DNA of 46,930 bases from Clostridia bacterium (GTDB lineage: Bacteria; Bacillota; Clostridia; Oscillospirales; Acutalibacteraceae). Below, piece by piece: positions 1 to 46,930 of the stretch. The notes under the pieces were generated by a model that saw only the letters and a program-made list of their open reading frames with translations, searched no databases and was not told the DNA's origin. The DNA lies in assembly GCA_017436285.1 (NCBI GenBank), contig JAFSDL010000002.1:1-46930 (forward strand), in the 5' to 3' direction. A program made the translations under genes and the position numbers. Every line of letters starts with the position of its first letter. Within the stretch, counting starts at the first letter, position 1.

Positions 1-59
1 AATGCTAATTTTTCTTCTTTGCTATGATTTCTGTTTGTTCCGCCTTTTGGTCTTCCCAT
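1..59 (-). CDS. IS3-type transposase OrfA, N-terminal fragment (cut by window edge)
   Basis: Reading leftward from an ATG at 59 gives MGRPKGGTNRNHSKEEKLA before the window ends. A G-R-P-K-G-G start followed by an S-K-E-E-K-L helix is typical of the helix-turn-helix OrfA of IS3-family elements; this is recalled family knowledge from 19 residues. An AAGGAG SD lies about 9 nt upstream. An in-frame ATG at 68 sits directly on that SD and is less likely. The hairpin at 95-130, just upstream, may include the left end of the element. The rest of the gene and the other IS end lie outside the window. Confidence 0.55.
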   Translation of the reverse strand, partial: MGRPKGGTNRNHSKEEKLA

Positions 60-91
60 TTCTTTCATCTCCTTTTCCTCTATTCTAACAT

Positions 92-130
92 AAAAATGAT
101 GGCAGACACTTTTTTGTGTCTACCATCATT
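92..130 (-). repeat. Hairpin 1: possible IS terminal sequence or second lacZ terminator
   Basis: Arms at 95-109 and 116-130 pair (AATGATGG..AGACAC with GTGTCT..CCATCATT) with one mismatch. On the minus strand the hairpin is followed by TTTTTA. Its core, ATGGTAGA..AAAAAAG..CTGCCAT, is the same as that of hairpin 2 (143-187) with a few symmetric extra bases. It lies immediately upstream of the truncated transposase, so it may be an IS end, a terminator, or both. Confidence 0.55.
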
Positions 131-142
131 ATACTATTTCAT

Positions 143-187
143 AAAAAACAAGGAATGGCAGCTTTTTTCTACCATTCCTTGTTTTTT
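143..187 (-). terminator. Rho-independent terminator of lacZ
   Basis: A perfect 16-bp stem (143-158 with 172-187) lies just downstream of the lacZ stop at 191. The arms include CAAGGAATGG and CCATTCCTTG and end in A/T runs, so on the minus strand the hairpin is followed by a T-tract. It is symmetric and could work in both directions. Confidence 0.85.
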
Positions 188-190
188 TTA

Positions 191-3100
191 TTACATATCA
201 ACAGGCTTGATATTAAAGCAGAAGCCTAAATATTTTTCGTCAAAGAGTCTGTTGTTTTCATCATTGTTAAGCTGGCTGTCCTCGCTGATAGCGTTGAAGC
301 GTGCATCAATGTTGAATATTGTATAAAGCTCTTTTTCAAGCTCGAAATCGTGCTTTTTCTCTGTCAACTGCTCTGCAGAATAGTGAGAAGCGTTGAAGGA
401 GAATTCCTCTGCACCACAGGAGCCCGTAACGAAAAGACCAATGTCACCCTTTTTACCCACTGCAACTCTTCTTGTTTTAAAGTGAGAGGAGTTTTCCTGA
501 GGACGAATATAGTGAACAAAATTATCTGTAACAGTCAATTCATATTCACCAAAGCGACCTGCCTTGTATCTGTCGGGGTAGGTTTCAACCTGACCAAGAC
601 CGAAATACCTGATATCCTCAAATTCCTCATTCATAAGAATTTCAAGTCCCAAACGGGGAAGAAGGGGTGCATTTTCGCGGATTTCTGCCCAAAGACCGAT
701 ATCAACAGAGCCGTCACCGTGGAAAATGTGAGTAAGCTTACCCTTGATAATAGGCGGATTTGCAGGGCCACCGAGAGCAATTTCAGAATAAATTATAACC
801 TTGTTGTTGCCACATTCAACATTGGTAAAATATGTTTTCTGTGCAATGTGATGGAGGTGGTTTGCATACCATTCATCAACAGAGCCTCTGTTGTAGGTGG
901 GAGCGTGCCACATTTTGAATTTAACAGGTGCCTGAAGCATTTCCTTGCCACCCTTTTTAACAGAGTTGATTCTGCCATAGGGCTTGTCGAAGGTGTATTC
1001 CACTTCGCCACAGGTGATAGTTGCATATCTGTCGGTTTCTGTTAATTCAACTGTGTTACCGTCTTTTGCTGCTTCAACCTTTTCTGCTTCAATTTCAAAC
1101 TGCAGGAAGCCCACCTCATAGCCCTTTTCTGCCCAGGGTGTGTTATTCTTCTGGTGAATTGTTGCAGTAATAAAGCAGTCGCCCGAAAGCTCAAAAGCCT
1201 TTTCATCAAGAAGCTTGTAGGTTGCGCTTTCGAGAGGTGCAATGTCAAGTGTGTCAATTTCGCCCTCTGCAAGCACCTTTTCATCTGATGTTAATTTCCA
1301 TTTCAATGAAAGGTCAGAAAGGCTTGTGAAATAGCGCACACTCTTAACAGTAAGCTCGCCATCCTTGTAGCTTGCTCTGAAGGGCTCATAAACCTTTTTC
1401 ATATCAAAGTAACCGGGACGAAGGCTTCTGTCAGGGAAAACAAGTCCGTCAAGACAGCATATACCATCGTTGGGGAAATCACCGAAATCACCACCGTAGT
1501 AATAACGAGGGTTACCATTTTCATCGGGAATATTTATAGCGTGGTCAGTAAGCTCCCAGATACAACCACCACAGAAATTATCGTATTTGTCAACTAACTC
1601 CCAGAAGGCGTGAACATCACCCGTTGTCATTGAGCAAACATATTCGCACATATAGAAGGGCTTGTCATATTCTTCCTTCTGACAATATTCGTCAATGTAG
1701 GGCACGCTTGCATACATTCTGCTTTCAACATCGGAAATATCCTTAAAGCATTCGCCTTCGGGAACTGCCTTGAATTCAAGGTGGGAGTTTTCGTAGTGAA
1801 CGAGTGCATTTTTGTCACGTGATTTTATGTAATTTCTCATAGCCCTGTGGTTTTTACCGCAACCGCTTTCGTTACCCAAAGACCACATAACAACGCAACC
1901 ATGGTTTTTATCTCTTTCAAAAAGTCTTGCAGCTCTGTCAACATAAGCAGCTTCCCATTCATCAATTGTTGAAAGCATTGACCAGCGCATCCAATCCCAG
2001 TCAGCATCTGTGTTGAAGCCCATACCGTGAGTTTCAATATCTGCCTCGTCAACAATATAGAAGCCGAGAGCTTCGCAAAGGTCTAAAAATCTCGGGTCGT
2101 TGGGGTAATGAGAGGTTCTGATGCAGTTAACGTTTGCGCGTTTTAATAAAAGCAAATCTTCAACCATCTGATCTGTTGTAACAACATAGCCGTTAACGGT
2201 TGAATCGTGGCGGTTGATACCGCGAAGCTTTGCAGCCTTGCCGTTGATAAGAAGCTTCTTATCAACGATTTTAACCTCTTTAAGACCAATCCGGAAAGGA
2301 ATAATTTCATCCTCAACAGTAAGGAAAAGAGTATATATATAAGGTGTTTCGTCATTCCACATTAATGGATTATTGATTTCAATGTTGAATGTTGCGTTTT
2401 CGCTTTCGCCGTTGGCAATAACATCACCCTTGGGAGAAGCAAGTCCGTAAAGAACGGGAGCGTTGCCGAGCAAATCACATTCAACAGTAAGAGTTGCGCG
2501 GGAATAATCCTCGTTAAAGCTCTGTCTTATGTAAGCATCCTTCAGACGATTTTTGCTACGTGAAAGAATATATACCTCGCGGAAAATACCTGAAAGGCGG
2601 AAATAGTCCTGATCCTCAAGGTAAGAGCCATCGCACCATTTAACAACAAGAACAGTAATTCTGTTTTTGCCCTCAACAAGATGCTTTGAAATGTCAAATT
2701 CACTTGTGCAGTGAGTTACCTGACTGTAGCCCACAAATTCACCGTTAATTAAAAGATAAAAGCAGGAGGAAACACCCTCAAAGGTGATGATGTTATCTCT
2801 CTGAAGCATTTCTGCACTGACCTCAAATTCCTTAATGAAAAGTGAGCAGGGGTTCTCATCGGGTACAAAGGGCGGGTCTGTAGGGAAGGGGTATTTAAGG
2901 TTTGAGTAAAGGGGAGAATCGTGTTCAACACCCTCATAAAGCTGAATGTTGCCGGGCACCTTTACCAAGGGTAAAGCCTTGGTATCATAATCTGCTGTGA
3001 AATAGGAATCATCCAAATCCTCAAAGCTTTCAAAAAATTTGAAGCTCCAGTCATCACCGCAAAGGTTAGTTAAATAATAAGATTTGTTTCTGTCACCTGA

Positions 3101-3202
3101 AAGTGCATCCTCAAGGTTATCATAGGGGATGAAATAAGCACGAGGACTTTCAGTGCCAATATGCAAATCCTCAAGACTTTTGTGATATGCTTTGAATTTC
3201 AT
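191..3202 (-). CDS. lacZ: Beta-galactosidase, GH2 (LacZ type)
   Basis: Hydrolyses beta-galactosides such as lactose; probably cytoplasmic, as no signal peptide is visible. At 1003 aa it has the full LacZ length (E. coli is 1024 aa). The order is an N-terminal jelly roll (~100-220), an immunoglobulin-like domain, a TIM barrel (~320-600) and C-terminal beta domains. WSLGNES carries the acid/base Glu445. CEYVCSM carries the nucleophile Glu520; the usual sequence there is CEYAHAM, so the residues after the nucleophile are atypical. The ATG is preceded by AAGGAGAG. The gene has its own promoter and terminator, so it is monocistronic. galM lies elsewhere in the window (37909-38958). Confidence 0.95.
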   Translation of the reverse strand: MKFKAYHKSLEDLHIGTESPRAYFIPYDNLEDALSGDRNKSYYLTNLCGDDWSFKFFESFEDLDDSYFTADYDTKALPLVKVPGNIQLYEGVEHDSPLYSNLKYPFPTDPPFVPDENPCSLFIKEFEVSAEMLQRDNIITFEGVSSCFYLLINGEFVGYSQVTHCTSEFDISKHLVEGKNRITVLVVKWCDGSYLEDQDYFRLSGIFREVYILSRSKNRLKDAYIRQSFNEDYSRATLTVECDLLGNAPVLYGLASPKGDVIANGESENATFNIEINNPLMWNDETPYIYTLFLTVEDEIIPFRIGLKEVKIVDKKLLINGKAAKLRGINRHDSTVNGYVVTTDQMVEDLLLLKRANVNCIRTSHYPNDPRFLDLCEALGFYIVDEADIETHGMGFNTDADWDWMRWSMLSTIDEWEAAYVDRAARLFERDKNHGCVVMWSLGNESGCGKNHRAMRNYIKSRDKNALVHYENSHLEFKAVPEGECFKDISDVESRMYASVPYIDEYCQKEEYDKPFYMCEYVCSMTTGDVHAFWELVDKYDNFCGGCIWELTDHAINIPDENGNPRYYYGGDFGDFPNDGICCLDGLVFPDRSLRPGYFDMKKVYEPFRASYKDGELTVKSVRYFTSLSDLSLKWKLTSDEKVLAEGEIDTLDIAPLESATYKLLDEKAFELSGDCFITATIHQKNNTPWAEKGYEVGFLQFEIEAEKVEAAKDGNTVELTETDRYATITCGEVEYTFDKPYGRINSVKKGGKEMLQAPVKFKMWHAPTYNRGSVDEWYANHLHHIAQKTYFTNVECGNNKVIIYSEIALGGPANPPIIKGKLTHIFHGDGSVDIGLWAEIRENAPLLPRLGLEILMNEEFEDIRYFGLGQVETYPDRYKAGRFGEYELTVTDNFVHYIRPQENSSHFKTRRVAVGKKGDIGLFVTGSCGAEEFSFNASHYSAEQLTEKKHDFELEKELYTIFNIDARFNAISEDSQLNNDENNRLFDEKYLGFCFNIKPVDM

Positions 3203-3226
3203 AATAACTCTCCTTGTTTATCAACT

Positions 3227-3250
3227 GTAAGGTACAGGCTTGCCTGTACC
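3227..3250 (+). repeat. 24-nt hairpin repeat, copy 1
   Basis: GTAA followed by the hairpin GGTACAGG-CTTG-CCTGTACC. The same unit occurs inverted at 3284-3307 and again at 22574-22597 and 28546-28569. Base differences between copies keep the stem paired. A tail of A-M-AGAA follows each copy. Copies 1 and 2 face each other inside the lacZ leader. Confidence 0.8.
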
Positions 3251-3283
3251 ACAGAATGCAGCTACTTAGTGTGATTTTTCTTT

Positions 3284-3307
3284 GGTATAGGTAAGCCTAT
3301 ACCTTAC
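3284..3307 (-). repeat. 24-nt hairpin repeat, copy 2 (inverted)
   Basis: On the + strand it reads GGTATAGG-TAAG-CCTATACC-TTAC, the reverse complement of the copy 1 pattern with CAGG/CCTG replaced by TAGG/CCTA, so both arms changed together. It is enclosed by an outer stem CTTAGTG (3265-3271) / CACTAAG (3318-3324), giving a nested structure in the lacZ leader RNA. Confidence 0.75.
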
Positions 3308-3345
3308 GGAAGATAGTGCACTAAGAAAGAAATCTGTTAACATAA

Positions 3346-3374
3346 ATAATACCATATAAATACAAACTATACAA
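3346..3374 (-). promoter_or_regulatory. Sigma-A promoter of lacZ
   Basis: On the minus strand: TTGTAT (3374-3369), 17 nt, then TATTAT (3351-3346), preceded by TGG (an extended -10). It predicts a leader of about 140 nt before the ATG, containing the paired hairpins at 3227-3307. Confidence 0.7.
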
Positions 3375-3433
3375 TAAAAAACAAAAATAAAAAAATAATT
3401 CGTCGATGAGGTTTGAATCCCTCTTTGTTTCAG

Positions 3434-3476
3434 TAAAAAAATACAGAGCATTACCTTTCGGTAACACTCTGTATTT
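3434..3476 (-). terminator. Terminator downstream of tRNA-Ser
   Basis: On the minus strand, AATACAGAG..TTACC-GAAA-GGTAA..CTCTGTATT is followed by seven T. The stem starts within a few bases of the tRNA CCA end, so the tRNA is probably transcribed alone. Confidence 0.85.
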
Positions 3477-3478
3477 CT

Positions 3479-3571
3479 TGGCGGAGAGCAAGGGATTCGA
3501 ACCCTCGAAACGGTTTTGGCCGTTTACACGATTTCCAATCGTGCTCCTTCGACCGACTCGGACAACTCTCC
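3479..3571 (-). tRNA. tRNA-Ser (anticodon GGA)
   Basis: 93 nt with encoded CCA (TGG at 3479-3481 on +). The acceptor GGAGAGT pairs with GCTCTCC (one T-G wobble). The anticodon loop is TTGGAAA, giving GGA, which reads UCC/UCU. The variable arm AAACGG-CCAAAA-CCGTTT is long, as in class II tRNAs. The T-loop TTCGAAT is intact. It sits beside the AT-rich heptose locus; tRNA genes are common integration points, but I see no integrase or duplicated tRNA end. Confidence 0.95.
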
Positions 3572-3626
3572 ATCTGGTCAAAGAATTTACATATTAAATT
3601 CTGCACCTCTCACAAAGTGCCTTGCT

Positions 3627-3655
3627 ATTATAACCAATTGATTTCAAAAAATCAA
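3627..3655 (-). promoter_or_regulatory. Promoter of tRNA-Ser
   Basis: On the minus strand: TTGATT (3655-3650), 17 nt, TATAAT (3632-3627), about 55 nt upstream of the tRNA 5' end. It is close to the sigma-A consensus. Confidence 0.8.
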
Positions 3656-3674
3656 GGGGTAAATGAATATTTTT

Positions 3675-4943
3675 TTAATCCGTGAGAGTTTTTGCAAAAT
3701 CTAATAGTGATTTATAAATTTTGATACTTTTATCGTTTTTGTACTCGGTGGATTCACTAAGATAAACAGGGGTGCATCCGGCATTCTTTCCGGCTTCTAC
3801 ATCTCTGATAGAGTCACCAACCATAAATGATTTTGAAAAATCAATATTAAAATCATTTTTGGCCTTTAATAATAATCCGGGACTGGGTTTTCTACATTCA
3901 CAAGGTATTTTTAATTCTTTTATTTCGTTTTTAAAACCACTTTCGGGATGATGCGGGCAATAGTAAATTGCATCAACGTAAGCACCATTTTCACCTAATA
4001 ATGTTTCCATTCTGTTGTGTATCTGCGTAAGAGTTTCAATGGTGCAATCGCCACGAGCTATTACAGGTTGATTGGTTACAACTATAACCAAATAACCTTT
4101 TTTGTTAAAAATAGATATTGCTTCTGCTACACCGTGAATTAGTTTCATTTCTGATGGAGCTGTAATGTAGCCTTTATGAATGTTGATGGTACCATCTCTG
4201 TCAAGAAAAACAGCTTTTTGCAAATTGCTTGAATTTTTTCTTTCAACAAACCCGGATTTTATATCAAATTCGGCTTCTATAAGTCTTTTGGGTGTTCCCA
4301 TATCTTTGACATATTCAGGGGTTTTGTATGAATATATTTTGCCGGTTTTGATTGCAGGCTTGATTATATCTCTGTCAAGGTCAACTTTTCCGGATGTTTT
4401 ATATAACTCCAAAAGCCTGGGTGATATGATTTGAATTCCCGCATTACATAAATTGGAATAAGCAAAAGGCTTGTTGTTTTTTTGTATCAGGTCAGTTACA
4501 CGCCCATCATCTGATGCGACGATAAGAGTGCTGTCATACGGATGTGTGTTGGGATGGGTCAATAAAGTTGCTAATGAATGTCTGTCTTTGTGAAAATTTA
4601 TCATTTTACTTAAGCAAAAATCAAAAATTAAATCACCGTTACATAATAAAAAATCCTCATCTAAACCAAGGTGAAACAGCGCGCCTGCTGTGCCTAACGG
4701 CTCGCTTTCCTCAAAATAGGAAATATCAACATTTAAAGCTTTTCCGTCTTTAAAATAGTCTTTAATTTGGTCGGAAAGGTAGCCGGTTATCAAAATAAAA
4801 TCAGTTATTCCTGACTTTTTTAAGAACTCAATTTGATGCTCAAGAACGGGTTTGTTGCAAATTAAAGTCATAGGCTTCGGGATGTCTTTGTTTACACTTT
4901 TTAACCTTGTGCCTAAACCACCTGCAAGTATCACTGCTTTCAT
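3675..4943 (-). CDS. Bifunctional nucleotidyltransferase / HAD phosphatase (HddC-GmhB-type fusion)
   Basis: 422 aa with two domains. Residues 1-~235 are a sugar-1-phosphate nucleotidyltransferase (GGLGTRL at 8-14, then PKPM). Residues ~245-422 are a HisB/GmhB-like HAD phosphatase: DRDGT with Asp248/Asp250, TNQ, a zinc site (C329-x-H331 and C348-x-C350) and GDSxxD. In known GDP-heptose pathways GmhB removes the 7-phosphate of D-glycero-D-manno-heptose 1,7-bisphosphate and HddC adds GMP, so the fusion could join two consecutive steps. The HddA-like kinase at 9080 supports this. Start chosen at 4943 because MKAVILAGG is the canonical N-terminus and GAGGTGA lies upstream; a 33-residue extension is possible but lacks motifs. 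GTP preference is inferred. A mannose-1-P or hexose-1-P role is the alternative. Confidence 0.8.
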   Translation of the reverse strand: MKAVILAGGLGTRLKSVNKDIPKPMTLICNKPVLEHQIEFLKKSGITDFILITGYLSDQIKDYFKDGKALNVDISYFEESEPLGTAGALFHLGLDEDFLLCNGDLIFDFCLSKMINFHKDRHSLATLLTHPNTHPYDSTLIVASDDGRVTDLIQKNNKPFAYSNLCNAGIQIISPRLLELYKTSGKVDLDRDIIKPAIKTGKIYSYKTPEYVKDMGTPKRLIEAEFDIKSGFVERKNSSNLQKAVFLDRDGTINIHKGYITAPSEMKLIHGVAEAISIFNKKGYLVIVVTNQPVIARGDCTIETLTQIHNRMETLLGENGAYVDAIYYCPHHPESGFKNEIKELKIPCECRKPSPGLLLKAKNDFNIDFSKSFMVGDSIRDVEAGKNAGCTPVYLSESTEYKNDKSIKIYKSLLDFAKTLTD

Positions 4944-4965
4944 TGGCTTCACCTCTCTTTTTGAT

Positions 4966-4994
4966 AGTGTATCACATTTTTTTCTGCTTTGCAA
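4966..4994 (-). promoter_or_regulatory. Promoter of the HddC-GmhB gene
   Basis: On the minus strand: TTGCAA (4994-4989), 17 nt, TACACT (4971-4966), within TGTGATACACT. Ten of these 11 bases recur at the divergent promoter (5062-5072), suggesting common control. Confidence 0.65.
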
Positions 4995-5043
4995 TAATTG
5001 GTTAATGTGCATAATGCATTTGCTTTTTAAAATGCTTTTCACC

Positions 5044-5072
5044 TTGACAAACCAGGGGAGTTGTGATACATT
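5044..5072 (+). promoter_or_regulatory. Promoter of the + strand heptose operon
   Basis: TTGACA (5044-5049), 17 nt, TACATT (5067-5072), with TGTGATACATT covering the -10. The leader is about 60 nt and contains the perfect 14-nt palindrome GTATTTTAAAATAC at 5100-5113, a possible operator. Confidence 0.7.
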
Positions 5073-5141
5073 TTAGAATGTGTATTAATGAGTTGAAACG
5101 TATTTTAAAATACACGCGAGAGTATATGGTGGGGGATTAAT

Positions 5142-6077
5142 ATGGCTAATATTCTTGTAACAGGCGGTGCAGGATACATAGGTTCTGTAATGGTTCCGGA
5201 GTTGCTTAAACTTGGGCATAAAGTAACGGTTGTTGATTCGTTTATGTATAAACAAGACTCGCTTCTCGAGTGTTGTAAATACGATAATTTTGAAATAATA
5301 AATGGTGACTGCAGAGATGAAGAAATTCTAAAAAAAGCTATCTGTAATAAGGATTTTATATTCCCTCTTGCTGCTATAGTTGGTTTTCCGGCTTGCGATA
5401 AGGATAAGGTTGCAGCGGAAAGCACCAATCTTGGTGCAATAGAAAAAATTATCAAGCTTCGCGAAAAGGGACAAAAGATAATTTTCCCCTGTACAAATAG
5501 CGGTTATGGCCTCGGACAAGGTCAAAGTTTTTGTACAGAAGATTCTCCTATTACACCTATATCACTCTACGGAAAAACCAAAATGTCTGCGGAAAAGCTT
5601 GTGTTGGAATCAGGCGATTCTATGGCATTCAGATTTGCAACTCTTTTTGGTGCCTCTCCAAGAATGCGATTGGATTTATTGGTTAATGATTTTGTGTATC
5701 GTGCAGTATTTGATAAAACTCTTGTTGTTTTTGAAGGCCATTTTATGAGAAATTATCTCCATGTGAGAGATGCTGCCCGTGCATTTATTTTTTCAATGGA
5801 AAACTTCGAAAAAATGAAAGGCCAGACATATAATTGTGGCTTGAGCGATGCTAATTTGTCTAAAATAGAACTTTGTGAAAAAATAAAAGAACATATACCA
5901 GGTTTTGTGTATCTTGAGGCTCCTATAGGGGCAGATCCGGATAAACGGAATTACTTGGTTTCGAATGAAAAAATAGAGAGCTTTGGGTTTAAACCTCAAT
6001 ATTCAATTGATGATGGAATCAGAGAGCTTTTAAAATGTTACAGAATAATAAAAAATTCTTCTTATGGTAATGTATAA
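5142..6077 (+). CDS. NAD(P)-dependent SDR epimerase/dehydratase (nucleotide sugar)
   Basis: 311 aa, extended-SDR fold. The N-terminal dinucleotide site is GGAGYIG (8-14). The catalytic pair is Tyr143 and Lys147 in YGKTK, preceded by CTNSGYG, where most sugar SDRs have SS.xYG. The likely substrate is the NDP-sugar made by the neighbouring heptose genes, so it may be a GDP-heptose 4,6-dehydratase or epimerase; the exact reaction cannot be read from sequence. It is the first gene of a five-gene + operon, opposite the HddC-GmhB gene. A run of G upstream of the ATG serves as SD. Confidence 0.8.
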   Translation: MANILVTGGAGYIGSVMVPELLKLGHKVTVVDSFMYKQDSLLECCKYDNFEIINGDCRDEEILKKAICNKDFIFPLAAIVGFPACDKDKVAAESTNLGAIEKIIKLREKGQKIIFPCTNSGYGLGQGQSFCTEDSPITPISLYGKTKMSAEKLVLESGDSMAFRFATLFGASPRMRLDLLVNDFVYRAVFDKTLVVFEGHFMRNYLHVRDAARAFIFSMENFEKMKGQTYNCGLSDANLSKIELCEKIKEHIPGFVYLEAPIGADPDKRNYLVSNEKIESFGFKPQYSIDDGIRELLKCYRIIKNSSYGNV

Positions 6078-6135
6078 CAGCAGTATGTTATGATTCAAGG
6101 TAATTGCTGGATAGTACACTGGTTTTTGGGTTGAG

Positions 6136-7404
6136 GTGAGGAAAATAAAAAAAGTAAAAAATTTTGTGAATCAGCATTATTATGGCATCTGTTTTTTTGC
6201 TTTTTTAATGATTTACCTGATAATCGTTCCGGGAAATAGCGAGCCTTGGAAAGTTAACGATGTTATGTACTCCTTTTATGTTGTGGATTTCAGTGTTGGA
6301 TTCTGTTCCAGAATATTACAGGGTGCCATAGTTAATTGGATTTTTGACTCTGCAAATGAGACTAATATTACCATCTTTTTAAATGTTTTGATGGTGTTTA
6401 CTTTTATGGTGTATAGCCATTTGGCTGAAAAGGTTCTTTTGAATATTGACTCTGAATTCAGAAAATCAGCGGTTTTGTTTCTTATGCTGTTCTTTACAGG
6501 TCCTTGCGCCTTTTCAATTTTTGTAAAGGTTGTGGGCTTGATTGACTTTTTTTGGATTTTTTCAACAGCAATATTCTTTCTGATAATCAGGAAGAAACAG
6601 TTGTATTTTTTGATTGTGCCGTTGTTTGTTTTTATGGTGCTCATATACTACGCTTCTTTATTATCCTATGTTCCCTTCTTGGCATTAATGGTGCTTTATA
6701 CGATTTCATATGCAAAAGAAGGAAAGCAAAGGAAATACTTAACAATTGTATTCTTTGTTTCAGTAATAGCAGCATTTCTGTTAGGTGTGTATTTTGTGGT
6801 ATTTGAGCGTTCAAATCTGAACTACACTTTCGAAGAGTTTAATGAATTTTTGACGAGCAGAGGGGTTGATGAGGATCACGTATTCTATCTTGACTATGCG
6901 CTTTATCGTAAAACTACCGGTAAGCATTATGCTGATATGGGTTTTGAAAATTTGCCTACGGGGCAGCTTACAGATTCTCCGTTAGATTTTTTAAATGTTA
7001 TTAAACAACAAGTGATGGTAAACGTAAGGATATTTAGATTTACCCAAGCAACACCAGTGGTTTGTTTGCTGCTTGCTCCAATTGTTTTTTATATTTATCG
7101 TTTTATTATCAATAAAATCAAGCAGGAAAAAGAAAATAAATTGAGATGCTTTACATTGATTTGTGTTTTGTTGCTTTTTCCTGCAACCATAATAACAGTG
7201 CTTTGTTTTTTCTCAATGGACCTTGTAAGATGGGTAACAAATGCCTTTATAGCACTATTTGTGTCGTTTTTTTATATTTTGTATAAAGACGGTAACAAGG
7301 GTTGGGGAATTGTACACAGAGACGTCCAATCGATTAATTTTTATATGTTTATGCCGTATTATCTGATATACGCATTTACAGTTTTTTTCCCGGATGGTGG
7401 TTAA
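6136..7404 (+). CDS. Polytopic membrane protein, unknown; possible GT-C or polymerase type
   Basis: 422 aa with about 10-11 hydrophobic segments and one large hydrophilic loop (~residues 235-305). Such a layout is seen in GT-C glycosyltransferases and polysaccharide polymerases, but I see no diagnostic motif. A motif VVDFSVGFCSR near residue 50 looks conserved-type and could serve as a family handle. The start is uncertain: GTG at 6136 is used here with only a weak SD; GAGGTGAGG overlaps the GTG and would better serve a start slightly downstream, where no standard start codon exists. It lies between SDR genes in the heptose operon, so a role in assembling or moving the heptose-containing glycan is inferred. 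The region is strikingly AT-rich. Confidence 0.65.
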   Translation: MRKIKKVKNFVNQHYYGICFFAFLMIYLIIVPGNSEPWKVNDVMYSFYVVDFSVGFCSRILQGAIVNWIFDSANETNITIFLNVLMVFTFMVYSHLAEKVLLNIDSEFRKSAVLFLMLFFTGPCAFSIFVKVVGLIDFFWIFSTAIFFLIIRKKQLYFLIVPLFVFMVLIYYASLLSYVPFLALMVLYTISYAKEGKQRKYLTIVFFVSVIAAFLLGVYFVVFERSNLNYTFEEFNEFLTSRGVDEDHVFYLDYALYRKTTGKHYADMGFENLPTGQLTDSPLDFLNVIKQQVMVNVRIFRFTQATPVVCLLLAPIVFYIYRFIINKIKQEKENKLRCFTLICVLLLFPATIITVLCFFSMDLVRWVTNAFIALFVSFFYILYKDGNKGWGIVHRDVQSINFYMFMPYYLIYAFTVFFPDGG

Positions 7405-7452
7405 TTCGAAATTGTTTTTTGGTGTGACAAATATAAAGTGAGGTCTCTAAAA

Positions 7453-8208
7453 ATGAAATCAAAATCTAAAATAATCAGGGTGCTTTTTTGCATTTATCTG
7501 GTTTTGATTAAAGTTATTTCAAGGCTTGAGCTGAAGTTTGAAATTGATTTTTATGTATTTTTTGTTGCTTTTGTTATTTGTGTGTGTTGTATTTGTTTTA
7601 TACCTAAAAGAATTATTGGTATATTATCTGCAGCGTTAGTTACGGTTGGTGTCTCCATATATAACTACGAATATTGTATCTATGCACTTCCTGTAGCATT
7701 GCTTGTTTTGGCTCACAAAGAAGCATTGTCGGAAACAAAAAAAACAAATAAGATAAAAAGCGCCAATCGTCTGAGTGAAATGTGTTCAGTGTTAAGTGCT
7801 TTTTCTCTTGTTTTGCAGTTGGTTTACGCTCAAAAAAACAGAAGATATGGTGAAAATTTAGATACCATTGGTGAGTTGGGAATTACTGTATGTGTCTTGA
7901 TTTTCTTTGTTTTACTGTTTGTTGTTAGTTTCAATAAAGTCGGAACATATCAAAAAGTTATAAAAAAAGATATTGCAATAAAATTCAGATTGGTTTATAT
8001 AGTCGCAATAATCGGTATTATTGCAATGGTGTATACGCTTATGCTAAAAGAGAGCAACAAAACGATACAACACGATATAGCACATATATATTGGTTCGTA
8101 TTCTTCATGGAGGTTGCTTTCAATGAAGATCCGTTTTTGGACGAATTGATAAACAGATTCGGTATGTTGGCTTCAAGAGATAAGTCGAAAAAAGTGGTGA
8201 AGAAATGA
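7453..8208 (+). CDS. Polytopic membrane protein, unknown
   Basis: 251 aa with about seven predicted membrane segments, a lysine-rich start (MKSKSK) and a lysine-rich C-terminus. I recognise no family. The ATG at 7453 is preferred over an in-frame GTG at 7438 because GTGAGG lies 9 nt upstream of the ATG. The stop overlaps the start of the next gene by 4 nt (ATGA), which implies translational coupling to the SDR at 8205 and so a linked function. It is as AT-rich as its neighbours. Confidence 0.65.
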   Translation: MKSKSKIIRVLFCIYLVLIKVISRLELKFEIDFYVFFVAFVICVCCICFIPKRIIGILSAALVTVGVSIYNYEYCIYALPVALLVLAHKEALSETKKTNKIKSANRLSEMCSVLSAFSLVLQLVYAQKNRRYGENLDTIGELGITVCVLIFFVLLFVVSFNKVGTYQKVIKKDIAIKFRLVYIVAIIGIIAMVYTLMLKESNKTIQHDIAHIYWFVFFMEVAFNEDPFLDELINRFGMLASRDKSKKVVKK

Positions 8209-9080
8209 TATTAATAATTGGTTGCGGCTTTTTGGGTAGTTATGTTTTAAAGCACATAACTGAAACATCCAAAGAACCGGTGATAGCAACCGTTCGTGAT
8301 ATGAATAATATCCCTGACATTGTTGGAGTGGAATATATACAATGCGAACTCACAAACACGTCGGACATAACAAAGCTGGCAGATAAATGTAAGAATGAAC
8401 CACTTACGGTGTTCTATTTTGCAGCTTGTCACAATATTGACTTTGTATATGAAAATCCCGAAAAGGCAAAAAAAATAAATATTGATTCACTAGAGCTTTT
8501 TATATCTTCTTTCCCCAATATAAAGAGGTTGTTTTTTGCATCAACTGACTGTGTTTATGGAGAGGGTAAAGAAAATAATTTCAAATTCAACGAAATGTCT
8601 GAGTTGAATCCGATTAATGAATATGGAAATCAAAAAAAATCGGCGGAAGAAATAGTGCATGCTAATGGTTTTACGGTTTGTCGTTTGCCTTTTATGTTGG
8701 GACCCTCGTTATCATCAAAGCCACATTTTTATGACAATATATGCTCAAAGCTTTTAAATGAAGAAAAAATTGAAATGATTGATGGAATGAAGCGAAATGT
8801 TCTGAGTTATGAACAGGTGGCTATGTTGATATTTGAATTATCAAAGCTTGAGAAACTTCCCGATACAATAAATATTTGTTCAGATAAAGTAATGAGTAAA
8901 TATGAAATTGGTTGTGTATTAGCCAAAAAGCTCAACGTATCTTTGAACTTGGTTCAAAAAATAACAGAAAAAGATAGCAAAAAGTTTTTTAACGACAGAA
9001 GAGCCTCCTGTATAGATATGGATAATGGTCTTCTGAAAAAGTTGATAGGGGTTACAGCGATTAACTGGGAGGAAGAATAA
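8205..9080 (+). CDS. SDR NAD(P)-dependent sugar reductase/epimerase (RmlD/WcaG-like)
   Basis: 291 aa. The N-terminal GCGFLGSY is a shortened Rossmann glycine motif of the kind seen in RmlD-like reductases. A catalytic Tyr140-x3-Lys144 lies in YGNQK, and STDCVYG is the preceding Ser/Thr site. It probably reduces or epimerises an NDP-sugar, possibly downstream of the first SDR; this is inference from the operon. It overlaps the upstream gene by 4 nt and the downstream kinase by 1 nt (TAATG). SD GGTGAAG lies upstream. Confidence 0.8.
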   Translation: MILIIGCGFLGSYVLKHITETSKEPVIATVRDMNNIPDIVGVEYIQCELTNTSDITKLADKCKNEPLTVFYFAACHNIDFVYENPEKAKKINIDSLELFISSFPNIKRLFFASTDCVYGEGKENNFKFNEMSELNPINEYGNQKKSAEEIVHANGFTVCRLPFMLGPSLSSKPHFYDNICSKLLNEEKIEMIDGMKRNVLSYEQVAMLIFELSKLEKLPDTINICSDKVMSKYEIGCVLAKKLNVSLNLVQKITEKDSKKFFNDRRASCIDMDNGLLKKLIGVTAINWEEE

Positions 9081-10057
9081 TGTTAATGTTAAGAACTCCA
9101 TTCAGGGTTTCTTTTTTCGGAGGAGGAACAGATTATTACGACTATTTCTCTCAATATGGTGGCAGTGTTTTATCAACAACTATTGATAAATATTGTTACT
9201 TAACCATAAGAGAATTGCCTCCTTTTTTTGAGTATAAAAATCAGCTTACATACTCTAAAATTGAACGTTTTGATAAGGTTTCTGAAATTCAGCATCCTCT
9301 TGTAAGAGCAGCCTTGGAGTATATACCCACAGAAAGAATACAGATAGCATATGATGCGGATTTACCTGCTTGTTCGGGTATCGGTTCCAGCTCTTCTTTT
9401 GCGGTAGGTCTTCTTCAAGGTTTGCATGCCTTGAAAAATGAGTATCCTGACAATATGACTTTAGCTAAAGAAGCAATTTATATTGAAAGAGTGTTGTGTA
9501 ACGAAGGCGGCGGTGTTCAGGATCAGATTGCAGCGGCTTTTGGCGGGTTGAATCGTTTGGATTTTTCGGGTGACGGGTATAAAGTGACCCCCATTGAAAT
9601 AAATGAGGAAAGAAATGATAACTTTCAAAACAATCTGATGCTTGTTTTTACAGGGTTTACAAGATATTCAAGTGTAATAGCAACGGAGCAACAAAAAAGC
9701 ATTCCGTCAACTCTTGCACAATTGCATGAAATGAAATCACTTGTTGATACAGCTGAAAATATTTTGAAATCAGGAGATTTAGATGATTTCGGAATATTGT
9801 TAGATTATACATGGCAATTGAAACGTTCATTGTCGGATTATATCAGCAACTCGGAAATTGATGAATTGTATGAACGGGCAAAAAAATATGGTGCACTTGG
9901 TGGCAAAATTCTCGGAGCCGGCGGAGGCGGTTTTATGTTACTGTACGTTCCGCAGGACAAGAGAGAAGAATTAATCCATAGTTTCAATGATTTGAAAATT
10001 GTTCCATTCAAACTGGAAAAAGAGGGCACTAAAATAATTTTTCATAATGAATCTTGA
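9080..10057 (+). CDS. hddA: GHMP kinase, D-glycero-D-manno-heptose 7-phosphate kinase type (HddA-like)
   Basis: 325 aa. RTPFRVSFFGGGTDYYDY is the sugar-binding N-terminal motif shared by HddA/HldE-independent heptose kinases and fucokinase-like enzymes. The ATP-binding motif is ACSGIGSSSSFAVG (~97-110) and the C-terminal GHMP motif is LGAGGGGFML. The expected reaction is heptose-7-P to heptose-1,7-bisphosphate, whose later steps are in the HddC-GmhB fusion at 3675. GmhA, which makes heptose-7-P, is not in the window. The start overlaps the previous stop; GGGAGGAAG is the SD. A second ATG at 9086 is possible. Confidence 0.82.
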   Translation: MLMLRTPFRVSFFGGGTDYYDYFSQYGGSVLSTTIDKYCYLTIRELPPFFEYKNQLTYSKIERFDKVSEIQHPLVRAALEYIPTERIQIAYDADLPACSGIGSSSSFAVGLLQGLHALKNEYPDNMTLAKEAIYIERVLCNEGGGVQDQIAAAFGGLNRLDFSGDGYKVTPIEINEERNDNFQNNLMLVFTGFTRYSSVIATEQQKSIPSTLAQLHEMKSLVDTAENILKSGDLDDFGILLDYTWQLKRSLSDYISNSEIDELYERAKKYGALGGKILGAGGGGFMLLYVPQDKREELIHSFNDLKIVPFKLEKEGTKIIFHNES

Positions 10058-10066
10058 ATTTGATAG

Positions 10067-10105
10067 AAAAGAGTGTTGTTAAAAATAAAAGCAATACTCT
10101 TTTTT
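10067..10105 (+). terminator. Terminator of the heptose operon
   Basis: Arms AAAAGAGTGTTG (10067-10078) and CAATACTCTTTT (10092-10103) form a 12-bp stem (one G-U) followed by T, 10 nt after the kinase stop. Confidence 0.8.
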
Positions 10106-10152
10106 ACTTGATTTTAAGTGTAGACTAATATCTGATTAATTTGGTGATGAAA

Positions 10153-11058
10153 ATGAAAAAAACAATATTAATTATTTTCGGTAGCTTATTGGCTCTTGTT
10201 CTTGTTGCAGCTATTGTTCTTGTGGGTAACACCTTTATGTATTACCCCCACTACAAAGATAACAAAACAACTGTCATAATCGAGCCTGCTGAAGCCAATA
10301 TCAGAATGATGAGCTATAACCTTCGTTGCATCAGCCCTCTTGATTGGGGCAAAAAGGGTTGGTTTTACCGTGCAGATTTGATTATTGAGGATATTGCAGA
10401 GGAAAAGCCCGGTGTTATCGGCTTTCAGGAGGCAACAAAATGGCATTATTCATATCTGGTTGATTCCTTAGAGGGCTATGATTCCGTTATTACATACCGT
10501 GACGATGCCTTCAATTCCGAGGGGTGCCCCATATTCTATAACACAGAGCTTTATAGCCTTGTTGATAAAGGCTCTTTCTGGCTTTCGGAAACACCTGAAA
10601 CCCCAAGCAAATCCTGGGGCGCACAGTATAACCGAGTTTGCAGTTATGTTATATTAACAGAAAAAGCAACGAACAAAGATTTTGTTGTTTTCAATACCCA
10701 TCTCAGCCACGTCAGTGATGAGGCAAGAATTAACGGAATCGGCGTTGTTCTTGACAAAATCAGCGAGTTCGGTTCTCTTCCGTCAGTTATTATGGGTGAC
10801 TTTAATGCAGAGGAGGGCTCAGTTACCTATAACAATGTAACAGAGAATTTTACAGATGCAAAATATGCAACCGAAAACACCTCTGATTCCCATACCTACA
10901 ACGGTTGGAACAACCCTGAAAAATTCAAACGAATTGACTATTTTATGATTTCCAAAAAGGGCATAAGCGTTGATTCCTATGATGTGCTTTCAGGTATGAG
11001 AAACGGCGATTATACAAGTGACCATTGCCCCTTAATAATCGAAATTAATTTGGATTAA
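10153..11058 (+). CDS. Endonuclease/exonuclease/phosphatase (EEP) family protein, membrane-anchored
   Basis: 301 aa. One N-terminal membrane segment (ILIIFGSLLALVLVAAIVLV) is followed by an extracytoplasmic EEP domain. Visible motifs: MMSYNLRC, GFQEATKWH (catalytic Glu), FNTHLSHVS, IMGDFNAEEG (catalytic Asp/Asn) and TSDHCPLIIE (catalytic Asp-His). The family includes DNases and lipid or phosphate-ester hydrolases; the substrate here is unknown. The ATG at 10153 is used because GGTGA lies 5 nt upstream; TTG 10141, GTG 10144 and ATG 10147 are in frame. It is monocistronic and follows the heptose operon terminator. Confidence 0.85.
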   Translation: MKKTILIIFGSLLALVLVAAIVLVGNTFMYYPHYKDNKTTVIIEPAEANIRMMSYNLRCISPLDWGKKGWFYRADLIIEDIAEEKPGVIGFQEATKWHYSYLVDSLEGYDSVITYRDDAFNSEGCPIFYNTELYSLVDKGSFWLSETPETPSKSWGAQYNRVCSYVILTEKATNKDFVVFNTHLSHVSDEARINGIGVVLDKISEFGSLPSVIMGDFNAEEGSVTYNNVTENFTDAKYATENTSDSHTYNGWNNPEKFKRIDYFMISKKGISVDSYDVLSGMRNGDYTSDHCPLIIEINLD

Positions 11059-11060
11059 TT

Positions 11061-11130
11061 TCGATTAGCTGCCAGATGCCAGTCGCCAGCTACCAGATGA
11101 TAGCAGATAGCAAATAGTAATTAGTAAAAG
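11061..11130 (+). repeat. Heptanucleotide tandem array 1
   Basis: From 11068 the sequence falls into 7-nt units: GCTGCCA GATGCCA, then GTCGCCA, GCTACCA, GATGATA, GCAGATA, GCAAATA, GTAATTA, GTAAAAG. Units drift from NNNGCCA to NNNNATA but keep the 7-nt phase. Similar arrays lie at 22525, 22666, 28301, 28749, 31841 and ~32020. Confidence 0.75.
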
Positions 11131-11143
11131 TATTGTGAAGCCT

Positions 11144-11240
11144 ATCATCCCTGTTTCATCTTTGATGAAATAGGGAGGGGGACCGCGTCAGCGGTGGTGG
11201 GTAGTCCCGTAAAGAAGTTCCCTTTGTAAAAGTATCGCAA
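11144..11240 (+). repeat. Structured ~97-nt intergenic element, copy A
   Basis: A hairpin CCCTGTTTCATC-TTT-GATGAAATAGGG, then GGGGG, a second hairpin ACCGC-GTCA-GCGGT, then GGTGGG, a CCCGTAAAGA block and GTAAAAGTAYCGCAA. Copy B at 22185-22282 has the same order with different but paired stems. It continues into a further hairpin ACCATCGCTTGCGATGGT at 11246-11263, which is identical to the second hairpin of copy B. Confidence 0.75.
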
Positions 11241-11317
11241 CCTTTACCATCGCTTGCGATGGTGGGTGGTACAAAACTGTAAAGCAATATATCAATTTTG
11301 AAAGCAAGGTGAACCCT

Positions 11318-12004
11318 ATGACAAACACCAAACAAATTAACACTAATTTAAAACCTGCCATTGTTTTTCTTTCTTCTTTGGTAGCGACAGGAATATTCAT
11401 TTTCTCAACCTTGTTTGCAACCTCTGTTTGTACAAAATGGTATGGCTTGCTTATAGGCGTTGCGCTGATGCTGGTAGCCATTCCCATTCATTGCCAAGGT
11501 GAGAAATCAAAGGTTTACTATGTTTTGAGCTTTCTTGTTAATTCTGTTGCCAATGGTTTTTCCCTATCGGCTTTTTACAATGACCAAAATGAAGCACTGA
11601 ATGTTGGCGAAATGCTAAAAGCCTGTGTTTTGCCAATTGCGTTACTGTTTGTTGTTTTTCTTTTAGTTCAGTTCTTTCCTGAAATTAAGAAATATATCTG
11701 CATTTCAGGTGTTGTTATAGGCTGTGTAATGCTTGTTGCTTTCATTGTATTGTCTGTGAAGCAGGGTGGAGTGTTTTTTAGTTTCGGGTTCTTTGCAATA
11801 TTACTTTCGCTCTTTTCGCATTGTGTAATGGGGGTTACCGCAAATAACAAACGAGACGGTTTAAGGGATATTTCCTTTGGCAGCTTCGGAGCATTTATAA
11901 TAATATCAATTGTGGTGTTGTTTGTTATAAGTGATGGTGAAATTCTTGAAGGCTTTGATGTGGGTGGCGGAGAGAGTAGTAAAAAATCAAAAAGGAATAA
12001 ATAA
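11318..12004 (+). CDS. Integral membrane protein, unknown
   Basis: 228 aa with about six hydrophobic segments and a short charged tail (ESSKKSKRNK). I recognise no family. The ATG at 11318 is chosen over GTG 11309 because AAGGTGA lies 5 nt upstream of it. It stands alone between a repeat-filled gap and a bidirectional terminator. Nothing in the context suggests a job. Confidence 0.6.
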   Translation: MTNTKQINTNLKPAIVFLSSLVATGIFIFSTLFATSVCTKWYGLLIGVALMLVAIPIHCQGEKSKVYYVLSFLVNSVANGFSLSAFYNDQNEALNVGEMLKACVLPIALLFVVFLLVQFFPEIKKYICISGVVIGCVMLVAFIVLSVKQGGVFFSFGFFAILLSLFSHCVMGVTANNKRDGLRDISFGSFGAFIIISIVVLFVISDGEILEGFDVGGGESSKKSKRNK

Positions 12005-12012
12005 AAACCAAT

Positions 12013-12054
12013 CACTCGGTTAAGAAAAAACTTTTCTTAACCGAGTGACTTTTT
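12013..12054. terminator. Bidirectional terminator between convergent genes
   Basis: A perfect 16-bp stem (CACTCGGTTAAGAAAA at 12013-12028 with its complement at 12032-12047), loop AAC, flanked by T5 on the right and A5 on the left. It serves the membrane protein gene (+) and the aminotransferase operon (-). Confidence 0.9.
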
Positions 12055-13222
12055 ATAACTCATTTATAAACTCTTCTATTCTCTCAAGTGCTTTGATTAT
12101 ATGCTCCGTTGAGTAGCAGTAAGATGCTCTTACGAACCCTTCTCCGCCTTTGCCGAAAGCAGTTCCGGGAACAACCGCAACCTTTTTGCTTTCTAAAAGC
12201 TTTTCGCAGAATTCTTCGCTGGAAAGACCCGTGCTTTTAATGCAGGGGAAAGAGTAAAACGCCCCTTTAGGTTCTCTGCAAGTAAGCCCTAATTTGTTAA
12301 AGCCGTTAACAATGAGTCGTCTTCTGCGGTCATATTCTGCTCTCATTTTCTCGATTGCTTCGTCACCATTTCTCAGAGCTTCAACCGCCGCATATTGCGA
12401 GGTGGTGGGAGCGCACATTATTGCATATTGGTGAATTTTAATAACCTGTTGCATAATCGCTTCGGGACCACAAGCGTAGCCAAGTCGCCAGCCTGTCATT
12501 GAATATGCCTTGGAAAAACCGTTTACTGTAATGGTTCTTTCCCACATACCGTCAATTGAAGCAGGGGAAATATGTATGTAATCTCCGTAGGTTAATTCTG
12601 AATAAATTTCATCTGAAATAACAATAATGTTTGTTCCTTTGAGAATTTCTGCAATTTTTTCCAAATCCTCTTTTTCCATAACCGCACCTGTGGGGTTGCA
12701 GGGGTAGGGGAGAATTAGCGCTTTTGTTTTCTCTGAAATTGCGTTTTTCAGCTCTTCTGCGGTAACCTTAAAATTATTTTCTGCTTTGGTTTCAATAATA
12801 ACGGGTACACCGCCTGCAAGGCTTGTTATGGGCTCATAGCAAACATAGCTTGGCTGTGGAATAATAACCTCGTCACCGGGGGCAACAATGGCTCTGATTG
12901 CGCCATCAATAGCCTCACTGCCACCAACGGAAACAAGTATTTCCGTTTCGGGTTTGTATGTAATGTTGTATCGTCTTTTAAGATAAGCAGAGATTTCTTT
13001 TCTCAGTTCAATTGTACCGCGGTTTGCGCTGTATTTTGTTCTGCCTCTTTCAAGGGAGGTTATACCTGCTTTTCTGATGTGCCAGGGAGTCTGAAAATCG
13101 GGCTCACCAACACCTAAAGATATAACGTCCTCCATTGTGGCTGCAATATCAAAAAATTTTCTTATGCCCGAGGGCTTGATTTGGGTTACAGCAGGGTTTA
13201 AAACCTTGTTATAATCAATCAT
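12053..13222 (-). CDS. Class I/II aminotransferase (aspartate aminotransferase type)
   Basis: 389 aa, PLP fold type I. The PLP lysine is Lys238 in GFSKAYSMTGWRLG. YPCNPTGAVM and SDEIYSELTY supply the cofactor Asn and Asp/Tyr. Family members transfer amino groups between amino acids and 2-oxo acids; Asp or aromatic substrates are likely, but the exact one is not readable. The start at 13222 (MIDYNKVLNPAV) is supported by AGGGGGCAG. It overlaps the Lrp gene by 8 nt, so the two are probably translationally coupled and the regulator may respond to this enzyme's substrate. Confidence 0.88.
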   Translation of the reverse strand: MIDYNKVLNPAVTQIKPSGIRKFFDIAATMEDVISLGVGEPDFQTPWHIRKAGITSLERGRTKYSANRGTIELRKEISAYLKRRYNITYKPETEILVSVGGSEAIDGAIRAIVAPGDEVIIPQPSYVCYEPITSLAGGVPVIIETKAENNFKVTAEELKNAISEKTKALILPYPCNPTGAVMEKEDLEKIAEILKGTNIIVISDEIYSELTYGDYIHISPASIDGMWERTITVNGFSKAYSMTGWRLGYACGPEAIMQQVIKIHQYAIMCAPTTSQYAAVEALRNGDEAIEKMRAEYDRRRRLIVNGFNKLGLTCREPKGAFYSFPCIKSTGLSSEEFCEKLLESKKVAVVPGTAFGKGGEGFVRASYCYSTEHIIKALERIEEFINEL

Positions 13223-13700
13223 AAATGAACTGCCCCCTGGTATCTTCCTCAGTGTCAAAAAGCTCAACATCAAGCTCTTTATAGCGGCGCATAACAAAAT
13301 GAGTTGCAGTAGATGTTACAGAGTCAATTGTTGCAAGCTCTCTTGCAACAAAGCGAGCCACATCCTGAAGTGTTTTACCCTTAACAACAACATTAAGGTC
13401 ATAAGAGCCGGACATAAGATAAACGGATTCAACCTCGTGGAAGGACATAACCTTTTCAGCAACCTCTTCAAAGCCTGAATCTGCTTTGGGCACAACATTA
13501 AGCTGAACAATGGCGGAAACATAGGCATCATCATATTCATCCCAGTTGATAACAGCCTTGTAGCCGCGAATCATACCGTCCTTTTCAAGCTGTTCAATTT
13601 CATTTTTTACTTCATTTTCAGTAACACCGAGCATTGTTGCAATCTGGTCGTTTGTGTAACGGGCGTTCTTAGCTAAAAGCTTTAAAATTTCATATTTCAT
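13215..13700 (-). CDS. Lrp/AsnC family transcriptional regulator
   Basis: 161 aa. An N-terminal winged helix (~1-55: LLAKNARYTNDQIATMLG) is followed by an alpha-beta RAM/AsnC ligand-binding domain (~65-140). These proteins bind amino acids and assemble as dimers to octamers. It sits second in the DUF436-Lrp-aminotransferase operon and overlaps the aminotransferase by 8 nt, so control of amino-acid metabolism, possibly of its own operon, is inferred. Confidence 0.9.
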   Translation of the reverse strand: MKYEILKLLAKNARYTNDQIATMLGVTENEVKNEIEQLEKDGMIRGYKAVINWDEYDDAYVSAIVQLNVVPKADSGFEEVAEKVMSFHEVESVYLMSGSYDLNVVVKGKTLQDVARFVARELATIDSVTSTATHFVMRRYKELDVELFDTEEDTRGQFIYD

Positions 13701-13712
13701 AATAAAAAATCC

Positions 13713-14255
13713 TTACATTAAATCTTCGTTATAGTGTGCTCTTTCGCCACCGATGAATTTTGGTCTTACTCTTGCGGCAGTGAGGACAGCATTTCCAATT
13801 TTGTTGTTTTTAAGCCTTACGGGAACAGCAACTTTCTTAAGATGCATACCGATTAAGGTTGAGCCGATGTCAAGCCCTGCATCTGCCTTGATTTCCTCAA
13901 GTGCAACGGGATTTTTAAAGGTCTTGTATGCAACAGTTGCAAATGAACCGCCCGCTTTTGGTTGGGGAACAACATTAACATATTCACCATTAGGAACTGC
14001 ATCCTCTTCAACAATAATTGCCCTGTTAAGATGCTCGCAGCATTGTGCCGCAACGAAAACTCCATATTCATTTGCAGCCTCGTATATGCCCTCAAAAATT
14101 GCATTTGCAGTTTCTGGGGAGGAATTAGTACCTATTTTATCACCGATTACCTCACTTGTTGAGCAACCGATAACAAGAATCTGTCCTTTTTTCAATTTTC
14201 CGATTTCAATAATTTCCTTTGCGGCGGAATAAGCCTCTTGTTTAATTGTGTTCAT
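13713..14255 (-). CDS. ywlG: DUF436 / TIGR01440 family protein (YwlG-like)
   Basis: 180 aa, the usual size of the YwlG family. Conserved-type stretches: GCSTSEVIGDKIG, CCEHLNRAIIVE, VPQPKAGGSFATVAY, DIGSTLIGMHLK. The function of the family is unknown to me. It is first in a three-gene operon with an Lrp regulator and an aminotransferase, 12 nt before the Lrp start, with SD TAGGAGTG. Confidence 0.88.
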   Translation of the reverse strand: MNTIKQEAYSAAKEIIEIGKLKKGQILVIGCSTSEVIGDKIGTNSSPETANAIFEGIYEAANEYGVFVAAQCCEHLNRAIIVEEDAVPNGEYVNVVPQPKAGGSFATVAYKTFKNPVALEEIKADAGLDIGSTLIGMHLKKVAVPVRLKNNKIGNAVLTAARVRPKFIGGERAHYNEDLM

Positions 14256-14285
14256 AACAACACTCCTATTTTGTTTTCACCCTGT

Positions 14286-14313
14286 ATTTTACACGAATTT
14301 TTAAAAAAGTAAA
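14286..14313 (-). promoter_or_regulatory. Promoter of the ywlG-lrp-aminotransferase operon
   Basis: On the minus strand: TTTACT (14313-14308), 16 nt, TAAAAT (14291-14286), preceded by TG. It is about 30 nt upstream of the start codon and back-to-back with the ftr-trx promoter. Confidence 0.55.
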
Positions 14314-14322
14314 GGCTTGTTA

Positions 14323-14351
14323 TTGATATGTTGATAAATTCTTGCTAAAAT
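14323..14351 (+). promoter_or_regulatory. Promoter of the FTR-like/thioredoxin operon
   Basis: TTGATA (14323-14328), 17 nt, TAAAAT (14346-14351) preceded by TGC (extended -10). The leader is about 30 nt. Confidence 0.75.
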
Positions 14352-14386
14352 ATAGAGGTGAAAACAATTTATATAGGGGTGTTACT

Positions 14387-14587
14387 ATGGCAGTTAAGCT
14401 CAATGAAGATAAAGAGGTTGTTGCAAGAATAAAGGATGGACTTAAAATGAAGGGGGGCTATTGCCCCTGCAGGCTTGAAAGAACCGAGGAGAATAAATGC
14501 ATCTGCAAGGAATTCCGTGAGCAGATTGCAGATCCGGATTTTGAGGGCTACTGCCACTGTATGCTTTATTATAAATCAAAAGACTGA
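14387..14587 (+). CDS. Ferredoxin-thioredoxin reductase catalytic-subunit-like protein
   Basis: 66 aa. All six cysteines of an FTR catalytic chain are present as CPC (26-28), CIC (38-40) and CHC (56-58), the set that holds a 4Fe-4S cluster next to the redox disulfide. Spacing is C-x9-C and C-x15-C, whereas plant FTR has x16 and x8, and the protein is much shorter than plant FTR. It likely passes electrons from ferredoxin to the thioredoxin encoded 13 nt downstream. ATG 14387 is preceded by AGGGGTG; the longer upstream frame lacks motifs. I see no variable-chain partner. Confidence 0.8.
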   Translation: MAVKLNEDKEVVARIKDGLKMKGGYCPCRLERTEENKCICKEFREQIADPDFEGYCHCMLYYKSKD

Positions 14588-14600
14588 GAGGAAAATAAAT

Positions 14601-14912
14601 ATGGCAGAATTAACAATTACAAGTGCAAACTTTGAAGAAAAAGTTTTAAAAAGTGAAAAGCCCGTTTTAGTTGATTTCTGGGCAACCTGGTGCGGTCCTT
14701 GTCAGATGATAGCACCAACAATTCACGAAATTTCAGAAGAAAGAACAGATATTGTTGTTGGTAAGGTTAATGTGGATGAGGAAATGCAGCTTGCAATGCA
14801 GTTCGGCATTTCAAGTATTCCAACACTCCTTGTTTTCAAGGATGGAAAGCTCGTTAATCAGGGCGTAGGTCTTCTTCCGAAGGCAAGTGTTTTAAAGTTG
14901 ATAGATGGCTGA
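14601..14912 (+). CDS. trxA: Thioredoxin
   Basis: 103 aa, standard single-domain length. The active site is WCGPC, the cis-Pro motif is SSIPTLLVFKDG, and FWATW precedes the active site. It reduces cytoplasmic protein disulfides. GAGAGGA is the SD. It forms an operon with the FTR-like gene, which suggests ferredoxin-driven reduction and not, or in addition to, NADPH-driven reduction. A terminator follows directly. Confidence 0.95.
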   Translation: MAELTITSANFEEKVLKSEKPVLVDFWATWCGPCQMIAPTIHEISEERTDIVVGKVNVDEEMQLAMQFGISSIPTLLVFKDGKLVNQGVGLLPKASVLKLIDG

Positions 14913-14916
14913 ATTT

Positions 14917-14948
14917 CAGAATCCGCTTCGGCGGATTCTGTTATTTTA
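14917..14948 (+). terminator. Terminator after trxA
   Basis: CAGAATCCGC-TTCG-GCGGATTCTG: a 10-bp stem with a stable TTCG tetraloop, followed by TTATTTTA. Confidence 0.9.
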
Positions 14949-14979
14949 TTACATATTTATTACAAATCAGCCACATTGT

Positions 14980-15008
14980 TTGACAGTTGACAATATTTAT
15001 TGTATTAT
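14980..15008 (+). promoter_or_regulatory. Promoter of the tmk-apbE run
   Basis: TTGACA (14980-14985), 17 nt, TATTAT (15003-15008). A second TTGACA overlaps at 14987. No terminator is visible until after apbE, so this may drive all seven genes. Confidence 0.8.
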
Positions 15009-15076
15009 TAATGAGTAGAATTGGAATAATATGATGTAATATTGCGGTCATATTTAGAAGGGTATGTAAAAGTATT

Positions 15077-15739
15077 ATGTTTATTGATTTAGAGGGGCTT
15101 GACGGTTGCGGCAAAACAACCCAGACCGAGCTTGTCTGCAAAAGGCTTGCCGAGGATGGAATTGATTTTAAAAAAATCAAGCTTCCCGATTATGAAAGCG
15201 ATTCAAGTATTCTTGTAAGAAAATATCTTGCAGGGGATTTCGGTAAGAATGCAGGGGATGTTAATGCCTATGCAACCTCTGTTCTTTACGCAGCGGACAG
15301 GTTCGCCTCATACACAGAAAAATGGAAAAAGGAATATCTTGAGGGCACATTGATTTTTGCAGACCGCTATACTCCCGCCAATGCAATTTATCAGATGACA
15401 AAGCTCAATAAATCAGAGTGGGACGAGTACCTTGATTGGCTCTTTGATTTTGAATATAACAAAATCGGTATTCCCGCACCTGACAAGGTGATTTTCCTTG
15501 ATATGCCCGTTGAGGTTTCTCAAAGGCTTATGACTCAACGCTATGAGGGTGACGAAAATAAAAAGGATGTTCACGAGGCAAATGTTGATTTTCTCAATGC
15601 TTGTCGTGAGGCTGCTCTTTATGCAGCAGATAAATGCGGCTGGGTAATTGTTCCTTGCTCAGAAAACGGTGAGCCTCTTTCAATTGAGTCAATTAACGAT
15701 ACAGTTTATAAAATTTTGCTTGACACTATAAAGAAGTAA
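15077..15739 (+). CDS. tmk: Thymidylate kinase
   Basis: 220 aa. The P-loop is EGLDGCGKTT (6-15), followed by the dTMP-site DRYTPAN and a lid region with QRYEGDENKKD. It phosphorylates dTMP to dTDP. The ATG at 15077 has only a distant SD (AAGGG, 14 nt). It is first of a seven-gene co-directional run, with 6 nt to the next gene. A divergent N-terminal extension is absent. Confidence 0.92.
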   Translation: MFIDLEGLDGCGKTTQTELVCKRLAEDGIDFKKIKLPDYESDSSILVRKYLAGDFGKNAGDVNAYATSVLYAADRFASYTEKWKKEYLEGTLIFADRYTPANAIYQMTKLNKSEWDEYLDWLFDFEYNKIGIPAPDKVIFLDMPVEVSQRLMTQRYEGDENKKDVHEANVDFLNACREAALYAADKCGWVIVPCSENGEPLSIESINDTVYKILLDTIKK

Positions 15740-15745
15740 TTCATT

Positions 15746-16630
15746 ATGCTTGACTTTCAACCTGTAAAAATAGAAGACAGAGAATTGATTTTAAACAATA
15801 TTCCCGAAAGTGCTTCTCAGATTTGTGACTTTTCCTTTGGTAATATTTTCTGTTGGAGTGTGGGGGAAAATACCCAAATTGCTCAGAAGGATGGATTTGT
15901 TTTTCTTCGCTCACGCTTTAGCGGAGTTAAAAGCTATGCTTTCCCTTGGGGAAAGGGCGATATAAGAAATGCTCTTAAGATAATTGAAGAGGATGTAAGG
16001 GAAAGAAATGCAGATTTTTCTTTTTATTGCTTAAGCGAAGAGCAAGCAGAAATTCTTAAGAATATCTATGGTGAAAGGCTTCATCTTCAGGAGCAAAGAG
16101 ATTTTTTTGATTATGTTTATCTTCAGAAAAATCTTGCAACCTTAAGTGGCAGAAAATATCATTCCAAGAAAAACCACGTTAATTCCTTTTGTAAGAAGCA
16201 TAGCTTTTCTTATGAAGAATTAAACGAAAGCAATTTAAAGGAATGCCTTGAGTTTTCTCATTTGTGGCATAAAAGAGGTGAGAGAAACCCGAAGCTTGAT
16301 GAAGAAATGCTTGTTATTGAAAAAGCCTTTGAGCATTTTAGTGAATTGCATTTAAGCGGTGCGCTTTTAAGGGTGAATGGCAAAATAGTTGCCTTTGCTA
16401 TGGGGGAGAAAATGCCTGACGGTAAAACCTATTGCACCCATTTTGAAAAGGCATCTCCCGAATATCTTACTGCTTATGCGGTAATCAATAAATTATTTGC
16501 AGAAAATTCCCTTTCGGAATTTGAATATATAAACCGCGAGGATGATGCAGGGGTCGAGAATTTAAGAAAAGCCAAAACCTCATATCATCCTGAATATCTT
16601 GTGAAAAAATACTATGGAAAAATCCTTTGA
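15746..16630 (+). CDS. DUF2156 / phosphatidylglycerol lysyltransferase-type domain protein
   Basis: 294 aa. The layout (a start like FQPVKIEDRELI, a central region rich in aromatic and charged residues, and a C-terminal YLVKKYYGKIL) matches soluble DUF2156 proteins, which have two GNAT-like folds and are related to the catalytic part of MprF. No membrane segments are seen, so this is not full MprF. Substrate unknown: an aminoacyl- or acyl-transfer is expected. It overlaps the GNAT gene downstream by 17 nt. Confidence 0.75.
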   Translation: MLDFQPVKIEDRELILNNIPESASQICDFSFGNIFCWSVGENTQIAQKDGFVFLRSRFSGVKSYAFPWGKGDIRNALKIIEEDVRERNADFSFYCLSEEQAEILKNIYGERLHLQEQRDFFDYVYLQKNLATLSGRKYHSKKNHVNSFCKKHSFSYEELNESNLKECLEFSHLWHKRGERNPKLDEEMLVIEKAFEHFSELHLSGALLRVNGKIVAFAMGEKMPDGKTYCTHFEKASPEYLTAYAVINKLFAENSLSEFEYINREDDAGVENLRKAKTSYHPEYLVKKYYGKIL

Positions 16631-17441
16631 AATCCGCTTTCCTCTTAAAAGCGATTATGAAAATTTAAAAGCCCTCTGGCAGACTGCCTTTGACGATACA
16701 AAAGAAAGTCTTGATTATTTCTTCAAGAACACCATATCTCCCGAAAGAGTGCTGGCGGTTTTTGACGGGAGCGTGCCGGTCAGTGCTCTTTATATGCTTG
16801 AAAGTGATATTTTAAATAACGAAAAAAGCTATTCTGCCTATTATATCTACGCAGTCGGCACCCATCCCGATTATCGAGGTAAGGGTCTTATGAAAAAGCT
16901 TTTCAAAGAGCTTTTCAAGATAGCAAAAAGCAGAAATGTCGACTATCTTTTCCTTGTACCCGAGGAAGAATATCTTTTCGAAATTTATGAAAGGCTTGGC
17001 TTTAAAACAGGCTTTGCTTATTCTGAGAAGGTAGTTTTCAAAAAGGATTTTATAAATGACAGAGAACACCAAATTCAGAAGTTCACATATAAGGATTACA
17101 GGAAAATCCTTTATGAAAGCTCCGGAAAAACACCTGTTGCAATTCTCAAGGAAAGCACATTTAACGCTTTCTTTAATTCTGTGAGTGGTGAAGTTGAAAC
17201 AGTTTTTATAGAAAACGAGGGCTATGCTCTTTATGAAGAAAACGATGAAAAGCTTACTGTTTTTGAGCTTTTCGGTAATGAAAAATTGCTTTTAAGCAGG
17301 ATTTTTGAAAATACTGAAAAAGAAGAAATTGCTTTACGAAAAATTGCAAAAGAAAATTCTGTTCCCTACGGAATGTATTATAAATTAAACGATGCTCCCG
17401 AAATCCGAAACGGATTTTTCGGAATACCATATGCAAATTAA
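16614..17441 (+). CDS. GNAT family N-acetyltransferase
   Basis: 275 aa. The acetyl-CoA motif is AVGTHPDYRGKGLMKKL (motif A, R/Q-x-x-G-x-G/A type), within an N-terminal GNAT domain (~1-140). The C-terminal ~130 residues are a second, more divergent domain, as in Eis-like or two-domain GNATs. It overlaps the DUF2156 gene by 17 nt, suggesting that the two act together. Substrate unknown. Confidence 0.82.
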   Translation: MEKSFEIRFPLKSDYENLKALWQTAFDDTKESLDYFFKNTISPERVLAVFDGSVPVSALYMLESDILNNEKSYSAYYIYAVGTHPDYRGKGLMKKLFKELFKIAKSRNVDYLFLVPEEEYLFEIYERLGFKTGFAYSEKVVFKKDFINDREHQIQKFTYKDYRKILYESSGKTPVAILKESTFNAFFNSVSGEVETVFIENEGYALYEENDEKLTVFELFGNEKLLLSRIFENTEKEEIALRKIAKENSVPYGMYYKLNDAPEIRNGFFGIPYAN

Positions 17442-17454
17442 TGAGGTTTTTAAA

Positions 17455-18000
17455 ATGATTTATGTGTTTCTTGCCAATGGCTTTGAGGAAATAGAAGCCC
17501 TTGCACCTGTTGATTTTTTGTTAAGAGCAGGTATTGAGGTTGAAACTGTGGGCGTAAGCGGTAAAATCTGCAAGGGTGCTCACGGAATAAGCGTTGAAGC
17601 AGATATTCTTCCCGAGGATGTTGTGCTTGATGAAAATGTTCAGGGCATCATTCTCCCCGGCGGAATGCCCGGTGCAGAAAATCTTAATAATTCAAGTGAT
17701 GTGCAAAAGGCAATTGATTTCTGTGCAGAGAACAATAAAATAATCGGTGCAATTTGTGCCGCACCCTTTATTTTAGGAAGAAAAGGTCTTTTGAAGGGTA
17801 AAAATGCAACCTGCTTCCCGGGCTTTGAGGATGAGCTTAAGGGCGCAAGCCTTGTGGAAGATGGTGTGATTATTGACGGCAGTATTGTTACCGCAAGGGG
17901 CGCAGGTGTTGCATGGGAATTCGGTGCAGCAATATGCTCCGTAATCACAGGTGAAGAAAAAGCCCTGCAGATACTCAGAGGTATTCAATGGAGAAGGTAA
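17455..18000 (+). CDS. DJ-1/PfpI family protein
   Basis: 181 aa. IYVFLANGFEEIEALAPVD is the conserved N-terminus with the Glu of the family. The nucleophile-elbow Cys lies in GAICAAPFIL. Bacterial relatives include YajL-type chaperone/deglycase proteins and 4-methyl-5-thiazole-phosphate-linked ThiJ; the activity is debated and not readable here. The start at 17455 (MIYVFLANG) has ATGAGG upstream and lies just past the GNAT stop. It overlaps the next gene by 13 nt. Confidence 0.88.
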   Translation: MIYVFLANGFEEIEALAPVDFLLRAGIEVETVGVSGKICKGAHGISVEADILPEDVVLDENVQGIILPGGMPGAENLNNSSDVQKAIDFCAENNKIIGAICAAPFILGRKGLLKGKNATCFPGFEDELKGASLVEDGVIIDGSIVTARGAGVAWEFGAAICSVITGEEKALQILRGIQWRR

Positions 18001-18578
18001 TTGATATAAGACCCATAAAAAAGAAAATGAGGGCAGAGGCAAAGGAAAGCAGACTTTCAATGGAGGCAACCGTTAAATCTGCTTACGATAAAAAAATCTG
18101 CAACAAGCTTCTCAATTTGTGGGCTGTAAGAGAAACAGACACATTTTTGTGCTATGTTTCAACAGATATCGAGGTTGATACAAGGGAGTTTATAAACGCC
18201 CTTTTATCAGCAGGCAAAAGGGTTGCGGTGCCTCGTTGTGAGGGCGGGCCCTCGGAAATGAATTTTTATTATATAAATTCTCTTGATGAGCTTTCAGCAG
18301 GTTCATTCGGTGTTTTGGAGCCTGAGTCAGATGAAGAAAATATGCTGACCCAAACGGAAAATACAATATGCATTGTGCCTGCATTTATGTTTGATAAATC
18401 AGGCTATCGCTTGGGCTATGGCAAGGGCTATTATGATCGGTATCTTTCAAAATATAAGGGGTCAACAATAGGTATCTGCTATTCTCAGAATGTTAAAGAT
18501 GAATTATTCCACGGGAAATTTGACAGAACAGTGGATATGATAGTTACAGAAAAACAGATTATTACCACAAAGGAGTGA
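17988..18578 (+). CDS. 5-formyltetrahydrofolate cyclo-ligase
   Basis: 196 aa. The ATP/folate signature GYRLGYGKGYYDRYL is intact, with an N-terminal KKKMRAEAK basic helix. It converts 5-formyl-THF to 5,10-methenyl-THF with ATP, recycling an inhibitory folate. Length is normal (about 180-200 aa). It overlaps the DJ-1 gene by 13 nt and ends 6 nt before mltG. Confidence 0.93.
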   Translation: MEKVIDIRPIKKKMRAEAKESRLSMEATVKSAYDKKICNKLLNLWAVRETDTFLCYVSTDIEVDTREFINALLSAGKRVAVPRCEGGPSEMNFYYINSLDELSAGSFGVLEPESDEENMLTQTENTICIVPAFMFDKSGYRLGYGKGYYDRYLSKYKGSTIGICYSQNVKDELFHGKFDRTVDMIVTEKQIITTKE

Positions 18579-18584
18579 TTTTGG

Positions 18585-20054
18585 GTGGCAAAGGATAATT
18601 TCAACGATTATGAAGAGCTTTTAAGTATGTTCGAGGACGAGAGGAAAGCGGATTCCCCTAAGCCCACTGATGAAGAAGCACTTAAAACCAAAAGGCAGAA
18701 AAAGGTGGATGATTTTAAAATCGACATCAATTCCAACAGTGCTTATGAAAATCCCAATTATAAGGGCGGAGTTTATTTTTCAAATCCCCCTCGCGATATA
18801 GATAAAGCCGCTCAAAGAGAAAAAAGGGCAACCGTCCGCAAAAATCAAAGAGCAAAGCCCGGCGTAGAAAAATTCAGGGTTTCCGCGCCACCCACAACTG
18901 CAAAGCAGAATAAAGCTATTGCAGATAAAAAGGCGAGAAATGAAAAATTCCAAAAAACATTTTTAGGAAAATTCTTAACATACGAAAAGCTTTCAAAATT
19001 AGCCCTTGCCGTAGCAATAATTGTACTTTCAAGTGTTGTGCTTTGTATTTACGGAATCAATTGTATCAACGATGTTCTCGCTATTGATGTGGATGAAACA
19101 GCAGTTGAGGTTGAGGTTTCCAAGGGTATGAGCGATTCAGATGTTATAGATATTCTCAAGGATAACAAGCTTATTAAAAATGAGCTTTTCTGTAACCTGT
19201 TTATAAAGTTTTTCGGTAAAGACGGGGATTATGTTTCGGGGGTGTATACTCTGACCCCATCAATGGGCGTTGAAAAAATGCTATCCACTATGAAGGCTGA
19301 TATAACCCTTTCCGAAACAGTAACCCTTACCTTCCCTGAGGGCTGGACAATCGACCAGATTGCAGAAAAGCTTGAAGCAAACGAGGTTTGCACTGCCGCA
19401 AGCTTTATCAACACTCTTCAGAATGTTGATTTTTCTGAGGAATACAGCTTTATAAAATCCATCCCTAACAAAGAACTGCGCTTCAGGGTGCTTGAGGGCT
19501 ATATGTACCCTGATACCTACGAGTTCTATGTTGGCGAGAATGCATCAAGCGTGGTAAGAAGATTTTTAGATAACTTTAAAAATCGTTGGACTGATGAATA
19601 TGCAAAGCAGGCAGAGGACAGAGGTCTTAGCCTTGATGAAGTAATTATTATGGCTTCAATTCTTCAGGAGGAGGCAGCTTCAAGCTCACAGATGGCAGAT
19701 ATTGCATCAGTTCTTTATAACCGACTTGACAGACCCGCAACATTCCCCTGGCTTAACTGTGACTCAACAGAGGACTATCTTACTGAAACAATCAAGCCCA
19801 CCCTGACCTCTTCTACTGAAGATATTCAAAAATATATTCAGTATCGTGATAATTATGATACTTATAGTGAGGAGTGTAAGGGGCTTCCAGTTGGTGCAAT
19901 TGCAAACCCGGGTGATGCGGCAATAAGAGCGGCTCTCAAGCCCTCTTCAACAAGCTATTATTATTTCTGCCACAATACCGAAACAGGCGATGTATTCTAT
20001 GCAAATACAATGTCTGAGCACGAGTCAAATATGAGAAAAGCAGGCTTAAGCTGA
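18585..20054 (+). CDS. mltG: Endolytic transglycosylase MltG
   Basis: 489 aa. A charged, probably disordered cytoplasmic N-terminus of about 130 residues is followed by one membrane helix (~135-158), a LysM-like subdomain and the YceG catalytic domain. SILQEEA contains the catalytic Glu. LYNRLD and PVGAIANPGDAAIRAAL are family-typical. It cleaves nascent peptidoglycan strands and so sets glycan length. GTG start at 18585 with AGGAG 9 nt upstream. The N-terminal extension makes it longer than E. coli MltG (340 aa). Confidence 0.92.
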   Translation: MAKDNFNDYEELLSMFEDERKADSPKPTDEEALKTKRQKKVDDFKIDINSNSAYENPNYKGGVYFSNPPRDIDKAAQREKRATVRKNQRAKPGVEKFRVSAPPTTAKQNKAIADKKARNEKFQKTFLGKFLTYEKLSKLALAVAIIVLSSVVLCIYGINCINDVLAIDVDETAVEVEVSKGMSDSDVIDILKDNKLIKNELFCNLFIKFFGKDGDYVSGVYTLTPSMGVEKMLSTMKADITLSETVTLTFPEGWTIDQIAEKLEANEVCTAASFINTLQNVDFSEEYSFIKSIPNKELRFRVLEGYMYPDTYEFYVGENASSVVRRFLDNFKNRWTDEYAKQAEDRGLSLDEVIIMASILQEEAASSSQMADIASVLYNRLDRPATFPWLNCDSTEDYLTETIKPTLTSSTEDIQKYIQYRDNYDTYSEECKGLPVGAIANPGDAAIRAALKPSSTSYYYFCHNTETGDVFYANTMSEHESNMRKAGLS

Positions 20055-20055
20055 T

Positions 20056-21060
20056 ATGAAAAAAGCAATAGCAGTTTTACTTTGCGTATGCTTTTTGCTG
20101 ACTATTTGCTCCTGTGATTTTCAAAAGGAAGCAACAAAAGAATTTACTGCTATGAACACCCTTATGAGCATAAGGGTGTTCAGTAGTTATGAAGGGTCTG
20201 AAGAAGAGGCTTTACAGCTTTTTGTTGAAAAAATTAATGAATTTGATGCCCTTTTTGATGCCAATAACAAAAGCAGTGAGGTTGCGCTTATAAACGGGAA
20301 AAGCACGGAAATAAAAGTCGGTGAAGCTACTGCAAAAATAATCGAAAAATCGTTGCTCGCAAATAAGCTTACAGAGGGTGCATTTGATATTACCATAATG
20401 CCCGTTTTAAAGCTTTGGGGCTTTGATAACGGAAAATATGCAGTGCCGGAAAAAGAAAATATAAAAACCGCACTTTCTCTTGTAGGTGAGGATGCAATTT
20501 CTTTAAAGGGTAATGTTGTTACCAAAAAGAAAAATGCGGAAATTTCATTGGGCGGAATTGCCAAGGGCTATGTTGGTGATGAGCTCCTGAAAATCGCCAA
20601 GGAAAATGGTGTAAGTGCAGTTCTTTCTTTAGGTGGTAATATTGTTCTTTGTGGCGAAAATGCAGAAAAGGGTATGTGGGCTGTTGGTGTTAAAAATCCT
20701 CTTGAAGCCAATGAGCTTGCATGCACCTTTGAGCATAAGGGTAATGTGAGCGTTGTAACCTCGGGCGGTTATGAGCGAAGCTTTGAAAAGGATGGTAAAG
20801 CTTATCATCATATTATTGATACCAAAACAGGTGAGCCTGCAGAAACCGACCTTTTAAGCGTAACCGTAATAGGTGAGGATGGTGCCCTTTGCGATGCCTT
20901 TTCAACAGCACTTTTCTCAATGGGTAAAGAAAAAGCCGTTAAGTTCGCAAAGGAACATAACGACTTTGAGTATATTTTTATTACAGAAAATAAAGAGATT
21001 ATCGCAACAGAGGGTGTTTCCTCGTTGAAGCTGGCTGATGAAAGCTTTGAAATCAGATAA
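20056..21060 (+). CDS. apbE: FAD:protein FMN transferase (ApbE), lipoprotein
   Basis: 334 aa. The N-terminus MKKAIAVLLCVCFLLTICSC is a lipoprotein-type signal with Cys near residue 20 (the -2 Cys is unusual). EFTAMNTLMSIRVF, GGIAKGYVGDELL and GYERSFEKDGKAYHHIID with Thr-Gly-Glu-Pro are ApbE motifs. It attaches FMN covalently to Thr of target proteins such as Rnf/Nqr subunits; none is in this window. It starts 1 nt after mltG and ends tail-to-tail with hemW, overlapping by 8 nt. Confidence 0.92.
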   Translation: MKKAIAVLLCVCFLLTICSCDFQKEATKEFTAMNTLMSIRVFSSYEGSEEEALQLFVEKINEFDALFDANNKSSEVALINGKSTEIKVGEATAKIIEKSLLANKLTEGAFDITIMPVLKLWGFDNGKYAVPEKENIKTALSLVGEDAISLKGNVVTKKKNAEISLGGIAKGYVGDELLKIAKENGVSAVLSLGGNIVLCGENAEKGMWAVGVKNPLEANELACTFEHKGNVSVVTSGGYERSFEKDGKAYHHIIDTKTGEPAETDLLSVTVIGEDGALCDAFSTALFSMGKEKAVKFAKEHNDFEYIFITENKEIIATEGVSSLKLADESFEIR

Positions 21061-22162
21061 ATTCACAAATAACGGAGTTTGAAAGAAGGTAGCCCTTTCT
21101 TGTAAGGCAAATTCTTTCGCAGTCAAAATCAATCAAGCCTTGTTCCTTTAGGAATGGGGCTTTTTCTTTTATCTTTAGCGAGGCTTTTTCGTCATAGAGC
21201 TTTTCCAATTCTGAAAGAAGCAAGCCTTTTTTCAGCCTTAATTTAAGCATTATGTATTCTTCCGCGTTACCGCCAAAATCATCAAAAACTGCTTTTGCGC
21301 CATTTATAAAGCCTTGGGTGTCGCTTTCAAAATAAAATCTTTTTCCGTCAATGTATGAGTGAGCACCGGGACCGATACCGAGATAGCTTTCCGATTCCCA
21401 ATACTTTGAGTTGTGTCTGCTTTCGTAGCCCTCTTTTGCAAAGTTGGAAATTTCATAGTGAATAAGCCCTGCCTTTTCAAGAGTGTCTGCACATTGGTTA
21501 TAAAGCTCGATGACCTTTTCATCATCGGGAAAATCATATTTATCAAAGCATTTATAAAAGTGCGTGCCCTCTTCAATTTTAAGCATATATGCACTGATAT
21601 GTGGCACATCGCTTTCAATAACAAAACTAAGCGTTTCTGCAAGGCTTTCCTTTGTCTGATAAGGTATTCCCAACATAACATCAAGAGAAATATTATTGAT
21701 ACCGTTTGCCTTTAAAAGCTCAATAACCTGTGTTATACGCTTTTTATCACTTAGCCTGCCAAGTGCTTTTCTTTCTTTATCAACTGCAGATTGCAATCCT
21801 AACGAAATTCTGTTGACACCTGCATTCAAAAGATAGGGGAGAATAGCTTCAATATCAGAGTTAGGGTTACATTCAACCGTGATTTCACAATTATCCGATA
21901 TATTAAATTTATCTTTTGCAGTGGTGATAATTCTGTATAAATCCTCGCCTGATAAAACCGAGGGTGTACCGCCACCAAGGTAAAGAGTATCCGCTTTGAA
22001 TGGCTCTTTAACAAATTCAGAAGCTCTTGAAAGGGTGTTGATTTCATCAATAAGAGCATCAACATAAGCCCTCATCTCTTCATCCTTGCACCTGTAAGAA
22101 TAAAAATCGCAGTAAGGACATTTCGATTTGCAAAATGGTATGTGAATATATATGCCGCTCAT
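21053..22162 (-). CDS. hemW: HemW-like radical SAM protein (oxygen-independent coproporphyrinogen oxidase family)
   Basis: 369 aa. The radical-SAM motif CKSKCPYCDF lies at ~12-21 after IYIHIPFC. LYLGGGTPS and LGLQSA are typical of HemW/HemN, and the C-terminal HemN domain is present. The HemW class is a heme chaperone and usually not a true coproporphyrinogen dehydrogenase. It is alone on the minus strand and converges on apbE with an 8-nt overlap and no visible terminator between them. Confidence 0.9.
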   Translation of the reverse strand: MSGIYIHIPFCKSKCPYCDFYSYRCKDEEMRAYVDALIDEINTLSRASEFVKEPFKADTLYLGGGTPSVLSGEDLYRIITTAKDKFNISDNCEITVECNPNSDIEAILPYLLNAGVNRISLGLQSAVDKERKALGRLSDKKRITQVIELLKANGINNISLDVMLGIPYQTKESLAETLSFVIESDVPHISAYMLKIEEGTHFYKCFDKYDFPDDEKVIELYNQCADTLEKAGLIHYEISNFAKEGYESRHNSKYWESESYLGIGPGAHSYIDGKRFYFESDTQGFINGAKAVFDDFGGNAEEYIMLKLRLKKGLLLSELEKLYDEKASLKIKEKAPFLKEQGLIDFDCERICLTRKGYLLSNSVICEFI

Positions 22163-22184
22163 AAGCTAACCTCCTGCGATAATT

Positions 22185-22282
22185 ATCATCCCTGTTTTGT
22201 GAAGCAAAATAGGGAGGGGGACCATCGCTTGCGATGGTGGTGGGTTGCCCCGTAAAGATACGCCTTCGTAAAAGTACCGCAA
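22185..22282 (+). repeat. Structured ~97-nt intergenic element, copy B
   Basis: The same order as copy A (11144): hairpin CCCTGTTTTG-TGAAG-CAAAATAGGG, G-run, hairpin ACCATCG-CTTG-CGATGGT, GGTGGG, CCCGTAAAGA, and GTAAAAGTACCGCAA. Both stems differ from copy A but remain paired. It fills the gap between hemW and the Cys-rich gene. Confidence 0.75.
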
Positions 22283-22290
22283 TAATTATA

Positions 22291-22494
22291 CTATTCTTCA
22301 TTTCGTTTTTCAACTGCTTCAATCCGTCTTTTTACATATTTGTTTTTGCAGCCGCCCATTTCCTTGCAGTTGCATTTGTGGTAGTAAAGGCAACGGATTT
22401 TCTTTCTTCCGCTTAAAAAAGTAAGCTCTTCAATAATAACATTTTTATCAACCACAGGGCAGTATTGGGGGTAAGTAAAGGAATGTCTGTTCAT
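22291..22494 (-). CDS. Small Cys-rich protein, unknown
   Basis: 67 aa starting MNRHSFTYPQYCP. Five Cys: one near residue 12 and four in CLYYHKCNCKEMGGC (35-49), suggesting a zinc or other metal site. The rest is basic. The start at 22494 is supported by AGAGGTG; the longer frame upstream runs into a repeat array and is not coding. It lies between two repeat-filled gaps and upstream of hemW on the same strand. No family recognised. Confidence 0.6.
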   Translation of the reverse strand: MNRHSFTYPQYCPVVDKNVIIEELTFLSGRKKIRCLYYHKCNCKEMGGCKNKYVKRRIEAVEKRNEE

Positions 22495-22524
22495 AAGCAC
22501 CTCTTGTAAAATTGATGGTTTGTA

Positions 22525-22561
22525 AGTCGCCAGTCGCCAGTCGCCAGTAAGCTTCGCAAGG
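22525..22561 (+). repeat. Heptanucleotide array 2 with AGCTTCGCAA end module
   Basis: Three perfect AGTCGCC units (22525-22545), then AGTAAGC and TTCGCAAGG. The AGCTTCGCAA end recurs at three other arrays whose heptamers differ. The array is followed by hairpin repeat copy 3. Confidence 0.8.
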
Positions 22562-22573
22562 ATAATCAAACCC

Positions 22574-22597
22574 GTAAGGTACAGGCTTGCCTGTACC
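22574..22597 (+). repeat. 24-nt hairpin repeat, copy 3
   Basis: Identical in sequence to copy 1 (3227): GTAA then GGTACAGG-CTTG-CCTGTACC, followed by ACAGAAC. Confidence 0.8.
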
Positions 22598-22665
22598 ACA
22601 GAACAAACTGACCAAGGACACTGTATGGAAGGGTCTCAACCGGTTCGCAAGGAAAAGATGCCGGC

Positions 22666-22721
22666 GGTTAGCATTTAGCGTTCTGCACTTTGCGTTTTGC
22701 ATTCTGCATTCTGCATTTATA
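22666..22721 (+). repeat. Heptanucleotide array 3
   Basis: Eight units in phase: GGTTAGC ATTTAGC, GTTCTGC ACTTTGC, GTTTTGC ATTCTGC, ATTCTGC ATTTATA. The consensus is NTTNTGC. With array 2 and hairpin copy 3 it fills the 315-nt gap 22495-22809. The stretch 22598-22665 shows no other clear structure apart from GGTTCGCAAGG at 22642-22652. Confidence 0.75.
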
Positions 22722-22809
22722 TAATAATTATGCTCTATGAACCCGAATAATAATCTGTAATAAATTTAATTTTTCTTGAATAAAAATAATTGTATCAGAA
22801 TGAGAGGGT

Positions 22810-23037
22810 GTGAAAAAATTAATTAAAGCAATAAAATATTCAAGATTAAGAAAAATGAGTGAAAAGGATTTACTTTTAAAGGAAATTGAAAATGTAAGAT
22901 TTTTAATGAGAATTGCCTATTTCAAGCTTTCCTCGGCAAATGAAAATGCCCTTGTGGAATCGGCAATTTTAGAGCTTCGCAGTCTTGAGGTCAGGCACGA
23001 TTATTTACTGAATAAATTGAAGGAAGTGGATAAATGA
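22810..23037 (+). CDS. yaaL: YaaL / DUF2508 family protein
   Basis: 75 aa, mainly helical and charged, with no Cys. Length and the EKDLLLKEIENVRFLMRIAY..LRSLEVRHDYLLNKL pattern fit DUF2508, which usually sits directly before bofA in Firmicutes, as here. GTG start at 22810; AGAGGG is only about 1 nt upstream, so the start is uncertain (the next Met is residue 16, at 22855). The stop overlaps the bofA ATG by 4 nt. Confidence 0.75.
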   Translation: MKKLIKAIKYSRLRKMSEKDLLLKEIENVRFLMRIAYFKLSSANENALVESAILELRSLEVRHDYLLNKLKEVDK

Positions 23038-23279
23038 TTTATTTTATGGGCGTTGCAGCTTTAATAATTGCGTTAATATTATTCAAGGTGAGCGGTAATT
23101 TTTTAAAAGCATTTTTTACAAGTGCTCTTGGCGGAATCGGTGCATTAAGTGCTGTTTGGGCGGTAAATTATTTTATTCCGCTTTCATTGGGAGTGAACCT
23201 TTTTTCCTTTGTTTTCAGTGTGCTTTTTTCTGTTCCCGGTGTTATATTTTTGCTTCTTTGTAAAACGTTTTTGTTATAA
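23034..23279 (+). CDS. bofA: BofA family protein (pro-sigma-K processing inhibitor type)
   Basis: 81 aa, almost entirely hydrophobic, with two to three membrane segments and a Gly-rich centre (SALGGIGALSAVWAVNYF). In Bacillus, BofA holds the SpoIVFB protease inactive until sigma-K is needed. The neighbour (DUF2508, 4-nt overlap) is the standard one. No spoIVF gene is nearby. This supports a spore-forming ancestry but not sporulation itself. Confidence 0.82.
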   Translation: MIYFMGVAALIIALILFKVSGNFLKAFFTSALGGIGALSAVWAVNYFIPLSLGVNLFSFVFSVLFSVPGVIFLLLCKTFLL

Positions 23280-23305
23280 TTCGGATTTCACCTAAAAAAC
23301 TGTCC

Positions 23306-23338
23306 AAAAATTGTTATAATATATTATACAATTTTTTG
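23306..23338 (+). terminator. Terminator after bofA
   Basis: AAAAATTGT (23306-23314) pairs with ACAATTTTT (23328-23336) around an AT-only stem, followed by T. It is weak in GC but long. Confidence 0.6.
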
Positions 23339-23379
23339 CTTTGTTACAGTTGATTTTAGCGTGTTTTTAGTGTAATATG

Positions 23380-23385
23380 TATAAT
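23380..23385 (+). promoter_or_regulatory. -10 element of glgP
   Basis: A consensus TATAAT preceded by ATG at 23377-23379. No good -35 is seen at 16-18 nt. GGAGG at ~23422 is the SD before the ATG at 23434. Confidence 0.5.
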
Positions 23386-23433
23386 CGAACAGTAAAAAAC
23401 TATGGTTTTTAAAAATATTTTTGGAGGATTTGT

Positions 23434-25842
23434 ATGAATTATAAGCTTACAAAGAAGCAAGCAAAGGAAATGCTTGAGAATAAGCTTCTCCACTTTTTCG
23501 GTATATCTACCGAAAACGCTACCTATGACCAGTACTATAAAGCGGTTTCAATGATTGTCCGCGATATGATGGCGCAGGGCAGAGCGGAGCTTGGCAAAAA
23601 AGCAGATGAGGAAGGCAAAAAAAGAGTTTGCTATCTTTCAATGGAATTTCTTATGGGGCGTTCTCTTAAGAACAGCCTTTTCAATCTTAATCTCACAAAA
23701 ACCTTTGAAAGCGTTTTAAAGGATTACGGAATCAGTCTTGAATCACTTTACGATTGCGAGCCCGATGCAGGTCTGGGTAACGGTGGTCTCGGTCGTCTTG
23801 CGGCTTGTTATCTTGATGGTCTTGCAACTCAGGGCTATCCCGCAAGAGGCTATTCAATTCTTTATGAATACGGCATTTTCCGTCAGAAGCTTGTTGAGGG
23901 CAGGCAGACTGAGCTTCCTGATAACTGGCTTCCCGGTGGTGAGGTTTGGTTACAGCCTCGTGAAAGCAGTGCAGTTGATGTTTGCTTTGAGGGTACTCTC
24001 AAGGAAAGATGGGATAATCAATATCACCACGTTGAAATTGAAAACGGTAATGTTATTCAGGCTGTTCCTTACGATATGTTTGTTGCAGGTAAGGATGGTA
24101 AGGGTATCAGTTGCCTTCGTCTTTGGAGTGCAAGAGCACCAGAGTTCGATATGAAGGCCTTTAATCAGGGCGACTTTATGCGTTCAATGGAGCGTCAGGC
24201 AATGGCAGAGGTTATCAGTAAGGTTCTTTATCCTATGGATAACCACCCTGAAGGAAAATCCTTAAGACTTCGTCAGCAGTATTTCCTCGTTTCTGCATCT
24301 GTTCAGGATATTGTCCGCCATCACCTTCGTGAATATGGCACAATTGATAATCTTCCCGAGAAAATTGCAATTCATATTAACGATACTCATCCCACAATGG
24401 CAATTCCCGAGCTTATGAGAATTCTTCTTGATGAATGCGGTTATGGTTGGGATGATGCATGGAGAATTGTTACAAACACAGTTGCCTACACTAACCATAC
24501 AGTTATGAGCGAGGCTCTTGAATGCTGGAGTGAGGAGCTCGTAAAACGCCTCATTCCCCGTATTTACAATATCATTAAGGAAATTGATAACCGCTTCCGC
24601 GCTTATGTGTGGGAATGCACCCACGATGCAGACTATGTTGAAAGAACTGCAATCATTTCAGGTGGCGCAGTGCGTATGGCAAACCTTTGTGTTGCCGCAA
24701 GCCACAAGGTAAACGGTGTTTCTGCTCTTCACAGCCAGATTCTTAAAGATACGCTCTTTAATGATTTTTATCGCCTTACTCCCGATAAATTCACAAATGT
24801 TACAAATGGTATCGCTCACAGGCGTTGGCTCTGTCAGGCAAACCCTGCTTTAACAGAATATATTAAAGAGCTTTTAGGCAACGATAAATTTGTTTATGAT
24901 GCAGAGCATCTTTCAAAGCTTGCAGATTTCAAGGATGATGAAGAGGTACTCAACAAAATCGGTGAAATCAAAAAAGCAAATAAAGAGGCTTTTGCAAAGC
25001 ATATCAAGAAAACAACAGGGGTTGAGCTTGATACAAACTCAATTTTTGATGTTCAGGTGAAACGTCTTCACGAATACAAGCGTCAGCACCTTAATGCTCT
25101 TAATATCGTTTCCGAATACCTTGCAATCAAGGAAAATCCCAATGGCGATTTCGTTCCCAAGACCTATATTTTCGGCGCAAAGGCTGCTCCCGGCTATTTT
25201 GTTGCTCAGAGAATTATCAGCTTCATTCTTGCTCTTGGTGAAATGATTGATAAGGACCCGGATGTTAAAGGCAGACTCAAGGTTCTTTATGTTGAGGATT
25301 ACAATGTAACCAATGCAGAAAGACTTATGCCCGCTGCAGATGTTTCCGAGCAGATTTCTCTTGCAGGTAAGGAAGCAAGCGGTACAGGTAATATGAAGCT
25401 TATGATGAATGGTGCGCTTACTATCGGTACTCTTGACGGTGCAAATGTTGAAATTCACGAATCAGTAGGGGACGAGAATATGTTCCTCTTCGGTATGAGA
25501 ACAGAAGAGGTTAATGAGCTTCGCAGAGCAGGCTATAATCCTCAGAATTATTACAACAATAATCCTGAGCTTCGCAAGGTTCTTGATTTTATTACCCGCA
25601 ACGGTATTGACGGTAAGGATTTCTCAGATATTTCAGGAACAATCATTCACCACGATCCTTTTATGGTTCTTGCTGATTTTGCCGATTATCAGAGAGCGCA
25701 GAAAAAGGTAAGAGAAACCTTTAAGGTTAGTAAGAAATGGAATCAGATGTCACTTCTCAATATTGCATATTCAGGCAGATTCGCTGCCGACAGAGCTATT
25801 AACGAATATGCTCGAAATATATGGAATACACAAAAAATGTAA
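23434..25842 (+). CDS. glgP: Glycogen/alpha-glucan phosphorylase (GT35)
   Basis: 802 aa, normal for the family. It releases glucose-1-phosphate from alpha-1,4-glucan using phosphate. The PLP lysine is Lys655 in EASGTGNMKLMMNGALTIGTLDGANVEI. CYLSMEFLMGRSL and LGNGGLGRLAACYLDGLA are the conserved N-terminal stretches. It is cytoplasmic. No other glg gene is in the window. It is monocistronic with its own terminator, inside which the next promoter begins. Confidence 0.97.
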   Translation: MNYKLTKKQAKEMLENKLLHFFGISTENATYDQYYKAVSMIVRDMMAQGRAELGKKADEEGKKRVCYLSMEFLMGRSLKNSLFNLNLTKTFESVLKDYGISLESLYDCEPDAGLGNGGLGRLAACYLDGLATQGYPARGYSILYEYGIFRQKLVEGRQTELPDNWLPGGEVWLQPRESSAVDVCFEGTLKERWDNQYHHVEIENGNVIQAVPYDMFVAGKDGKGISCLRLWSARAPEFDMKAFNQGDFMRSMERQAMAEVISKVLYPMDNHPEGKSLRLRQQYFLVSASVQDIVRHHLREYGTIDNLPEKIAIHINDTHPTMAIPELMRILLDECGYGWDDAWRIVTNTVAYTNHTVMSEALECWSEELVKRLIPRIYNIIKEIDNRFRAYVWECTHDADYVERTAIISGGAVRMANLCVAASHKVNGVSALHSQILKDTLFNDFYRLTPDKFTNVTNGIAHRRWLCQANPALTEYIKELLGNDKFVYDAEHLSKLADFKDDEEVLNKIGEIKKANKEAFAKHIKKTTGVELDTNSIFDVQVKRLHEYKRQHLNALNIVSEYLAIKENPNGDFVPKTYIFGAKAAPGYFVAQRIISFILALGEMIDKDPDVKGRLKVLYVEDYNVTNAERLMPAADVSEQISLAGKEASGTGNMKLMMNGALTIGTLDGANVEIHESVGDENMFLFGMRTEEVNELRRAGYNPQNYYNNNPELRKVLDFITRNGIDGKDFSDISGTIIHHDPFMVLADFADYQRAQKKVRETFKVSKKWNQMSLLNIAYSGRFAADRAINEYARNIWNTQKM

Positions 25843-25873
25843 ATTATTTTAGCACTTTTAACAAAATTGAAAT

Positions 25874-25911
25874 AAGTCAGTGCATTTGATAAAAATGCAC
25901 TTGACTTTTTT
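25874..25911 (+). terminator. Terminator of glgP
   Basis: AAGTCA-GTGCATTT (25874-25887) pairs with AAATGCAC-T-TGACTT (25893-25907, one bulge), followed by T. Its 3' arm contains the TTGACT that acts as -35 for the next gene. Confidence 0.85.
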
Positions 25912-25929
25912 CGCTTTTTAGAGTAATCT
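25901..25929 (+). promoter_or_regulatory. Putative promoter of paralogue 1
   Basis: TTGACT (25901-25906), 17 nt, TAATCT (25924-25929). The same -35, spacing and -10 occur before paralogue 2 (27116-27144). TAATCT is a poor sigma-A -10, so the match between paralogues carries most of the weight. Confidence 0.5.
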
Positions 25930-26014
25930 AAAGATACTGAAAAATAATGTGTTATTGTATATTGTTTTTTTAGTAGTATATGCAGTACACAAAGTTGAAA
26001 GGGGTATTATACCA

Positions 26015-27031
26015 ATGAAAAATTCAGATATGAAGGTTATTGCTATAATTCTCAGTATAGCACTTTTCTTCACAATCGTAACAAGCAACGCAGTTTCCAT
26101 CGCTTCTGTTGTTTTCCTTGCAAAGGATGCAGCAACAGTTCAGGAAGGTTCTGCAGGTACAGCAGGTGATGCAACAACACCTGATGCAGGTACAGCAACA
26201 ACTCCTGATGCAGGTACTGCAACAACTCCTGATGCAGGTACTGCAACAACTCCTGATGCAGGCACAGCAACAACTCCCGATGCAGGCACAGCAACAACTC
26301 CTGATGCAGGCACAACACCTGATGCAGGTACAACACCTGATGCAGGCACAACACCTGATGCAGGCACAACTCCCGATGCAAACAAACCTGCTGAAGATGC
26401 AAACAAGCCTGCTGTTGACGACAATCCTATTATGAAGGATCCTTTCGCAGCATACTCAAAGGCTGCTAACGCTATCCACACAAAGGGTATTGCAGGCTAC
26501 AACAAAATCGGTTGGCAGACACCTCTCAAAATAGAAGGTCTTGGTCTTCTTGACAGCGTTATTATGCCTATCCTTGAAAAGTTTATGACAACAGAGGATG
26601 AAGCAGAAGTAAAGGTTAACGCAAAAGGTTCAGATGATGCTAAAAACCGTATGCCTGCAAGTAACTGCAGCAAAAAGTACATCAAGAGTGCAACAGCTGT
26701 TAAAGAGGGTAGCAATTATAAGGTTACAATCGTTTTGGTTGACTTCACTAACCCCAGTTATAGTGATCCTGATGGTCTTCAGTTAATGTCAAGAGAATTC
26801 CTTGACTATGCTGACGTAGAGAAAGAAGCTAAAAACATTGCTATCGTTAAGAGCCTCGAAGGTCAGATTGTTTACAAGGACTATACAATCACAGCTATCA
26901 TGACAGCAGACGGCAAGTTCGAAAGCATTACTCATAGGGGTATTGGCTATATCAAAGCTAACCTTAACGGTTCAATCAATGCTACTGGCGAACTCGAGTT
27001 CAACGCTAAATACACAGACTTCAAATATTAA
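26015..27031 (+). CDS. Membrane-anchored extracytoplasmic protein with TTPDAG repeats (paralogue 1)
   Basis: 338 aa. One N-terminal hydrophobic segment (~7-35, ending SIASVVFLAK) could be an anchor or uncleaved signal. A low-complexity linker (~50-125) has nine PDAG units: five with TATT spacers, then four with TT. The linker is followed by NKPAEDANKPA and a ~200-residue C-terminal domain ending in DFKY. The C-terminal domain resembles that of the next gene (GY-N/K-K-x, TT-x-E-AE, D-x-x-NP). Function unknown. The start at 26015 is supported by AAAGGGG; upstream codons in the open frame overlap the leader. Confidence 0.75.
   Translation: MKNSDMKVIAIILSIALFFTIVTSNAVSIASVVFLAKDAATVQEGSAGTAGDATTPDAGTATTPDAGTATTPDAGTATTPDAGTATTPDAGTATTPDAGTTPDAGTTPDAGTTPDAGTTPDANKPAEDANKPAVDDNPIMKDPFAAYSKAANAIHTKGIAGYNKIGWQTPLKIEGLGLLDSVIMPILEKFMTTEDEAEVKVNAKGSDDAKNRMPASNCSKKYIKSATAVKEGSNYKVTIVLVDFTNPSYSDPDGLQLMSREFLDYADVEKEAKNIAIVKSLEGQIVYKDYTITAIMTADGKFESITHRGIGYIKANLNGSINATGELEFNAKYTDFKY
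26174..26380 (+). repeat. In-gene tandem repeats (24-nt, then 18-nt units)
   Basis: Five 24-nt units encoding PDAGTATT then four 18-nt units encoding PDAGTT. Synonymous third-base changes (GGT/GGC, ACT/ACA, CCT/CCC) distinguish units. Unit number may vary between strains by slippage. Confidence 0.85.
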
Positions 27032-27043
27032 TTTGAGATACAT

Positions 27044-27071
27044 AAAACCGACTCGAAAGAGTCGGTTTTTT
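27044..27071 (+). terminator. Terminator of paralogue 1
   Basis: AAAACCGACTC-GAAA-GAGTCGGTTTT followed by further T; an 11-bp stem with a GAAA tetraloop. Confidence 0.92.
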
Positions 27072-27115
27072 CTTTTGCACAATTAAAATTCAATTCTTTT
27101 GTATAATATATGGTA

Positions 27116-27144
27116 TTGACTTTTTATGGAAATTGGTTTAATCT
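27116..27144 (+). promoter_or_regulatory. Putative promoter of paralogue 2
   Basis: TTGACT (27116-27121), 17 nt, TAATCT (27139-27144), the same layout as before paralogue 1. Both -35 hexamers are followed by TTTT. Confidence 0.5.
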
Positions 27145-27196
27145 ATAAATGTTAATAAAATGCATAAAAATGCAAATATGAAAGAGGTTATAGGTA

Positions 27197-28252
27197 ATGA
27201 AAAGCACAGATTTAAAAATTATTGCTATCATTCTTGCAGTTGCTCTTGTTTTCACAGTAATCGCAAGTAATGCAGTTTCAGTTGCTTCTATCGTTTTTCT
27301 CGCAAAGAACGATATAGTAGAGGCTCCCGCAGGCGAGCAGACTCAGCAGCAGTCTCAGCAGTCTCAGCAACCCCAACAACAGCAGCAGTCTCAGCAGTCA
27401 CAACAGCAGGTTCAGCAAACTGTAGAAACAACTGCTCCCGCAGCTAACAACAGTTCTTCAACAGTTGAAACAACTGCTCCTGCAGGCAATAGCGGTAACA
27501 CAACTCCTGATGCAAACAAGCCTGCTGATAACAACGGCGGTTCAACTGCTGCAAAGAAAACTGATAAAGAAGTTCTCGAAATCTACACAACTCTTATGAA
27601 CAAGGCTAAAAAAGATAAGCCCGGTTATAAGAAGGTTGAATATCAGGAGCTTCCCGGCGATGCTGCAAACCGTCAGATTTCAAAGGGTGCTAATTTTGTT
27701 GATACTCTCCTCAATCTTGTTACAAACACATTAGATCTTTTAACAACTAAGGAAGAAGCAGAAGCTTCCCCGGAAATCGTTGAAAAGGGTGGCGATATGA
27801 GATGGTTCCCTGTTTATAAATGTGAAAAGGGTTGCTATCTTACAGATGTAAGTGCTATTGAAAGCACCAAGTACGAAGACCTTGGCAACGGTAAAGCAAG
27901 AATCACAATCGAACTTAAAGATGAAGCTAATCCCGAGCCCATGGCAGAAGGTGCATCAACATCTCCCAGTAAAACTGGTGCAATGTTCTCACCTCTTTCA
28001 AAAGCTGATATTGATAACACAATCAATGGTGGTGTCGTTCAGGCAGTTATCAAGGAAGTTACATATAACCTCACCTACCACGATTGCAAAGCAGTTGTAG
28101 AATACGATACAAAAACAAACGAAATCATTAAGCTTGAGCAGTATATGAATGTTGCTATTCAGGGCGGTGGTAAGATTTTCGGTGTTTCTGAAATCAAAAT
28201 CGACAAACAGGAACTCTTCAACACAATGATTATCACAGATTTCAAATATTAA
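27197..28252 (+). CDS. Membrane-anchored extracytoplasmic protein with Gln-rich linker (paralogue 2)
   Basis: 351 aa. The N-terminus (MKSTDLKIIAIILAVALVFT..SNAVSVASIVFLAK) is nearly the same as in paralogue 1. The linker differs: a Gln/Ser run (~52-78) and two VETTAPA blocks, then TTPDANKPAD, which is shared with paralogue 1. The C-terminal domain (~130-351) is homologous and also ends DFKY; it has two Cys (CEKGC) near 216-220, whereas paralogue 1 has one (SNCSKK). Function unknown; a surface or binding role is inferred from the anchor and linker. GAGGTTATAGG is the SD region. Confidence 0.75.
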   Translation: MKSTDLKIIAIILAVALVFTVIASNAVSVASIVFLAKNDIVEAPAGEQTQQQSQQSQQPQQQQQSQQSQQQVQQTVETTAPAANNSSSTVETTAPAGNSGNTTPDANKPADNNGGSTAAKKTDKEVLEIYTTLMNKAKKDKPGYKKVEYQELPGDAANRQISKGANFVDTLLNLVTNTLDLLTTKEEAEASPEIVEKGGDMRWFPVYKCEKGCYLTDVSAIESTKYEDLGNGKARITIELKDEANPEPMAEGASTSPSKTGAMFSPLSKADIDNTINGGVVQAVIKEVTYNLTYHDCKAVVEYDTKTNEIIKLEQYMNVAIQGGGKIFGVSEIKIDKQELFNTMIITDFKY

Positions 28253-28264
28253 TTGAATCTATTT

Positions 28265-28296
28265 TCCCCTTACCAACTCGGTAAGGGGATTTTTTT
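28265..28296 (+). terminator. Terminator of paralogue 2
   Basis: TCCCCTTACC-AACTC-GGTAAGGGGA followed by seven T. Confidence 0.92.
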
Positions 28297-28300
28297 ATAA

Positions 28301-28340
28301 ATGCAGAATGAGGAGTGATGAATGCGGAATGAGCTTCGCA
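28301..28340 (+). repeat. Heptanucleotide array 4 with AGCTTCGCAA end
   Basis: ATGCAGA ATGAGGA, GTGATGA, ATGCGGA, then ATGAGCT running into TCGCAAAA. It has the same end module as arrays 2, 5 and 6. It starts the 584-nt non-coding gap 28253-28836. Confidence 0.75.
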
Positions 28341-28373
28341 AAAGGTTAAGATAGAGGAATAAAGTTGATGTGT

Positions 28374-28492
28374 GGGGGACCTGCCTTCGAAGGCGGGGGG
28401 ACCGTCTTGTTTGTGTAAACCTCATTGATATGTTTCAGGCGAGTCGGTTTCTCTCTGTTTGCGATACAGTTCAGCGGAACGGTGGGTGGTTC
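28374..28492 (+). repeat. Degenerate G-run/hairpin element related to copies A and B
   Basis: GGGGGACCT, the perfect palindrome GCCTTCGAAGGC (28383-28394), GGGGGGACCGT, then ~80 nt of unique sequence and ACGGTGGGTGGTTC. The GGGGGACC...GGTGGGTGGT frame matches copies A and B, but the interior is different and the relation is tentative. Confidence 0.4.
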
Positions 28493-28515
28493 TCGACGCG
28501 AGCCCCCGAGCGTCG

Positions 28516-28699
28516 TTGAAGCATTAGCTTCAATTGTAATGCACCGTAAGGTACAAGCTTGCTTGTACCAAAGAATATAAAAATTCAAGCAATAAGTTTA
28601 TCGCAGTTTCACCTTGCGGTGAAATGTTGCTTTGCAACAAAGAACCTTCCGGCTTTTGACATACAAGTATGTCAAAACCCACCTTCCTTTGAAGGAAGG
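28516..28699 (+). repeat. Battery of six consecutive hairpins, includes 24-nt repeat copy 4
   Basis: TTGAAGC-ATTA-GCTTCAA (28516-28533); repeat copy 4 GGTACAAG-CTTG-CTTGTACC (28550-28569, unit 28546-28569); TTTCACC-TTGC-GGTGAAA (28607-28624); TGTTGC-TTT-GCAACA (28625-28639); TTTTGACATAC-AA-GTATGTCAAAA (28654-28677); CCTTCCTT-TG-AAGGAAGG (28682-28699). Each stem is perfect. No coding frame explains them. Confidence 0.75.
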
Positions 28700-28736
28700 C
28701 ACAGATAAAACTCAATTTTATTGCACTATATTTACT

Positions 28737-28776
28737 CCTTGCGAAGCTCTGGTGACTGGCGACTGGCAACTGGTTA
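28737..28776 (-). repeat. Heptanucleotide array 5 with AGCTTCGCAA end
   Basis: On + : CCTTGCGAAGCT, then CTGGTGA CTGGCGA, CTGGCAA CTGGTTA. On the minus strand this reads CCAGTCG-type heptamers ending in AGCTTCGCAAGG, the same arrangement as array 2. It overlaps the -35 of the next gene's promoter. Confidence 0.75.
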
Positions 28777-28805
28777 TTGCCTTTTTATTCCTTGTGTGGT
28801 ACAAT
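28777..28805 (+). promoter_or_regulatory. Promoter of the YhhN-family gene
   Basis: TTGCCT (28777-28782), 17 nt, TACAAT (28800-28805) preceded by TGG. The leader is about 25 nt, with GGTGAGG as SD. Confidence 0.7.
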
Positions 28806-28836
28806 ATAATAAACAATTATGCGGTGAGGGATAGAA

Positions 28837-29568
28837 ATGACATTGTGGATTTTATTTGGCTTGTGCCTGGTGGTTGAGGTCGTTTGTGTGCCTTGGTATT
28901 TAAAGGCTCTCTGGCCTGAAAAATGCACCAAATCACTTGTATTGAAAATGGTATGTGCAACAATGTTTGTAAGCGTTGGCGTGCTTTCAATGTTTATTTC
29001 AAACAACTTCTCTTCTTATGCAATAACAATGCTTGTTGGTCTTGTTTTTGGCTGGATAGGAGATTATTTCCTGCACGCCAAGCCCTCAGATGTATATTTC
29101 GTAACAGGCTTTTTAAGCTTCCTTATAGGGCACTTTTTCTATATTGGTGCTTATGTGAAGGCTCTTCCAAAGCTTTTCCCTGACTATAAAATGCTCAATG
29201 CACCTGAGCTTATTATTGGTGCCGTGGTTCTTGTTTTAGCCTTTATAATGCTGAAGCTTACAAAGATGAAAATGACGCCTAAAATTGTTGCTTTTGGTAT
29301 CTGGCTTTATTTCATAATTCTTACCTTTATGTTCGTGAAAGCAACCTCTTTAGGCTACCACCAATGGCAAAGCGGTGCACAGGGCGGAATATTACCGTTC
29401 CTAGTTTTAACTTTTGGCTCATTCTGCTTCGTTCTTTCCGATGCATCCCTGGGTGTTATAATGTTTGCAGACCAAAGAAAGAATTATCCATTGAAAATAT
29501 TCAACATTCTTACATATTTCTGGGGACAGATAATGCTTGCTTCCTCAATACTTTTCATAAATGCCTGA
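28837..29568 (+). CDS. YhhN/TMEM86 family membrane protein (lysoplasmalogenase type)
   Basis: 243 aa with about eight membrane segments. GWIGDYFLHA and FLIGHFFYIGAYV are the family signatures with the conserved Asp and His. Eukaryotic TMEM86B hydrolyses the vinyl-ether bond of lysoplasmalogens; clostridia do make plasmalogens, so the role is plausible but unproven here. It overlaps or abuts the PatB-like gene. Confidence 0.8.
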   Translation: MTLWILFGLCLVVEVVCVPWYLKALWPEKCTKSLVLKMVCATMFVSVGVLSMFISNNFSSYAITMLVGLVFGWIGDYFLHAKPSDVYFVTGFLSFLIGHFFYIGAYVKALPKLFPDYKMLNAPELIIGAVVLVLAFIMLKLTKMKMTPKIVAFGIWLYFIILTFMFVKATSLGYHQWQSGAQGGILPFLVLTFGSFCFVLSDASLGVIMFADQRKNYPLKIFNILTYFWGQIMLASSILFINA

Positions 29569-29581
29569 AAGAAGATTAATT

Positions 29582-30751
29582 ATGTTTGATAAAGCTTTTA
29601 ACCGCAAAAACAGTGGTTCATATAAATGGGATACAACCGTTCCCGAAGGCTTAATTGAAAGGGGGGCATATCCTCTTTCAGTTGCCGATATGGAATTTCA
29701 GACTCCCCTTGAGGTAAGAGAAGCTATAAAGGATTTTACCGAAAAAGGCTTCTTTTGTTATACGGATGCGGATAAGGCATATCGCGATAGTGTCCGTGAG
29801 TTTCTTGCCCGTCGCCATAATTTTGAAATAGAAAATGATTGGATTACCTGCGTTGGTGGTGTGGTTTTCACAATTAATACCGCAATAAGAGCCTTTACAA
29901 ATGAGGGCGATAAGGTTATAATCCAATCTCCCGTTTATTATCCCTTTTCAAAATCCATTCTTAACAATAAAAGAATTATTGCAGATAATCCTCTTGTTCC
30001 TGAGGGCAATACTTATAAAATGAATTTTCCTGATCTTGAAAAAATTGCAGCTCAGGATGATGTTAAATTAATGCTTCTTTGCAGTCCTCATAACCCTGTG
30101 GGCAGAGTATGGACTAAGGAAGAGCTTAAAAGGGTAGGGGAAATCTGCCTTAAAAATAATGTTGTTCTTGTAAGCGATGAAATTCATTTTGACCTTGTGA
30201 GAAAAAATCAGGAGCATATTGTAATCAATAATGTTGATGACAGCTTCTCAAAAAACACGGTTATCTGCACTGCAGTCAGCAAAACCTTTAACCTTGCAGG
30301 TCTGGGCACATCAAATATTATTATTGCCGACAAAGCCTTGAGAGAAAAATTTCAAACGCAATTATCTGCAGATGGCTATAGCTGTATCAACTGCGTTTCC
30401 CGCCCTGCAACAATTGCCGCATACACAAAATGCGATTATTGGATTGATGGTGTAAACGACTATATTGAAGAGAATATACGGCTTGTAAATGATATTTTGA
30501 GCGATATTCCTCAGATAAAAATTTATGATTGTCAGGGTACATATTTAATGTGGCTCGATATGAGAGAATTGGGAATGAGTGATGATGAGCTTGATTTGTT
30601 CCTGCAGAATGAGTGCGGAATAATTCAGGACCCGGGCTTCTGGTTCGGTGAAAACGGTAAGGGCTTCACAAGGCTTAATGTTGCTTGCCCGAGAGATATT
30701 TTGGAAAAATCAATTAAGGAATTAAGAAATCAAATCTTAAAAAGAGTGTGA
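29582..30751 (+). CDS. patB: PatB/MalY-type PLP C-S lyase (cystathionine beta-lyase family)
   Basis: 389 aa. FNRKNSGSYKWD near the start and LSVADMEFQTP are the signature of MalY/PatB enzymes. The PLP lysine is Lys234 in VSKTFNLAGL; CSPHNPVGRVW and SDEIHFDLV provide the cofactor Asn and Asp. It likely cleaves cystathionine or cysteine-type C-S bonds to pyruvate, ammonia and a thiol. ATG 29582 (MFDKAFNRK) is preferred over the in-frame ATG at 29561, which lies within the upstream gene; AAGAAG is a modest SD. Confidence 0.9.
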   Translation: MFDKAFNRKNSGSYKWDTTVPEGLIERGAYPLSVADMEFQTPLEVREAIKDFTEKGFFCYTDADKAYRDSVREFLARRHNFEIENDWITCVGGVVFTINTAIRAFTNEGDKVIIQSPVYYPFSKSILNNKRIIADNPLVPEGNTYKMNFPDLEKIAAQDDVKLMLLCSPHNPVGRVWTKEELKRVGEICLKNNVVLVSDEIHFDLVRKNQEHIVINNVDDSFSKNTVICTAVSKTFNLAGLGTSNIIIADKALREKFQTQLSADGYSCINCVSRPATIAAYTKCDYWIDGVNDYIEENIRLVNDILSDIPQIKIYDCQGTYLMWLDMRELGMSDDELDLFLQNECGIIQDPGFWFGENGKGFTRLNVACPRDILEKSIKELRNQILKRV

Positions 30752-30755
30752 TAAT

Positions 30756-31100
30756 ATGAAAAAAATAATATCGGTTCTTTTATGTGCAGTTTTTTTATTC
30801 AGTGCATTTTCTTTTTCTGCTTTTGCGGTTAAAGATAATACGGAAACAGAAAAAGAAACAGAGCTTGTTCTTGAAATTGATGTCAATAAAAGATATACGG
30901 ATATTTATGATGAAACCGACGGTATGGTAACAAGCCTGGAAGAGAAAAAAGAACTAACCGATAATCAGAAAACTGTTTATATTGCAATTCTTTGTGCCGC
31001 ATTGGTAGTTTCTGTTGTTATTCTTGCAGTTTCTCTCAAAAAAGTTCCCAAAGAGGAAGATATTGATATTTCAGGACAGAATAAAATCAAAAAAAGATAA
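30756..31100 (+). CDS. Small secreted-type membrane protein, unknown
   Basis: 114 aa. A Sec signal peptide (MKKIISVLLCAVFLF.., cleavage likely after FSAFA near residue 24), an acidic extracytoplasmic segment (~25-72), one membrane helix (~75-97: TVYIAILCAALVVSVVILAV) and a short basic tail (KKVPKEE..KKR). No family recognised. It is 4 nt after patB and 20 nt before ttcA, so probably co-transcribed. Confidence 0.65.
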   Translation: MKKIISVLLCAVFLFSAFSFSAFAVKDNTETEKETELVLEIDVNKRYTDIYDETDGMVTSLEEKKELTDNQKTVYIAILCAALVVSVVILAVSLKKVPKEEDIDISGQNKIKKR

Positions 31101-31120
31101 AAAAATAAGGAAAAGCTTTT

Positions 31121-31840
31121 ATGAGAAAAATTTTAAGCAGAACAAGAGCTGCCGTGGATGATTATAAAATGATTCAGAATGGCGATAAAATCGCCGTTGG
31201 TGTATCTGGCGGTAAGGATTCCGTAATGCTTTTAAAGGCATTGTGCGATTTAAAGCGCTTTTATCCTGCAGATTTTGAGATAGTTGCAATAACTCTTGAT
31301 ATGCGCTTTGATAAAAAGGATGGCGACTTTTCTCCAATTCAGAAGCTTTGCGATGAATACGGAATTGAATATGTAATTCAGAAAACTGATTTGTATGAAA
31401 TCATTTTTGAGGTAAGAAAAGAGGAATGCCCCTGTTCACTTTGCGCCAGAATGAGAAGAGGAATTCTTCACGATACTGCAAAGCAATTAGGATGCAATAA
31501 GATTGCTTTAGGTCACCATCTTGACGATGCGGCAGAAACCTTTATGATGAATCTTCTCATAGAAAGTCGTATCGGTTGCTTTGCCCCTGTAACATACCTT
31601 TCAAGGCGAGATATCACAATGATAAGACCTCTCATATATGTTCGTGAATCTGCTGTAGAACAGGCTGTGGAACGCCTTAATTTACCCATTATAGAAAGCA
31701 AATGCCCTGCAAATGAAAAAACCAAAAGAGAGGATGCAAAAATTCTTCTCCAAAGGCTCTCAGAAGAATATGGCGATGTTCCCGAAAGAATAATAGGGGC
31801 AATGCAAAGGGCGAGTATTGATAGATGGGAAGTTAATTAA
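31121..31840 (+). CDS. ttcA: tRNA 2-thiocytidine biosynthesis TtcA-type ATPase
   Basis: 239 aa. The PP-loop SGGKDSVML (~29-37) and the CSLCARMRRGIL site (CxxC), with a further Cys in SKCPANEKTKR, match TtcA, which uses an Fe-S cluster and ATP to thiolate C32 of tRNA. GHHLDDAAET is also typical. Some clostridial relatives act on other tRNA positions, so the exact nucleotide is inferred. GGAAAAGC region as SD. Confidence 0.85.
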   Translation: MRKILSRTRAAVDDYKMIQNGDKIAVGVSGGKDSVMLLKALCDLKRFYPADFEIVAITLDMRFDKKDGDFSPIQKLCDEYGIEYVIQKTDLYEIIFEVRKEECPCSLCARMRRGILHDTAKQLGCNKIALGHHLDDAAETFMMNLLIESRIGCFAPVTYLSRRDITMIRPLIYVRESAVEQAVERLNLPIIESKCPANEKTKREDAKILLQRLSEEYGDVPERIIGAMQRASIDRWEVN

Positions 31841-31880
31841 ATGTGGAATGCGGAATGCGGAGTGAGGAATGAGCTTCGCA
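31841..31880 (+). repeat. Heptanucleotide array 6 with AGCTTCGCAA end
   Basis: ATGTGGA ATGCGGA, ATGCGGA GTGAGGA, ATGAGCT then TCGCAAAA. It starts directly after the ttcA stop (TAA at 31838-31840). Confidence 0.8.
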
Positions 31881-31901
31881 AAAATTTAAAAATATAAAAC
31901 T

Positions 31902-31941
31902 AAAAAGATTCAAGACGATTATTTTTGTCCTGAATCTTTTT
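31902..31941 (+). terminator. Terminator downstream of ttcA
   Basis: AAAAAGATTCA-A-GAC pairs with GTC-C-TGAATCTTTTT around a 10-nt loop (one internal mismatch). Confidence 0.75.
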
Positions 31942-31999
31942 GCTTGTCTTTATTAAATAAAAAAGAAAGTGTTGTTGCAAGAATAACTAATACAATGTT

Positions 32000-32051
32000 T
32001 GGAAGCGAAGCTTCCCCTTCATTCCTCACTCCTCACTCCTCATTCCTCACT
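32000..32051 (-). repeat. Heptanucleotide array 7 (minus strand)
   Basis: On the minus strand: AGTGAGG AATGAGG, AGTGAGG AGTGAGG, AATGAAG, then GGGAAGCTTCGC. It is the array 4/6 type in the opposite orientation, with a changed end module that now forms the palindrome GGAAGCGAAGCTTCC. Confidence 0.7.
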
Positions 32052-32083
32052 AAAAAAGTCACTCCGTAAGGAGTGACTTTTTT
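32052..32083. terminator. Bidirectional terminator (htrA end)
   Basis: A perfect 14-bp stem AAAAAAGTCACTCC-GTAA-GGAGTGACTTTTTT. It ends 1 nt before the htrA stop codon on the minus strand. Confidence 0.9.
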
Positions 32084-32084
32084 C

Positions 32085-33650
32085 TTAATATCCAAATCCG
32101 TTACCGAAATAACTGCTGAAGGGGTCAGTTGTTTGTTCCTGCTGTGGTGTGGCAGTTTCGCCTTTATCTTCAATAAGCTTAACCTTTGCATCAAATTTGT
32201 TGCTTACCGCACCCGAATTGTTAAGCCTGCAAACAGAAAGTGTGATTGTATCGCCAACCTTACCATTTTCAATTACCTCAAGAAGAATGTCGGTTGAATC
32301 AAGAGCTTTTCCGTTTACACCTGTAATAATATCGCCGACCTGAATTCCTTGCTTTGCAAGGTCGCTGTCATCAGTCATAGCTGCAATAACAATTGAACCA
32401 TAGGGAAGATTGTTTTTCCAAGCAATTGCAGAGTATGTGTAATCACTGGCTACAGAATAATAGGAAATACCAAGCATAGGTCTGTTTGTAACATAGCCAT
32501 TCTTTACAATGTCTTCATAAATTTCAAGCATTGTGTTTGAGGGAACTGAGAAGCCCATACCCTCATATTCGGTATCGGTAATTTTAGATGAGTTAAGACC
32601 TATAACCTGACCGAATTCATTAAGAAGCGCACCACCTGAGTTACCGGGATTAATCGCCGCATTGTGCTGGATACAGGGTAAATCATAAGCACTTGTGCTT
32701 GATGCAACAGGTCTGTCAATAGCACTAATAATACCGTTTGTGAAGGAGCCGAAGAAAACAGTTCCGCCTGGGTTACCTATTGCATAAACCTTCTGACCAA
32801 CATTAAGCTTATCGGAATTACCAAAGGTTGCAGCCTTGAAGCCTGTTTTTTCTACTCTTAAAACGCCTATATCTGTTTTGGTGTCGTAGCCTACGATAAT
32901 TGCATCGTATTCCTTACCATCATTTGTCTGAATCTGAACACTTACGCCTTGGTCGGAAATAACATGCGCAGCAGTAATGATATAAGTGTTTTTCTTTTCT
33001 TTATCTGTACCAACAATAATGCCTGAGCCCTCGCCAACCTTCTGGTTCTGAGCATAAACAATAACACCAACATTGATTTCTTTAGCTTCCTCGTAAATTT
33101 GTTCGGGAGTCATAGCACCATCACCGGAATATTCGGAGAAGGTAATGGGGGAATCCTCTGTTTTTGCAGCTGCACCTGAGCCGTTATTGTTTTTGTTTGA
33201 ACCCTTGTCGCTCTGTTCGGTTTTTGTATTGTTGTTTGAATCTCCTGTAACAGAAACACCGATAGCAACAGAAGCAATCACTATGCAAGCGCACACAAGG
33301 GCAACAAAAATATTTCTGCCGGTGTTTTTCTTTTTCTTAGGCTTGAAATTAGGGTCAATGTAAGCAGTCTGATTATATGCAGGAGCGTTGCCATATTGAT
33401 TAATTGTATTGTTATACGGAGCCTGCTGTGAATAAGGCTGCTGCACATTGTAAGGTGTGCTTGGTGCTGAATAAGATGCGCCGTAAGGGTTAGTGCTTGA
33501 GTATGGTGCATTTCCTGCAGGTGCAGTACCCATAGGGGCGCTTGCAGGAGCAGGTTCTGATTGGGCGTTGTAAGGAGCAGTAGGCTCTGTTGGTGCGTTG
33601 TCAGAAGAATTTGCGCCATAAATGTTGTTAACGTTGAAATTGTCGTCCAT
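32085..33650 (-). CDS. htrA: HtrA/DegP-like serine protease with PDZ domain
   Basis: 521 aa. A long Pro/Ala/Asn/Tyr-rich cytoplasmic tail (~1-105), one membrane helix (~112-135), a trypsin-like domain with His229, Asp260 and Ser338 (in NPGNSGG), and one PDZ domain (~410-490). It is a membrane-tethered extracellular quality-control protease. The gene follows the histidine kinase by 15 nt, and the operon order is response regulator, kinase, protease, so it is probably the main target or an effector of that system. The C-terminus ends YFGNGFGY. Confidence 0.93.
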   Translation of the reverse strand: MDDNFNVNNIYGANSSDNAPTEPTAPYNAQSEPAPASAPMGTAPAGNAPYSSTNPYGASYSAPSTPYNVQQPYSQQAPYNNTINQYGNAPAYNQTAYIDPNFKPKKKKNTGRNIFVALVCACIVIASVAIGVSVTGDSNNNTKTEQSDKGSNKNNNGSGAAAKTEDSPITFSEYSGDGAMTPEQIYEEAKEINVGVIVYAQNQKVGEGSGIIVGTDKEKKNTYIITAAHVISDQGVSVQIQTNDGKEYDAIIVGYDTKTDIGVLRVEKTGFKAATFGNSDKLNVGQKVYAIGNPGGTVFFGSFTNGIISAIDRPVASSTSAYDLPCIQHNAAINPGNSGGALLNEFGQVIGLNSSKITDTEYEGMGFSVPSNTMLEIYEDIVKNGYVTNRPMLGISYYSVASDYTYSAIAWKNNLPYGSIVIAAMTDDSDLAKQGIQVGDIITGVNGKALDSTDILLEVIENGKVGDTITLSVCRLNNSGAVSNKFDAKVKLIEDKGETATPQQEQTTDPFSSYFGNGFGY

Positions 33651-33665
33651 GTGTAATCCTCCAGA

Positions 33666-35141
33666 TTATTTGGGTAATTTTACTGTAAATCTTGTGAAAT
33701 TATCAGGCTCACTGTCTACGGTTATAGTTCCACCGTGAAGGTCGACTATACTTTTAACAAGGAATAGACCTAAGCCCGTGCTTTTAACATCAGTGCTTCG
33801 TGATTGGTCAACCTTATAAAATCTTTCAAAGATTTTACCAATATCTTTTTTTGGAATACCGCTTCCGGTGTTTGTAACAGAGAAATAACTGTATTTTTTA
33901 TCAGTTGCGGTATTTACAATAATTTTTCCGCCTTCGTTTGTAAATTTAACTGCATTATCAACAAGGTTATAAATAACCTGGTCAATCATTGCACTGTCAC
34001 CGTGAACAAAAGCCTGAGGCAAATCTTCAAAGCCCTCAACCTCTATATTTTTCTTTGAAACCAATTGCTCAAAGCCCAGGAAGGTTGTAACAAGCTTTCC
34101 TGAAATGTCAAACTGCTCGATAGTCAAATCAGCATTTCCTGTTTCAATTTTGGAAATGTTGAGCATCATTGTAACCATTCGGGAAAGTCTGTTGATTTCA
34201 GAAGAAACAATCTCCAGGTAGTAGCTTTGTTTTTCCGGTGGGATTGTTCCGTCAAGGATTCCGTTGATAAAACCGCCGATGGTGGTCATTGGTGTTTTGA
34301 ATTCGTGCGAAACATTGGCAACAAAGCTTCGCCTTGAATTTTCAAGCTGTTCAAGTGAGGAAGCCATTGAGTTGAATTTTGTTATAAGCTCTGCAAGCTC
34401 ATCTCGGGAATGAAGCTCGGGCACCTTGTACGAAAAATCGCCCGAGGAATAGCAACGGGTTGCATTTTCAAGGTTTCTGATGGGTTTTGCAATTCTTTCT
34501 GTCATAATGTAAACAGCTATTGTAACGAGAATAAGAGCAAGACCTGCCGCGAAAAGAAACATCCTTAAAACATTTCTGAGGTTGTTTACTAAAGTTCCTT
34601 CAAGAGGAGCGGCAACAACCGCAAAGCCTGTGAATTCATCTTTAACAGTAATAGGCTCCATTGAAACAGAGTGGACGCTGTTATAAAAAGAATCCATTGT
34701 AGAGAATTCTGAAAAGCCGCCCTTTTTAGCCTTTTGAATATAAGCCTTTGATAAAATCAAGCTTTTGTGCTTTTCACAACCACCACTTTCCAGCTTGAAG
34801 CCTGTAAGCATTTCGCCACAAGCAGCAACAGAACCATCCTTGTTACAAATGAAAACATCATAGCCTGTGCAATCTGCCATAAGGTCAAGGGAGTTCAAAA
34901 GAATGAGGGCAGACCCCTCAGGATTTCGGGTTGTGGTAGAGGATTCAACAAGCTCTGTCATTGTTAATGAAATTTCTTTTGCGTAAAGGGAGGTGGTGTT
35001 TTTGTCCTGAGTACGCAAAAAGCCCGATGTGAAAATCATCAGGGCTATGCCTATAAGCATAAAGCTGATAAGTACAATAGCGGAAAATATAAAGAAATAT
35101 TTAAAAAAGAACGCGCCTTTTTTTGAATGAATACGAGCCAT
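33666..35141 (-). CDS. Sensor histidine kinase
   Basis: 491 aa. TM1 (~14-35), an extracytoplasmic sensor (~36-185), TM2 (~190-210), HAMP, an H-box with His279 in VSHEFKTPMTTIGG, and an ATPase domain (NLVDNAVKFT, GIPKKDIGKIFERF, GLGLFLVKSIV). The start at 35141 (MARIHSK) is 1 nt after the regulator's stop; an in-frame TTG at 35156 is possible and neither has a strong SD, suggesting coupling. Signal unknown; the HtrA neighbour suggests envelope or secretion stress, as for CssS. Confidence 0.92.
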   Translation of the reverse strand: MARIHSKKGAFFFKYFFIFSAIVLISFMLIGIALMIFTSGFLRTQDKNTTSLYAKEISLTMTELVESSTTTRNPEGSALILLNSLDLMADCTGYDVFICNKDGSVAACGEMLTGFKLESGGCEKHKSLILSKAYIQKAKKGGFSEFSTMDSFYNSVHSVSMEPITVKDEFTGFAVVAAPLEGTLVNNLRNVLRMFLFAAGLALILVTIAVYIMTERIAKPIRNLENATRCYSSGDFSYKVPELHSRDELAELITKFNSMASSLEQLENSRRSFVANVSHEFKTPMTTIGGFINGILDGTIPPEKQSYYLEIVSSEINRLSRMVTMMLNISKIETGNADLTIEQFDISGKLVTTFLGFEQLVSKKNIEVEGFEDLPQAFVHGDSAMIDQVIYNLVDNAVKFTNEGGKIIVNTATDKKYSYFSVTNTGSGIPKKDIGKIFERFYKVDQSRSTDVKSTGLGLFLVKSIVDLHGGTITVDSEPDNFTRFTVKLPK

Positions 35142-35142
35142 A

Positions 35143-35835
35143 TTATTTAGTTTCAAATTTGTAGCCTACGCCCCATACGGTTTTAAGCTCCCATTTGTCT
35201 GAAACGCCCTCGAGCTTTTCTCTTAAGCGCTTAACGTGAACGTCGACTGTTCTTGAGTCGCCATAGTATTCAAAGCCCCATACCTCGTCAAGAAGCTGGT
35301 CGCGGGTGTAAACTCTGTTGGGGTTGCTTGCAAGGTGGAATATAAGCTCAAGCTCCTTTGGGGGAGTGTCAATTGCAACGCCATTAACCTTAAGCTCATA
35401 GTTTGTAAGGTTAATTGAAAGCTTGTCAAAATTAACCTCTTTTACAGCTTCTGTTACAGATGTAATTGCCGAGGATCGTCTGAGAACCGCTTTGATTCGG
35501 GCGATAACCTCTTTAGTTTCAAAGGGCTTAGTAATGTAATCATCTGCACCTAATTCGAGACCCAAAACCTTGTCAAAGGTTTCTCCCTTTGCAGTGAGCA
35601 TAATAATAGGTGTCTGAGAGGTTTTGCGGATTTCTCTGCAAATCTGCCAACCATCAAGCCCCGGAAGCATAATGTCAAGAAGCACAAGGTCGGGATTAAC
35701 AGAATTGAAAACTTCAACTGCTTTAATGCCGTCGGTTACAATCTCGGTCTGGAAGCCATCCTTTTCAAGATATAACCTCAAAAGCTCGCAAATGTTGATA
35801 TCATCATCAACAATGAGAATTCTTTCGTTAGCCAT
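35143..35835 (-). CDS. OmpR/PhoB-family response regulator
   Basis: 230 aa. The receiver domain has acidic pocket D10-D12, phospho-acceptor Asp54 (LVLLDIMLPG) and Lys in KPFE. The C-terminal winged helix has the YTRDQLLDEVWGFEYYGDSRTVDVHV type motif. MANERILIVDDD is the standard start, with AGGAGG upstream at 35835. First gene of the operon with the histidine kinase and htrA. Confidence 0.95.
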   Translation of the reverse strand: MANERILIVDDDINICELLRLYLEKDGFQTEIVTDGIKAVEVFNSVNPDLVLLDIMLPGLDGWQICREIRKTSQTPIIMLTAKGETFDKVLGLELGADDYITKPFETKEVIARIKAVLRRSSAITSVTEAVKEVNFDKLSINLTNYELKVNGVAIDTPPKELELIFHLASNPNRVYTRDQLLDEVWGFEYYGDSRTVDVHVKRLREKLEGVSDKWELKTVWGVGYKFETK

Positions 35836-35859
35836 ATTAATTCCTCCTATTCTAAATGT

Positions 35860-35865
35860 ATTATA
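35860..35865 (-). promoter_or_regulatory. -10 element of the RR-HK-htrA operon
   Basis: On the minus strand TATAAT about 25 nt upstream of the ATG, with a short leader. No consensus -35 is seen at 17 nt (TTGTTC lies too far away), which may mean activator dependence. Confidence 0.5.
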
Positions 35866-35922
35866 TACCATATAATCACATAATTTATGAACAATTTTTA
35901 AAATAATGTACTATTTTTATTT

Positions 35923-35968
35923 AATAAAAATGGCAGTGTACCAAATATGAAATTAAGTAAACTGCCAC
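35923..35968. terminator. Terminator after the surface protein gene
   Basis: TGGCAGT (35931-35937) pairs with ACTGCCA (35961-35967) around a ~23-nt loop, with T-runs in both directions. On the minus strand it ends the 35974 gene. Confidence 0.65.
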
Positions 35969-35973
35969 TTTTT

Positions 35974-37842
35974 TTATTTTTTCTTGTTTTCTCTTTTTTC
36001 TTTCTTTCGTTTTTCTTTTGCTTTTCTTGCTCGCATTTTTTGAGCATCTGTCATTTTGCTTTTAGATTTTGAAACAGAAAGCACAGCAACAATAGCGATA
36101 ACTAAACCTATAAGACAACAAATTGAAACAATGATAATAATTTTTCTTGCCTGTTCCTCAGTTATTTTTTCCTCAGAGCCTTCTGTAGTAGGCTCGGTAG
36201 TCTTTTTATCAGTAAGAACAATTGAAATAATTCCGTCATCGTTGAGAATGTAATTGTATTCAGGGGGAAGAGTTTCATAAGTGGAGTCGCTCACAATGTT
36301 TCCGTATTGGTCAACCAACTGACCTTTATCGTTCAAGGTTAGAATATTGTCAACCAAGGGTGAAGCAACATTGTTAAGCTTGCCGTAAACATCTGTGAGT
36401 GCAGGCAATTGTAAATTGCCTGATACAGAAGGATCGATTAAAGATGGTGAGGATGTATTGCTCTCATCTTTATCAGTGCCAGCACCTAAGGTGGGAATAA
36501 GACCTGTAAGGTCACTGTCGGGAGCTTCCGTTATACCCTGATAAACATTGACCTTGTATATTGTCTGATATGTTTTTTTGTTGTTGGTATTTTTGCAGAT
36601 AATTGTAATTGTTTCCTTGGCCTTTCCTGCCAATTCAACAAGTGCATAAGAGCCTGCGGTAACATCCACACCGTTAATTGAAATGATTGTTCCGTTTTTT
36701 GTGATAGGGTTAGTATTAACGGAAATATTTTTTCTTATGTTATCTAAATGAATATCATATTCATAAATATCAGAATAAAATTCGTTTTCAAGGTCAAAGC
36801 GATGGGTTTTCTGAAGAACAATTTTGAAGCATTCTTCATAGGTGTATTTCGTAGCTGAAATTGTAACTTTTGAATCCTCATATGCCATGCGCTGAAGTAT
36901 GTAATAAGGGGCATTGTTTTTGTCCAAAGCTTTTTTGAAAGCAGATGGGTCGATTGTTACGGAATACTGAGTTCCTAACATAGCAGAAAGGTATTTGTGG
37001 CGAATTTCTTCAGTGGTTGCAGTTTCGGAATCAATGGCAATTCCTGCGTTGCGTATTGTCATAATTGCAACTCGGCGATAAACCTCGTTTTTTGTAATTG
37101 TCGGTATTTCTAAAGGAGAAACATAGCCTTGAGTGTAAAGCGCCATTAACGATGTGTAATAAATATAATCATCCAAGCTACCAACGGAGGATGAGCCGAA
37201 ATATTTAAGAATAAATGCACTTAATTCTGAACCCTCGCCTGAAAGCGCCATAAGATACATAACAATCGCTTCTTCAAGAGGAGTGCCTTCGGGTATTTTA
37301 AGTGTTTCGCCCGTATAAACATAGTACAAATCATTTTTCATAAGGGCGTATAAAGCGCTTATCATAAGCATTTTTTCAGGGTCGTTAATATCTTCCTTGG
37401 TGATTATTATACCCTGGTTTCGTAGCCATTCTATTTTGTCCTCATCAGTAGTGTCAGGCTCTGCAATAATACCTAAAGCACCAACCTGCTGAAGAAGGTA
37501 TAAATATGCTGCTCTCTGAGAGTTATCGTCAAGCGTGTAAATTTTAATATATTCTTCTACCTGAGCTTTAAAATGGGGAGCATCAGAAGTGTAAGGGTAG
37601 CTGCAAACAGGGTGGAGGACCTCTTCGTTAATAAGACCGCTTGAAGAAAGCATATCCTCCTTGATGGTTAATTGTCGAAGCCACGACGGGTCGTTTTCTT
37701 CATATTTGTATTGAGTGTTAACGCCAATGTTCGTGGCGTCAATAACGGGTGCAAACTCTTTTGCGAAAGCAGACGGACATAATACCGTTGCCGAAATGAT
37801 AACAGCAATAACAAATGTAAGAATTTTTGCATATTTATTCAT
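35974..37842 (-). CDS. Large surface protein with signal peptide, Cadherin-like beta-sandwich-type segment and C-terminal anchor
   Basis: 622 aa. A Sec signal peptide (cleavage likely after CPSAFA near 27), a helical extracellular region (~30-350), a beta-rich segment (~370-440, INGVDVTAGSY..KETITII..TYKVNVY-like) resembling cadherin-like beta-sandwich domains, a linker, and a C-terminal membrane helix (~575-597) with a strongly basic tail (KSKSKMT..REKRENKKK). This places most of it outside the cell. The middle helical part may be SLH-like (it has repeated ALYALM/MALYTQGY patterns), but no clear SLH motif is seen. Function unknown; its own strong promoter indicates independent expression. 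Confidence 0.75.
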   Translation of the reverse strand: MNKYAKILTFVIAVIISATVLCPSAFAKEFAPVIDATNIGVNTQYKYEENDPSWLRQLTIKEDMLSSSGLINEEVLHPVCSYPYTSDAPHFKAQVEEYIKIYTLDDNSQRAAYLYLLQQVGALGIIAEPDTTDEDKIEWLRNQGIIITKEDINDPEKMLMISALYALMKNDLYYVYTGETLKIPEGTPLEEAIVMYLMALSGEGSELSAFILKYFGSSSVGSLDDYIYYTSLMALYTQGYVSPLEIPTITKNEVYRRVAIMTIRNAGIAIDSETATTEEIRHKYLSAMLGTQYSVTIDPSAFKKALDKNNAPYYILQRMAYEDSKVTISATKYTYEECFKIVLQKTHRFDLENEFYSDIYEYDIHLDNIRKNISVNTNPITKNGTIISINGVDVTAGSYALVELAGKAKETITIICKNTNNKKTYQTIYKVNVYQGITEAPDSDLTGLIPTLGAGTDKDESNTSSPSLIDPSVSGNLQLPALTDVYGKLNNVASPLVDNILTLNDKGQLVDQYGNIVSDSTYETLPPEYNYILNDDGIISIVLTDKKTTEPTTEGSEEKITEEQARKIIIIVSICCLIGLVIAIVAVLSVSKSKSKMTDAQKMRARKAKEKRKKEKRENKKK

Positions 37843-37875
37843 TTTGTTCGTCTCCTTTCTTTAAAAATCCTTTGC

Positions 37876-37904
37876 ATTATACCAAATTAACCCAACAAGG
37901 TCAA
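37876..37904 (-). promoter_or_regulatory. Promoter of the surface protein gene
   Basis: On the minus strand: TTGACC (37904-37899), 17 nt, TATAAT (37881-37876) preceded by TGG. It is nearly consensus; AAAGGAG is the SD. Confidence 0.88.
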
Positions 37905-37908
37905 TGAA

Positions 37909-38958
37909 TTATTTGTTAATTGAAAATGAAAATACTGTTGTGGTTTTGTATTCCTCGCCTGCATCGTAAACGCATTTGCACCATTCGGGGTGGTTAGGGG
38001 AATCGGGGAATACCTGCGTTTCGTAGCAGAATGCAGTTCTGAAATGAACGGGAAGCCCTGCCTTACCTATAAGTGAACCGTCAAGGAAATTGCCTGTGTA
38101 AAGCTGAATACCGGGTAAATCTGTTTTAACATCCATTCTGATATCGCTCTTATCACCAACAGCAGATGCTGCAAGCTTCAAGGTTCCGTCAAAATCCTTG
38201 ATGCAGAAATTGTGGTCGTATCCGTTACCGTTTTTAAGCTGAATATGGTCTTCACCGATATCTCTGCCAATGGCTTTAGGCTCTGTGAAATCAAAGGGAG
38301 TACCCTCAACACAATCAAGTGTGCCGGTGGGAATACTGATTTCGTCAATAGGTGTATAGCGGTCTGCATTGATAGTTAAAATATGACCGAGCACATCGCC
38401 ACTGTCAAAACCGTTAAGGTTAAAGAAGGCGTGATTTGTAAGGTTGATAACAGTCTTTTTATCGGAAACTGCCTTGTAGTCGAGAACAAGCTCATCATTG
38501 TCTGTGAAGGTGTATGTTACCTCAACATCAACATTACCGGGAAAGCCCTCGCGACCATCGGGACTGTGGTATGTGAATTTAACCGCATTTTCTCCGACAA
38601 TTTCGCCGCACCATATTTCAGAGGAGTATTCCGCACCACCGTGAAGTGAAGTAATGCCCTTTTCGTTAAGGGTTACATTGTATTCTGTTCCGTCAATGGT
38701 GAATTTTCCGTCTTTAATGCGGTTTGCATACTGACCAACAATAACACCCTGATAATCACCCTGTGTAAGATGGTCCTCAAGTGTATCAAAGCCAATAAGA
38801 ATATCAATTAAATTCCCGTTTTTATCCTTTATAAAAAGCTTGTCAAGAGTGGCACCCTTTTCAATAAGCTGTGCCTTCAAGCCATTTTTATTTTCAATGA
38901 TAAAGGCGTAAACCTCTTTGTTGTTTTTTACACCATAAATGTTTTTTATAACAGACAT
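37909..38958 (-). CDS. galM: Aldose 1-epimerase (galactose mutarotase)
   Basis: 349 aa. It interconverts alpha- and beta-hexoses for galactose metabolism, matching the beta-galactosidase at 191. LTNHAFFNLNG, NGYDHNFC and the VGQYANRIKDGKF start are GalM signatures, with the catalytic His in NHAFF and Glu in CYETQVFPDSPN. Start at 38958 (MSVIKNIYG) with GGAGGTA upstream; the longer open frame has no SD. It is adjacent to the surface protein gene, whose -35 begins at its 3' end. Confidence 0.93.
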   Translation of the reverse strand: MSVIKNIYGVKNNKEVYAFIIENKNGLKAQLIEKGATLDKLFIKDKNGNLIDILIGFDTLEDHLTQGDYQGVIVGQYANRIKDGKFTIDGTEYNVTLNEKGITSLHGGAEYSSEIWCGEIVGENAVKFTYHSPDGREGFPGNVDVEVTYTFTDNDELVLDYKAVSDKKTVINLTNHAFFNLNGFDSGDVLGHILTINADRYTPIDEISIPTGTLDCVEGTPFDFTEPKAIGRDIGEDHIQLKNGNGYDHNFCIKDFDGTLKLAASAVGDKSDIRMDVKTDLPGIQLYTGNFLDGSLIGKAGLPVHFRTAFCYETQVFPDSPNHPEWCKCVYDAGEEYKTTTVFSFSINK

Positions 38959-38993
38959 TTTTGTACCTCCAAGCCACATATCTCTAATATAAT

Positions 38994-39023
38994 AATATAC
39001 TATATAATAGACAATAAAGTCAA
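38994..39023 (-). promoter_or_regulatory. Promoter of galM
   Basis: On the minus strand: TTGACT (39023-39018), 18 nt, TATATT (38999-38994). The spacing is one longer than usual; confidence is moderate. Confidence 0.55.
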
Positions 39024-39094
39024 GCCGAAACATTGCAAAGGAATAAATTAACATAAAATTAGCAAAAGATTAACATTTGAATGGGCTTGTGCCG

Positions 39095-39123
39095 TTGATT
39101 ATTGAAGTAAAATGTGGTAGAAT
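39095..39123 (+). promoter_or_regulatory. Promoter of the FHA-RodA/PBP operon
   Basis: TTGATT (39095-39100), 17 nt, TAGAAT (39118-39123) preceded by TGG. The leader is about 40 nt. Confidence 0.75.
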
Positions 39124-39169
39124 TAATTGTTAATAATTGGTCGGAATCAAAAGGAAGGAGATGTTGTCT

Positions 39170-40987
39170 GTGGAGTTAGTTGTTGCAATTGCGCCCTTTT
39201 TAAGATATTTAATGCTTGGAATAACACTTTTTGTTGTAATAAGAATGCTTGTTGCCCTTTTCTGCAAAAAGACAACTGACCCCTTAAGAGCAAAGCTCAT
39301 AAACAGTATAACAGGTGAGGGGCTCCCGCTTTATGACAGAGAGGTGTCAATAGGCAGAAACAAAAAATGCGATATTGTTCTGCCCTTTGAAACAATTTCC
39401 CGTCTTCACGCGGTTATTGCCTATCGTAATAAGGGCTTTGTTATATTCGATACCTTTTCAAAATCGGGTGTTACCGTCAATGGTGAAAAAATCAATGGTA
39501 AAAGCCATATTTATGATGGTGATATTGTCGGAATGGGCGGACTTGAATACACTCTCAGAGAGGCTAAATATAAGTATATTAAGGACAGAAGCGGTTCTGC
39601 AGGACGAGCCTCCTACGGAATTATTCTTATTTTACTTGCTGTTTTCAATCTTTGCTCTATGCTTATTAATCTCTTTCCCAACGGAGCATTTAACGGGCAG
39701 ATTCTGCTTGTTTATTTATGCTTTATTGCTTTGCAGTGGCTGTATTTTGCATTCGCTTCATTTGTTATGCGGATTAATAATTTTGAGCTTGAAATGATTG
39801 GCTTTATGTTTGCCTCGGTAGGTCTTGCCATAGTGGGCAGTATGTACCCTGAAACTGTTATGAAGCAGTTTTTGGCAGTTGTTCTGGGTGTTGTAGCCTA
39901 TTGCGCTCTTCTTATGCTTATGCGCTTCGTTAGTGTGGTTAAGGCTCTTCGCTGGACTGTTGCATTTTGTGCAATAGGTCTTCTCGGGGTAACTCTTGCA
40001 ATTGCAGAGCCAACCAACGGTGCTTTAAGCTGGCTAAATCTGGGCGGTATTTCCATTCAACCCTCAGAGCTTGTTAAGGTAGCCTTTATTTTTGCAGGTG
40101 CGGTAACTCTCGAAAAACTTCAGTCCATCCGCCACCTGACAATGTATATTGTCTTTGCGGCGGTATGCGTAGGCGAGCTTTTCCTGATGTATGATTTTGG
40201 TGCTGCATTAATATTCTTTTTCACCTTTATAGTAATCGCATTTATGCGCTCGGGAGATGTGAGAACCCTTGTGCTTATTTGCATTGTAGCCGCTTTGGGA
40301 GCAGGTATAATTCTTGTTTTCAAGCCCTATGTTGCAAGCCGTTTTTCAACCTATCTTCATGTGTGGGAATATATGGATGAGGGTGGCTTTCAGCAAACAA
40401 GAACCCTTATTTATACTGCATCGGGCGGTCTTTTCGGTCTTGGTCTCGGTAATGGTCAGCTTCGTAATATTTTCGCTGCCGCAGAGGATTTGGTCTTCGG
40501 TGTGGTTTGCGAAGAATTCGGTATGGTTATGGGCTTTTTGATTCCTTTGACCTATTGTGCTGTTGCAGTTTGGGCAGTTGTGAACTCAGGCAAAGCAAAG
40601 TCCACCTTCTATTCAATTGTAGGTGTTGCCGCAAGTGCTATGATGCTTTTTCAGACAATGCTCAATGTGTTTGGCATAACAGACCTTTTGCCCCTTACGG
40701 GTGTTACCTTACCATTTGTAAGTAAGGGTGGTTCAAGTATTATCAGCTGCTTCTGTCTGTTGGCTTTTATCAAGGTTCTTGATAGCCGTACCTATGCAAG
40801 CTTCAGACCCGATACAGGAAGACCACAGAAAAAACAGAATGATACAGAAAAAACAGAAAACACACCCAAAACACGAAATACAACTCAAACACGAAACACA
40901 CAGAGAACACAAAAACCACAAAATGTACAAAGAATACCTAAAACACAAAAAACTCCTGTAACTAAAAAGGGGGGAGCTGACCAATGA
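39170..40987 (+). CDS. FHA domain-FtsW/RodA/SpoVE fusion (peptidoglycan polymerase)
   Basis: 605 aa. An N-terminal membrane helix (~5-30), an FHA domain (~55-120: SIGRNKKCDIVL, SRLHAVI, GVTVNG), then the SEDS polymerase with ~9-10 membrane segments and the RodA/FtsW-typical GGLFGLGLGNGQLRN and EEFGMVMGF, and a C-terminal Lys/Thr-rich tail (~550-605). FHA domains bind phosphothreonine, so a Ser/Thr kinase (PknB/PrkC type) may control it. It overlaps the PBP gene by 4 nt, its expected transpeptidase partner. The start is uncertain (GTG 39170, TTG 39164 or ATG 39161); AAGGAG at 39155-39160 best fits GTG. Confidence 0.85.
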   Translation: MELVVAIAPFLRYLMLGITLFVVIRMLVALFCKKTTDPLRAKLINSITGEGLPLYDREVSIGRNKKCDIVLPFETISRLHAVIAYRNKGFVIFDTFSKSGVTVNGEKINGKSHIYDGDIVGMGGLEYTLREAKYKYIKDRSGSAGRASYGIILILLAVFNLCSMLINLFPNGAFNGQILLVYLCFIALQWLYFAFASFVMRINNFELEMIGFMFASVGLAIVGSMYPETVMKQFLAVVLGVVAYCALLMLMRFVSVVKALRWTVAFCAIGLLGVTLAIAEPTNGALSWLNLGGISIQPSELVKVAFIFAGAVTLEKLQSIRHLTMYIVFAAVCVGELFLMYDFGAALIFFFTFIVIAFMRSGDVRTLVLICIVAALGAGIILVFKPYVASRFSTYLHVWEYMDEGGFQQTRTLIYTASGGLFGLGLGNGQLRNIFAAAEDLVFGVVCEEFGMVMGFLIPLTYCAVAVWAVVNSGKAKSTFYSIVGVAASAMMLFQTMLNVFGITDLLPLTGVTLPFVSKGGSSIISCFCLLAFIKVLDSRTYASFRPDTGRPQKKQNDTEKTENTPKTRNTTQTRNTQRTQKPQNVQRIPKTQKTPVTKKGGADQ

Positions 40988-42372
40988 AAATGACCTCAAA
41001 GCGCGGTTTTGTTGTGCTTCTTTTAGTTGTGGCTGTGGTTGCAGGTATGGGCTTTTTAGCATATAAGCTTGCAGTTAATGGCGAAAATTGGGCAACTCTT
41101 CGTGCAAACGCGCATTTAACGGAAAACGGTAGCTTTATTGCCGCAGGTAACATAACTGACCGTAATGGCGAAATCCTCGCCAAAACAGAAAATAACGAAA
41201 GAATTTATAACGATTCCGAAAGAATCAGGCGTTCGACTCTTCATATTGTTGGTGACACCGAGGGTTATATTTCATCAGGTGTTCAGACTGCCTATAAAAC
41301 TCAATTGATCGGCTACAACCGTATAACAGGGCTTTATTCCCTGGTGAAAAACGGTCGGGGTAATGATGTTGAATTAACTCTCGACAGTGAGCTTTGTGCC
41401 ATAGCTTATGATAAATTAAATGGCAGAAAGGGTGTTGTTGCCGCTTATAACTACAAAACAGGTGAGCTTCTTTGTTCGGTTTCAAGCGGAAGCTATGATA
41501 TACGCAATAAGCCAAGTGCGGAAGAAATTGCAGAAAACAAAAACGGACAGTATGACGGTATTTATATGAATCGCCTTATTGACGGGCTTTACACACCCGG
41601 CTCAACCTTTAAAATTGTTGCTGCCGCAAGTGCTTGCGAAAACAAACAGGGGATAGACGATTGGGAATATACCTGTAAGGGTGAAACAACAATTGATGGT
41701 GTTAAGGTAACCTGCCCGCGCAGTCACGGAAAATTAAGCTTTAAAACTGCGTTTTCCAATTCCTGCAACTGTGCATTTGCTGAATTAAGTGCAGATCTGG
41801 GAGCAGAAAGGCTTACTGCCACTGCAAAGGAATTCGGCTTTGGTGAAGGCTTTTCCTTTGGTAAAGGGCAGACTGAAAAAAGTCGGTTCGATTTAAGTGA
41901 AGCCGAAAAGGGTGATATCGGTTGGGCAGGAGTAGGGCAATATACCACTCTCGTTAATCCCTATCATATGTTGAGCTTGGTTGGCTCAATTGCCAACGGG
42001 GGTACTGCAGTTTTGCCCTATGCTGTATCAACAATAGCCACACCCGAGGGCAGAGTTGTTGAAAAAGCAGCGGCAGAAAGTCGGGAATATATTTCCTCAG
42101 ATATTGCAAAAAAGCTTGAGGATTTGATGCGCTTTACTGTTGAAGATAATTATGGTGACTGGCGCTTCAAGGGGCTTCAGATGTGCGGTAAAACAGGCAC
42201 TGCCGAGGTTTCTGATGATGAGGAGCCACATTCCTGGTTCGTAGGCTTTTCTAAGAATTCCGATTGCCCTGTTGCAATAGTGGTTGTAGTAGAAAACGGT
42301 GGTTGGGGCTCATCTGCCGCATTACCCATAGCCTCTGCGGTAATGGAGGGCGCATATAAAGCCTTGTCGTAA
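40984..42372 (+). CDS. Class B penicillin-binding protein (transpeptidase, PbpA/FtsI type)
   Basis: 462 aa. One N-terminal membrane helix (~8-28), a short non-catalytic region, then the transpeptidase with Ser207-T-F-K (SxxK), SCN (SxN; in SNSCNCAF) and Lys403-T-G. It crosslinks the glycan made by its FHA-RodA partner and overlaps it by 4 nt. It is shorter than E. coli PBP2/PBP3 (about 590-630 aa), mainly in the N-terminal domain, resembling mycobacterial PbpA, which also sits by an FHA/RodA cluster. Confidence 0.9.
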   Translation: MKMTSKRGFVVLLLVVAVVAGMGFLAYKLAVNGENWATLRANAHLTENGSFIAAGNITDRNGEILAKTENNERIYNDSERIRRSTLHIVGDTEGYISSGVQTAYKTQLIGYNRITGLYSLVKNGRGNDVELTLDSELCAIAYDKLNGRKGVVAAYNYKTGELLCSVSSGSYDIRNKPSAEEIAENKNGQYDGIYMNRLIDGLYTPGSTFKIVAAASACENKQGIDDWEYTCKGETTIDGVKVTCPRSHGKLSFKTAFSNSCNCAFAELSADLGAERLTATAKEFGFGEGFSFGKGQTEKSRFDLSEAEKGDIGWAGVGQYTTLVNPYHMLSLVGSIANGGTAVLPYAVSTIATPEGRVVEKAAAESREYISSDIAKKLEDLMRFTVEDNYGDWRFKGLQMCGKTGTAEVSDDEEPHSWFVGFSKNSDCPVAIVVVVENGGWGSSAALPIASAVMEGAYKALS

Positions 42373-42400
42373 ATTTACAATAATTTCAAATTTAATTTTA

Positions 42401-42429
42401 TTGACTTGTTGCGCTATATATAGTAAAAT
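42401..42429 (+). promoter_or_regulatory. Promoter of the ABC transporter operon
   Basis: TTGACT (42401-42406), 17 nt, TAAAAT (42424-42429), 60 nt before the ATPase start. Confidence 0.8.
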
Positions 42430-42488
42430 AATAAGTCGATATGTAAAATAAAAATAACTTTATCAAATAAACCGAAAGGCTGAAATAA

Positions 42489-43190
42489 ATGAGTTTTATT
42501 GAATTTGATTCCGTTTACAAAAGATACAAAATGGGCGAGATTGTTATTAATGCCGCCGATGGTGTTACCTTCAATGTTGAGCAGGGTGAGTTCTGCGTAA
42601 TTGTTGGTGCCAGTGGTGCAGGTAAAACAACAGTCCTCAATATTCTCGGAGGTATGGATGATTGCGATGACGGTAAGGTCCGCGTTGCAGGTGACCTTGT
42701 TAATGAATACGACAGTAAGCGCCTTATAGAATACAGACGCTATGATGTCGGCTTCGTTTTCCAGTTTTATAACCTAGTTCCTAACCTTACTGCTCTTGAG
42801 AATGTTGAGCTTGCAACTCAGATTGGTACAAAGTCTCTCAATCCCACAAAGGTTCTTGAAAGAGTCGGCTTAGGCGAACGAATCAACAACTTCCCTGCAC
42901 AGCTTTCAGGTGGTGAGCAGCAGCGTGTTTCCATTGCACGTGCGCTCGCTAAAAACCCCAAGCTTCTTTTGTGTGATGAGCCCACAGGTGCTCTTGACTA
43001 TAACACAGGTAAACAGATTCTTAAACTCCTTCAGGACACAAGTCGTGAAACAGGTATGACAATCATTGTTATTACACATAACTCTGCAATTGCTCCTATG
43101 GCAGACAGAGTTATCTCTATGAAGAGTGGTAGAGTTGTTAGTATAGAAACGAATGAAAATCCCATGTCAGTTGAAGATATTGAGTGGTAA
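42489..43190 (+). CDS. ABC transporter ATP-binding protein (MacB/LolD/FtsE class)
   Basis: 233 aa. Walker A is GASGAGKTT (~38-46), the signature is LSGGEQQR, and Walker B is [12 protein letters not shown], with the H-loop in IVITHNSA. These belong to the mechanotransmission (type VII) ABC class. It pairs with the large FtsX-type permease 22 nt downstream. ACCGAAAGG lies upstream of the ATG; the substrate is unknown. Confidence 0.93.
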
Positions 43191-43212
43191 GCTGAAAGGA
43201 AAGTAAGAAATA

Positions 43213-46200
43213 ATGACAAAATCTTATGTAACAGACAGTTTGCGCTCAATAAAGCGTTCCTTCAGTCGCTTTGTTTCAATTATCGCAATTGTTGCAATGG
43301 GTAGCGGATTGTTCTGCGGTTTGAATGCGGTAGGCCCTGATATGAAGGAAACCGCAAACGAATATTATCATACATATAACCTTATGGATTTAAGACTGCA
43401 GTCTTATTTAGGTCTTTACGAGGAGGACCTTGAAAGAGTCCGCGCCATTGAGGGCGTTAAGGCGGTTCAGGGTGCAAAATTTGTTGATGGCTATGTTCAG
43501 ACCTATTCCGAGGAAAATGAGGAATACGAGGGTATCGTTGATATTGACGGCTCAGAGCTTACAGTCAGAGTTATGGGCGTTGATTTGTTTCAGGCAGTTG
43601 ATTTTCAGAATGGTATTGACGACCCTGATTATATTAACCGTCTGAAGCTTGTTGAAGGCAGATATCCCGAGGCAGATAACGAATGTGTTATTACCTGTAG
43701 CGGTCTCACAACTCCCGAACAATTCAAAATGGAGGGCACCATCAAGGTTGTTGGTGACGGTGAGGAAATTACATACTCCCTCAAAAACAACATTTTTAAG
43801 GTTGTTGGTATTGTTCAGACACCTTATTGGGTTTCTTACGAGCGTGGCGTTACAACTGCAGGTAGCGGTAAATTAGGTGACTTTATTTATGTTACCAACG
43901 ATGCCTTTACCGATAAAATCAACTATTACAGCGAAGCTTATGTTACCCTTGAGGGTGCAGAAGAATTTGATGCGTATACAGATGAATATGATAAATTCGT
44001 AGCAGAAATGCGTCAGAAAATTGCGGAAGAAAGCGAAAGCATTGCCGCAGACAGACGCGCAAAGCTCAATGTGGGTCTTGCGCAGAAGCTTAGCGATGCC
44101 AAGCTTAAAATAGATGATGCTGAGGCTACTATCGGCTCTAAGCTTGAAGATGGTAAAAAGCAACTCGAAGAACTTTACAAATTAGAGCGCGAAGGCGAAC
44201 AGCTGCTTGAAGAGGCGCAGAAAACTCTTGATGAAGAGTATGCCAAAGCAAAAGAACAGCTTGATAGCGGTAATACCCAGTATATATCTGCGGTTAAAGA
44301 GTATAACGAAAAATATACTACCGTAGCAAATAAAAAGGTTGAGCTTGCAAATAAGAAAAGTGAATATAATGCCAAGAGAATGGAAGCCGATGCCGCAAAA
44401 GAGAAGCTTGATGATGCAAAAACTCAGCTTTCTTTAGCAGAGGCGCAAATTAAAGTTACAGAAGGTCTTATCACAAGCACACAGTCAACTCTTGAAACAC
44501 TTCAGGCAAATCAGAATGTTTCTCAGGAGGATTTGCAGCTTGACCAGATTGCAAACAGACTTGAGGAAACAAATCCCGAGCTTGCAAAGATTCTTCTTTC
44601 TGCCTCAAACCTTACTGCTCAGGGTATGGCAGCAGATGCTATTGTTGAGGTGGAACAGCTTCTTGATCATTATCAGGTAGAATTGGCAGTTTCAAAGAAA
44701 CAAAAAGAAGATGGGCAGATAGAGTACGATGCCAAAAAGGCAGAATATGATGCTGCGGATGCTCAGCTTAATTCCGCAAAGAAGCAGCTTGATGAAGCAG
44801 AGGTTCAGCTTGCAGACGCTGAAAGACAGCTTGAAGAATTCAAGGTTCAGATTGAAGCAAGTGGTGACAAGCTTCAGTATGGCTCAATAGAAGCTCAGAC
44901 CAAGTATATGGCAGCTCAGGCAGAGCTTGCTTTGCAGAGCACACGATATCAGAATATTCAGGCAATTATTGAAAAGGCAGAAAAAACCTATAATGCAAGC
45001 GCAGAAGAGATTAATGTAAAAATCGGTTCTTATAAAACTGAGTACGAAAAAGGTGAAAGCCTCCTTCAGAATATAAGAGATGGGGTAGGTTGGTCAGTAT
45101 ATACCCGCCACGATTCCCCCGGTTACACAGGCTACGGTCAGGCGGCAGATAATATGGTTCGCCTTGCCTATATTTTCCCCACCTTCTTCTTTATAGTTTC
45201 AACTATGGTTTGCCTTACAACGATGACAAGAATGGTTGAGGAAGAAAGAACACAGTTGGGTACCCTTAAAGCTTTAGGCTATTCTGACAAAATGATTTCA
45301 AGTAAGTATTTGCTTTATTCTGCAGTGGCAAGCTTAATCGGTATCGTTTTCGGTACTGTTATCGGGTCTATTGGCGTTCCCTTAGCTATATGTGGCGCAT
45401 GGGGAATTATGTATGAAATGCCAGAAACAATTCTTCAGCTATTACCCTTGTATATTGTTTCAGGTGTGATTATTTCAATCGGTTCAACAGTTCTTGCAGC
45501 ATATCTTGCTTGCAGGAAAGAACTCGCTTCAGTGCCTGCAGTTCTTATGCGACCCAAGCCACCTAAAGCAGGTAAGAGAGTGTTCCTTGAAAATATCAAG
45601 CCTGTATGGAGCAGGTTGAGCTTTACATCAAAGGTTACTGTCAGAAACCTTTTCAGAAACAAAAAACGTTTCGCAGTTACAGTTATCGGTATTGCAGGCT
45701 GTACCGCCCTTATTCTTTCCGCCTTTGGTCTTCGTAATGCTATCGGTGGTGTTATTGATAATCAGTACGGAAAAGAAAGTGGTGTTGCTCGATATGACCT
45801 TCAGGTTGTTTTCAAGGATGGTCAGGTTGATTATGATAACAGTGATTTAGTTCATCAGGTGAATGACCTCGAAGGTATTGAAAGCTCAATGCTGGGCTAC
45901 CTTAAGGTTTGCACAGGCTTCTCTGACAGGTCGGATAAATCAATGGAAATTGATATTCTCGTTCCACAGGCTCCTGAAAAATTCCAGGATTTCATTGACC
46001 TTAAGCTGAATGATGCGGATATTCCCTTGACTGATGAAGGTGCGGTTATTACAACAAAGCTTGCAGATAAAACCAACACCAAAATAGGTGATACCCTCAC
46101 AATTTCCTGGATTGAGGGCTCAAAAACCTATGAGTATGAGGTTCTTGTTACAGGCATTGTTGATAACTATACATTCCATTATGTGTATATGACACCTTAT

Positions 46201-46782
46201 TATTTCAGCACACTTATTAACAATCAGATTACCTATAACTACCTTTTCTGCAAGGTTGATGATACCTTCACAACAGAGCAGAAGGCATATCTTGAAAAGA
46301 CTGTTAATGAAATCCGTGGTGTAAACGGTTCAGTGTTCACAACTGTTGTTATTGATAACTTCAATAACATTGTAAACACTCTTAACCTTGTTATTTTGGT
46401 GTTTATTATAGCGGCAATGTCCTTGGCTTTGGTTGTTCTTTATAACCTTAATAATATCAATGTTAACGAGCGTATAAGAGAGCTTGCAACACTGAAGGTT
46501 CTCGGCTTCTATAACGGTGAGGTTTCTGCGTATATCTACCGTGAAAACATTTTCCTTACCTTGATAGGTATAGCCTTCGGACTTGTTCTCGGTCTTCCTC
46601 TGAACGTTGCGGTTGTTGGCGTTGTTGATATTGACCAGCTCACCTTTAACACAACTCTGAAGCCCACAAGCTTCCTCATAGCAGCAGTTATGACAGTTGT
46701 TTTCGCAATTATTGTCAATGTGCTTATGCATTTCAAGCTGAAGAAAATTAGTATGGTTGAGTCTCTTAAATCGGTAGAATAA
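43213..46782 (+). CDS. Giant FtsX-type ABC permease with extracellular coiled coil
   Basis: 1189 aa, about twice a typical MacB permease. TM1 (~18-38); an extracytoplasmic MacB-like part (~40-280); a long coiled coil (~290-640) rich in Ala/Glu/Lys/Gln heptads such as AEVQLADAERQLEEF; a first FtsX core with three TM segments (~655-775); TM5 (~815-840); a second extracytoplasmic domain; and a second FtsX core (~1060-1180). It pairs with the upstream ATPase. Such duplicated-core permeases occur in Firmicutes for peptide or antibiotic efflux or cell-wall signalling; the substrate is not readable. AGGAAAG is the SD. Immediately after the FHA-RodA/PBP pair, so a link to the cell wall is a hypothesis only. 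Confidence 0.85.
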   Translation: MTKSYVTDSLRSIKRSFSRFVSIIAIVAMGSGLFCGLNAVGPDMKETANEYYHTYNLMDLRLQSYLGLYEEDLERVRAIEGVKAVQGAKFVDGYVQTYSEENEEYEGIVDIDGSELTVRVMGVDLFQAVDFQNGIDDPDYINRLKLVEGRYPEADNECVITCSGLTTPEQFKMEGTIKVVGDGEEITYSLKNNIFKVVGIVQTPYWVSYERGVTTAGSGKLGDFIYVTNDAFTDKINYYSEAYVTLEGAEEFDAYTDEYDKFVAEMRQKIAEESESIAADRRAKLNVGLAQKLSDAKLKIDDAEATIGSKLEDGKKQLEELYKLEREGEQLLEEAQKTLDEEYAKAKEQLDSGNTQYISAVKEYNEKYTTVANKKVELANKKSEYNAKRMEADAAKEKLDDAKTQLSLAEAQIKVTEGLITSTQSTLETLQANQNVSQEDLQLDQIANRLEETNPELAKILLSASNLTAQGMAADAIVEVEQLLDHYQVELAVSKKQKEDGQIEYDAKKAEYDAADAQLNSAKKQLDEAEVQLADAERQLEEFKVQIEASGDKLQYGSIEAQTKYMAAQAELALQSTRYQNIQAIIEKAEKTYNASAEEINVKIGSYKTEYEKGESLLQNIRDGVGWSVYTRHDSPGYTGYGQAADNMVRLAYIFPTFFFIVSTMVCLTTMTRMVEEERTQLGTLKALGYSDKMISSKYLLYSAVASLIGIVFGTVIGSIGVPLAICGAWGIMYEMPETILQLLPLYIVSGVIISIGSTVLAAYLACRKELASVPAVLMRPKPPKAGKRVFLENIKPVWSRLSFTSKVTVRNLFRNKKRFAVTVIGIAGCTALILSAFGLRNAIGGVIDNQYGKESGVARYDLQVVFKDGQVDYDNSDLVHQVNDLEGIESSMLGYLKVCTGFSDRSDKSMEIDILVPQAPEKFQDFIDLKLNDADIPLTDEGAVITTKLADKTNTKIGDTLTISWIEGSKTYEYEVLVTGIVDNYTFHYVYMTPYYFSTLINNQITYNYLFCKVDDTFTTEQKAYLEKTVNEIRGVNGSVFTTVVIDNFNNIVNTLNLVILVFIIAAMSLALVVLYNLNNINVNERIRELATLKVLGFYNGEVSAYIYRENIFLTLIGIAFGLVLGLPLNVAVVGVVDIDQLTFNTTLKPTSFLIAAVMTVVFAIIVNVLMHFKLKKISMVESLKSVE

Positions 46783-46790
46783 AAAATAAA

Positions 46791-46828
46791 AGGGGCTGTA
46801 AAAAAACGACAAGTTTTTTTACAGCCTC
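46791..46828 (+). terminator. Terminator of the ABC operon
   Basis: AGGGGCTGTAAAAAAAC pairs with GTTTTTTTACAGCCTCT (one G-U), loop GACAA, followed by T4. It lies 9 nt past the permease stop. Confidence 0.9.
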
Positions 46829-46869
46829 TTTTCGGGGATAGGAAAAAAAGATGCAGAACGGACAAACCG

Positions 46870-46901
46870 AGTCCCGATAAGGCTTCAGACTTATCGGGAC
46901 T
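46870..46901 (+). repeat. Perfect 12-bp hairpin at right edge
   Basis: AGTCCCGATAAG and CTTATCGGGACT around GCTTCAGA, followed by CGTAC-AAAG-GTACG. No T-run follows, so it is not a terminator. It may be another dispersed repeat or the start of a leader cut by the window edge. Confidence 0.55.
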
Positions 46902-46930
46902 TGCCCGAAGGCGTACAAAGGTACGTCGAG

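Follow-up and report, generated by a model that had tools for sequence, protein, structure and literature searches.

What are the tandem repeats of seven-nucleotide units that lie between genes at seven places in genome G000, from an uncultured Oscillospiraceae gut bacterium? They occur in a stretch of 46,930 nucleotides (hereafter, the window), where all seven arrays listed in an earlier note on this DNA were recovered at their positions; as in heptanucleotide STRRs, the units are strictly 7 nt, in tandem, intergenic and dispersed. We suggest, with a probability of about 0.78, that these arrays form the arms at the ends of small elements akin to the IVSs of 23S rRNA genes, with a PF05635 ORF in the full-length members, and that the copies in the window are ORF-less.

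The window together with the further stretches L017-L036 (440,312 bases, about 21% of G000) contains 20 intergenic arrays of period 7 with a score of at least 14, versus none at each other period from 4 to 21, which bears out the excess that the earlier note had anticipated. With the threshold at 11, the same sample gives 33 intergenic arrays at period 7 versus 0-1 at periods 5, 6, 8, 9, 10, 11 and 13, and at a lower threshold it gives 50 arrays. Tandem Repeats Finder reported six of the seven window arrays at a score of at least 30 (11070, 22525, 22681, 28749, 31840 and 32019); the one at 28300-28333 is too degenerate for that program and still legible. Most units follow the pattern ART-NNNN, and among 78 distinct arms with two or more ART units, 77 keep a fixed register to a short hairpin; a MAFFT alignment of the arms did not bring the stems into register. 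When neighbouring arms lie less than 450 bp apart (n = 35), 22 pairs face inward, five are ++, five -- and three outward. The similarity of paired arms, over 18 pairs, is only modestly above that of shuffles (reached by 93 of 5,000).

Slippage alone, by a polymerase that favours 7 nt, could make and keep such STRRs, as Mrazek et al. 2007 proposed (cited in passages of PMC4679880 and PMC4692102). This would fit the drift of the units and the varying lengths of the arrays, as well as the 7-nt bias known from other bacteria and the observation that Xanthomonas repeats mostly hold their gene context between two species (reported in a passage of PMC4692102). We nevertheless consider it improbable: slippage predicts neither the inward pairing nor the fixed register, nor element-sized differences between copies, and a period-7 excess was not found when 20 genomes from elsewhere in the order, belonging to other genera and families, were scanned (one array). 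No clear excess appeared in 51 loci of the order either (six arrays at period 7, and 0-5 at each of the remaining periods between 5 and 15), and in genera outside that of the window ART was not enriched over shuffles (6/8 versus 4.9).

Inward-facing inverted pairs at 22525/22689, 28300/28749 and 31840/32019 resolve the seven window arrays into three paired elements, here B, C and D, and a lone array at 11067 (Table 1). The earlier note had missed this inverted pairing.

Table 1. Arms, end modules and elements in the window (window coordinates)
Feature	Positions	Strand	Basis
Lone degenerate array, AGCTGCC AGATGCC AGTCGCC AGCTACC ...	11067..11127	+	Tandem Repeats Finder and sequence reading
Element B, left arm, (AGTCGCC)3 AGT	22525..22548	+	Tandem Repeats Finder and sequence
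Element B, left arm end module, AGCTTCGCAA	22550..22559	+	Exact copy
Element B, right arm, inverted, AATGCAG/AATGCAA read inward	22681..22717	-	Tandem Repeats Finder
Element C, left arm, AATGCAG AATGAGG AGTGATG AATGCGG AATGAG	28300..28333	+	Read in sequence
Element C, left end module, AGCTTCGCAA	28332..28341	+	Exact copy
Element C, right end module, AGCTTCGCAA, inverted	28739..28748	-	Exact copy
Element C, right arm, inverted, AGTTGCC AGTCGCC AGTCACC AG	28749..28775	-	Tandem Repeats Finder
Element D, left arm, AATGTGG AATGCGG AATGCGG AGTGAGG AATGAG	31840..31873	+	Tandem Repeats Finder
Element D, left end module, AGCTTCGCAA	31872..31881	+	Exact copy
Element D, right end hairpin module, GGAAGC-TTC-GCTTCC (E3)	32001..32015	-	Sorting of end modules
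Element D, right arm, inverted, AATGAGG AGTGAGG AGTGAGG AATGAG	32019..32051	-	Tandem Repeats Finder
Element D, whole	31840..32051		Both arms pair in RNA fold

The RNA fold of element D, in which the two arms pair with each other, has an energy of -75.5 kcal/mol (z -9.84, with none of 200 shuffles as good), and complementary ends form stems in other elements as well (L030, z -4.97; an rRNA insert of G594, z -6.75). Element D is not present in four more distant relatives compared, and SIG568 has a short, different array at its site and AAGTTTTACAA (in L053) at the left end-module site of element C. No inverted partner was found for the lone array, whose site in G008 is taken up by another array (AGTTGAA/AGTGGCA) and its hairpin. 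A comparison of nine sites with a sister genome found other arrays at four, a decayed array at one and none at four. The window has no LSU rRNA match, none of its elements lies in a 23S rRNA gene, the location of an IVS, and the only known RNA families in the window and six loci are two tRNAs. The S23/IVP ORF, absent from the window's elements, is present in those of congeners with similar arms, and we read the three paired elements as non-autonomous copies or remnants. The unit class of the right arm is unlike that of the left in both B and C, a mismatch also seen in L029 (7416/7573); this dissimilarity of arms, found in two of the window's three pairs, counts against our main reading.

The ends of the arrays were sorted by us into eight modules, one of them AGCTTCGCAA. 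That four arrays of two heptamer types end in this sequence, as the earlier note had claimed, proved correct. The wider association of the sequence with arrays held for these four of its six exact copies in the window but not for the other two (2069 and 25568), which lie inside long ORFs. At 32000, where the note had seen a variant of the same end, there is instead a different end module, the hairpin GGAAGC-GAA-GCTTCC. The core of AGCTTCGCAA, GCGAAGCT, has 82+80 copies in G000, whatever their distance to arrays, versus 4+5 for the reversed pattern. Among 34 automatically found hairpins, which include two apparently spurious ones (L024), 30 have the loop TNC (GNA on the other strand), closed by several different, perfectly matched stems. 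The exact 20-mer of module E1 occurs in two of 394 genomes of the order (G000 and G113), with no array at the copy in G113; in L066, from another genus, the E1 module is present with arrays.

The connection of heptamer arms with PF05635/IVS elements is well supported. A PF05635 ORF between such arms was first seen in L167 and L164, where it is the only ORF that the element holds. In L208, arms of the window type flank one: AGTGAGG units, TCGGGACCTGCGGTC and AGCTTCGCAAA, and inverted AGTGAGG units with GCGTCGCAGACCC. Period-7 arrays stand on both sides of PF05635 at 11 of 30 genus loci, 10 of 30 phylum loci and 20 of 24 plasmid loci; pooled, this makes 41 of 84, versus 0-2 of 84 for seven other periods, and for ordinary genes the counts are 3/370, 1/247 and 0/308. 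Left and right heptamers at those 41 loci are inverted copies of each other at a distance of 0 (18 loci), 1 (14) or 2 (9), with a mean of 0.78, versus a mean of 2.99 and a minimum of 2.46 in 2,000 shuffles of the right arms, and at PF05635 loci higher protein identity goes with smaller heptamer distance. PF05635 ORFs between matching inverted arrays are, again, not predicted by slippage. Arms on both sides are found in four phyla (Bacillota, Cyanobacteriota, Spirochaetota and Chloroflexota), and a Bacteroidota plasmid has them on one side. The comparison with cyanobacterial heptamers drawn in the earlier note was a good lead, as plasmid loci of Nostoc and Planktothrix show the same architecture, with heptamer arrays flanking PF05635. 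Together, the strict period, the register to the hairpin, the inverted pairs and the arms on PF05635 elements support one mechanism rather than chance slippage, as had been suggested from the window.

The association is not uniform. Our working threshold leaves 43 of 84 PF05635 loci without arrays on both sides, and a looser one still leaves 32 of 84; of the 116 arrays at PF05635 loci, 74 have ART in the inward direction and 42 do not; and only five of the 32 such loci in the genus carry any of the hairpin modules searched for. Across 22 congeners, the correlation between one arm pattern and the number of PF05635 copies is weak (Spearman 0.40, p 0.07). G000 has two PF05635 matches, on C63 and C57, both outside the window and the sampled stretches, and the sole one inspected (L197) has no arrays; the failure to see an armed PF05635 gene in this genome counts against our main reading.

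Heptamer-armed inserts also occur in 23S rRNA genes. In G594, one 23S rRNA gene carries such an insert and another copy has none at that spot (L276/L275). Two of the 20 array-bearing phylum loci lie in a 23S rRNA gene (L230 and L240), as do L266, L275 and L269, the last at the same place as L240; at three PF05635 genes that G470 has within its 23S genes (L266-L268) no arrays were seen. Other pairs of filled and empty sites are L030 versus G008 and, in Nostoc, L247 versus L280 and L253 versus L282. In the empty sites compared, target DNA had been replaced, and no target-site duplication was seen in any of the four pairs, of which all but G594 have diverged flanks. We consider it likely that the elements are mobile. 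No nuclease, transposase or reverse transcriptase was identified for them, the transposase family covered being PF01797, and the ORF that matching arms enclose is PF05635. A look at pairs of arms with a spacing of 450-4,000 bp, in G000, G008 and stretches from congeners, gave three candidates for gene-bearing elements, including L123; the two with listed ORFs had no recognisable mobile gene and were set aside.

These data bear on two conventional routes of movement. The elements could be MITEs of an ordinary DDE insertion sequence, with PF05635 a mere passenger, as their inverted ends (of unlike units in B and C), their many ORF-less copies and the empty sites would allow; we judge this very improbable, given that target-site duplications were not seen at the compared sites and that PF05635 stands alone in L164 and L167. 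Alternatively, REP/BIME-like palindromes could be mobilised by a RAYT or IS200-type Y1 transposase. The mosaic palindromes, inverted pairs and high copy number would suit such a system, and the one Y1_Tnp gene of G000 lies near an array. Three other genomes with arrays also have a match: G009, G010 (below the cut-off) and G016. The PF01797 search of G000 and 22 genomes of the genus, however, disfavours this mobiliser on distribution: array-bearing congeners G006, G007, G008, G013, G017 and G018 have no Y1_Tnp match, and arm counts do not track Y1 counts (Spearman 0.16, p 0.49). The G000 copy, judged from its sequence, looks like a self-contained IS200-type gene, and we regard a RAYT/Y1 origin as extremely unlikely.

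Repeats of this kind have also been interpreted as sites bound by a global or post-transcriptional regulator, in passages on the tandem-repeat pairs of Geobacter (PMC2700814), which likewise lie on opposite strands at variable distance, and on TAACTGA in Beggiatoaceae (PMC4679880). For our arrays this seems highly improbable: armed inserts also lie within 23S rRNA genes, the sister genome differs at the nine sites compared, and classes of gene orientation show no clear difference, with arrays in 9/40 convergent, 15/103 co-directional and 5/42 divergent intergenic regions (p 0.38). A preference of the arrays for terminator T-runs was rejected (10/39 outer flanks versus 16% of control positions, p 0.08).

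Returning to IVS-related elements, we describe their structure first and then propose a mechanism. At either end, tandem heptamers, mostly ART-NNNN, keep register with AGCTTCGCAA or a short hairpin; the ends point towards each other and, if their units match, can pair into one long hairpin, and full-length members carry between them a single ORF, for the four-helix-bundle protein PF05635 (IVP/S23). A relative of this protein has been reported as a pentamer. The PF05635 protein, probably as a ring, would bind the arms and draw the ends together; a copy of the folded element would then enter a new site, where it takes the place of a short piece of target DNA. Arm length would change by slippage, and the units would drift along with the protein. 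More broadly, there may be a class of mobile elements without a recognisable transposase, defined by inverted heptamer arms and a PF05635 protein and replacing a short target stretch, of which rRNA IVSs would be the copies in rRNA genes, and the intergenic heptamers of cyanobacteria, Xanthomonas and other bacteria the arms or remnants. We hold this wider reading tentatively, at somewhat less than even odds, which are lowered because the Nostoc and Xanthomonas literature is partly against it: as far as the relevant passages of PMC4692102 go, there are few pairs in Anabaena and no general link to mobile elements, and G-quadruplexes are discussed. If true, it would point to DNA movement by a small helical-bundle protein and repeat arms, without a known transposase. 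Two published heptamers (GGGACCG and GACAGAT) lack ART, which counts against our main reading.

The earlier note knew of no described counterpart, which is partly wrong: likely counterparts are the 23S IVS with S23/IVP (PMC4990558, in part) and the convergent pairs of Xanthomonas (PMC4692102, in part). Parts of the picture are thus already published, namely heptamers before S23 in the Coxiella IVS and convergent heptamer pairs in Xanthomonas. Heptamer repeats and the S23/IVP of rRNA IVSs are treated apart in the passages concerned of PMC4990558 and the heptamer papers; our literature search found no paper that joins them, and the cited part of PMC5524665 names a four helix bundle protein solely among the ORFs of phage regions. 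The IVS relationship may account for similar unexplained heptamer repeats in several other bacterial groups, and if both are one element family, the origin of the heptamers and the role of S23 become directly testable in culturable cyanobacteria.

Among known systems, REP/BIME and MITEs are alike in being small, palindromic, ORF-less and mosaic, whereas here no RAYT link was found, no target-site duplication was seen and the ends are tandem heptamers. Compared by their repeats alone, the 7- or 8-nt tandem repeats of the Geobacter metallireducens "global regulator binding sites" resemble our arrays, as do TAACTGA of Beggiatoaceae and cyanobacterial STRRs, intergenic tandem heptamers that occur also in cyanobacteria and Bacteroidetes (from PMC4679880, in part); the two former differ in their interpretation as regulator sites, translational in the case of TAACTGA. 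Period 7, degenerate units and many copies are shared by GGGAATC of Xanthomonas and GGGGA(C/T)T of Nostoc/Anabaena, and for Xanthomonas two nearby convergent arrays are reported in 70 and 75 cases; the passages on these pairs in PMC4692102 describe no gene between them. The IVS of Coxiella has tandem heptamers, variable in number, before the S23 ORF; excision from the transcript by RNase III is reported for several IVSs, and their function and origin are described as unclear (all from passages of PMC4990558). The window elements differ from 23S rRNA IVSs in being intergenic and ORF-less, with extra hairpin modules. Full-length relatives and IVSs have in common a PF05635 ORF flanked by inverted, complementary ends able to fold into a single hairpin, and heptamer-armed inserts are found here in 23S genes themselves.

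The seven heptamer arrays that the earlier note had claimed for this window are all present, and the period-7 scan that it proposed revealed an excess. We scanned 440,312 bases (the window and L017-L036) for stretches in which s[i]=s[i+p]. At a score threshold of 14, there were 20 intergenic arrays at p=7 versus 0 at all other periods from 4 to 21; at threshold 11, the same sample gave 33 at p=7 versus 0-1 at p=5, 6, 8, 9, 10, 11, and 13. Coding sequence held seven arrays at p=7 (score >=14), some of which may sit in spurious ORFs (e.g., window 22525) because coding and intergenic regions were told apart by a simple ORF mask. A period-7 excess in bacteria, and slippage as its explanation, are already on record in passages of PMC4679880 and PMC4692102. 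The window spans 1-46930 of contig C1 in the source genome (G000), a draft of 2.05 Mb with 63 contigs and a completeness of 83.7%. One window protein is matched by gut-derived MAGs labelled Oscillospiraceae or Clostridia, and in that protein SIG568, at 93-95%, is the closest relative that we found.

We suggest, with a probability of about 0.78, that the window arrays are arms of small elements related to the intervening sequences (IVS) of 23S rRNA genes with PF05635 (IVP, the 23S rRNA intervening-sequence protein); the figure is slightly reduced because the arms of element C, like those of B, are unlike.

Heptamer-armed features of the window
Feature	Position	Arms	Fold
Element B	22525-22717	paired, units unlike	
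Element C	28300-28775	paired, units unlike	
Element D	31840-32051	paired	arms pair, z -9.84
Lone array	11067		

The two arms of a small element elsewhere in G000 (L030:3339-3440) also pair in the fold (z -4.97). When all are turned the same way, most units follow ART-NNNN (AGTGAGG, AGTTAGG, AATGCGG, AATTCGG, AATGCAA, AGTTGAA, AGTGGCA, AGTCGCC, and others). ART occurs on a strand in 33 of the 34 consensus heptamers of G000 arrays, versus a mean of 14.3 and a maximum of 22 in 2,000 letter shuffles, and in 15 of 17 from other congeners, versus 10.5 when shuffled (3/2,000 shuffles reached the observed count); heptamers of other genera showed no ART enrichment (6/8 versus 4.9). At many arrays, the end module runs from a few bases ending in GG through a TNC-loop hairpin to ATTATAA. 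Its stems vary yet remain complementary (GACC/GGTC, GTC/GAC, GTGC/GCAC, GGAAGC/GCTTCC, GGCAC/GTGCC, GGC/GCC), and the loops TGC (16), TTC (11), and TAC (3) account for 30 of the 34 automatically found hairpins, two of which, both at L024, look spurious. A further end module is AGCTTCGCAA. Of 78 distinct arms that have two or more ART units, 77 place ART at exactly 8+7k nt outside the stem, and the 35 cases of neighbouring arms <450 bp apart comprise 22 inward-facing, 5 ++, 5 --, and 3 outward. The pattern AGTTTCGGGN{6,22}ATTRTA matched at 126 places, in 16 of the 22 genus genomes, versus 18 places for the reversed control.

One of the commonest intergenic repeats is a separate hairpin repeat, GTAAGGTACAGGCTTGCCTGTACCACAG, which several armed elements contain (window 22570-22610 and 28544-28575, and further G000 sites). 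A mosaic repeat consists of TATCCCTCTTTTT or CCTGTTT, a hairpin, AGGGAGGGGGACC, a variable hairpin, and GGTGGTGGG; it is found at window 11140-11260, 22190-22260, and 28370-28500, and in G008 (L098 1100-1500). At L020 9862-10256, a composite of ~115 bp, combining two heptamer arrays with an end module, stands in four tandem copies, with a CACTGGCTTGCCTGTG hairpin after each of the first three. Tandem repeats that look in-frame occupy window 26171-26414 (ORF 25949-27031) and 27336-27409 (ORF 27197-28252). The sole Y1 transposase match of G000, in our judgement IS200-like (L088 1417-1935, contig C21), is ~300 bp from an AGTCGCC array.

Two of the arm-pattern matches, L167 (G006) and L164 (G016), have inverted arms around one ORF of ~118 aa, which belongs to Pfam PF05635 (E 1.6e-28 and 2e-27); judged by sequence, 2RLD is its closest solved structure. 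PF05635 is present in 20 of the 22 genus genomes and in 73 of 398 genomes of the phylum sample (60 above cut-off). At L208 (G020), arms of the window type surround the PF05635 ORF: one consists of AGTGAGG units, TCGGGACCTGCGGTC, and AGCTTCGCAAA, while the opposite arm has its AGTGAGG units inverted and carries GCGTCGCAGACCC. At least one searched-for hairpin module was found at 5 of 32 genus PF05635 loci (L164, L167, L193, L208, L211); no arms were seen at L197, one of the two PF05635 genes of G000, an incomplete genome. In two congeners (L193 and L209), PF05635 elements adjoin the tmRNA gene (identified with ARAGORN); in two (L164 and L182), they stand immediately upstream of a reading frame that both share, starting MRT.KLGK.

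The link between arrays and PF05635 was tested at 84 loci (30 from the genus search, the best 30 phylum-search matches, and 24 of the 27 matching plasmid records), counting arrays up to 450 bp from the gene. Period-7 arrays stood on both sides at 11/30 genus, 10/30 phylum, and 20/24 plasmid loci, the plasmid counts being not wholly independent because some loci are near-identical (L247/L251/L252; L259/L260). Pooled with the threshold unchanged, 60/84 had an array on either side and 41/84 on both, versus 0-2/84 on both sides at periods 5, 6, 8, 9, 10, 11, and 13; a looser threshold gave 64/84 and 52/84, with other periods still at 0-2. Ordinary genes had both-sided arrays in 3/370 (G000), 1/247 (genus), and 0/308 (order) cases. 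Where arrays stand on both sides (41 loci), the right-hand one is an inverted copy of the left, at distance 0 in 18, 1 in 14, and 2 in 9. With rotation allowed and the nearest arrays used, the mean arm distance was 0.78 versus 2.99 in 2,000 shuffles (minimum 2.46), and the inverted fit was better than the direct one in 34/41 loci and worse in 4. Plasmid hosts were Spirochaetota, Bacteroidota, Bacillota, Cyanobacteriota, and Chloroflexota. Both-sided plasmid arrays occurred in Spirochaetota, Cyanobacteriota, and Chloroflexota; the Bacteroidota plasmid (Bernardetia) had an array on the left only and the Bacillota plasmid (Monoglobus) none at threshold, Bacillota genomes being covered by the genus and phylum counts. 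Among 40 proteins recovered by a motif filter, heptamer distance was ~2.8 at 40-60% protein identity and 0-0.8 at >=80%, the high-identity pairs being mostly from cyanobacterial plasmids, some at shared sites; 31 of the 39 inside the length filter have pI >8. At 7/24 plasmid loci (L244, L253, L254, L259, L260, L261, L262), PF05635 is accompanied by genes typed as CRISPR, restriction-modification, DISARM, or helicase/methylase, and sits, for instance, in the cas2-cas1 or the hsdS-hsdR interval.

We compared nine sites of G000 that have arrays or arms visually with the sister genome (G008/SIG568). The sister array has other units at four (window 11067, 22525, and 31840; L029 3953), the interior is common to the sister and the arm decayed at one (window 28300), and the sister has no array at four (L029 7416, 11780, and 16080; L030 3339). 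At the L030 site, the element of ~100 bp is absent from the sister, with ~8 bp in its place. No array corresponds to window 31840 in L037, L038, L039, and L072, which come from four relatives at a greater distance. G008 has a terminator-like hairpin, TGACCCT...AGGGTCA (L095, contig C68), where G000 has an armed element (L029 7416, 11780). For gene-bearing elements, three Nostoc plasmids have the element inside what other plasmids have as one annotated cytosine methyltransferase gene. Positions 618-945 of L280 are replaced by the element in L247, with the alignment ending <=7 nt from the outer array ends, and the cas2-cas1 gap holds an element in L253 versus 61 other bases in L282; later changes at the Nostoc empty sites are possible, because the flanks are only 76-91% identical.

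In G594, a pair of 23S rRNA genes agree completely over 341 bases to one side and at 99.9% over 2,676 bases to the other; between these, L276 has 85 nt with heptamer arms, folding as a single hairpin (z -6.75), versus a plain 16-nt helix tip at the same spot in L275. L275 is LSU rRNA by Rfam, and L276 by identity. Two of 20 array-bearing phylum loci (L230, L240) lie in LSU rRNA and 18 elsewhere. Intergenic and rRNA inserts can therefore share architecture and protein. The 23S genes of G470 with PF05635 (L266-L268) had no arrays. In G777, a weak PF05635 relative occurs in four copies (L271-L274) inside a longer repeat identical over at least 2.8 kb, with an RT-9 RNA (Rfam RF03080) within L271.

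The elements have defined ends, which pair where their units match, can hold a gene between them, and have filled and empty sites. The IVP, judging from the basic proteins, would bind the arms; a relative is described as a pentameric ring in a passage of PMC4990558. The arms would pair, and the folded element would be copied into a site, displacing a short stretch. Since the window copies lack an ORF, they would need the IVP in trans or be remnants.

In our searches of the open-access literature, we found no paper that links intergenic heptamer arrays to PF05635. We propose only tentatively a mobile element class with heptamer arms and PF05635, of which rRNA IVS would be the copies in rRNA genes and the heptamer repeats of other bacteria the arms or remnants, because passages of PMC4692102 on Xanthomonas and Nostoc are partly against it: they describe convergent heptamer-array pairs in Xanthomonas (70 and 75 cases) and few in Anabaena/Nostoc, and report no general link to mobile elements. 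Six of eight published heptamers have ART on a strand (TAACTGA, GGGAATC, GGGGATT, GGGGACT, GTGATTA, MTYCTGA), and two have it on neither (GGGACCG, GACAGAT). For Geobacter, PMC2700814 describes tandem repeats in pairs. IVS mobility was proposed earlier, and passages of PMC4990558 describe, in the Coxiella IVS, tandem heptamers before S23 whose number varies among strains.
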